From Bolinopsis microptera (Eukaryota; Ctenophora; Tentaculata; Lobata; Bolinopsidae): a DNA stretch of 64,000 bases. The position numbers and the translations under genes were made by a program. The notes below the pieces were generated by a model. It made no database searches. It was not told the DNA's origin and worked only from the letters and a program-made list of their open reading frames with translations. The DNA is taken from assembly GCF_026151205.1 (NCBI RefSeq), contig NC_087080.1, forward strand, positions 567,812-631,811, written 5' to 3'. Positions 1 to 64,000 of the stretch are shown here, one piece after another. Within the stretch, counting starts at the first letter, position 1; each line of letters begins with the position of its first letter.

Positions 1-92
1 TCCTCTCTATTTGATAGTCAATCTTTACAATCACATTAAGAGATTAAGTATCACTCACTCACATTGTATTATAATTTGTCATAAAAGAGTGT

Positions 93-2930
93 CACCCTCA
101 CCTCTAAACCCCCCTCACCTCTAAACCCCCCTCACATCTAAACCCCCTCACCTCTAAACCCCCCTCACCTCTAAACCCCCCTCACATCTAAACCCCCTCA
201 CCTCTAAACCCCCCTCACCTCTAAACCCCCCTCACCTCTAAACCCCCCTCACCTCTAAACCCCCCTCACATCTAAACCCCCTCACCTCTAAACCCCCTCA
301 CCTCTTAACCCCCCTCACCTCTAAACCCCCTCACCTCTAAACCCCCCTCACCTCTAAACCCCCCTCACCTCTAAACCCCCTCACCTCTAAACCCCCCTCA
401 CCTCTAAACCCCCCTCAACTCTAAACCCCCCTCACCTCTAAACCCCCTCACCTCTAAACCCCCCTCACCTCTAAACCCCCCTCACCTCTAAACCCCCTCA
501 CCTCTAAACCCCCCTCACCTCTAAACCCCCCTCACCTCTAAACCCCCTCACCTCTAAACCCCCCTCACCTCTAAACCCCCCTCACCTCTAAACCCCCCTC
601 ACCTCTAAACCCCCCTCACCTCTAAACCCCCCTCACCTCTAAACCCCCCTCACCTCTAAACCCCCCTCACCTCTAAACCCACTCACCTCTAAACCCCCTC
701 ACCTCTAAACCCCCTCACCTCTAAACCCCCCTCACCTCTAAACCCCCCTCACCTCTAAACCCCCCTCACCTCTAAACCCCCCTCACATCTAAACCCCCCT
801 CACCTCTAAACCCCCCTCACCTCTAAACCCCCCTCACCTCTAAACCCCCCTCACCTCTAAACCCCCCTCACATCTAAACCCCCCTCACCTCTAAACCCCC
901 CTCACCTCTAAACCCCCCTCACCTCTAAACCCCCTCACCTCTAAACCCCCCTCACCTCTAAACCCCCCTCACCTCTAAACCCCCCTCACCTCTAAACCCC
1001 CCCTCACCTCTAAACCCCCCTCACCTCTAAACCCCCCTCACCTCTAAACCCCCCTCACCTCTAAACCCCCCTCACCTCTAAACCCCCCTCACCTCTAAAC
1101 CCCCCTCACCTCTAAACCCCCCTCACCTCTAAACCCCCCTCACCTCTAAACCCCCTCACCTCTAAACCCCCTCACCTCTAAACCCCCCTCACCTCTAAAC
1201 CCCCCTCACCTCTAAACCCCCCTCACCTCTAAACCCCCCTCACCTCTAAACCCCCCTCACCTCTAAACCCCACTCACCTCTAAACCCCCCTCACCTCTAA
1301 ACCCCCCTCACCTCTAAACCCCCCTCACCTCTAAACCCCCCTCACCTCTAAACCCCCCTCACCTCTAAACCCCCCTCACCTCTAAACCCCCCTCACCTCT
1401 AAACCCCCCTCACCTCTAAACCCCCCTCACCTCTAAACCCCCCTCACCTCTAAACCCCCCTCACCTCTAAACCCCCCTCACCTCTAAACCCCCCTCACCT
1501 CTAAACCCCCTCACCTCTAAAGCCCCCTCACCTCTAAACCCCCCTCACCTCTAAACCCCCCTCACCTCTAAACCCCCCTCACATCTAAACCCCCCTCACC
1601 TCTAAACCCCCCTCACCTCTAAACCCCCCTCACCTCTAAACCCCCTCACCTCTAAACCCCCCTCACCTCTAAACCCCCCTCACCTCTAAACCCCCCTCAC
1701 CTCTAAACCCCCCTCACCTCTAAACCCCCCTCACCTCTAAACCCCCCTCACCTCTAAACCCTCCTCACCTCTAAACCCCCCTCACCTCTAAACCCCCCTC
1801 ACATCTAAACCCCCCTCACCTCTAAACCCCCCTCACCTCTAAACCCCCCTCACCTCTAAACCCCCTCACCTCTAAACCCCCCTCACCTCTAAACCCCCTC
1901 ACCTCTAAACCCCCCTCACCTCTAAACCCCCTCACCTCTAAACCCCCCTCAACTCTAAACCCCCCTCACCTCTAAACCCCCCTCACATCTAAACCCCCCT
2001 CACCTCTAAACCCCCCTCACCTCTAAACCCCCCTCACCTCTAAACCCCCCTCACCTCTAAACCCCACTCACCTCTAAACCCCCCTCACATCTAAACCCCC
2101 CTCACCTCTAAACCCCCCTCACCTCTAAACCCCCCTCACCTCTAAACCCCCCTCACCTCTAAACCCCCCTCACCTCTAAACCCCCCTCACGTCTAAACCC
2201 CCCTCACCTCTAAACCCCCCTCACCTCTAAACCCCCCACCTCTAAACCCCCCTCACCTCTAAACCCCCCTCACCTCTAAACCCCCCTCACATCTAAACCC
2301 CCCTCACCTCTAAACCCCCCTCACCTCAAAACCTTCCTCACCTCTAAACCCCCCTCACCTCTAAACCCCCCTCACATCTAAACCCCCCTCACCTCTAAAC
2401 CCCCCTCACCTCTAAACCCCCCTCACCTCTAAACCCCCTCACCTCTAAACCCCCCTCACCTCTAAACCCCCTCACCTCTAAACCCCCCTCACCTCTAAAC
2501 CCCCCTCACCTCTAAACCCCCCTCAACTCTAAACCCCCCTCACCTCTAAACCCCCCTCACATCTAAACCCCCCTCACCTCTAAACCCCCCTCACCTCTAA
2601 ACCCCCCTCACCTCTAAACCCCCCTCACCTCTAAACCCCCCTCACCTCTAAACCCCCCTCACATCTAAACCCCCCTCACCTCTAAACCCCCCTCACCTCT
2701 AAACCCCCCTCACCTCTAAACCCCCCTCACATCTAAACCCCCCTCACCTCTAAACCCCCCTCACCTCTAAACCCCCCTCACCTCTAAACCCCCCTCACCT
2801 CTAAACCCTCCTCACCTCTAAACCCCCCTCACTTCTAAACCCCCCTCACCTCTAAACCCCCCTCACCTCTAAACCCCCCTCACCTCTAAACCCCCACCCC
2901 CCCCCCCTCACCTCTAAACCCTCCTCTAAA
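93..2930. repeat. 17-bp C-rich minisatellite, about 165 copies
   Basis: A 16-17 bp unit of the form CCCCCCTCACCTCTAAA is repeated for 2.8 kb. Most variation is five versus six C and an occasional CACATC for CACCTC. All C runs are on the + strand, so the minus strand is a regular G-run array. No gene is visible in it. It may lie within an upstream intron of the cyclase gene, but that is not shown. Confidence 0.97.
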
Positions 2931-3037
2931 AGCACATTTAAAGCATTTAGCCGTCTTCTCCTTTCACTTTTCAAGAGTGAGTTACTAATGCAAATGGTTA
3001 CTAGCTCTCTAAAGGACCAACTATTTCCTAATATCAT

Positions 3038-3456
3038 ACATATTACTACATATTACTACATATTACTACATATTACTACATATTACTACATATTACTACA
3101 TATTACTACATATTACTGCATATTACTACATATTACTACATATTACTACATATTACTACATATTACTGCATATTACTGCATATTACTACATATTACTGCA
3201 TAGTACTGCATATTACTACATATTACTACATATTACTGCATATTACTACATATTACTACATATTACTACATATTACTACATATTACTGCATATTACTGCA
3301 TATTTCTACATATTACTGCATATTACTGCATATTACTACATATTACTACATATTACTGCATATTACTAAATATTACTACATATTACTACATATTACTACA
3401 TATTACTACATATTACTACACATTACTACACATTACTACATATTACTACATATCAC
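3038..3456. repeat. 10-bp minisatellite TATTACTACA, about 42 copies
   Basis: Near-perfect decamers TATTACTACA/TATTACTGCA run for 420 bp. The open frames across it are artefacts of periodicity without stops. Confidence 0.97.
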
Positions 3457-3935
3457 AGTAAGTAAGTCACTATTAAACTTTATAAACCTCAACACATCCC
3501 ATACAACTCCATATTATGTGATTATCGTGGTATCTCGTCCAGTTTCTCTACCATTATCTCCTTATCATTCTTAGAAGACGTTAAAATTAAAACAGCAAAA
3601 AGAGCACTAGCATTAAATAAAGTTTGGTGACTGGTGCCAGTCACCATGGTAACAAAGTGTATCTCAGCTGATCAGTGGTCATTTACTGCCGACAACATTC
3701 TCTCTTTTGCTTTTCTTGACTACATGGTTTAAAGTAGCGACCTTAACGTGGTTATCTTTTAGTGTAAACATAATCTTCAACCTTATCTAATTCGTTCTCT
3801 TAGTGCAGCCTACTCAGTTCTCTGGACCATTGTGCAGCGGTAGTTTCTAGTTTCTAGGTTCTTAATCTAGACACCGGTTAGTTTGATTGAAGCATTTTCT
3901 CTCTGTCTCTCTCTGCGTGGGAAGTACTGATTCTT

Positions 3936-4020
3936 GCTGCACGTGCGAGCCGCGCACTGTACGTGCGAGTAGTGTACTGCACGTGCTAGTAACGCATTGC
4001 ACGTGCAAGCCGCGCACTGC
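3936..4020. repeat. Imperfect ~26-bp repeat with CACGTG palindromes
   Basis: Three to four imperfect units carry CACGTG or TACGTG cores (GCACGTGC type) and end about 50 bp before the acceptor of the candidate exon at 4073. CACGTG is the classical E-box. Whether any factor binds here is not known. The rest of 3459-4072 shows no gene. Confidence 0.6.
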
Positions 4021-4072
4021 ATGGGACAGATAAGCACTATTGTGTAACAGTAATTATCTTGTGGTGATACAG

Positions 4073-4201
4073 AATGAACAGGCGGATATCTGGATTGTTG
4101 AGCTCGAATAAGAAGGACGTTGAAGCGGATAATGAGATGTCGCACCGGGACTCGGACAGTCCCTTGCCTATACTCCTGTCACGTGAAGATAAAATGAACA
4201 G
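4073..4201 (+). CDS. Candidate cyclase exon (activation-segment region)
   Basis: This exon is bounded by an acceptor (TGATACAG) and a donor (AACAG/GTAAAA). Only one frame is open, encoding about 42 residues rich in S, D and K. Its end phase (AG plus one base) exactly matches the start phase of the exon at 6894; joining gives ...DKMNR-VYRPPEAN, a plausible run into the kinase-homology domain. RISGLLSS could be a degenerate DFG region. It could also be a chance ORF or a 5' exon. Confidence 0.4.
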
Positions 4202-4925
4202 GTAAAAATACGGTATAACTTCACGTGAAGCGTGCAGTCTATTATTGCACGTGAGAAGCTGAAATCACCATGATAACGTGAATGTGGTTCCTTTTGTATG
4301 ATCATATTAGTAGGTAGTCTTTGTAGAAAAAGGCCTGTAATTTGTAAAGCTGCTTCATGAGCGTACTATGTACTATAATCTATATATGTATGTACTATTT
4401 ATGTATGTACTACTATAATACATATATATATATAATATGTCATGTTAATGCAAACTACTGAATAAATAACCCCAGCACAGCTTCTATAATCCCGGCCCGC
4501 TAATTTGGCTCAACAAGATTTGTTTTGTTTTGATATTCCATGATAATTTCATCCGCGCACTGTCACGTGTTTTGATGACGTGTATCACGTGACTAACTAC
4601 TACGACGCGTAGTAGTTATTCCCGAGATCCATTGACAACAGTTCTCCACAGCTTTCTGTCCTCCATCAGTCTAGCTATCTCATCTACTGATTTCAGCCGT
4701 AGTACCTTTATTTATCTAGTAGTATAATAGACTCTCCAATTCCATTTCATATTTTCCATATAGCTAGAATAGTAAAATGTAAAATTTGTTGGTCCTAGCA
4801 CTAACCAGGAGGAGGGGTTTATAACACAAAACACCGGCACGCTTAAGTTATCTTAAAATAATCCCTCATGCTAAAGCACGTCGGGGTTATTTTCAATGTT
4901 TCCCGCGGGAAAAATTGAAGTATAA
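4202..4925. other. Non-coding stretch with a small hairpin
   Basis: No gene is seen. A 9-bp stem with a 5-nt loop (AACTACTAC / GTAGTAGTT) lies at 4595-4617. If the exon at 4073 is real, this is intron. Confidence 0.5.
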
Positions 4926-5171
4926 TCCTTGCGCATGCCGGAGATATGTGTGTAATAGTACTAACAAACACTCTAGAAGATATGTGGCGGAGATATGTGT
5001 GTTATAGTACTAACAAACACTCTAGTAGATATGTGGCGGAGATATGTGTGTTATAGTACTAACAAACACTCTAGTAGATATGTGGCGGAGATATGTGTGT
5101 TATAGTACTAACAAACACTCTAGTAGATATGTGGCGGAGATATGTGTGTTATAGTACTAACAAACACTCCC
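4925..5171. repeat. 49-bp tandem repeat, about 5 copies
   Basis: Units contain GAGATATGTGTGTTATAGTA followed by CTAACAAACACTC. The copies are nearly identical, so the expansion is recent. Confidence 0.93.
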
Positions 5172-5274
5172 TTGGCTAGGAACACTAGTAGACTATTGTG
5201 TTCAAAAGTTGGCCCAATGCCAACAATTTCAACTACTGAGACACCTGATAAGTCGTAAGTCAGAGCTCTAAAAC

Positions 5275-6052
5275 CCATTGCTCTAAGCCCGCCTCTATGT
5301 TGTCATGATGACAAGTATTGCTTTAAGCCTGCCTCTACTTTGTCATGGTGACAAGTATAAAATAATACTCTAAGCCTGCCTCTACATTGTCATGGTGAAA
5401 AGTATAAAATAATACTCTAAGCCTGCCTCTACGTTGTCATGGTGACAAGTATAAAATAATACTCTAAGCCTGCCTCTACATTGTCATGGTGAAAAGTATA
5501 AAATAATACTCTAAGCCTGCCTCTACATTGTCATGGTGACAAGTATTGCTCTAAGCCCGCCTCTACGTTGTCATGGTGACAAGTTTACAATATTACTCTA
5601 AGCCTACCTATACGTTGTCATGGTGACAAGCATTACTCTAACCCTGCATCTCCGTTGTCATGGTGACAAGTATAAAATATTAATCTAATCCTGCCTCTAA
5701 GTTGTCATCGTGGCAAGTAATACTCTAAGCCTGCCTATACGTTTTCATGATGACAAGTATAAAATATTACTCTAAGCCTGCCTCTACGTTGTCATGGTGA
5801 CAAATATTACTCTAATCATGCCTCTACGTTGTCATGGTGACAAATATTACTCTAAGCATGCCTCTACGTTGTCATGGTGACAAGTATTACTCTAAGCCAG
5901 CCTCTACGTTGTCATGGTGACAAGTATTACTCTAAGCCTGCCTCTACGTTTTCATGGTGACAAGTATTACTCTAAGCCTGCCTCTACGTTGTCATGGTGA
6001 CAAGTATTACTCTAAGCCTGCCTCTACGTTTTCATGGTGACAAGTATTACTC
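5275..6052. repeat. ~41-bp minisatellite with GTTGTCATGGTGACAAG core
   Basis: About 18 imperfect units alternate CTCTAAGCCTGCCTCTACG with GTTGTCATGGTGACAAG, a palindrome close to the RFX X-box. Unit length varies through insertion of short A/T-rich linkers (TATAAAATA). Confidence 0.93.
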
Positions 6053-6893
6053 TTAGAAATAGGAGTAGCACCGTTTACATAATAATTCATCTTGCTTACT
6101 GTGGGGTACACTTAATAATTCATCTTATCAGATAAAATAGGCTGAGCTGCGAATCGTTTGATTTTTATCACTTATAATTGGTGTTAAACAAGTATTTACC
6201 CTAGAAGTTGTATCTATCTTTTACTTGTTGTTATTACCAAGTTTCCAGTTCTATTACTTGTCAGCGTTATAAGATAACAAACATACTACGCCGCTGGTTT
6301 GGGATACCTTCTCTGCTACACAGAGTCAGCTATCTCTGCTGCTACATATTACACTGTAAAACTAACTCTTTATCCTTTTTAATATACTTTTGTTATAAGT
6401 TATAACACAGTTATAACACAGAGTTTAATATACTTTTACCCACATTTCAACACGAGCCGCTCACTGATAAAGATGAAATACTCTAGTAGCAGGGTGCAGT
6501 TGAGTGTGATAAAGATGAAATACAAATGCATTCATTTCTTTTTTAATTTCTTCGTACGAGACAAATAGCGTTTTATAACACTATTCTTAGTGTTAATTTT
6601 AAATGATGGGCTACATAAGTTGTTATCAGTGGCGTAACGTTGCCATGGTAACGTTATCAGTGGCGTTACCATTAGTTTCATTACTTTTTATATAATCAGA
6701 TCTGTTGGGATACAAGTTGATCATTATTGCTATTCTAGACAAATGTTAAGTTAGTATGAGCACATTAGGCCAGCACTCTCCCAAATGAAGCGGTGTGTAC
6801 TCAGTACTACTACTAATGAAATAGTAGTAGTAAATACTCTAGTAGCAGGGTGTAGTTGCGGTGTGTGCTCCTTTGTAAATTATTCTTTCTCAG
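6053..6893. other. Intron-like sequence before the kinase-domain exon
   Basis: No convincing exon is seen. A 22-bp imperfect palindrome centred on GTTGCCATGGTAAC lies at 6635-6656. Short open frames at 6208 and 6785 show no recognisable domain. Confidence 0.5.
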
Positions 6894-20502
<13,609 letters not shown>

Positions 20503-22021
20503 GAAACCCCTTCTCGCTGGGGAGCTCTTCTACTGACCAGATTTTTACGTTTTCTAGACCTCCTGTCATCCTGATATTATCCTGATACTATCTTGTTGTC
20601 CGTTACCATGGTGACTGAAGTTCACCCCATGATCAAATCAGTCTCCGTGATCCGAATCAAGTGATCATCATCACTTACTGGTTGTTATGGTTTCAGCGTG
20701 CTGGAAACTTGTAAAGTCCGACTTACTTATCAAGAGTTGCCTTAGTTACCGATTACCAGTGATTAGTTGTCATGGTTGCCATGGCTTCTGGTTACTTGTT
20801 GCCATGGTTACCAGTTACTTGAATGAGACGAGTTAAGAGTTGTTTAGAGTTTGTGTTACTGGTTCCTGGTTCCCATGGTGATGTTAGCAGTTGTTTTAGT
20901 AAGTCTGTGATGTGTGTTTTGTAAATTGATTCAGAAATATAAAATGAAATCGGTGATTTTTTATATGCGATATTTCAAGACTGTAATATCAAAAACTGTA
21001 CATTAAATTTTTAATTCTATGTTGATAGACACTGTTAGATTCCTCGACAATTGTATAGTAATGTTACCATAGTTACTAATTTTACTAGTTACTAGTAAAT
21101 CCTTACCTGCATAGTGCATAGTAACCTTAACTTAGTTTACTTTATTTAAATTCTAAGTCTAATTCCCCGATTTTGTGTAAGCGGGTTACGATCGCTAAAT
21201 GCTCTTCCTGTTCACATTCAAATCAAACTTAAAAGAGAGAATTGCAAATAATTATAAACGCTAAATAATTGCAATATCTCAACTTACCAGCTCTACCTAA
21301 CGTACACTACATAAAGTGGCTATGACCAGGAATTTGACGCTAGAATTTGTTGTAAAAACTGACCTTTGAGCTGTGCAGGTCGAAACATTTTATTTTAGTT
21401 GTGTATGTCGCTCATTTCACCATTAACTTAATAATCAACTGATGATACTAGTTCCATATTTATTGATATTTTTGACATTACTTTTTTGATTGTTAGAAAT
21501 CGAAAGTACACTTCAAGCGACGATTATACATTTGTTGTGTATATAGTAACTTTTTAGCCCTTACTACGACTGTTAGTAATGTATTTAGCACAGGGCTGAG
21601 ATACTAATAAGAATAAAATTTATTATAAAGGAGTATCATTTATACGAAACATGTTATCTATTTGAATTTAAAATTGCGAAATCTTATATAAGTAACGCTT
21701 TTCAATTAGTTTGAGTTGCCTAATCCTAACAAAATGATTATTTTGCTGCTAGCAAGAGCTTTGATTTAAACGACACGGTTATAAATGAGCCCTCAATACT
21801 GTAGCTGTACTTGTGACCTAGATATTTAAAATAGAGGAGACGCTTCCTGACGTGCCCTCGTCAACCTCCCATATCCGTGAGAGAAGCTGGGTGTATAGTA
21901 GTAGTAGGTAGTACTAGTAGTAGTACTAGTAAGTATAATTACCGGATGGGGTGTTGTGTTCCGAGTTTATAGGTTTATTTGCACGTGCAGGGCTATACTG
22001 GTTTAGCTATAATAGCTCTAG
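20503..22021. other. 3' UTR and intergenic sequence
   Basis: No coding exon is seen. Several isolated X-box-like palindromes (for example GTTACCATGGTGAC near 20600) occur. The first clear AATAAA on the + strand is at 21612-21617, a candidate cyclase poly(A) signal. Confidence 0.4.
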
Positions 22022-22423
22022 GTTAGGGGGGGGGGGGGTTGACGGATGTTACTCGTCTAAATTTCTTCGAAGTAGCGCGCGCCGCTTTCTTCTCGAAAGA
22101 GCTACGAAGTAGCGCGCGCCGGGTCAGATCATTAACAATGGTCAAGGGGGGGGGGGGGGGGGGGGCCATTGGTTTTTTTTGTGAAACTTGATTTCGAGAT
22201 AGCAGTTGACCGAACTTTTGAGGGGGTCCCGGACCCGAACCGCCAAACGGAGCCTGCGGGGCAGCCACGCCCATATTTGGTCCAAATTAGGCCCAATTTA
22301 GCCAAAATATTGAGACCGTCGACGAGACTAACTTTGACATACGTTGCATGCCACTTTTCGCGCGCAAAGCGCGCGCCGCCGATATTGGGATACGAAACAT
22401 GTATCAAGACTAACTTTGACGCG
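22022..22423. repeat. GC-rich dispersed repeat with poly-G tracts
   Basis: Two G runs (22026-22038 and 22146-22166), duplicated GAAGTAGCGCGCGCCG, and a segment (about 22180-22310) containing GTGAAACTTGATTTCGAGAT and GCCCATATTTGGTCC. That segment recurs in diverged form at 61095-61245, so it is an interspersed family. ORFs here are not credible. Confidence 0.6.
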
Positions 22424-22994
22424 CATCTTGGGGACCTTTACAGATAGTTGAAATTCGACATATGACGTCATCTAGCGTGAAATATCGCCAGATGACGATA
22501 GATGACGCCAATTAGCGACATTGTCGCTAATTGCACGGCACCTGTCGAATGTCGCTATCTGACGCTTTCTAATTCTGGCGCTATCTAGCGCTACATGACG
22601 CTAGACACGCAGCACAGGCGACAGATAGCGCTATTTTCATAAAATTTCCGGCTTTTTTTGCGACATCTAGCGGTGTCTAGCGCTATATGTCGCAACGACA
22701 TCTGACGCAGCGCTATCTGGCGCTATCTACTTCTAGCGCTATCTAGCGGAGAATGTCGGTTTGTGACAGTTTACGCTAGATAGTGCTATCTAGCGCTTGA
22801 TATCTCGGCGACAACTAGCGCTATCTAATGAAGAATGTCGGTTTGCGACAGTTCACGCAGTACGCGTAGACACATGGCTATGTGAAAGAAGATGATATAA
22901 AGATTTAAATGTTAAATTAGCATTTGCAAATAATTAATAGCATTGAAATCTCGCACAGCAAATTATTAAAAGAATGTAATGAGAGTCGAGCCGA

Positions 22995-23692
22995 ATTTAT
23001 TGTAGTCAGTGTAATAAGCGCCAAGCGCGAGCACAAAACTTTTTTTCTCCGATTTCGATCAATTTGGTACCAAAAGTTGTCTAAAAATTTGAATAAAATA
23101 AATCCACCGTGTAGCAATTTTCGCTAAAAATGCTACACGGCGCTTGTTTGCCGCGCGTGCTTTTTTCGCGCAAATTTTTCGTTTTTGGCCTATAACTTTC
23201 ACATTTTCAGTTATTATCACATAATTAATATTATTATGGCATTGTAATCAGCTTATCGAGACGAAACTTTTAGTACTAATATTTTAAGATTTAAAGGAAA
23301 CTTATTTTCAAAAATTTTTAATCTGAACACAAGGACCCTTGTGTGAAATTTTGAACAAATTTTTGAAAAATTTGGTGCTTCAAAAATTATAATTTTGGTA
23401 CTAAAAGTTGCGTCTGACTAAGTTCATTACGATCCTGTAAGAATTATTTCAAAAATTCAATATTTTAGGAGTTATAGGCATTTTAAGCAATAAATTGCCT
23501 ATTTTTCGTCCTTTGTACACTCTTGCGATGCACAGAAGGCCCACATACAGCTCGACGTTATCGTGCTACACGGCCACGGTGAATTTTCATTATTCACACT
23601 TAGAGGCAACTTTTGATACCAAATTTATCAAAATCTGAAATCAGAGACAAAAAATTCTGTGCCAGCTCATGGCGCTTATTACATAAACTATT
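22995..23692. repeat. Nested imperfect inverted repeat (foldback)
   Basis: Arms of about 125-130 bp: GTAATAAGCGCC...TTTGGTACCAAAAGTTG...CCACCGTGTAGCA on the left and its diverged complement on the right (23560-23692). Probably an older foldback element. Confidence 0.7.
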
Positions 23693-23925
23693 GTTCAGTA
23701 ATCACATTTACAATGGGTTTACACATTACATAATAGTTTAAATTTCAAATTAATGTTCCTGCACGAATGAAAATGCCTCATAATCATATATCGTACCCAC
23801 GAGTTTTCAGTTTACGAACTACGCGCAAGTGTGAAGTGCAAGGGATGATGATTAATCACTCTACACTCGACTGTCACGTGACTTTTTTAACCCATTCTCT
23901 AGCTGGTTCTGAACAACTTTTCGAA

Positions 23926-24007
23926 ACCCTAACCCTCTAATCTGATCCCAACCCTAACCCTAACCCAATCCTTAACAAAAACATATGCTGAAACCCTAAC
24001 CCTAACG
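23926..24007. repeat. Interstitial telomere-like CCCTAA runs
   Basis: Short runs of CCCTAACCCTAA occur three times, interrupted. A further GGGTTAGGGTTA lies at 25298-25309 next to (AC)n. They resemble TTAGGG telomere sequence inside the transposon. Confidence 0.75.
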
Positions 24008-24767
24008 AGAAATTAGACTAACTTCCTTATACGGTCATATCACGTGATCGATACAGTTTTTCGCCAATATCTCGTCAGGAGAGCATTTTAACCCTATGTC
24101 ATGGGGGGTGATTCGGAATCAGCGTCCGAAAATACATCGATTGAAGTTGGTTACAACCATCGGGGGCCCTTTTAGAACGATCTGGAAGATCGACTGTAGA
24201 GTGATTTAGCACGCTCGAAGTGCAAGCGCGAAAGCTTTAGACTTAGTGCAATTTAGCTACGAAAATACCAAAACCCTTAAAGTTAAAGTTAAGGCTGGGG
24301 ACCTCAGGCTATCATGTTCATAAACATTAAGATTTGGCGGAATGACAGGCTGAGCGCGGCCCAGTAACAATCCTTGGGATCGGAGTTATTTTGGATAAAT
24401 ACTTTACAGCTTCGAGTAATCTATTTGACGATGTTTTTTGTAGCGCGATGCACTACTGGGCCGCGCCGCACAGCCAATGATGCTTCTCGCAACCAATAGT
24501 GCTTTACTAAATCGGCGAGATGCACCATGACTGGGCCTCGCCGAGCTGTGAAGGATTGACATCGTGAATCAACGCGATGCGTTACTGTGTCGCGCCGCGC
24601 ATCCAAAAATGCTTCTCGGCATCCAATAATGCTTCTTGGCGAATGCACCACTGAGCTGTGAAACATTGGCATCACGAATCAACGATGTTAGTTACTTGTA
24701 TAAATTTAGTCGAAATAGTATGTAGTACGTGCCGCTTTCTTCCGATCCCGAAATGTTAAGGGTCGAC

Positions 24768-25034
24768 GGTCGTTTACATATTAGTAATCAGCTGAGGAGG
24801 TTGGGGTTTCCAAATGATTATTGATTACGCTAGTGTAATATTGACATAATAGCTATGGTAAAACTGATTACGGAGTATGTGAACGACCCCTCATTGTTAG
24901 TAATCAGTTCCATACATAGCTATTAAGCTATTAGTATTATGTCACAATCACACTAGCGAGCGTAATAATTTGGAAAACCCCGGCCGGCGGCATCAGGCCC
25001 CTTATAGTTATATAATTATAATATGTAAACGACC
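24768..25034. mobile_element. Nested MITE, 267 bp
   Basis: Ends GGTCGTTTACATATTA and its exact complement TAATATGTAAACGACC. Most of the interior folds into one imperfect hairpin (ATTACGCTAGTGT, TGACATAATA, ACTGATTAC arms). No clear target duplication. Confidence 0.7.
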
Positions 25035-25257
25035 CCTTGATTAAGTGATATTTAATATTTTGTTCCACTCAGCCGAATATTTGATAAATCGAGTGTAATA
25101 GTTGGGTGACTTCGACGCGCCACGCAAGCTTATAGTTATATCATTCTCACTTAAATTATAATTAATTTTCATACACAGTAAAAATTAATTTTCATACAAA
25201 ATAAAAATAACAAAAAAGATTAGGTGGGAAAAGACAGGCTGCGCTTACGGTCCCAGT

Positions 25258-25261
<4 letters not shown>

Positions 25262-25297
<36 letters not shown>
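25262..25297. repeat. (AC)n microsatellite
   Basis: About 18 dinucleotide units inside the 3.2-kb transposon. Confidence 0.98.
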
Positions 25298-25299
<2 letters not shown>

Positions 25300-25655
25300 G
25301 TTAGGGTTAATGTTACTGTGATAGGCCGGATATGATATCTTGTGCTATCTAGCGCTATATGACGCAACGACATCTGACGCAGCGACATATAGCGCTAGAT
25401 AGCGACATCTAGCGCTAAATAGCCTGGACTGTCACGACCCGAAATTCTTCGCTATTTAGCGCTTTCTAACGCTATATGTCGCAACGACATCTGACGCTAT
25501 ATAGCGCCAGATAGCGACATTCGACAGGTGCCGTGCAATTAGCGACAATGTCGCTAATTGGCGTCATCTAGCGTCATCTATCATCATCTGGCGATATTTT
25601 ACGCTAGATGACGTCATATGTCGAATTTCAACTATCAGTAAAGGTCCCATCTTGG

Positions 25656-26455
25656 TAGGTTACCATGGTTACTTGGTAGGTTATTAACCTACAAGTAGAA
25701 GGCACTAGTATAGATATTAGATGGTAGTGGTAGACGTGTGGTGCGACATACCAGCCACACGCAATTAACCTTTCTTCCCCCTTCAAATAATATCTTTCTT
25801 TTAGCTGAAAATCCGGATATAAAACTGTTTAAGATAATATTAATCATTTGTAAAAATACAGAAATAAATTTGTAAAAATTTCGAAAGTTCGCTCAACTAA
25901 AAATAAATCCTAAATATTCAGCAATTTCCCCCTTGCTACGTCATCAACAAGACAGCAAATCAATATTTTAAATGTTGAAACTGAGTAAACAGATTCAATT
26001 TTATAGTGACAGTAAACTGCAGTTTACTGTAATTATAGAAAAGTTTACTACAATAAGTGTTACCATGGTTACACTTATTGTAGTAAACTGAACAGTTTAA
26101 CTTTACTTACTGTGAAGAAACGGAGCTCCCAAGCTCGAAATATCGTTTACTTTAAGACAATGACCAAGAGATATACTCAAAGATAAGAATTATACTCAAT
26201 ACTAGAAAGCTAGAAGATAAGAATTATACTAGACAATATTGAATAAAAGTGCGCAAATTATTCTAGGAAAGATTGACAAAAATTAAATATATAAGCTACA
26301 TTGATTATCCCAACATGACATATTCGATAACGCCGGATAATGCATAATTACATTTTTATAGAAAAGATTCAAAGGTATACTGGCCTTATTTAGAGAAATA
26401 AACCAAAGTCATGACAACTATAAAAGTATAAAGATCGCATTGCCATGACAACATG
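25656..26455. other. Region between convergent genes, with palindromes
   Basis: No coding exon. A perfect 22-bp palindrome lies at 26009-26030 (ACAGTAAACTG/CAGTTTACTGT). A ~50-bp near-perfect palindrome at 26042-26090 has arms AGTTTACTACAATAAGTGT around TACCATGGT. Both could be part of the 3' region of the phosphatase gene. Confidence 0.6.
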
Positions 26456-26594
26456 TCACGTTTGCTGAGCTCCGTCACCGAATGTTCCAGGGGGAGGCTT
26501 GTAAATAGGAGGTAACATTTTACACTGCAGTTTATTGAAGCAGTACTTGTAGGATCCTATATTCTTAAATGTGTTGTGATATCGCGTACCGTCC
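26456..26594 (-). CDS. INPP4: INPP4 last exon
   Basis: Acceptor TTCTCACAG; one base completes the Arg codon from 27708. It encodes DGTRYHNTFKNIGSYKYCF, then LPPIYKPPPGTFGDGAQQT and a TGA (26458-26456), matching the conserved INPP4 C-terminus YRPPEGTYG. Confidence 0.93.
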
Positions 26595-29500
26595 CTGTGA
26601 GAATACACTTCATTATACACTTATACAGCTGTGTTGTTGTTGGTCATGTGTTACCATATTTACATGTGATACTCAATGTCATATGTTACCATAGTTACAT
26701 GTGATACTCAATGTCATAATGTGTTACCATGGTTACATGTGATACTCAATGTCATGTGTTACCATAGTTACATGTGATACTCAATGTCATATTGTGTTAC
26801 CATATTTACATGTGATACTCAATGTCATATTGTGTTACCATATTTACATGTGATACTCAATGTCATATGTTACCATAGTTACATGTGATACTCAATGTCA
26901 TATTGTGTTACCATATTTACATGTGATACTCAATGTCATGTGTTACCATAGTTACATGTGATACTCAATGTCATATTGTGTTACCATGGTTACATGTGAT
27001 ACTCAATGTCATGTGTTACCATGGTTACATGTGATACTCAATGTCATGTGTTACCATAGTTACATGTGATACTCAATGTCATGTGTTACCATAGTTACAT
27101 GTGATACTCAATGTCATGTGTTACCATGGTTACATGTGATACTCAATGTCATGTGTTACCATGGTTACATGTGATACTCAATGTCATATTGTGTTACCAT
27201 GGTTATATGTGATACTCAATGTCATGTGTTACCATGGTTACATGCGATACTCAATGTCATGTGTTACCATGGTTACATGTGATACTCAATGTCATGTGTT
27301 ACCATGGTTACATGTGATACTCAATGTCATATTGTGTTACCATGGTTACATGTGATACTCAATGTCATATTGTGTTACCATGGTTACATGCGATACTCAA
27401 TGTCATATTGTGTTACCATGGTTACATGTGATACTCAATGTCATATTGTGTTACCATGGTTACATGTGATACTCAATGTCATATTGTGTTACCATGGTTA
27501 CATGCGATACTCAATGTCATATTGTGTTACCATGGTTAGATGTGATACTCAATGTCATATTGTGTTACCATAGTTACATGTGATACTCAATGTCATGTGT
27601 TACCATAGTTACATGTGATACTCAATGTTATATTGTGTTACCATGGTTACGTGACGTGATACTCAATGTCATATTGTGTTACCATGGTTACATGACGTGA
27701 TACTAACCTTCTGAATTGCTCCAACACAGGGGGGATATCTTCCTTGTGGAAGTCGTGCTGTTGGCACAGTATGTTGCAATACTCGTATGTTATACTCATA
27801 CTAGTCCGGTCTTTAGCACTCTTGCACGATGTGAACCGCACACATCCTATATCCCGCCCTATCTGGTCATATTATCACGTTTAAAATCGGATGTTAACAA
27901 ATGTAAAAGAATAAAAATAAGAATAAAACAAGCTTAATATAATATAAATGTTTAAAATGAGTGCAGAAGTTTGTGTTACCATGTGTTACCATGTGTTACC
28001 ATGTGTTACCATGTGTTACCATGTGTTACCATGTGTTACCATAGTTACATGTGAAGTTTGTTACCTGCTCTGCGAGGACGATGAAGTCGGAGCACTTTCC
28101 CCGCTTAGTAGCTTTGAAAAGATACTTCAGTTTCTCAACATTACTCGTCAGACCATTCTCAACCTGACAAATTAGTCTTCACAGAGGAAACCAATAATTC
28201 ACTTTGATAAAATATTGGTAAATGCAAAACTACAAATGTCACATACGTTGTAAAATGAGTTTTAAAAGCTACCTTAAAATCAAATACACAGATGTTGGGA
28301 GTGATGTGTTTATCAATGTAAAACTGTAAGTCCTCCAGAAACTGTTCGCATATCTTGTCTTGCTGTCCTGTCTCGTTAATTCTGCAAAGTTGTCAGGGTT
28401 TAAAGATCTGCCCCCTTAAAGGGGAGTCACTGCAGCGTGTCTGCCCCCTTAAAGGGGAGTCACTGCAGCTTGTCTGCCCCCTTAAAGGGGAGTCACTGCA
28501 GCTTGTCTGCCCCCTTAAAGGGGAGTCACTGCAGCGTGTCTGCCCCCCTTAAAGGGGAGTCACTGCAGCGTGTCTGCCCCCCTTAAAGGGGAGTCACTGC
28601 AGCGTGTCTGCCCCCTTAAATGGGAGTCGCTGCAGCGTGTCTGCCCCCTTAAAGGGGAGTCACTGCAGCGTGTCTGCCCCCTTAAAAGGGAGTCACTGCA
28701 GCGTGTCTGCCCCTTAAAAGGGGAGTCACTGCAGCGTGTCTGCCCCCTTAAAGGGGAGTCACTGCAGCGTGTCTGCCCCCTTAAAGGGGAGTCACTGCAG
28801 CGTGTCTGCCCCCTTAAAGGGGAGTCACTGCAGCGTGTCTGCCCCTTAACGGGGAGTCACTGCAGCGTGTCTGCCCCCTTAAAGGGGCTTCACTGCAGCG
28901 TGTCTGCCCCTTTAAAGGGGCGTCACTGCAGCGTGTCTGCCCCATTAAAGGGGAGTCACTGCAGCGTGTCTGCCCCCTTAAAGGGGAGTCACTGCAGCGT
29001 GTCTGCCCCCTTAAAGAGGAGTCACTGCAGCTTGTCTGCCCCCTTAAAGGGGAGTCACTGCAGCGTGTCTGCCCCTTTAAAGGGGCGTCACTGCAGCGTG
29101 TCTGCCCATTAAAGGGGAGTCACTGCAGCGTGTCTGCCCCTTTAAAGGGGAGTCACTGCAGCGTGTCTGCCCCTTTAAAAAAACGTAAAAGATATACAAA
29201 AACCGTAAAAGATATACAACTTGACTTTTTTGACTGGTTCAAATGCTTTAATGGCCTTCAAATCAGCATGAAAAAATAAAAAATTGGCCAATGAATAAGA
29301 ATATTAGTGCCCAAAATTTGGACCCCCAAGTGGTGTCAAAAATGCGAAACTAATTATTTTAGTCTCTCGAGTCTTGACACCACTTTAGGGTTAGACGGGT
29401 TCCTGTTAGTGATTATAAACAACTAGCAGAGCCTTTTTTACAAGATATTAAACTAATTTCTTTAAAAACTAACTTGTAGGCGATGGTTTGTTGCTCGTTA

Positions 29501-32500
29501 ATTCCATGGTTAAAGAAGAGGGGGAAGAAAGTGATAGAGCCTCCTTGCTGTACGGAGGCTGGTAATTGTTCCAGTACCGCGCTGGGAACTGATATGGTGA
29601 CTACCACAGCGAACTGTGTACCCGTTATACTAGACACGCTCACTTGATCTGAATCTGTACTTCTTTCTAGCTGAGGGAGAAATAAATCATTTCATTTCTG
29701 GTAAAGTTATGTGAAATAAAATTATAAAAAGTTACCTGTATTATACTTGAGCTGTAATATTTTATCTAGTGTTACCATCAACCATGGTTACCTGGACTAT
29801 ATTATGTTATCTAGTGTTACCATGGTTACCTGAACTGTAATATCTTATCTAGTGTTGCCATGGTTACCTGGACTGTAATATCTTATCTAGTGTTGCCATG
29901 GTTACCTGAACTGTAATATCTTATCTAGTGTTGCCATGGTTAATTGTATAATTTAACTGTAATATCTTATCTAGTGTTTAGTGTTACCATGGTTACCTGA
30001 CCTGTAATATCGTATCTAGTGTTACCATGGTTAACTGTATACTTGAACTGTAATATCTTATCTAGTGTTTAGTGTTACCATATTTACCTGGACTGTAATA
30101 TCTTATCTAGTGTTGCCATGGTTAACTGTATAATTTAACTGTAATATCTTATCTAGTGTTACCATGGTTACCTGGACTGTAATATCTTATCTAGTGTTGC
30201 CATGGTTACCTGAACTGTAATATCTTATCTAGTGTTGCCATGGTTACCTGAACTGTAATATCTTATCTAGTGTTGCCATGGTTAACTGTATAATTTAACT
30301 GTAATATCTTATCTAGTGTTTCGTGTTACCATGGTTACCTGGACTGTAATATCTTATCTAGTGTTGCCATGGTTACCTGAACTGTAATATCTTATCTAGT
30401 GTTGCCATGGTTAATTGTATAATTTAACTGTAATATCTTATCTAGTGTTTAGTGTTACCATGGTTACCTGGACTGTAATATCTTATCTAGTGTTACCATG
30501 GTTACCTGAACTGTAATATCTTATCTAGTGTTGCCATGGTTACCTGAACTGTAATATCTTATCTAGTGTTACCATGGTTACCTGGACTGTAATATCTTAT
30601 CTAGTGTTGCCATGGTTACCTGAACTGTAATATCTTATCTAGTGTTGCCATGGTTAATTGTATAATTTAACTGTAATATCTTATCTAGTGTTTAGTGTTA
30701 CCATGGTTACCTGACCTGTAATATCGTATCTAGTGTTACCATGGTTAACTGTATACTTGAACTGTAATATCTTATCTAGTGTTTAGTGTTACCATATTTA
30801 CCTGGACTGTAATATCTTATCTAGTGTTGCCATGGTTAACTGTATAATTTAACTGTAATATCTTATCTAGTGTTACCATGGTTACCTGGACTGTAATATC
30901 TTATCTAGTGTTGCCATGGTTACCTGAACTGTAATATCTTATCTAGTGTTGCCATGGTTACCTGAACTGTAATATCTTATCTAGTGTTGCCATGGTTAAC
31001 TGTATAATTTAACTGTAATATCTTATCTAGTGTTTCGTGTTACCATGGTTACCTGGACTGTATTATCTTATCTAGTGTTGCCATGGTTACCTGAACTGTA
31101 ATATCTTATCTAGTGTTGCCATGGTTAATTGTATAATTTAACTGTAATATCTTATCTAGTGTTTAGTGTTACCATGGTTACCTGGACTGTAATATCTTAT
31201 CTAGTGTTACCATGGTTACCTGAACTGTAATATCTTATCTAGTGTTGCCATGGTTACCTGAACTGTAATATCTTATCTAGTGTTTCGTGTTACCATGGTT
31301 ACCTGGACTGTAATATCTTATCTAGTGTTGCCATGGTTACCTGAACTGTAATATCTTATCTAGTGTTGCCATGGTTAATTGTATAATTTAACTGTAATAT
31401 CTTATCTAGTGTTTAGTGTTACCATGGTTACCTGGACTGTAATATCTTATCTAGTGTTACCATGGTTACCTGAACTGTAATATCTTATCTAGTGTTGCCA
31501 TGGTTACCTGGACTGTAATATCTTATCTAGTGTTGCCATGGTTACCTGAACTGTAATATCTTATCTAGTGTTGCCATGGTTAATTGTATAATTTAACTGT
31601 AATATCTTATCTAGTGTTTAGTGTTACCATGGTTACCTGACCTGTAATATCGTATCTAGTGTTACCATGGTTAACTGTATACTTGAACTGTAATATCTTA
31701 TCTAGTGTTTAGTGTTACCATATTTACCTGGACTGTAATATCTTATCTAGTGTTGCCATGGTTAACTGTATAATTTAACTGTAATATCTTATCTAGTGTT
31801 ACCATGGTTACCTGGACTGTAATATCTTATCTAGTGTTGCCATGGTTACCTGAACTGTAATATCTTATCTAGTGTTGCCATGGTTACCTGAACTGTAATA
31901 TCTTATCTAGTGTTGCCATGGTTAACTGTATAATTTAACTGTAATATCTTATCTAGTGTTTCGTGTTACCATGGTTACCTGGACTGTAATATCTTATCTA
32001 GTGTTGCCATGGTTACCTGAACTGTAATATCTTATCTAGTGTTGCCATGGTTAATTGTATAATTTAACTGTAATATCTTATCTAGTGTTTAGTGTTACCA
32101 TATTTACCTGGACTGTAATATCTTATCTAGTGTTGCCATGGTTAACTGTATAATTTAACTGTAATATCTTATCTAGTGTTACCATGGTTACCTGGACTGT
32201 AATATCTTATCTAGTGTTGCCATGGTTACCTGAACTGTAATATCTTATCTAGTGTTGCCATGGTTACCTGAACTGTAATATCTTATCTAGTGTTGCCATG
32301 GTTACCTGAACTGTAATATCGTATCTAGTGTTGCCATGGTTACCTGAACTGTAATATCTTATCTAGTGTTACCATGGTTAACTGTATAATTTAACTGTAA
32401 TATCGTATCTAGTGTTTAGTGTTGCCATGGTTAACTGTATAATTGAACTGTAATATCTTATCTAGTGTTACCATGGTTACCTGAACTGTAATATCTTATC

Positions 32501-35500
32501 TAGTGTTACCATGGTTACCTGAACTGTAATATCTTATCTAGTGTTGCCATGGTTACCTGGACTGTAATATCTTATCTAGTGTTGCCATGGTTAATTGTAT
32601 AATTTAACTGTAATATCTTATCTAGTGTTTAGTGTTACCATGGTTACCTGGACTGTAATATCTTATCTAGTGTTGCCATGGTTAACTGTATAATTTAACT
32701 GTAATATCGTATCTAGTGTTTAGTGTTGCCATGGTTAACTGTATAATTGAACTGTAATATTTTATCTAGTGTTACCATGGTTACCTGAACTGTAATATCT
32801 TATCTAGTGTTACCATGGTTACCTGAACTGTAATATCTTATCTAGTGTTGCCATGGTTACCTGGACTGTAATATCTTATCTAGTGTTGCCATGGTTAATT
32901 GTATAATTTAACTGTAATATCTTATCTAGTGTTTAGTGTTGCCATGGTTACCTGGACTGTAATATCTAATCTAGTGTTGCCATGGTTAACTGTATAATTT
33001 AACTGTAATATCTTATCTAGTGTTTAGTGTTACCATGGTTACCTGAACTGTAATATCTTATCTAGTGTTGCCATGGTTACCTGGACTGTAATATCTTATC
33101 TAGTGTTACCATGGTTACCTGGACTGTAATATCTTATCTAGTGTTGCCATGGTTAACTGTATAATTTAACTGTAATATCTTATCTAGTGTTTCGTGTTAC
33201 CATGGTTACCTGGACTGTAATATCTTATCTAGTAATGCCATGGTTACCTGGACTGTAATATCTTATCTAGTGTTGCCATGGTTACCTGGACTGTAATATC
33301 TTATCTAGTGTTGCCATGGTTAACTGTATAATTTAACTGTAATATCTTATCTAGTGTTTCGTGTTACCATGGTTACCTGGACTGTAATATCTTATCTAGT
33401 AATGCCATGGTTACCTGGACTGTAATATCTTATCTAGTAATGCCATGGTTACCTGGACTGTAATATCTTATCTAGTGTTGCCATGGTTACCTGGACTGTA
33501 ATATCTTATCTAGTGTTACCATGGTTACCTGGACTGTAATATCTTATCTAGTGTTGCCATGGTTACCTGGACTGTTATATCTTATCTAGTGTTGCCATGG
33601 TTACCTGGACTGCAATATCTTATCTAGTGTTGCCATGGTTACCTGGACTGTAATATCTTATCTAGTGTTGCCATGGTTACCTGAACTGTAATATCTTATC
33701 TAGTGTTACCATGGTTACCTGAACTTAATATCTTATCTAGTGTTTAGTGTTACCATGGTTACCTGGACTTAATATCTTATCTAGTGTTGCCATGGTTACC
33801 TGGACTGTAATATCTTATCTAGTAATGCCATGGTTACCTGGACTGTAATATTTTATCTAGTGTTGCCATGGTTACCTGGACTGTAATATCTTATCTAGTG
33901 TTGCCATGGTTAACTGTATACTTGAACTGTAATATCTTATCTAGTGTTTAGTGTTACCATGGTTACCTGACCTGTAATATCGTATCTAGTGTTGCCATGG
34001 TTAACTGTATAATTTAACTATAATATCTTATCTAGTGTTTAGGGTTACCATGGTTACCTGGACTGTAATATCTAATCTAGTGTTTAGTGTTACCATGGTT
34101 ACCTGGACTGTAATATATTTTATAGAGTGTTACCATGGTTACCTGGACTGTAATATCTTATCTAGTGTTTAGTGTTACCATGGTTACGTCCTGGACTGTA
34201 ATATCTTATCTAGTGTTACCATGGTTACCTGAACTGTAATATCATATCTAGTGTTACCATGGTTACCTGGACTGTAATATCATATCTAGTGTTACCATGG
34301 TTACCTGGACTGTAATATCAGAGATATGTTTGATTACAAACTGCATGTCTTCCAACATTCCAGACTCGTCACCGTGCGTACTGAGCAGACTTTCAAACAT
34401 AACTGGGATAACCAGGTCACTTAGCTGCAGCTGAAATATCTGAAAATAAAAACAGTTAACTACTGCGTTATCATTCAGTTATAATATCAATGCACTAGTA
34501 GTTATATAAAGTCAACAAACGAACATATTCTAAGTCTAATTACTGTACTAATTACTTACTAAGTTCCGTGTCCTAAAGCAGAGGGACACAATGAAGCCAG
34601 AAACTACAGCAGAGAGCAGCTGACTGAAACACGCTTCAAATCTGTTCAGCAAGTTTAGGAAGTGTTCCCTGTTATCCAGCTCTACCTGTTGGGAAGGTTA
34701 TTTAGTTATTTAATTATTTAGTTATTTAGTTCTTCTTTTGATTGGTCGGCGTCGACTGTAAGCCTTCCTTGCGGTGGCTTTCACAACGCGTCCCCATTCT
34801 CCAACTCCTGCTGCTAGAGAGAGAGACTCCCAAGTTATATACCATAATTATATTATACATAGATAATATATCGACAACAGACTCCGAGAGTCTTGAAGTT
34901 CTGTTACCACCGCTCCTGGTGCAACCCCTTACGGGTTAACGATGAGGAGACAGGGACTACAGGAACTTCCAGGGACTAATTATTTAGTTATTCAGTTATT
35001 TAGTAAATTTAATGATTTAGGTATTTAGTTATTTAGTTTATTTAGTTGCTTAGTTATTTAGTTGCTTAGTTATTTAGTTGATTAGTTATTTAGTTATTTA
35101 AACTAAAAAAAGTTCAGTAACACTAATATATAACGTGTTGTTGCTATTACAGGTAACCTGAGTTATGGACCACACAAGAGCCCGTTGTACGTGAACACAG
35201 TAACTCCTGCACACTTCTGATAACGTTTCTTTAGAAGTTACTTTTATATTTGCAACAATCTTCTCCAGATCTGCCGATAACGTCATCTGAAAATCGGTAA
35301 TGTGTTACCATGGTTACATGTGATGTCATGTGTTACCATGGTTCCAGATAATGTCATGTGTTACCATGGTTACATGCGATGTCATGTGTTACCATGGTTC
35401 CAGATAATGTCATGCTTTGCCATGTTACATGTGATGTCATGTGTTACCATGGTTACATGTGATTTCATGTGTTACCATGGTTACATGTGATTTCATGTGT

Positions 35501-38500
35501 TACCATGGTTACATGTGATGTCATGTGTTACCATGGTTCCAGATAATGTCATGTGTTACCATGGTTACATGCGATGTCATGTGTTACCATGGTTCCAGGT
35601 AATGTCATGTTTCACCATGGTTACAGATCATGTCATGTGTTACCATGGTTACATGTGATGTCATGTGTTACCATGGTTACATGTGATTTCATGTGTTACC
35701 ATGGTTACATGTGATTTCATGTGTTACCATGGTTACATGTGATGTCATGTGTTACCATGGTTACAGGTAATGTCATGTGTTACCATGGTTACAGATGATG
35801 TCATGTGTTACCATGGTTACATGTGATGTCATGTGTTACCATGGTTCCAGATAATGTCATGTGTTACCATGGTTACATGCGATGTCATGTGTTACCATGG
35901 TTCCAGGTAATGTCATGTTTCACCATGGTTACAGATCATGTCATGTGTTACCATGGTTACATGTGATGTCATGTGTTACCATGGTTCCAGATAATGTCAT
36001 GTGTTACCATGGTTACATGCGATGTCATGTGTTACCATGGTTCCAGGTAATGTCATGTTTCACCATGGTTACAGATCATGTCATATGTTACCATGGTTAC
36101 ATGTGATGTCATGTGTTACCATGGTTACATGTGATTTCATGTGTTACCATGGTTACATGTGATGTCATGTGTTACCGTGGTTACATGTGATGTCATGTGT
36201 TACCATGGTTACATGTGATGTCATGTGTTACCATGGTTACATGTGATGTCATGTGTTACCATGGTTACAGGTCATGTCATGTTTCACAATGGATACAGGT
36301 AATGTCACATGTTTCAGCAAGCTAAGGTTTGTTATTTTCACGTAAAGTACGGAGATTAGCTCACAATTTCCAGCTGTTTATCCGAGTCTAAAGTTCGCTG
36401 TAATCCCTCAAGTGCTGTTCTCGTTACTTTTTCTTTAGATAACAATATCAGATCACTTACCTGCAAAGTGCAAACGTATGTTACCATGGTTACAGATGTT
36501 TATTCTTATTTTTTTATAATTTTCTTATTAACACTTAATTTCACCCGTATTGCTCCTGAAGTAGAGACTAGAAGTGGAATGATGGACAACTCCACAAGTA
36601 TCTAACTAACTTACAATATCTTTGACAAGTAGTTTGTCGGAGTCAACACTAGCTTCAATAGCGTCATCTGATAAAGTGTGCGAGTTCATCAGGGCCTCTA
36701 CTTTCTTTAAAACACGGTACTTTTCCCTCCTTTCGGAGAACTTATCACCATCTGAAATCACACAAAATAATCTTCAATATATATTATTTAAGATATCAGT
36801 TACCACATTGCAGTGTAGCGTTATCGGTTATTTAAATACCCATAAAATACTCACCTTTACTGTGTTACTATGGTTACAATGTCAAGCGTAACCATGGTTA
36901 CTCACCTTTACTTTTACCTAGTAGAAACAAAGACTTACCTTTACTGTGTTACTATGGTTACAATGTCAAGCGTAACCATGGTTACTCACCTTTACTTTAA
37001 CCTAGTAGAAACAAAGACTTACCTTTACTGTGTTACTGTGGTTACAATGTCAAGCGTAACCATGGTTACTTACCTTTACTTTCACCTAGTAGAGATAAAG
37101 ACTTACCTTTACTGTGTTACTATGGTTACAATGTCAAGCGTAACCATGGTTACTCACCTTTACTTTTACCCAGTAGAAATAAAGACTTACCTTTACTGTG
37201 TTACTATGGTTACAATGTCAAGCGTAACCATGGTTACTCACCTTTACTTTTACCCAGTAGAGATAAAGACTTACCTTTACTGTGTTACTATGGTTACAAT
37301 GTCAAGCGTAACCATGATTACTCACCTTTACTTCTACCTAGTAGAGATAAAGACTTACCTTTACTGTGTTACTACGGTTACAATGTCAAGCGTAACCATG
37401 GTTACTCACCTTTACTTTTACCTAGTAGAAATAAAGACTTACCTTTACTGTGTTACTACGGTTACAATGTCAAGCGTAACCATGATTACTCACCTTTACT
37501 TTTACCTAGTAGAGATAAAGACTTACCTTTACCGTGTTACTATGGTTACAATGTCAAGCGTAACCATGGTTACTCACCTTTACTTTTACCCAGTAAAGAT
37601 AAAAGACCCCCGTTCTTGAACTTGTCCCAATGTCCGCACCACGCCCCCACAGTGAGAAGACAATAGTGATCTCTGCTACCTGAAAAAAATAAAGTTTTAT
37701 ACGATAGTATCACTTCAACATTTTATACGGGATCGCTTAGACATTATACGTTATTAAGTCTAGGGAAGGGGCTTTTTTCTACACAATAGCTGTGTTTAAA
37801 ATTTGTTACGGAGGGATAGGGGGAGCTAAAGGGGGAGCTGAAGGAGGAGCTGAAGGGGGAGGTGAAGGGGGAGCTGAAGGGGGAGATGAAGGGGGAGCTG
37901 AAGGGGGAGCTGAAGGGGGAGCTGAAGGGGGAGCTGAAGGGGGAGCTGAAGGGGGAGCTGAAGGGGGAGCTGAAGAGGGAGCTGAAGGGGGAGCTGAAGG
38001 GGGAGCTGAAGGGGGAGCTGAAGGGGGAGCTGAAGGGGGAGCTGAAGAGGGAGCTGAAGGGGGAGCTGAAGGGGGAGCTGAAGGGGGAGCTGAAGGGGGA
38101 GCTGAAGGGGGAGCTGAAGGGGGAGCTGAAGAGGGAGCTGAAGGGGGAGCTGAAGGGGGAGCTGAAGGGGGAGCTGAAGGGGGAGCTGAAGGGGGAGCTG
38201 AAGGGGGAGCTGAAGGGGGAGCTGAAGGGGGAGCTGAAGGGGGAGCTGAAGAGGGAGCTGAAGGGGGAGCTGAAGAGGGAGCTGAAGAGGGAGCTGAAGG
38301 GGGAGCTGAAGGGGGAGCTGAAGGGGGAGCTGAAGGGGGAGCTGAAGAGGGAGCTGAAGGGGGAGCTGAAGGGGGAGCTGAAGAGGGAGCTGAAGGGGGA
38401 GCTGAAGGGGGAGCTGAAGGGGAAGCTGAAGGGGGAGCTGAAGGGGGAGCTGAAGGGGGAGCTGAAGGGGGAGCTGATGGGGGAGCTGAAGAGGGAGCTG

Positions 38501-41500
38501 AAGGGGGAGCTGAAGGGGGAGCTGAAGGGGGAGCTGAAGGGGGAGCTGAAGGGGGAGCTGATGGGGGAGCTGAAGAGGGAGCTGAAGAGGGAGCTGAAGG
38601 GGGAGCTGAAGGGGGAGCTGAAGGGGGAGCTGAAGGGGGAGCTGAAGGGGGAGCTGAAGGGGGAGCTGAAGGGGGAGCTGAAGGGGGAGCTGAAGGGGGA
38701 GCTGAAGGGGGAGCTGAAGGGGAAGCTGAAGGGGGAGCTGAAGGGGGAGCTGAAGGGGGAGCTGAAGGGGGAGCTGAAGGGGGAGCTGAAGGGGGAGCTG
38801 AAGGGGGAGCTGAAGGGGGAGCTGAAGGGGGAGCTGAAGGGGAAACTGAAGAGGGAGCTGAAGGGGGAGCTGAAGAGGGAGCTGAAGGGGGAGCTGAAGG
38901 GGTAGGGGGACTTGGGGAGCTGAAGTACTCACAAGAAATGTTAGTTTTCTGGTCCACAGTGCTAACCTCCAGTACTTGTGCGTGTAGGTTGACTGGGGCC
39001 CACTTGTACTCGCTCTGTGCTTTACACTCGCTCCTCTTAAAGCTGTGCTTGCTGCAGTGCCCCAGCTGGGCCAGCTCGTCCCGGTACTGGGATATCTTAG
39101 TGGCCCGGGACACGGCCGCTATCGAGCTTACTTCTTCTGAGAAGCCCTGTTGTAGTGGGGTTAACGAACATATTGGTTACAAACTTACTTTTTCTTATTT
39201 AACATGATATTTTCTGCAACTTCATCATAATACCTTACATTTCATGCTCAGTACCACGTGTGTTACCATGGTTACCGCGCCAATGTGGTACCGTAAGATC
39301 AGGATATGAATTGATCCGGTCTATTGAAATTTTGCCAATAATTGCAGTTTTTTACAATGAGTCGGGTCGGAAAATCCATGACCGATTTTGTTCATTTTGT
39401 GCCATTTTAACCAAAAATATTGTATTATTTGTTATCCAATAATAGGGAGAGTGATTTAAAGCCAGATAATTATGGACTTTGTAAAGCAAAATTGAACAAA
39501 CGATTGCAGATGTGATATACAACACGTGTGTTACCATGGTTACAAATGATAAAACTCTAAAAACTGAATAAATTAGTAACTGCCCCATGCTATAAGTCTC
39601 ATTAGTCTGCATCTAGACTATTAGTCTGCATCTAGACTATTAGTCTGCATTTGTGATAAACACAATAAAATACCAGTAACACACCCTCTTAAACACATCG
39701 CTAGTATTTTACATTCAGTGCTTCCACAAGTAGCAATATCTTAATACTGAGATATATAATAATTATTATTATAAGGTGGATAAAATCCACTGGTAACTAC
39801 TGGTAACTACTGGTAAATACTGGTAAATACTGGTAACTACTGGTTACTACTGGTAACTATACACGTTATACATTGAGTGTTAAAATCGTGAAGACTTTGA
39901 CCTAGATGTGTCGTTGATTTTAGCCCATGAGTTATTATTGAGACTTGGTATTCCGTCCGACACGGACCAGGACGATGTTTTGAGCGGAGCAGTTCCGAAC
40001 AACTTAACATCCGTCTTCAATCTCTCTACCTTCTCGTACGAATCTGAGAATCTTCTGATAATGATTGTCATGGGAACGGTCATGAAAATCATGGAACAGA
40101 AAATGATGGCGGTAGTGAGGAAGAGTCCGACAGCGGTGACGGGGCGGATATTGCCGTAACCTATAGTTCCTATAGTGGTAATAGCCCACCAGCAGGACTC
40201 CAGGATTGAGTAGAACCTGGCGCTGTTAGCTCTCTCCTCCACGTAGAACATTATAGAACCTGAAATAAGAGTGCCAGTAGCCCACACCAGCAGCAACAAC
40301 GACAGCTCCTCCTTACACTCCCGTAGGATCTGGAATATGAGTATGAGTTTCTTGGAGCGTCTGATGAGCTTCAAGCACCGGGCCACTCTGGCCATCCTGA
40401 ACAGTTTCAGGATGTTCAGTAGGTCTCCCCTGAGATCCAGGTACCTCTCGAATATCTCCACGTAAAGGGGGATTATAGCGATTATATCCAACCAGGGCAT
40501 CATCTCCAGGAAGAAGCGGTACTTGTTCTTACAAAACACCAACCTGCCCCCCAGATCCACTGTGAAGAATACGGCGCAGAAGATAGTGGTAACCCAGAAG
40601 AAGAGGTGCAGTTCGTAGTGCTGTTCCTCGTACAACTGGATCACATCCTCCGTTTTCAGAACGAATGTTATTACTGATATAATGATGAAGAAAATGTCCA
40701 ACGCCATCCAACTCTTAGCAAACACATTAAAACCGGGGTCATTAAAGAACCTGCGTCCCTTGTCCCACACAGTGAGTACCGGCTCCTCCTCACTCTCCTC
40801 AGTTCTCTTGATGGACCTGTGTCCGATCTTGTAGAAATCTAACTCTATCTCCAACAGCTGGCAGGGAATGTCGTCGGGAAACTCCATGTAACCGTCGCTT
40901 GTCTGGTAGAACTGCATGATGTGCTCGAACACGTACCTGTTCCTGTCGAAGAAGAACATGCCTAAAGCGGGGAGGTAATACTCTGCCATTTTATCAGGGT
41001 CAGCTAGCAAAGAGTCCGGGTACCTCTTAACCTGGTCCAGAGTGAGTTCAAACACTCTGCCGGACACGCAGATCTTCAAGCAGCCGTTAGAGGACAGGGG
41101 AGAGGGCACACTGAGGGGCTGTAACCCTGGATACAGGAAGTTGTAGTCCCGGTTACCATGGTTACCTAGCATCGGGGAGTTGTCACGTGACATGTCCAGC
41201 ATCTTGTCGCTAGCACGTGACCTGCAGTGCTGCTGCTCCGTTGTCATGGTAGCGATTATCGTGGTGCTCATGTTATTACTCGCCATATTGCCTGACTTTC
41301 TTCTTACTGCAACGGATAACGCTTTCATAGTGTACAAGAAACAAAAAACTGCATAAAATAGCATAATGTATTCAAAATACGAACCAGTATCTGATATGTC
41401 AGAAAACAGCACTGCTGAGTACAGGAAACAATTTAAATTACAGTAACTCCAGGGGGAACATGTTGTCATGACATCACATATCACACGTTGTCATGACATC

Positions 41501-44500
41501 ACACAAAATGCAGTACTAACAAACATGAAGCTAATGAGAGTAACTCGCGGCAGAGCCCTCGATACAAATAATATTACTATGGTTACTGTGGTTACTATGG
41601 TTACAAATACGAATAAAGCAAACGGTAAAGGAAAATACCAAACAACTAGTATAGGGGGAGTAATAATATGAAAATATTTAAGTGTGAAATCGCTTAACTA
41701 CCTATGAAGTATCCATTGAAACAGTCAATTAAAAGATTAAACATGACCCCCGGCCCCCCCGCCCCATAATTCCCAACCTCGTTCTTATTTTCGCACGGTA
41801 TTTTACGCCTTTTTAAAAACTATTCATTTCTCAATAAGTAACACGGACAAAATACGTTTCAATCTATTACATTGGTTGGTTCTTGCAAACATGTTATTAT
41901 TTTTCTTCCTAATAGTAAGGGACAATAAGCATAAATATAAAACCCCTGGGAACTAATTTGCCACCAGCATTTTCGGACAGGAATGTGTTATCCATAAGCA
42001 GGGAGGTTACCATAGTTACTATTGTCCCAGGCACTAACCCAAATACTCGCAATTCTCATATCATGGCTGGCAGATGATGATTTGAAAGTGCTAATATTTT
42101 TAGAGTTGTGGTCGATGCAATAATTATAAAGGCGAAAGTGCCATTTTTGCGGGAAAATGCGTAAGTCTTTCGACGACGACTAGAAAAAGAATTATTTTAG
42201 GGCATATGTTGGGTGTTGTTCTTCATAAGTTGTATATAAATATGGCCTCTGCGAACATTTCGCACTTATTTGGAAGTCTCTGTGGAGCAGGGAGGTTACC
42301 ATAGTTATTATTTGTAAGCAGGGAGGTTACCATAGTTACTATTTGTAAGCAGGGAGGTTACCATAGTTACTATTTATAAGCAGGGAGGTTACCATAGTTA
42401 CTATTTGTAAGCAGGGAGGTTACCATAGTTACTATTTGTAAGCAGGGAGGTTACCATAGTTACTATTTGTAAGCAGGGAGGTTAACATAGTTACTTTTTG
42501 CTCTATATAGATTTCAGCATACTCATTGAGTATCTTGCGTTACTCGATACAGTTGTTACTAATACTCAATAACCTTACTATATTAAGACAACATACTATT
42601 ATGGTAAGGTTCTTATGGGTATTCTGAAATTGTGTTAATCAAATTACAGCTATCAAGATTCAGATTAAATATTTTACGACGAATTTTATTCCAAACAAAA
42701 TATATAACCGTAAAATAGTTTAATGCGTTAATGAAACCGGAGAAAATATGAACGAGTTCCAGGAAATCCCAGTATAGACAGGTTACTGTGGTTACTATGG
42801 TTACTGTGGTTACTATGGTTACTACAGTATATAGATGTTAACACTATAATGAAATGTAACTATGTTAAAAGGACCGGGCGCTTGCCAGCGCTGTTAAGGG
42901 TAATGTCCTAGAATTGCTTTAATACTATCTTACTATGGCCACACAAGGTCTGAACGTTATCAAATTGCTTGTTCACACGGACAATAGAGAGACAAATGTA
43001 AATCAGTAACTTGTTCTGATAATACAAGATACGACAATACAAAGCAGCAAATAAGTAACTAATAATACTATATATATAATACGCTAAAACTAACTGTATA
43101 AAGCAAGCGCCAGCTAGTTACAGGGAAGTACATATAAAAATGAGTCTAGGAAAATATTTTGAAACGTACTGTGAAGAATTGCTACGTTGTAAACACTAAA
43201 AAATCACGATAGACTGATACAGCAACTACGTAACAGTGTGACTCACAGGACAGCGGCCTTGCATCCTACACTTCATGTAGGATGCAGGATTACTGTAGAT
43301 AGACTTGCGTCCTACATGTAGGGTTGCATGTAGAAAGACACTACCTACCCCCAGCAGATGTGAAGATTCACAAACAAGTGGCAAATTATGTATATCGCTG
43401 AAACAGTGGCCTATTTTAGAAGTTTTGTCACACTTATAAAGTTATAACAAGTTAAAATAATATGCCTACTCAACTCAGCTGACTACTCAAGCGAAACCGA
43501 GATATCTTTTAAACAAGGCGCGCTGACAACAGACCAACCCGCTAATGTTGCGGGGGACAACACACCAACCTGCTAGTAGTCTGACACGTTTAGAGGGGGA
43601 CAACACACCAACCTGCTAGTAGTCTGACACGTTTAGAGGGGGACAACACACCAACCTGCTAGTAGTCTGACACGTTTAGAGGGGGACAACACACCAACCT
43701 GCTAGTAGTCTGACACGTTTAGAGGGGGACAACACACCAACCTGCTAGTAGTCTGACACGTTTAGAGGGGGACAACACACCAACCTGCTAGTAGTCTGAC
43801 ACGTTTAGAGGGGGACAACACACCAACCTGCTAGTAGTCTGACACGTTTAGAGGGGGACAACACACCAACCTGCTAGTAGTCTGACACGTTTAGAGGGGG
43901 ACAACACACCAACCTGCTAGTAGTCTGACACGTTTAGAGGGGGACAACACACCAACCTGCTAGTAGTCTGACACGTTTAGAGGGGGACAACACACCAACC
44001 TGCTAGTAGTCTGACACGTTTAGCGGGGGACAACACACCAACCTGCTAGTAGTCTGACACGTTTAGAGGGGGACAACACACCAACCTGCTAGTAGTCTGA
44101 CACGTTTAGCGGGGGACAACACATCAACCTGCTAGTAGTCTGACACGTTTAGAGGGGGACAACACACCAACCTGCTAGTAGTCTGACACGTTTAGCGGGG
44201 GACAACACACCAACCTGCTAGTAGTCTGACACGTTTAGAGGGGGACAACACACCAACCTGCTAGTAGTCTGACACGTTTAGCGGGGGACAACACACCAAC
44301 CTGCTAGTAGTCTGACACGTTTAGAGGGGGACAACACACCAACCTGCTAGTAGTCTGACACGTTTAGCGGGGGACAACACACCAACCTGCTAGTAGTCTG
44401 ACACGTTTAGAGGGGGACAACACACCAACCTGCTAGTAGTCTGACACGTTTAGAGGGGGACAACACACCAACCTGCTAGTAGTCTGACACGTTTAGAGGG

Positions 44501-47500
44501 GGACAACACACCAACCTGCTAGTAGTCTGACACGTTTAGAGGGGGACAACACACCAACCTGCTAGTAGTCTGACACGTTTAGAGGGGGACAACACACCAA
44601 CCTGCTAGTAGTCTGACACGTTTAGAGGGGGACAACACACCAACCTGCTAGTAGTCTGACACGTTTAGCGGGGGACAACACACCAACTGCTAGTAGTCTG
44701 ACACGTTTAGAGGGGGACAACACACCAACCTGCTAGTAGTCTGACACGTTTAGCGGGGGACAACACACCAACCTGCTAGTAGTCTGACACGTTTAGAGGG
44801 GGACAACACACCAACCTGCTAGTAGTCTGACACGTTTAGAGGGGGACAACACACCAACCTGCTAGTAGTCTGACACGTTTAGAGGGGGACAACACACCAA
44901 CCTGCTAGTAGTCTGACACGTTTAGAGGGGGACAACACACCAACCTGCTAGTAGTCTGACACGTTTAGAGGGGGACAACACACCAACCTGCTAGTAGTCT
45001 GACACGTTTAGAGGGGGACAACACACCAACCTGCTAGTAGTCTGACACGTTTAGCGGGGGACAACACACCAACCTGCTAGTAGTCTGACACGTTTAGAGG
45101 GGGACAACACACCAACCTGCTAGTAGTCTGACACGTTTAGAGGGGGACAACACACCAACCTGCTAGTAGTCTGACACGTTTAGAGGGGGACAACACACCA
45201 ACCTGCTAGTAGTCTGACACGTTTAGCGGGGGACAACACACCAACCTGCTAGTAGTCTGACACGTTTAGAGGGGGACAACACACCAACCTGCTAGTAGTC
45301 TGACACGTTTAGAGGGGGACAACACACCAACCTGCTAGTAGTCTGACACGTTTAGCGGGGGACAACACACCAACCTGCTAGTAGTCTGACACGTTTAGAG
45401 GGGGACAACACACCAACCTGCTAGTAGTCTGACACGTTTAGAGGGGGACAACACACCAACCTGCTAGTAGTCTGACACGTTTAGAGGGGGACAACACACC
45501 AACCTGCTAGTAGTCTGACACGTTTAGAGGGGGACAACACACCAACCTGCTAGTAGTCTGACACGTTTAGAGGGGGACAACACACCAACCTGCTAGTAGT
45601 CTGACACGTTTAGAGGGGGACAACACACCAACCTGCTAGTAGTCTGACACGTTTAGAGGGGGACAACACACCAACCTGCTAGTAGTCTGACACGTTTAGC
45701 GGGGGACAACACACCAACCTGCTAGTAGTCTGACACGTTTAGAGGGGGACAACACACCAACCTGCTAGTAGTCTGACACGTTTAGCGGGGGACAACACAC
45801 CAACCTGCTAGTAGTCTGACACGTTTAGAGGGGGACAACACACCAACCTGCTAGTAGTCTGACACGTTTAGCGGGGGACAACACACCAACCTGCTAGTAG
45901 TCTGACACGTTTAGAGGGGGACAACACACCAACCTGCTAGTAGTCTGACACGTTTAGAGGGGGACAACACACCAACCTGCTAGTAGTCTGACACGTTTAG
46001 AGGGGGACAACACACCAACCTGCTAGTAGTCTGACACGTTTAGAGGGGGACAACACACCAACCTGCTAGTAGTCTGACACGTTTAGAGGGGGACAACACA
46101 CCAACCTGCTGGTAGTCTGACACGTTTAGAGGGGGACAACACACCAACCTGCTAGTAGTCTGACACGTTTAGCGGGGGACAACACACCAACCTGCTAGTA
46201 GTCTGACACGTTTAGCGGGGGACAACACACCAACCTGCTAGTAGTCTGACACGTTTAGCGGGGGACAACACACCAACCTGCTAGTAGTCTGACACGTTTA
46301 GAGGGGGACAACACACCAACCTGCTGGTAGTCTGACACGTTTAGAGGGGGACAACACACCAACCTGCTAGTAGTCTGACACGTTTAGAGGGGGACAACAC
46401 ACCAACCTGCTAGTAGTCTGACACGTTTAGAGGGGGACAACACACCAACCTGCTAGTAGTCTGACACGTTTAGAGGGGGACAACACACCAACCTGCTAGT
46501 AGTCTGACACGTTTAGAGGGGGACAACACACCAACCTGCTAGTAGTCTGACACGTTTAGAGGGGGACAACACACCAACCTGCTAGTAGTCTGACACGTTT
46601 AGCGGGGGACAACACACCAACCTGCTAGTAGTCTGACACGTTTAGAGGGGGACAACACACCAACCTGCTAGTAGTCTGACACGTTTAGAGGGGGACAACA
46701 CACCAACCTGCTAGTAGTCTGACACGTTTAGCGGGGGACAACACACCAACCTGCTAGTAGTCTGACACGTTTAGAGGGGGACAACACACCAACCTGCTAG
46801 TAGTCTGACACGTTTAGAGGGGGACAACACACCAACCTGCTAGTAGTCTGACACGTTTAGCGGGGGACAACACACCAACCTGCTAGTAGTCTGACACGTT
46901 TAGAGGGGGACAACACACCAACCTGCTAGTAGTCTGACACGTTTAGAGGGGGACAACACACCAACCTGCTAGTAGTCTGACACGTTTAGCGGGGGACAAC
47001 ACACCAACCTGCTAGTAGTCTGACACGTTTAGAGGGGGACAACACACCAACCTGCTAGTAGTCTGACACGTTTAGAGGGGGACAACACACCAACCTGCTG
47101 GTAGTCTGACACGTTTAGAGGGGGACAACACACCAACCTGCTAGTAGTCTGACACGTTTAGAGGGGGACAACACACCAACCTGCTAGTAGTCTGACACGT
47201 TTAGAGGGGGACAACACACCAACCTGCTAGTAGTCTGACACGTTTAGAGGGGGACAACACACCAACCTGCTAGTAGTCTGACACGTTTAGAGGGGGACAA
47301 CACACCAACCTGCTAGTAGTCTGACACGTTTAGAGGGGGACAACACACCAACCTGCTAGTAGTCTGACACGTTTAGAGGGGGACAACACACCAACCTGCT
47401 AGTAGTCTGACACGTTTAGAGGGGGACAACACACCAACCTGCTAGTAGTCTGACACGTTTAGAGGGGGACAACACACCAACCTGCTAGTAGTCTGACACG

Positions 47501-50500
47501 TTTAGATGGGGACAACACACCAACCTGCTAGTAGTCTGACACGTTTAGAGGGGGACAACACACCAACCTGCTAGTAGTCTGACACGTTTAGATGGGGACA
47601 ACACACCAACCTGCTAGTAGTCTGACACGTTTAGATGGGGACAACACACCAACCTGCTAGTAGTCTGACACGTTTAGAGGGGGACAACACACCAACCTGC
47701 TAGTAGTCTGACACGTTTAGAGGGGGACAACACACCAACCTGCTGGTAGTCTGACACGTTTAGCGGGGGACAACACACCAACCTGCTAGTAGTCTGACAC
47801 GTTTAGCGGGGGACAACACACCAACCTGCTAGTAGTCTGACACGTTTAGAGGGGGACAACACACCAACCTGCTAGTAGTCTGACACGTTTAGAGGGGGAC
47901 AACACACCAACCTGCTAGTAGTCTGACACGTTTAGCGGGGGACAACACACCAACCTGCTAGTAGTCTGACACGTTTAGAGGGGGACAACACACCAACCTG
48001 CTAGTAGTCTGACACGTTTAGAGGGGGACAACACACCAACCTGCTGGTAGTCTGACACGTTTAGCGGGGGACAACACACCAACCTGCTAGTAGTCTGACA
48101 CGTTTAGAGGGGGACAACACACCAACCTGCTAGTAGTCTGACACGTTTAGAGGGGGACAACACACCAACCTGCTGGTAGTCTGACACGTTTAGAGGGGGA
48201 CAACACACCAACCTGCTAGTAGTCTGACACGTTTAGAGGGGGACAACACACCAACCTGCTGGTAGTCTGACACGTTTAGAGGGGGACAACACACCAACCT
48301 GCTAGTAGTCTGACACGTTTAGAGGGGGACAACACACCAACCTGCTAGTAGTCTGACACGTTTAGAGGGGGACAACACACCAACCTGCTAGTAGTCTGAC
48401 ACGTTTAGAGGGGGACAACACACCAACCTGCTGGTAGTCTGACACGTTTAGAGGGGGACAACACACCAACCTGCTGGTAGTCTGACACGTTTAGAGGGGG
48501 ACAACACACCAACCTGCTAGTAGTCTGACACGTTTAGCGGGGGACAACACACCAACCTGCTAGTAGTCTGACACGTTTAGAGGGGGACAACACACCAACC
48601 TGCTGGTAGTCTGACACGTTTAGAGGGGGACAACACACCAACCTGCTAGTAGTCTGACACGTTTAGCGGGGGACAACACACCAACCTGCTAGTAGTCTGA
48701 CACGTTTAGAGGGGGACAACACACCAACCTGCTAGTAGTCTGACACGTTTAGAGGGGGACAACACACCAACCTGCTAGTAGTCTGACACGTTTAGAGGGG
48801 GACAACACACCAACCTGCTAGTAGTCTGACACGTTTAGAGGGGGACAACACACCAACCTGCTAGTAGTCTGACACGTTTAGAGGGGGACAACACACCAAC
48901 CTGCTAGTAGTCTGACACGTTTAGAGGGGGACAACACACCAACCTGCTAGTAGTCTGACACGTTTAGAGGGGGACAACACACCAACCTGCTAGTAGTCTG
49001 ACACGTTTAGCGGGGGACAACACACCAACCTGCTAGTAGTCTGACACGTTTAGAGGGGGACAACACACCAACCTGCTAGTAGTCTGACACGTTTAGAGGG
49101 GGACAACACACCAACCTGCTAGTAGTCTGACACGTTTAGAGGGGGACAACACACCAACCTGCTAGTAGTCTGACACGTTTAGAGGGGGACAACACACCAA
49201 CCTGCTAGTAGTCTGACACGTTTAGAGGGGGACAACACACCAACCTGCTAGTAGTCTGACACGTTTAGCGGGGGACAACACACCAACCTGCTAGTAGTCT
49301 GACACGTTTAGAGGGGGACAACACACCAACCTGCTAGTAGTCTGACACGTTTAGAGGGGGACAACACACCAACCTGCTAGTAGTCTGACACGTTTAGCGG
49401 GGGACAACACACCAACCTGCTAGTAGTCTGACACGTTTAGAGGGGGACAACACACCAACCTGCTAGTAGTCTGACACGTTTAGAGGGGGACAACACACCA
49501 ACCTGCTAGTAGTCTGACACGTTTAGAGGGGGACAACACACCAACCTGCTAGTAGTCTGACACGTTTAGCGGGGGACAACACACCAACCTGCTAGTAGTC
49601 TGACACGTTTAGAGGGGGACAACACACCAACCTGCTAGTAGTCTGACACGTTTAGAGGGGGACAACACACCAACCTGCTAGTAGTCTGACACGTTTAGAG
49701 GGGGACAACACACCAACCTGCTAGTAGTCTGACACGTTTAGCGGGGGACAACACACCAACCTGCTAGTAGTCTGACACGTTTAGAGGGGGACAACACACC
49801 AACCTGCTAGTAGTCTGACACGTTTAGAGGGGGACAACACACCAACCTGCTAGTAGTCTGACACGTTTAGAGGGGGACAACACACCAACCTGCTAGTAGT
49901 CTGACACGTTTAGAGGGGGACAACACACCAACCTGCTAGTAGTCTGACACGTTTAGAGGGGGACAACACACCAACCTGCTAGTAGTCTGACACGTTTAGA
50001 GGGGGACAACACATCAACCTGCTAGTAGTCTGACACGTTTAGAGGGGGACAACACACCAACCTGCTAGTAGTCTGACACGTTTAGCGGGGGACAACACAC
50101 CAACCTGTGTGTGCAATCAATCTTTGGAGTGTGCAATCAATCTTTCAGTGTGCAATCAATCTTTTCAGTGTGCAATCAATCTTTTCAGTGTGCAATCAAT
50201 CTTTTCGCTTGTGAGTTGATATCAGTTGTCTCTTATCAGTAAATAGGTAATTGCACTGCCTTTTACTGTGCAGCTTTGCTATACACGAAGTATACACAAT
50301 ATGGAATTTTCGGTCAGTACACTTCACGAACTGGAGAAACAGATTGAGGACTTATCAGACTCGGTTTTAGCGAATCTTAATTGCAGGAAACTAGAGGACC
50401 TCACTCATGACTTGTTCAAGCCAAAAGGCGTTACAAAGGATGTAATAACCGAAATAGTTTTGAAGATGGGGTCTATGATATGTAAATCGAGAAATGTTTT

Positions 50501-53500
50501 GAGATCAGCAGCAGAGACGCTTGACCAACAGAAATCAGAACAGATAAAAACTCAGAACGAGCTCATCCAATGCAAATCTGGTAAACTAGCTTCAGTGAAG
50601 GAGACAGTGAAAACAGAAATGAAACTGTTTACAGATGTTGTGAAGAATAACAGCGTAGCTTCTGATATCTCTCCAGCTAAAATCAAAATGGCTGTGAAAT
50701 CGGCGATTACAGAAGATGATCGGTCGAAAAACTTTATCATTTTCGGGGCCCCAGAACAGCTCGAATGTGAAGAGCAAGAAATGAACGAACGGGATCTCGT
50801 GGGTGATATTTGGGGTTTTATGAAGTTCATTGGAAGGCCGACTATAACAAACATTGAGAGAGTGGGAGTAAAGAAGTCTGACAGCCCTCGATCACGGCCG
50901 ATAAAAGTTACTTTGCGAGATCCTGAAATTGTACGTGAATTTCTGAGCAGAGCAAAAGTCTTGAAATCGGTTGATGTGGCAGACTACAATTTCAACTACA
51001 ACAAACTCTACTTATCTCCAGACAGGTCGCAGGATGAGCGAATCTCTCGCCAAAAGCTCGTACAGGAAATGAAAGAGGGAATCAAGAAGGACCCGAGCAA
51101 GAAATATTACATAAAAAACAACAAAGTTTGTGTCGCTGAGTGACTAATTATTTGAGAAAGTCAAGCATTTGTGTATGTGTGTGACGTTAATTTCATGGAG
51201 TTAAAACTTTTTGTATAACTGAGAACAGAGGTTAGAGGAACTACTGATAAGAGTATGATTAGACTGTGTTGCGTTATCAGTTGACTTTTTGCATCACTCT
51301 TCTAGATTATACTTAATAGGGTAACTTAGTTATAGAATAGGATTTTAGTTGTTGCAAGCATTGCACTAAGGTTTTAAGTTAGGTAAGTAGGCCACGAACT
51401 GTTGAGCAAACTGGGCTGGAAGCCCAAGCAATATGCAGTTCTGGTGTTGAGGCTATTTTACAATGTTTTATAACATGTGCTTGCAACTAGATCTTGAATG
51501 TCGCGTGCCCCACGGGGATTTGATTTATTCATACAATTTATTATATATTGGTTCCAAAGCCCTTATGGGTACCAGCAAAAACTGGTTTTCAAACAAACAA
51601 AAAACAAACAAGTAGTCTGACACGTTTAGAGGGGGACAACACACCAACCTGCTAGTAGTCTGACACGTTTAGCGGGGGACAACACACCAACCTGCTAGTA
51701 GTCTGACACGTTTAGAGGGGGACAACACACCAACCTGCTAGTAGTCTGACACGTTTAGCGGGGGACAACACACCAACCTGCTAGTAGTCTGACACGTTTA
51801 GAGGGGGACAACACACCAACCTGCTAGTAGTCTGACACGTTTAGAGGGGGACAACACACCAACCTGCTAGTAGTCTGACACGTTTAGAGGGGGACAACAC
51901 ACCAACCTGCTAGTAGTCTGACACGTTTAGAGGGGGACAACACACCAACCTGCTAGTAGTCTGACACGTTTAGAGGGGGACAACACACCAACCTGCTAGT
52001 AGTCTGACACGTTTAGAGGGGGACAACACACCAACCTGCTAGTAGTCTGACACGTTTAGCGGGGGACAACACACCAACCTGCTAGTAGTCTGACACGTTT
52101 AGATGGGGACAACACACCAACCTGCTAGTAGTCTGACACGTTTAGAGGGGGACAACACACCAACCTGCTAGTAGTCTGACACGTTTAGAGGGGGACAACA
52201 CACCAACCTGCTAGTAGTCTGACACGTTTAGAGGGGGACAACACACCAACCTGCTAGTAGTCTGACACGTTTAGAGGGGGACAACACACCAACCTGCTAG
52301 TAGTCTGACACGTTTAGATGGGGACAACACACCAACCTGCTAGTAGTCTGACACGTTTAGAGGGGGACAACACACCAACCTGCTAGTAGTCTGACACGTT
52401 TAGAGGGGGACAACACACCAACCTGCTAGTAGTCTGACACGTTTAGAGGGGGACAACACACCAACCTGCTAGTAGTCTGACACGTTTAGAGGGGGACAAC
52501 ACACCAACCTGCTAGTAGTCTGACACGTTTAGCGGGGGACAACACACCAACCTGCTAGTAGTCTGACACGTTTAGAGGGGGACAACACACCAACCTGCTG
52601 GTAGTCTGACACGTTTAGAGGGGGACAACACACCAACCTGCTGGTAGTCTGACACGTTTAGCGGGGGACAACACACCAACCTGCTAGTAGTCTGACACGT
52701 TTAGAGGGGGACAACACACCAACCTGCTGGTAGTCTGACACGTTTAGAGGGGGACAACACACCAACCTGCTGGTAGTCTGACACGTTTAGCGGGGGACAA
52801 CACACCAACCTGCTAGTAGTCTGACACGTTTAGAGGGGGACAACACACCAACCTGCTGGTAGTCTGACACGTTTAGCGGGGGACAACACACCAACCTGCT
52901 AGTAGTCTGACACGTTTAGAGGGGGACAACACACCAACCTGCTGGTAGTCTGACACGTTTAGAGGGGGACAACACACCAACCTGCTAGTAGTCTGACACG
53001 TTTAGAGGGGGACAACACACCAACCTGCTAGTAGTCTGACACGTTTAGAGGGGGACAACACACCAACCTGCTAGTAGTCTGACACGTTTAGAGGGGGACA
53101 ACACACCAACCTGCTAGTAGTCTGACACGTTTAGCGGGGGACAACACACCAACCTGCTAGTAGTCTGACACGTTTAGAGGGGGACAACACACCAACCTGC
53201 TAGTAGTCTGACACGTTTAGAGGGGGACAACACACCAACCTGCTAGTAGTCTGACACGTTTAGAGGGGGACAACACACCAACCTGCTAGTAGTCTGACAC
53301 GTTTAGAGGGGGACAACACACCAACCTGCTAGTAGTCTGACACGTTTAGAGGGGGACAACACACCAACCTGCTAGTAGTCTGACACGTTTAGCGGGGGAC
53401 AACACACCAACCTGCTAGTAGTCTGACACGTTTAGAGGGGGACAACACACCAACCTGCTAGTAGTCTGACACGTTTAGAGGGGGACAACACACCAACCTG

Positions 53501-56500
53501 CTAGTAGTCTGACACGTTTAGAGGGGGACAACACACCAACCTGCTAGTAGTCTGACACGTTTAGCGGGGGACAACACACCAACCTGCTAGTAGTCTGACA
53601 CGTTTAGAGGGGGACAACACACCAACCTGCTAGTAGTCTGACACGTTTAGAGGGGGACAACACACCAACCTGCTAGTAGTCTGACACGTTTAGAGGGGGA
53701 CAACACACCAACCTGCTAGTAGTCTGACACGTTTAGAGGGGGACAACACACCAACCTGCTAGTAGTCTGACACGTTTAGAGGGGGACAACACACCAACCT
53801 GCTAGTAGTCTGACACGTTTAGAGGGGGACAACACACCAACCTGCTAGTAGTCTGACACGTTTAGCGGGGGACAACACACCAACCTGCTAGTAGTCTGAC
53901 ACGTTTAGAGGGGGACAACACATCAACCTGCTAGTAGTCTGACACGTTTAGAGGGGGACAACACACCAACCTGCTAGTAGTCTGACACGTTTAGCGGGGG
54001 ACAACACACCAACCTGCTAGTAGTCTGACACGTTTAGAGGGGGACAACACACCAACCTGCTAGTAGTCTGACACGTTTAGAGGGGGACAACACACCAACC
54101 TGCTAGTAGTCTGACACGTTTAGCGGGGGACAGAAAACTTATCAAACCTAAAACAAGAACGTATCTATAACATAATCAAATGGAACTGAAGACATATTAA
54201 CCATAACATAAAACACTAATGGTTAAAAGGAAAGAAGGAAGGAAGGGTATGGCTACAGCACTTGTGTATATTCGCTACAGCACCTGTGTATATTCGTTAC
54301 AGCACGTGTGTATATTCGCTACAGCACGTGTGTAGCTATGGTAACGTGTGTATATTCGCCACAGCACGTGTGTAGCTATGGTAACGTGTGTATATTCGCC
54401 ACAGCACGTGTGTAGCTATGTTAACGTGTGTATATTCGCTACAGCACGTGTGTAGCTATGGTAACGTGTGTATATTCGCTACAGCACGTGTGTAGCTATG
54501 GTAATGTGTATATTCGCCACAGCACGTGTGTAGCTATGGTAACGTGTGTATATTCGCTACAGCACGTGTGTAGCTATGGTAATGTGTATATTCGCTACAG
54601 CACGTGTGTAGCTATGGTAACGTGTGTATATTCGCCACAGCACGTGTGTAGCTATGGTAACGTGTGTATATTCGCTACAGCACGTGTGTAGCTATGGTAA
54701 CGTGTGTATATTCGCCACAGCACGTGTGTAGCCATGGTGACGTGTGTATATTCGCTACCTGGAGGAGATAATATCTCTGATAGTGATCACACATTTGTTT
54801 AGACTGGGAAACATAAATGTGCGAGGTTATAAATATAGCAGGGGGGGGGGGCGTCAATCTCATAAACATACATAAATACCTTATACATATACCTATTTTG
54901 AAATCGGAGGGAATAATAGGTATTTATAGGCATTTATACCAAATATCGTCTAGGGCAGCTAAAAGTTACTTATTGAAATTTTAGGTGAAAATATCATGAC
55001 AAGATTTTTACTTAAAAATGTTTGATAAAAATTGGTTTTAAAACTTGATATCAACCCCCTCATGCAGTCAAAACACTTTTAAACACTTAGAATTGAATAT
55101 AGTGTGTTAAAAGTGGGAAAAATACTGAAAAAACAACAAAACCTTTAAATAACCATAAATTTATACATAAATACCTATATACCTATTTTGAAATCGGAGG
55201 GAATTACAGGTATTTATGAGGTTGATGCCCCCCCCCCCCCCCTATACTTATAGCTACTAATTATAGGTATTTATGAGGTTGATGCCCCCCCCCCCCTATA
55301 CTTATAGCTACTAATTATAGGTATTTATGAGGTTGATGCCCCCCCCCCTATACTTATAGCTACTAATTATAGGTATTTATGAGGTTGATGCCCCCCCCCC
55401 TATACTTATAGCTACTAATTATAGGTATTTATGAGGTTGATGCCCCCCCCCCCCTATACTTATAGCTACTAATTATAGGTATTTATGAGGTTGATGCCCC
55501 CCCCCCCTATACTTATAGCTACTAATTATAGGTATTTATGAGGTTGATGCCCCCCCCCCCCCCTATACTTATAGCTACTAATTATAGGTATTTATGAGGT
55601 TGATGCCCCCCCCCCTATACTTATAGCTACTAATTATAGGTATTTATGAGGTTGATGCCCCCCCCCCCCCTATACTTATAGCTACTAATTATAGGTATTT
55701 ATGAGGTTGATGCCCCCCCTATACTTATAGCTACTAATTATAGGTATTTATGAGGTTGATGCCCCCCCCCCCCTATACTTATAGCTACTAATTATAGGTA
55801 TTTATGAGGTTGATGCCCCCCCCCCCCCCTATACTTATAGCTACTAATTATAGGTATTTATGAGGTTGATGCCCCCCCCCCCCCCCTATACTTATAGCTA
55901 CTAATTAATAATTATAGGTATTTATGAGGTTGATGCCCCCCCCCCCCCCCCTATACTTATAGCTACTAATTATAGGTATTTATGAGGTTGATGCCCCCCC
56001 CCCCCCCTATAGCTACTGTTTTCCTTAGGTACTGATTGGGTGTCAGTTACTTGATGGTGACGAGTAGCTATGGTGACGAGTAGCTATGGTAACCTAAATT
56101 GCTCCAATACTGAGGCTGCTCTTATCGGTGTTTGGACTTGACCGATGTTAACACTTAATGAATTGGTATTGACGAAGATTAGTTAGATCAACTACCACAC
56201 CAAGAATGTACTTTTACAGGGTGATTGATATCCTCGACACAGACACCCTCTACCACCTCCAACCTCAACCTCCTCCACCCTCAACCTCCTCCAACCACCC
56301 TCCACCCCTCCCCTCCCTCCCTCCACCTCCTCCCCTCCAACTCCAACAATGTGAGAAAGCGAAACGAAAAGAAGAACAGGCTGTTACTGAGAAATATAAT
56401 ATAATGTGCACAGATGTCCAGGTAGCAGTATTTGAGCAGGTAGCAGCTTATTAAACTATTAACTATCAGAAGGTAGTTGCGAGTCTTGGTATGATAGTAA

Positions 56501-59500
56501 GCAATGACTAATATATATAATATATATGACAATAGCGACTCTAGAGTGTAGACCCAACGTACAGGACATGCGGACAAGCACACTTGTTTAACGCACTTCA
56601 ATTTACTATTGTTTTTAGCCCACGCTTAAAATCTTAAAATCTCATTTACACGACAGTAAAAGTAATTCATGTTAACTTTAAACAGAAAGGCTTCTAACAC
56701 TGGGTCAGATCGCCGAGATCTCACCGTCTAGTAGACTTATCAGACGGTAAACTGCTTGTCTTGTATATAATATTACGTCACTCACATAATATTATTAAAT
56801 CAAATTTGCAAAACCACTCAGGTGTGATGTGATGCCCAGATAGTATTCGTATATATACAGTATAATATAGTATATAGTACAGTTTCCCAGATATTTAGAG
56901 CCTTATTACTTAATGAATTACACAGTTGTAGAATCTAATGAGTTGCCTAATTGGTTACTAGCAAAGTGACAACTTTTTACCAGAAACAGAGTCTCACTAC
57001 AAATAAATATGGGCTCTAAATAATTGACCCCTCCCTACATCTTGTACAAAATACTGGATGATCTTGACACTAAAACTAAAATACAATAAAAAGAAGAGGC
57101 AACCTGTTATCATAGCAACTCGTAAACATAGCAACATGTCACCATGACAACACGTCACCATGGCAACACGTCACCATGGCTACCCGTCACCATAACAACC
57201 CGTTGCCATAGCAACACGTTACCATACCAACACGTTACCATAGCTACACGTTACCATAGAAACACGTTACCATAGCAACACGTTACCATGGTAGAGATTT
57301 CAGCAAACAGGTCGCAACACTGCCACTCAACACTGTACAGCTAATAAAAAGTTATACACTTTATATTAAGTTATACACCAGCCAGTCTACAGACCTATGT
57401 AGTATGTAGTTCTATAGGTATTGAACTTTCTGCAGGTATTAAATTTACGACCGGAGCTGAATTCCTAGCGTGCCGGGGATATGTTACCATAGTTACAAGG
57501 AAATAACCATGGTAACAAGGGATATGTTTTTACTTGCAGCGACACGACTCATTGATGCACTCGTTGAAGCACTCAACTGAAGCACTCACTGAAGCACTCA
57601 CTGAAGCACTCACTGAAGCAGTCAACTGAAGCACTCATTGATGCACTCGTTGAAGCAGTCAACTGAAGCACTCATTGATGCACTCGTTGAAGCACTTAAC
57701 TGAAGCACTCAACTGAAGCACTCATTGATGCATTCGTTGAAGCACTCAACTGAAGCAATCAACTAAAGCACTCAACTGAAGCACTCAACTGAAGCACTCA
57801 TTGATGCACTCGTTCAAGCACTTAACTGAAGCACTCACCGAAGCACTCACTGAAGCACTCAACTGAAGCACTCATCCAAGCACTCACTGAAGCACTCACT
57901 GAAGCACTCAACTGAAGCACTCACTGAAGCAGTCAACTGAAGCACTCAACTGAAGCACTCATTGAAGCACTCACTGAAGCACTCAACTGAAGCACTCAAC
58001 TGAAGCACTCAACTGAAGCAGTCAACTGAAGCACTTAACTGAAGCACTCAACTGAAGCACTCATTGATGCACTCGTTGAAGCACTCAACTGAAGCACTCA
58101 TTGATGCACTCGTTGAAGCACTCAACTGAAGCACTCATTGATGCACTCGTTGAAGCACTCAACTTAAGCACTCACTGAAGCACTCACTGAAGCACTCACT
58201 GACGGGTCTGTACTTTATGGACCCTTTCTAGATACTAGTAATATCTTATTCCATTAACTTAATTATAGAGGATAATTTATTAACTTAATAAGTTATAGTA
58301 TAAATTATATCACACTACTAATGTAGTTTACAGTTTAGTTCACTAATTTCTGGTTCCATCTCCGGTAAGTAACGTCAAAATGTTTAACAAAATGAGAAAC
58401 AGTGTAAAGTTATAGACTGATGCGAAACAATATAGTGTAAAATTATAAACTGATGCGAAAGAATACAGCGAATGAATATAAATGTAATGCAAGAAAAGTT
58501 TAATTTTGCCAACAAAGAAGAATTTATCATACTAGTAACCACATATTATAAAGTACTTAAGTACAAAGAAACTTTAAAAACAAACACTCAGAAGCAGGGA
58601 GCCAACAAAAAGCGGTGGAATTGTTTTGAGAGGGACTTAAACATTACCTTATAAAGTAATGTTACCATGGTAACACTACCATATAAGGTAATGTTCTTGA
58701 CTTGAGTCCCCTCTCTGATAACGTGACCGATAGTCCCTTCTGTTGTGTGAAGTAACAAAAAGTATCGCTAGCAGACATGTGGCGATAACAAGCAGTCAAT
58801 ATCCACAACTCTTCCTTCTCAAACAATCCTCATCTTTATATTAGAAAATATTCATACTGATCAGGAATTTAACCGCACAATGCTATCTATTCTTATTGGT
58901 TAAAATATAGAGTTGGTTTGCGGTTATTATGTTTTCATTTGAGGTCAGGTGAATACTGTCGACAGTGTCTCGGAGTAAATGTTTACTCGCGCGGCATTAC
59001 GAAAACCTATAGAATAACGTGTACTCCTTCATAAATATTCCCTTATAAAAAGGGAGAAATTTCCATAAAACTGTAGGCCAAACCACGAAAGTATTTGAAG
59101 TCTCTCTAATTATTCCTCAGTTATAACAAAAGTGTTGTAGAGTGAAGTTGTAATGTAGTTACCGTGATTATTCAAGAAATATTTTCACAGGACGGTGTCG
59201 CGGTGTGCTTAGTGTGCTACTCACCTCACAACAACAGGTCAGAGACAGACGGGACTGTTACCATGGTTACTTATGTTGGGATTATTCAAATTAGCAGTAA
59301 TTTATTCAGACACAAAACCATTTAATATTCAGAAAGGGACCCGGTTGTTTGCGTATACCGAGGGAATATCTGTTACCATGGTAACGCCCTGTATTATAAC
59401 AGAACGATATTTGTACTATTTTCGTCTGGCATAATCCGGAGTGAACTTTGAATATTTTATATAAGTTGTATCTTACTTAACATGTTCAGATAACTACTAT

Positions 59501-60987
59501 ATAGGTATCAAATCTCAACAAGCCTTCTAAAATATGTGGGGAAAAGGACAAGGTCAGCTTCTTTGATTTCATATTATATGAAATTCCTATTTCCCTAAAT
59601 CCCACTTCTCGAAGTTTTTAATTTTCCAATTTTTCGCTCTCGCTATAATGCAGTACATATCGTTACCATAGTAACCATATCGTCAATCTTTCACAAGCTG
59701 ATAAGCATGAAATGTAGATAATATCTATATTATATAGAATGTTAGATCCTCTAACAAAACACATTTCACTTCTAAATATACAGGATAAAGAAGTAATTAC
59801 AATAAAAATCGCAGTTTATAGGGATCCTATACAATTATAAAGTAACCACGGTTGCCGCGTTGCTATGGTAACTAACCTGTACCATGGACTGAAGTATGAT
59901 CATGTTATTATAGTTAATTATAAAGTAACCACGGTTGCCGCGTTGCTATGGTAACTAACCTGTACCATGGACTGAAGTATGATCATGTTTTTATGCTCCC
60001 TCTCGCACAGTAGTCGGATATAAAGAGCAGGTATGTTAAAGGAGGTAGCTAGCTCAAACATCTCCTCACTAACACGCAGGCTACGTGATAGTTGTTGTCT
60101 GAAAAAGCGTTTAGCAACAGGGAGTAACCATAGTAACAAGGGAGTAACCATAGTAACAAGGAGTATTTATCAAAGTAACAAGGGAATAACCATAGTAACA
60201 AGGGAATCACCATGCTAACAAGGGGCTACCTAATGTTTGCGCAATTAAAGGGGTAAAAGTGACAAAATTTCAAAATATAGTATATGTATGGAATGCAAAA
60301 GGAGAGTTGCCATGGAAACAATAAGTAAAAATATATCTATTCGGTTAAACTTACCTTAAATTGAAGTGATACCTCTGTCTATTGATATTTCCCAACACAT
60401 CCCTGAAAGATACTATTAAACGAAGGGCCGATGATTTGCCAACTTTAATCATAGTATATATGTAGTATAGTAGTATAGTAGTAGTATATAGTATAGTAGG
60501 GTATAGTAGTATAGTACTTATACTATATAATAAGAAAACACTATGTTTTTTGTTGTGAGCGTTGAAATATACAAGTCAGTAGTGATGTCGCCCAAAGGTA
60601 ATTATATAATTAGTCTAACGATTGAAAGTAGTCATGAAAACGATGTTTCAATTTTCACAACTACAATTAATTACATTTATTGAGGTGATAATCCCTGGTG
60701 GATGGCCGTAAAAAGGGATTATCACCTCAATAAATGTAATTAATTGTAGCTGTGAAAATTGAAACATCGCTTTCATGACTACTTTCAATAATACTATGTT
60801 TACAGTACAATCTTCACTTTTCTAAATCTGAAATACGCTGTATATAGTAATAATTGTAGTAACCATGGCAACCATAATAACCATAGTAACCATAGTAACA
60901 ACTCACTTGAAGTGTGTGTTCTTGTAATCGTCCTCGTTGTAACTCATCTGAGGAGTTAATTTTGACAGCATGTTCCTCAACATAGCT
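26456..60987 (-). CDS. INPP4: INPP4-family PI(3,4)P2 4-phosphatase, C-terminal 630 aa
   Basis: Fifteen exons with AG/GT borders and matching phases: 60907-60987, 60355-60402, 59960-60098, 38933-39146, 37590-37679, 36615-36751, 36365-36460, 35158-35286, 34560-34685, 34305-34439, 29474-29670, 28273-28381, 28065-28163, 27708-27862, 26456-26594. Family motifs in order: WAPVNLHAQ, LTVGAWCGHWDKFKNGGL, FESLLSTHGDESGMLEDM, FNHGINEQQTIA, the catalytic CX5R in FTSCKSAKDRTSMS, and the C-terminal YKPPPGTFG. The enzyme removes the 4-phosphate of PI(3,4)P2 in PI3K signalling. The N-terminal C2 domain is upstream, beyond the right edge. The family is about 920-980 aa, so roughly two thirds is present. The gene carries a nested Kv channel and several satellites in its introns. 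Confidence 0.93.
26640..27706. repeat. ~36-40-bp satellite, GTTACCATGGTTAC core, abutting a donor
   Basis: About 27 units with TGTTACCATGGTTACATGTG and ATACTCAATGTCAT. On the minus strand the array starts at the 5' splice site of the catalytic exon. Its unit (GAGTATCACATGTAACC) resembles the first bases of that intron (TTAGTATCACGTCATGTAACC in two parts). ORFs across it are artefacts. Confidence 0.95.
27708..27862 (-). CDS. INPP4: INPP4 catalytic exon (CX5R)
   Basis: Acceptor ATATGACCAG, phase 0 start; IGRDIGCVRFTSCKSAKDRT. C-K-S-A-K-D-R is the P-loop of INPP4 phosphatases (nucleophile Cys, phosphate-binding Arg). Ends AGAAG/GTTAGT in phase 2. Confidence 0.96.
27970..28052. repeat. TGTTACCATG decamer repeat
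   Basis: Seven or eight copies of the half X-box sequence lie just downstream (minus strand) of the donor of the exon at 28065. Confidence 0.95.
28065..28163 (-). CDS. INPP4: INPP4 exon
   Basis: 33 codons, phase 0 at both ends (TTTGTCAG acceptor, GAGCAG/GTAACA donor); ...KRGKCSDFIVLAEQ, running in frame into IGRDIGCVRFTSC. Confidence 0.92.
28273..28381 (-). CDS. INPP4: INPP4 exon
   Basis: Acceptor CTTTGCAG, donor TTTAAG/GTAGCT. One base completes Lys; then INETGQQDKICEQFLEDLQF. Phases fit both neighbours. Confidence 0.88.
28408..29175. repeat. 33-bp satellite with CCCCTTTAAAGGGG-like hairpins
   Basis: About 23 units, each with CCCCCTTAAAGGGGAG followed by TCACTGCAGCGTGTCTG. The CCCCTTAAAGGGG palindrome can form a hairpin in every unit. 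Its ORFs (PLKGESLQRV-type) are periodic artefacts. Confidence 0.96.
29474..29670 (-). CDS. INPP4: INPP4 exon with GINEQQT motif
   Basis: Acceptor TTCTCCCTCAG, donor TACAA/GTTAGT, phase 2 at the end. Contains TFFPLFFNHGINEQQTIAYK, corresponding to the highly conserved FNVGINEQQTLAE stretch of INPP4. Confidence 0.95.
29733..34320. repeat. 38-bp X-box satellite seeded by an exon-intron junction
   Basis: About 120 units over 4.6 kb: TGCCATGGTTACCTGGACTG plus TAATATCTTATCTAGTGT, with longer variants (GTTTAGTGTTACC, GTTAACTGTATAATTTAA). Blocks recur at larger scale: the variant CTGACCTGTAATATCG reappears at about 29997, 30711 and 31637. On the minus strand each unit reads GATATTACAGTCCAG/GTAACCATGG, the exact end and donor of the exon at 34305. 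Confidence 0.96.
34305..34439 (-). CDS. INPP4: INPP4 exon (FESLLST motif)
   Basis: 45 codons, phase 0 at both ends. Contains LSDLVIPVMFESLLSTHGDE followed by SGMLEDMQ, matching the QYEGLLSTYSDEIGMLEDM region of INPP4. An in-frame acceptor 9 nt further in (34430) is an alternative. Its last 15 bases and donor are the seed of the adjacent satellite. Confidence 0.94.
34560..34685 (-). CDS. INPP4: INPP4 exon
   Basis: 42 codons, phase 0; REHFLNLLNRFEACFSQLLS then AVVSGFIVSL, corresponding to the FSQALAGLVCGFI region of the family. Confidence 0.9.
35158..35286 (-). CDS. INPP4: INPP4 exon
   Basis: 43 codons, phase 0; acceptor GATTTTCAG, donor ACTCAG/GTTACC (weak). TLSADLEKIVANIKVTSKET and helical sequence; less conserved, placed by phase and order. 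Confidence 0.85.
35298..36312. repeat. 28-bp X-box satellite, about 36 copies
   Basis: Units ATGTGATGTCATGTGTTACC + ATGGTTAC, with GGTTCCAGATA variants. The array ends about 12 bases from the acceptor of the exon at 35286. Confidence 0.96.
36365..36460 (-). CDS. INPP4: INPP4 exon
   Basis: 32 codons, phase 0; VSDLILLSKEKVTRTALEGL. Acceptor CTTTGCAG, donor GAAATT/GTGAGC. Confidence 0.87.
36615..36751 (-). CDS. INPP4: INPP4 exon
   Basis: Two bases complete the Asp codon from 37590; then GDKFSERREKYRVLKKVEAL. Ends phase 0 at GATATT/GTAAGT. Confidence 0.88.
36853..37605. repeat. 84-bp repeat carrying copies of a splice donor, 9 units
   Basis: On the minus strand each unit contains AAAG/GTAAGTCTTT, CTAG/GTAAAAG and AAAG/GTGAGTAACC plus two X-box-like sites. 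The unit overlaps the true end of the exon at 37590 (TTTACTGG/GTAAAAG). The 249-codon + strand ORF across it is a periodic artefact. Confidence 0.94.
37590..37679 (-). CDS. INPP4: INPP4 exon (FKNGGL motif)
   Basis: Poly-T acceptor ATTTTTTTCAG. Split codon T/GT, then SRDHYCLLTVGAWCGHWDKF and KNGGLLSLL, matching the family TVGAPAAH.QGFKNGGL. Ends phase 1. Confidence 0.93.
37806..38915. repeat. 12-bp repeat GGGGGAGCTGAA, about 92 copies
   Basis: Purine-rich, strand-asymmetric array, all units in register (GAAGGGGGAGCT with rare GAAGAGGGAGCT). Because 12 is a multiple of three, it is open in several frames on both strands, giving ORFs of 347-471 codons that are not genes. It starts 18 bp past the donor of the exon at 38933. 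Confidence 0.97.
38933..39146 (-). CDS. INPP4: INPP4 exon (VNLHAQ motif)
   Basis: Acceptor CTACAACAG, donor TCTT/GTGAGT, phase 0 to 1. GFSEEVSSIAAVSRATKISQ ... SEYKWAPVNLHAQVLEVST; the PVNLHAQ segment matches FVPINLHLQRM of INPP4. Confidence 0.92.
39147..39879. other. Intron sequence 3' of the nested channel gene
   Basis: No exon. Isolated GTTACCATGGTTAC copies near 39259 and 39530 and short ACTGGTAACT repeats (39790-39860). An 86-codon minus-strand frame at 39352-39612 has no recognisable features. Confidence 0.5.
39880..41286 (-). CDS. Shaker-like voltage-gated K+ channel, intronless
   Basis: 468 aa from the ATG at 41286 (AATATGG context). The frame is open further upstream (ATGs at 41328 and 41484), but those residues look like UTR. 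T1 tetramerisation domain about 69-156 (ICVSGRVFEL, FFFDRNR); S1 about 192-210; S2 226-247; S3 257-276; S4 290-312 with arginines every third residue (LFRMARVARCLKLIRR); S5 326-350; pore with TIGTIGYGNI (filter about 374-379); S6 384-411 with VPM instead of PVP; short C-terminus. It opens on depolarisation at the plasma membrane to pass K+. TIGYGN replaces the usual TVGYGD. It lies in an INPP4 intron, same strand. Kv1-type by T1 domain; exact subfamily unknown. Confidence 0.95.
   Translation of the reverse strand: MASNNMSTTIIATMTTEQQHCRSRASDKMLDMSRDNSPMLGNHGNRDYNFLYPGLQPLSVPSPLSSNGCLKICVSGRVFELTLDQVKRYPDSLLADPDKMAEYYLPALGMFFFDRNRYVFEHIMQFYQTSDGYMEFPDDIPCQLLEIELDFYKIGHRSIKRTEESEEEPVLTVWDKGRRFFNDPGFNVFAKSWMALDIFFIIISVITFVLKTEDVIQLYEEQHYELHLFFWVTTIFCAVFFTVDLGGRLVFCKNKYRFFLEMMPWLDIIAIIPLYVEIFERYLDLRGDLLNILKLFRMARVARCLKLIRRSKKLILIFQILRECKEELSLLLLVWATGTLISGSIMFYVEERANSARFYSILESCWWAITTIGTIGYGNIRPVTAVGLFLTTAIIFCSMIFMTVPMTIIIRRFSDSYEKVERLKTDVKLFGTAPLKTSSWSVSDGIPSLNNNSWAKINDTSRSKSSRF
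41287..42284. other. Upstream region of the Kv gene
   Basis: No other gene seen. Contains GTTACTATGGTTAC variants near 41580 and a C-rich tract near 41745. It would hold the channel promoter; I see no clear TATA-like site. Confidence 0.4.
42285..42500. repeat. 31-bp repeat with TTACCATAGTTACT, 7 copies
   Basis: Units AGCAGGGAGGTTACCATAGT + TACTATTTGTA. A single copy also lies at 41998-42025, outside the array. Confidence 0.93.
42501..43539. other. Intron sequence with small hairpin
   Basis: No gene seen. Alternating GGTTACTGTGGTTACTATGG near 42780; a hairpin with 10-bp stem GCATCCTACA/TGTAGGATGC and 5-nt loop at 43261-43285. Confidence 0.5.
43540..50106. repeat. 43-bp satellite, first block (~153 copies)
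   Basis: Units GACAACACACCAACCTGCTA + GTAGTCTGACACGTTTAGAGGGG. Nearly identical throughout; almost all variation is at one base (TTTAGA versus TTTAGC, rarely TTTAGAT) and CTAG versus CTGG. No ORF. It lies in the long INPP4 intron. Confidence 0.98.
50107..51611 (+). mobile_element. ORF1-only LINE-like insertion in the satellite
   Basis: 1.5 kb of non-satellite sequence: five ~20-bp 5' repeats (GTGTGCAATCAATCTTT, 50107-50208), one ORF, a 3' UTR ending in a CCCCACGGGG hairpin, and an AAAC-rich tail (51589-51611). The satellite stops at CAACCTG and resumes at AGTAGTCTG, so about 2 bp were lost and no target duplication is visible. No reverse transcriptase is present. Confidence 0.8.
50301..51143 (+). 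CDS. LINE ORF1-like nucleic-acid-binding protein
   Basis: 280 aa from the first ATG. An N-terminal helical region and probable coiled coil (about 60-110), then an RRM-like fold: RSKNFIIFGAPE (141-152), RSRPIKVTLRDPEIVREFL (198-216), a short linker, LYLSPDRSQDERISRQKL (236-253) and KKYYIKNNKVCV at the end. This is the pattern of ORF1 proteins of many invertebrate non-LTR retrotransposons, which bind the element RNA. The ORF is intact, suggesting recent insertion or selection. Family not assigned. Confidence 0.75.
   Translation: MEFSVSTLHELEKQIEDLSDSVLANLNCRKLEDLTHDLFKPKGVTKDVITEIVLKMGSMICKSRNVLRSAAETLDQQKSEQIKTQNELIQCKSGKLASVKETVKTEMKLFTDVVKNNSVASDISPAKIKMAVKSAITEDDRSKNFIIFGAPEQLECEEQEMNERDLVGDIWGFMKFIGRPTITNIERVGVKKSDSPRSRPIKVTLRDPEIVREFLSRAKVLKSVDVADYNFNYNKLYLSPDRSQDERISRQKLVQEMKEGIKKDPSKKYYIKNNKVCVAE
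51612..54132. repeat. 43-bp satellite, second block (~58 copies)
   Basis: Same unit and same A/C variation as 43540-50106, resuming after the LINE-like insertion and ending in TTTAGCGGGGGACAGAAAAC. Confidence 0.98.
54240..54752. repeat. ~40-bp repeat: CACGTG plus CTATGGTAAC, 12 copies
   Basis: Units ACAGCACGTGTGTAGCTATG + GTAACGTGTGTATATTCGCT. Combines an E-box and a half X-box; the ORF is periodic. Confidence 0.95.
54753..55209. other. Non-coding sequence before the poly-C array
   Basis: No gene. Two copies of ACCTATTTTGAAATCGGAGG (about 54891 and 55178) bracket the stretch. Confidence 0.5.
55210..56012. repeat. ~55-bp repeat with length-variable poly-C, 14-15 copies
   Basis: Units TATACTTATAGCTACTAATT + ATAGGTATTTATGAGGTTGATG, then 7-18 C. 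Sequence is otherwise almost invariant; only the C run changes. Confidence 0.96.
56217..56421 (+). CDS. Possible proline-rich/coiled-coil exon
   Basis: Bounded by CTTTTACAG and GTCCAG/GTAGCA and open in one frame: VIDILDTDTLYHL, a proline-rich run, then CEKAKRKEEQAVTEKYNIM. It lies antisense within the INPP4 intron. The proline run may simply be C/T-rich repeat; no partner exons found. Confidence 0.2.
56422..57095. other. Non-coding intron sequence
   Basis: A/T-rich; no gene, no clear repeat. Confidence 0.5.
57096..57292. repeat. ~15-bp repeat CACGTTACCATAGCAA, 13 copies
   Basis: Degenerate units (CGTCACCATGGCAACA, CGTTACCATAGCAACA), each an X-box-like site. Confidence 0.92.
57545..58203. 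repeat. 14-17-bp repeat GAAGCACTCAACT, about 40 copies
   Basis: Units GAAGCACTCA(A)CT with ATTGATGCACTCGTT variants arranged in recurring triplets. Confidence 0.95.
58472..58654 (+). CDS. Small Myb/SANT-like ORF, probably transposon-derived
   Basis: 60 codons: NFANKEEFIILVTTYYKVLK then KETLKTN, and KKRWNCFERDLN. This resembles the Myb/SANT (zeste-type) DNA-binding domain common in invertebrate transposon ORFs (NF...E...L..LV..Y...L..K.TN...K...W). It stops right after the domain. Likely a TE remnant in the INPP4 intron, antisense. Confidence 0.4.
   Translation: MNINVMQEKFNFANKEEFIILVTTYYKVLKYKETLKTNTQKQGANKKRWNCFERDLNITL
58655..59832. other. Intron sequence with isolated X-box palindromes
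   Basis: No gene. Perfect GTTACCATGGTAAC at 58661-58674 (inside ATTACCTTATA...TATAAGGTAAT arms) and 59372-59385; GTTACCATGGTTAC near 59258. Confidence 0.5.
59833..59990. repeat. Tandem duplication of an exon end and donor
   Basis: Two 75-bp copies (59833-59907 and 59916-59990). Each contains GGTAACTAACCTGTACCATG, the complement of the exon end and donor GGTACAG/GTTAGTTACC. Only the 59960 copy is joined to the full exon. Confidence 0.93.
59960..60098 (-). CDS. INPP4: INPP4 exon (SFNIP motif)
   Basis: Acceptor GCTTTTTCAG, donor GTACAG/GTTAGT. Encodes QQLSRSLRVSEEMFELATSF and NIPALYIRLLCEREHKN, aligning with REQMSES..SFHIPKELISLHIKED of INPP4. Ends phase 0, matching the exon at 39146 across a 20.8 kb intron. 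Confidence 0.82.
60355..60402 (-). CDS. INPP4: INPP4 48-nt exon
   Basis: Acceptor CTTTCAG, donor TTTAAG/GTAAGT; DVLGNINRQRYHFNLR in the only stop-free phase, fitting both neighbours. Confidence 0.78.
60621..60789. repeat. 75-bp inverted repeat (foldback/MITE)
   Basis: Arms 60621-60695 and 60715-60789 match at all but a few positions (ATTGAAAGTAGTCATG...GATAATCCC and complement), with a 19-nt spacer. It would fold into a long hairpin in the INPP4 pre-mRNA. Confidence 0.93.
60907..60987 (-). CDS. INPP4: INPP4 exon, most upstream recognised
   Basis: Acceptor GTTGTAG, donor TTCAA/GTGAGT, phase 2 to 2. MLRNMLSKLTPQMSYNEDDY, then KNTHFK. Assigned by phase and by continuity with the next exon; family similarity is weak here. 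Confidence 0.7.
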
Positions 60988-61094
60988 CTACAACAGAAGC
61001 AACATACACAGTGCGGTACAGTGCGGCGAGGGTGCGGATTTTCATTGATTAAGCTGCTTTAAGGTTATCACATTAGATTAGGCAGGCAGTGGTC

Positions 61095-61245
61095 CATCCC
61101 TAATTTTTAGTGAAACTTGTTTTCGAGATAACAACTTAACAACAAACTAGACCCCGTGACTTTTGAGAGGGTCCCAGACCCCACCGGTGCTCACGGTGCA
61201 GCCATGCCCATATTTGGTCCTTTTTGGCTTTTTCGGCCCAATTAT
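61095..61245. repeat. Diverged copy of dispersed repeat (see 22180-22310)
   Basis: Shares GTGAAACTTG.TTTCGAGATA, GACTTTTGAG.GGGTCCC.GACCC and GCCCATATTTGGTCC with the first copy. Confidence 0.75.
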
Positions 61246-61439
61246 TTCAAATCACCTTGACATGACCGAAACCCAAAATGTACCAACTAGTACCAAAATG
61301 TACCAACTAGTACCAAAATGTACCAATTCTAATGAATTATAAAATTGTGCAGAAGGTTTTGAACTGTGCGCAAGAGTGGAAAAACAACTGATACCTTGAA
61401 TATGTGCGGAAAACAGCCAATAGTGCGAATACGCAGCCA

Positions 61440-61845
61440 ATACTACTATGTACAATACAGTATATACGACAGTGTATATTACAGTGTATTTACAGTATAT
61501 ACTACAGTGTATTTACAGTATATACTACAGTGTATTTACAGTATATACTACAATGTATACTACAGTGTATAATACAGTGTATAATACAGTGTATGCTACA
61601 GTGTATACTACAATGTATACTACAATGTACAATACAGTGTATACTATAGTGTATACTACTATGTACAATACAGTGTATGCTACTATGTACAATACAGTGT
61701 ATATTACTATGTACAATACAGTGTATATTACTTTGTACAATACAGTGTATATTACTATGTACAATACAGTGTATACTACAATGTACACTACTATGTATAC
61801 TACAGTGTATACTACTATGTATACTACAGTGTATACTAAAAGTTG
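61440..61845. repeat. ~11-bp repeat TATACTACAGTG, about 35 copies
   Basis: Units (TATACTACAGTG, TACAATACAGTG, TTTACAGTATA) drift along the array. All ORFs are periodic. Confidence 0.95.
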
Positions 61846-62024
61846 AAAATAGGGGACTCCTAGTGTTCACTATACGAAATAGCTGAGACTAGAGACGATT
61901 CAGTGTATAAAACAAGCTAGCTGTAAAAGTAACACTCGCTGACAAGATGAAGTGTACTATTAAGTACAGTGAACATAGTAACCATAGCAACACATACCAT
62001 ACATACTATTACAACATACCATAC

Positions 62025-63196
62025 ATACATACGTACCACTACTAAAAATATAAAGTACATACCACTACTAACACTGCAAAGTACATACCACTACTAAAAG
62101 TACAAAGTACATATCACTACTAAAAGTACAAAGTACATACCACTACTAAAACTACAAAGTACATACCACTACTAAAACTACAAAGTACATACCACTACTA
62201 AAACTACAAAGTACATACCACTACTAAAACTACAAAGTACATACCACTACTAAAACTACAAAGTACATACCACTACTAACACTACAAAGTACATACCACT
62301 ACTAACACTACAAAGTACATACCACTACTAACACTACAAAGTACATACCACTACTAAACCTACAAAGTGCATACCACTACTAACACTACAAAGTACATAC
62401 CACTACTAACACTGCAAAGTACATACCACTACTAACACTACAAAGTACATACCACTACTAAAACTACAAAGTACATACCACTACTAAACCTACAAAGTAC
62501 ATACCACTACTAACACTACAAAGTACATACCACTACTAAAACTACAAAGTACATACCACTACTAAACCTACAAAGTACATACCACTACTAACACTACAAA
62601 GTACATACCACTAATAAAACTACAAAGTACATACCACTACTAACACTACAAAGTACATACCACTACTAACACTACAAAGTACATACCACTACTAACACTA
62701 CAAAGTACATACCACTACTAAAACTACAAAGTACATACCACTACTAAAACTACAAAGTACATACCACTACTAACACTACAAAGTACATACCACTACTAAA
62801 ACTACAAAGTACATACCACTACTAAAACTACAAAGTACATACCACTACTAAACCTACAAAGTGCATACCACTACTAACACTACAAAGTACATACCACTAC
62901 TAAAAGTACAAAGTACATACCACTTCTAAAACTACAAAGTACATACCACTACTAAAACTACAAAGTACATACCACTACTAACACTGCAAAGTACATACCA
63001 CTACTAAAACTACAAAGTACATACCACTACTAACACTACAAAGTACATACCACTACTAAAAGTACAAAGTACATACCACTACTAAAACTACAAAGTACAT
63101 ACCACTACTAACACTACAAAGTACATACCACTACTAAAACTACAAAGTACATACCACTACTAAAATTACAAATTACATACCACTACTAACACTACA
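62025..63196. repeat. 26-bp repeat, about 45 copies
   Basis: Units ACAAAGTACATACCACTACT + AAAACT, with AACACT and AACCT variants. Confidence 0.97.
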
Positions 63197-63337
63197 CTAT
63201 TAATCACTAGCTGATGCCGGTATTATTATATATAGATAGATTTACCAACCTCTTATCTTCAACTGTCAAGTTACTTTGAGCTGTTATTTACCATCATAAC
63301 TACACAGTTACTCCATATACATTATACATTACTGAGG

Positions 63338-63882
63338 TAACGCATTGCCAGGTATTGTACAACCAGGTAACGTATTGCCAAGTAACGTATTGCCAGGTAA
63401 CGTATTGCCAGGTAACGTATTGCCAGGTAACGTATTGCCAGGTAACGTATTGCCAGGTAAAGTATTGCCAGGTAACGTATTGCCAGGTAACTTGTTCCCA
63501 GGTAACGTATTGCCAGGTAACGTATTGCCAGGTAACGTATTGCCAGGTAACGTATTACCAGGTAACCTATTGCCAGGTAACGTATTGCCAGGTAAAGTAT
63601 TGCCAGGTAACGTATTGCCAGGTAACGTATTGCCAGGTAACGTATTACCAGGTAACGTATTGCCAGGTAACGTATTGCCAGGTAACGTATTGCCAGGTAA
63701 CGTATTGCCAGGTAACGTATTGCCAGGTAACGTATTGCCAGGTAACTTATTGCCAGGTAACGTATTGCCAGGTAACGTATTGCCAGGTAACGTATTGCCA
63801 GGTAGCGTATTGCCAGGTAACGTATTGCCAGGTAACGTATTGCCAGGTAACGTATTGCCAGGTAACGTATTGCCAGGTATCT
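63338..63882. repeat. 15-bp repeat GGTAACGTATTGCCA, about 36 copies
   Basis: Very homogeneous. The 180-codon ORFs in three frames come from the 15-bp period. It ends exactly at a possible donor (GTAAGATACC, minus strand) at 63885. Confidence 0.97.
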
Positions 63883-63885
63883 TAC

Positions 63886-63981
63886 CATGGTAATTCTGTA
63901 TATGGCAACGCTATAATCTGACTGCTCTTTCTTACAACACAGTTCATGACTTTACACACTACAAAAAATTGCCGCCTAATT
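63886..63981 (-). CDS. Possible exon at the window edge
   Basis: Acceptor TTTTTTCCAG, donor CCATG/GTAAGA, one open frame of 31 codons (RRQFFVVCKVMNCVVRK...). Direct joining to 60987 creates a TGA, so another exon would have to intervene, or this is not an exon. It could belong to INPP4 upstream coding sequence. Confidence 0.3.
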
Positions 63982-64000
63982 CTGGAAAAAACCCTTTTTT

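What the first reader, a model, noticed from the sequence alone, without database searches (positions are those of the whole stretch)
5275..60900. One RFX-like palindrome is the core of about ten unrelated tandem arrays
GTTACCATGGTAAC and near forms (GTTGCCATGGTTAC, GTCACCATGGTGAC, TTACCATAGTTAC) form the core of arrays at 5275, 26640, 27970, 29733, 35298, 36853, 42285, 54240, 57096 and near 60120. The rest of each unit differs completely. The RFX/X-box consensus (GTTRCCATGGYAAC) is the known match. Hypotheses: RFX sites with selected copy number; a palindrome that provokes local re-replication or slippage and so seeds satellites; or footprints of a palindrome-targeting element.
Basis: partly seen in the sequence, partly recalled or inferred. 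Interest (0 to 1): 0.8.

Follow-up and report, generated by a model that had tools for sequence, protein, structure and literature searches.

The report
X-box-like core shared by minisatellites
In what looks like a comb-jelly genome, one 14-letter DNA word resembling the binding site of the RFX proteins that control cilia genes sits in many otherwise unrelated tandem repeats, which suggests that a bound protein site may seed such repeats.

Summary
All ten listed places are tandem arrays carrying GTWRCCATGGYWAC or near forms. Exact GTTACCATGGTAAC occurs three times in the window, never inside an array; the commonest array form is GTTACCATGGTTAC. Of 16,384 possible 14-bp palindromes, two forms of this motif lead in arrays hit (two mismatches allowed): 15 and 14 of 47 in the window, 6 and 6 of 108 in an independent 180-kb sample, where the margin is narrow (next 4). 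Genome-wide, GTTRCCATGGTWAC occurs 3168/3278 times against 3/1 for its reversed-letter control. Outside arrays, half-site pairs are in excess only inverted at spacing 2 and in an overlapping 9-bp direct form. Motif columns inside arrays are not clearly more conserved than the rest, and two-copy duplications already hold it (7 of 42), so the link probably arises when arrays are seeded. RFX is the likeliest reader: an RFX domain 41/61 identical to human RFX1 is encoded, and one of two tektin upstream regions has a perfect X-box; binding is untested. Karyotype and size match Bolinopsis microptera. Closest precedent: the Jeffreys minisatellite core (recalled).

The parts
5277..6053 (.). ~40-bp array, 18 copies, core GTTGTCATGGTGAC
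20341..20436 (.). 36-bp array, 2.7 copies, core GTCACCATGGTGAC
20775..20821 (.). 23-bp array, 2 copies, consensus core GTTGCCATGGCTAC
26646..27694 (.). 38-bp array, 28.6 copies, core GTTACCATGGTTAC
27972..28053 (.). 10-bp half-site array TGTGTTACCA with one near-full motif at 28035
29782..34319 (.). 38-bp array with longer-period structure, 108.7 copies, cores GTTGCCATGGTTAC and GTTACCATGGTTAC
35300..36307 (.). 28-bp array, 36 copies, core GTTACCATGGTTAC, unit related to 26646
36845..37603 (.). 84-bp array, 9 copies, two cores per unit (GTTACTATGGTTAC and GTAACCATGGTTAC)
41574..41604 (.). 9-bp half-site array TTACTATGG
42286..42500 (.). 31-bp array, 6.9 copies, core GTTACCATAGTTAC
42781..42824 (.). 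9/18-bp half-site array GGTTACTAT
54263..54758 (.). 40-bp array, 12.4 copies, core GTAGCTATGGTAAC
56054..56090 (.). 16-bp array, 2.3 copies, cores GTAGCTATGGTGAC and GTAGCTATGGTAAC
57106..57289 (.). 16-bp array, 11.5 copies, unit is almost only the motif (GTTACCATAGCAAC plus AC)
59833..59994 (.). 83-bp tandem duplication, 2 copies, X-box-like cores in the unit
60119..60224 (.). 20-bp array, 5 copies, core GTAACCATAGTAAC
60857..60899 (.). 9-bp half-site array TAGTAACCA
11192..11205 (.). isolated exact palindrome GTTACCATGGTAAC within a 24-bp palindrome
26059..26072 (.). isolated GTTACCATGGTTAC at the centre of 17-bp inverted arms
58661..58674 (.). isolated exact palindrome between 14-bp inverted arms
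59372..59385 (.). isolated exact palindrome GTTACCATGGTAAC

Best explanation
The motif is a sequence-specific protein-binding site, most likely the X-box read by an RFX factor, that acts as a shared minisatellite core: short segments (about 15-90 bp) containing one site are tandemly duplicated far more often than other DNA, and some then grow into long arrays. SHOWN: excess in arrays, in window and independent sample; genome-wide excess of the word; inverted half-sites at spacing 2 outside arrays; information confined to 14 bp with unrelated flanks; presence already in two-copy duplications; array ends rarely inside the motif; no clear extra conservation of the motif inside arrays. INFERRED: that RFX binds it, and that occupancy (for example a fork barrier, open chromatin or break-prone bound DNA) raises the local duplication rate. 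By part: shared core real about 0.95, RFX as reader about 0.57, seeding rather than selection about 0.5.
For: Leads 16,384 palindromes by arrays hit: window 15 and 14 of 47, sample 6 and 6 of 108. 22 of 144 arrays vs mean 0.16, maximum 5 in 199 permuted controls. The 8- to 10-mers shared by most arrays are mainly pieces of the motif. Genome counts 3168/3278 vs 3/1, GTTGCCATGGCAAC 123 vs 0, GTTGTCATGGCAAC 48 and 50 vs 0. Inverted spacing 2: 14 isolated pairs and 11 arrays; other inverted spacings to 25 bp have 0 or 1 isolated pair. Sharp 14-bp limits on 34 isolated sites preselected at <=1 mismatch. Two-copy arrays (under 2.5 copies): 7 of 42 hold it, 5 of 34 in the sample where my arithmetic expects about 0.1. 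Motif columns diverge 0.058 vs 0.061 for the rest. RFX domains at C9 and C4, 41 of 61 identical to hRFX1. GTTGTCATGGCAAC about 180 nt 5' of a tektin ATG.
Against: GTTACCATGGTTAC has one half with T where the recalled RFX consensus wants A, and the 9-bp direct arrangement is also in excess (10 isolated pairs, 9 arrays). X-box found in only 1 of 2 tektin regions; just before that tektin's ATG the sequence looks like a splice acceptor (by eye), so the box may lie in a 5' intron; two further fetches lay within genes. Chance expectation for the box in 900 bp is 0.018 at sample density but 0.15 at window density, 0.04 and 0.45 for the looser consensus. In the sample 0 of 34 arrays of 2.5-5 copies and 0 of 11 of 15 or more copies hold the motif. 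The sample margin over unrelated palindromes is small (6 vs 4 at two mismatches, 4 vs 2 at one), and outside arrays in the sample AT-rich palindromes outrank it. Direct repeats beside isolated sites are weak when stratified: P 0.06 and 0.008 for 10 bp or more, 0.09 and 0.04 for 8 or more. Motif divergence is lower in 12 of 19 arrays, higher in 5, so weak selection is not excluded. No binding data.
Confidence: 0.4

Rival explanations
1. Homotypic clusters of RFX sites kept by selection: more sites give stronger regulation, so duplications containing a site are retained.
For: Motif is X-box-like; many sites in differing contexts at 57-62 kb; motif divergence lower than the rest in 12 of 19 arrays, higher in 5.
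Against: Pooled divergence is equal (0.058 vs 0.061); array copies with altered motifs persist (for example GTTACCATATTTAC); no expression or accessibility data.
Confidence: 0.2
2. The same seeding, but the reader is another sequence-specific protein (zinc-finger protein, recombination initiator or origin factor) whose site resembles the X-box.
For: W at half-site position 3 and the overlapping 9-bp direct arrangement fit RFX imperfectly. Ctenophore-specific looping zinc-finger proteins exist, but their motif is GC-rich (PMC12221973, passages).
Against: A perfect X-box upstream of one tektin and an RFX1-like domain in the genome make RFX the simplest reader.
Confidence: 0.2
3. Common descent: a few satellites dispersed and diverged, keeping or exposing the same core.
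For: Units at 26646 and 35300 are related; GTTACCATGGTTACGA recurs at 27-bp multiples on C2, C4 and C122.
Against: Only 3 of 105 unit pairs reach p<=0.01; isolated sites share nothing beyond 14 bp; 13 of 16 fetched GTTACCATGGTTACGA singletons lie in unrelated contexts.
Confidence: 0.1
4. Insertion footprints of an element that targets or carries the palindrome.
For: One interspersed repeat accounts for 17 of 20 fetched GTTACCATGGTAACGA sites; 12 neighbouring pairs among the 50 listed GTTGCCATGGCAAC sites are 1236-1283 bp apart; 4-bp repeats within 2 bp of the 14-mer at 9 of 40 sites vs control 0.080.
Against: Immediately adjacent repeats of 4 bp: 1 of 40 vs control 0.0135, and of 6 bp within 2 bp: 3 of 40 vs 0.042 (control not masked for arrays). 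The element's flanks gave no blastn hit in window or sample.
Confidence: 0.06
5. Palindrome structure (hairpin or cruciform) alone causes slippage.
For: Two isolated window sites are centres of longer inverted repeats (26059, 58661); the 5277 core can fold at -1.5 kcal/mol.
Against: Unrelated palindromes do not show it overall; GTTACCATGGTTAC folds at 0 and GTTACCATGGTAAC at only -1 kcal/mol.
Confidence: 0.04

Closest known systems
Jeffreys minisatellite core and the human PRDM9 13-mer (recalled, no call)
   Same: One short word shared by many otherwise unrelated tandem arrays, proposed to act at seeding or instability.
   Different: Here the word is an AT-richer inverted-repeat X-box-like site, not a G-rich or C-rich word; no recombination data.
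RFX X-box (RYYNYYATRRNRAC / GTTRCCATGGYAAC; consensus recalled)
   Same: Inverted half-sites, spacing 2, central AT; canonical forms occur genome-wide and upstream of one tektin.
   Different: The main array form has GTWRCC half-sites (T or A at position 3) and sits in minisatellites.
CENP-B-box-like motif shared by divergent Meloidogyne satellites (PMC3694981, abstract and outline)
   Same: A conserved short motif in satellites of low overall identity, proposed to promote array rearrangement.
   Different: There the motifs are components of monomer junctions; here array ends rarely lie in the motif. Different sequence.
Helitron-borne tandem heat-shock-factor sites in C. elegans (recalled, no call)
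   Same: A transcription-factor site multiplied in tandem repeats and mobile DNA.
   Different: Here spacers are mostly unrelated between arrays and I identified no carrier element for the arrays.

Membership tests
RFX X-box site | Two inverted half-sites at fixed spacing of 2 | tested here: met
   14 isolated pairs and 11 arrays at inverted spacing 2; 0 or 1 isolated pair at the other inverted spacings to 25. The direct 9-bp form is also in excess.
RFX X-box site | Both halves GTTRCC / GGYAAC | tested here: inconclusive
   Met by 123 GTTGCCATGGCAAC sites, by the fetched GTTACCATGGTAACGA sites and by 4 window sites; the commonest array form has one deviant half.
RFX X-box site | An RFX DNA-binding domain is encoded | tested here: met
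   three exon hits at two places; best match hRFX1 1dp7; 41 of 61 identical.
RFX X-box site | Found upstream of ciliary genes | tested here: inconclusive
   1 of 2 tektin regions; two DM10-gene fetches lay within genes.
RFX X-box site | Bound by RFX | not testable with these tools
   Needs DAP-seq, PBM or ChIP.
Shared minisatellite core (Jeffreys type) | Same word in otherwise unrelated arrays | tested here: met
Shared minisatellite core (Jeffreys type) | Array hypervariability or recombination activity | not testable with these tools
   One assembly only.
CENP-B box | 17-bp box containing CpG | tested here: not met
   By inspection only, against a recalled consensus: the 14-bp motif holds no CpG.
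Transposon insertion footprint | Target-site duplication flanking the 14 bp | tested here: inconclusive
   adjacent 4-bp repeats 1 of 40 vs 0.0135; with up to 2 bp slack 9 of 40 vs 0.080; 6 bp with slack 3 of 40 vs 0.042.

The most novel reading that the evidence does not exclude
In a ctenophore, occupied X-boxes are a dominant genome-wide seed of minisatellites: binding of a transcription factor causes local re-duplication of the bound segment, so that regulatory sites multiply mechanistically, without selection, and build site clusters and repeat-rich neighbourhoods.
Probability: 0.25. Interest if true: 0.85.

Novelty: new variant of a known kind. Interest (0 to 1): 0.6.

Why it matters
Why new minisatellites start where they do is largely open. 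A strictly defined word that is hugely over-represented in one genome and is the shared core of unrelated arrays makes that directly testable: if a factor binds it, occupancy can be compared with duplication rate. It would also offer a non-selective route to clusters of binding sites, in a lineage argued to be sister to other animals.

Tried and rejected
Generic palindrome effect: disfavoured by the 16,384-palindrome ranking (margin narrow in the sample alone) and by folding. Recombination between two motif copies, or breakage inside the motif: array ends fall in the motif in 4 of 30 cases (15 units of 20 bp or more) vs about 12 expected; requiring an intact motif in the unit favours this result. 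Selection on every copy: no clear excess conservation (arrays over 1500 bp were read only to 1500 bp). Flanking direct repeats as incipient duplications: pooled excess weakened when window and sample were separated. Insertion with target duplication: not seen for adjacent repeats, some excess of 4-bp repeats with slack. Subterminal bias: the partial listing looked end-biased on C1, but the single sites in the complete lists look spread; judged by eye, no test run. Ciliary promoter test: two informative regions only; the dynein family search did not complete. Proteasome hits were meant as a control and could not be used for lack of letters. Literature: the exact-word search gave 53 papers, 30 listed; by listing, two concern fly RFX/cilia genes and I saw nothing relevant in the rest. 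Searches combining RFX, X-box, tandem repeat, ctenophore, RFX/X-box with transposable elements and ctenophore with RFX and cilia (12 papers, 10 listed) showed, by title and abstract start, no paper on RFX sites in minisatellites; and the minisatellite/PRDM9 search returned nothing. Passages only were seen of PMC12221973, PMC10232365, PMC5838959 and PMC11184263. On re-check I lowered the main confidence from 0.42 to 0.40 and raised the insertion rival from 0.04 to 0.06, for the slack repeats, the possible splice acceptor and the narrow sample margin.

Full report
Setting. The window is C9:567812-631811 of a 264,652,675-bp assembly in 232 contigs. Thirteen contigs hold 258,070,895 bp, 97.5%. The ctenophore Bolinopsis microptera has 13 chromosome-scale scaffolds with 97.23% of bases and a k-mer size near 254 Mb (PMC10232365, passages), so I take the genome to be that species or a near relative; this is inference from karyotype and size. 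Genes seen: a voltage-gated potassium channel and guanylate cyclase exons.

Observation. TRF finds arrays at the ten listed places, and the motif or a near form is in them. The exact palindrome GTTACCATGGTAAC lies only outside arrays; arrays favour GTTACCATGGTTAC. Several further small arrays carry it. In the window 34.2 of 64 kb is array; in the sample 33.9 of 180 kb.

Sample. To avoid judging the window by itself I read 23 stretches chosen without reference to the motif: 13 of 10 kb at 1.0 Mb into each large contig, and 10 of 5 kb picked by hand, spread over contigs, from a random list of 80 drawn beforehand.

Excess in arrays. Among all 16,384 14-bp palindromes, GTAACCATGGTTAC and GTTACCATGGTAAC lead by arrays hit within two mismatches: 15 and 14 of 47 window arrays and 6 and 6 of 108 sample arrays, against means of 0.03 and 0.05. 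In the sample alone the next palindromes reach 4 (two mismatches) or 2 against 4 (one mismatch), so the margin there is narrow. With GTWRCCNNGGYWAC at up to one mismatch 22 of 144 arrays of period over 8 are hit; 199 permuted-half palindromes give mean 0.16, maximum 5. By copy number, motif arrays are: under 2.5 copies 2 of 8 window and 5 of 34 sample; 2.5-5 copies 3 of 9 (all of 9- or 18-bp period) and 0 of 34; 5-15 copies 5 of 11 and 3 of 21; 15 or more 4 of 16 and 0 of 11. The words of 8 to 10 bp shared by most arrays are mainly pieces of the motif.

Excess outside arrays. In window plus sample together, among words using all four letters, the commonest unmasked 8-, 10- and 12-mers are pieces of the motif. 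In the sample alone AT-rich palindromes outrank it there. Genome-wide counts are 3168/3278 vs 3/1, 123 vs 0 for GTTGCCATGGCAAC and 48/50 vs 0 for GTTGTCATGGCAAC.

Anatomy. On 34 isolated sites (<=1 mismatch, so the motif itself is preselected; a few lie close together) information falls to background right outside the 14 bp. Outside arrays half-site pairs are in excess inverted at spacing 2 (14; about 0.13 expected per spacing) and direct at a 9-bp shift (10), which the form GTTACCATGGTTAC nearly contains. A few arrays use spacing 1 (2 arrays; also C1:44625).

What carries it. I fetched 20 of the 81 GTTACCATGGTAACGA sites: 17 lie in one interspersed repeat, 3 do not. I fetched 16 of the 17 single GTTACCATGGTTACGA sites: 1 resembles that repeat, 2 resemble each other, 13 are unrelated; 2 of these read as possible coding sequence by eye and one has a second motif close by. 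Of 123 GTTGCCATGGCAAC sites 50 are listed, with 12 neighbouring pairs 1236-1283 bp apart; 2 of 4 fetched share flanks. Raw word counts are therefore not counts of independent sites.

How it might work. Two-copy arrays already hold the motif (7 of 42). Motif columns diverge as much as the rest (0.058 vs 0.061; lower in 12, higher in 5, equal in 2 of 19). Array ends are in the motif in 4 of 30 cases vs about 12 expected, though an intact motif in the unit is a condition of being counted. Together this favours an effect at seeding over selection on each copy and speaks against recombination between motif pairs. Direct repeats beside isolated sites are only weakly in excess. The absence of seeded arrays in two sample classes is unexplained by this reading.

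Who reads it. PF02257 gives three exon hits at two places, C9 and C4. The C9 exon is 41 of 61 identical to hRFX1 in 1dp7. Upstream of a tektin on C2 lies GTTGTCATGGCAAC, about 180 nt before the ATG; the other tektin region had none. A splice-acceptor-like stretch just before that ATG (by eye) means the box may be in a 5' intron. Strict sites would be expected 0.018 times in the 900 bp at sample density, 0.15 at window density. Two fetches upstream of DM10 hits lay within genes and say nothing.

Known and new. A core shared by unrelated minisatellites is a known idea (Jeffreys core, PRDM9 word; recalled), and motifs shared by divergent satellites are published for Meloidogyne (PMC3694981, abstract). 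My searches did not show an X-box-like core in minisatellites; the library lacks most subscription papers. I call it a new variant of a known kind.

Noticed in passing
12716-15514 (+): 932-aa open frame with GIY-YIG-like text near its start and reverse-transcriptase-like text, resembling Naiad Penelope-like elements (recalled); no Pfam hit at E 0.01.
   Followed up: partly
39880-41490 (-): Single open frame of a voltage-gated potassium channel (Pfam Ion_trans and BTB_2); the motif at 41152 lies inside it.
   Followed up: partly
43552-54132: Large 43-bp satellite interrupted by an open frame at 50247-51143 without Pfam hit.
   Followed up: no
L035-L054 (17 of 20): An interspersed repeat carrying the exact palindrome between CACGTG-containing flanks, on many chromosomes.
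   Followed up: partly
G000 C1:14850744, 14851987, 14853230 and others: GTTGCCATGGCAAC recurring at about 1243-bp spacing at many places, as if in terminal or tandem repeats of an element.
   Followed up: partly
63335-63879: 15-bp array AGGTAACGTATTGCC reads across units as half-sites with spacing 1 (ATTGCC-A-GGTAAC).
   Followed up: no
C1:44625-44843 (in L001): 16-bp array GTTACCAGGTTACTAG, half-sites at spacing 1, near a 53-bp array with the full motif.
   Followed up: no
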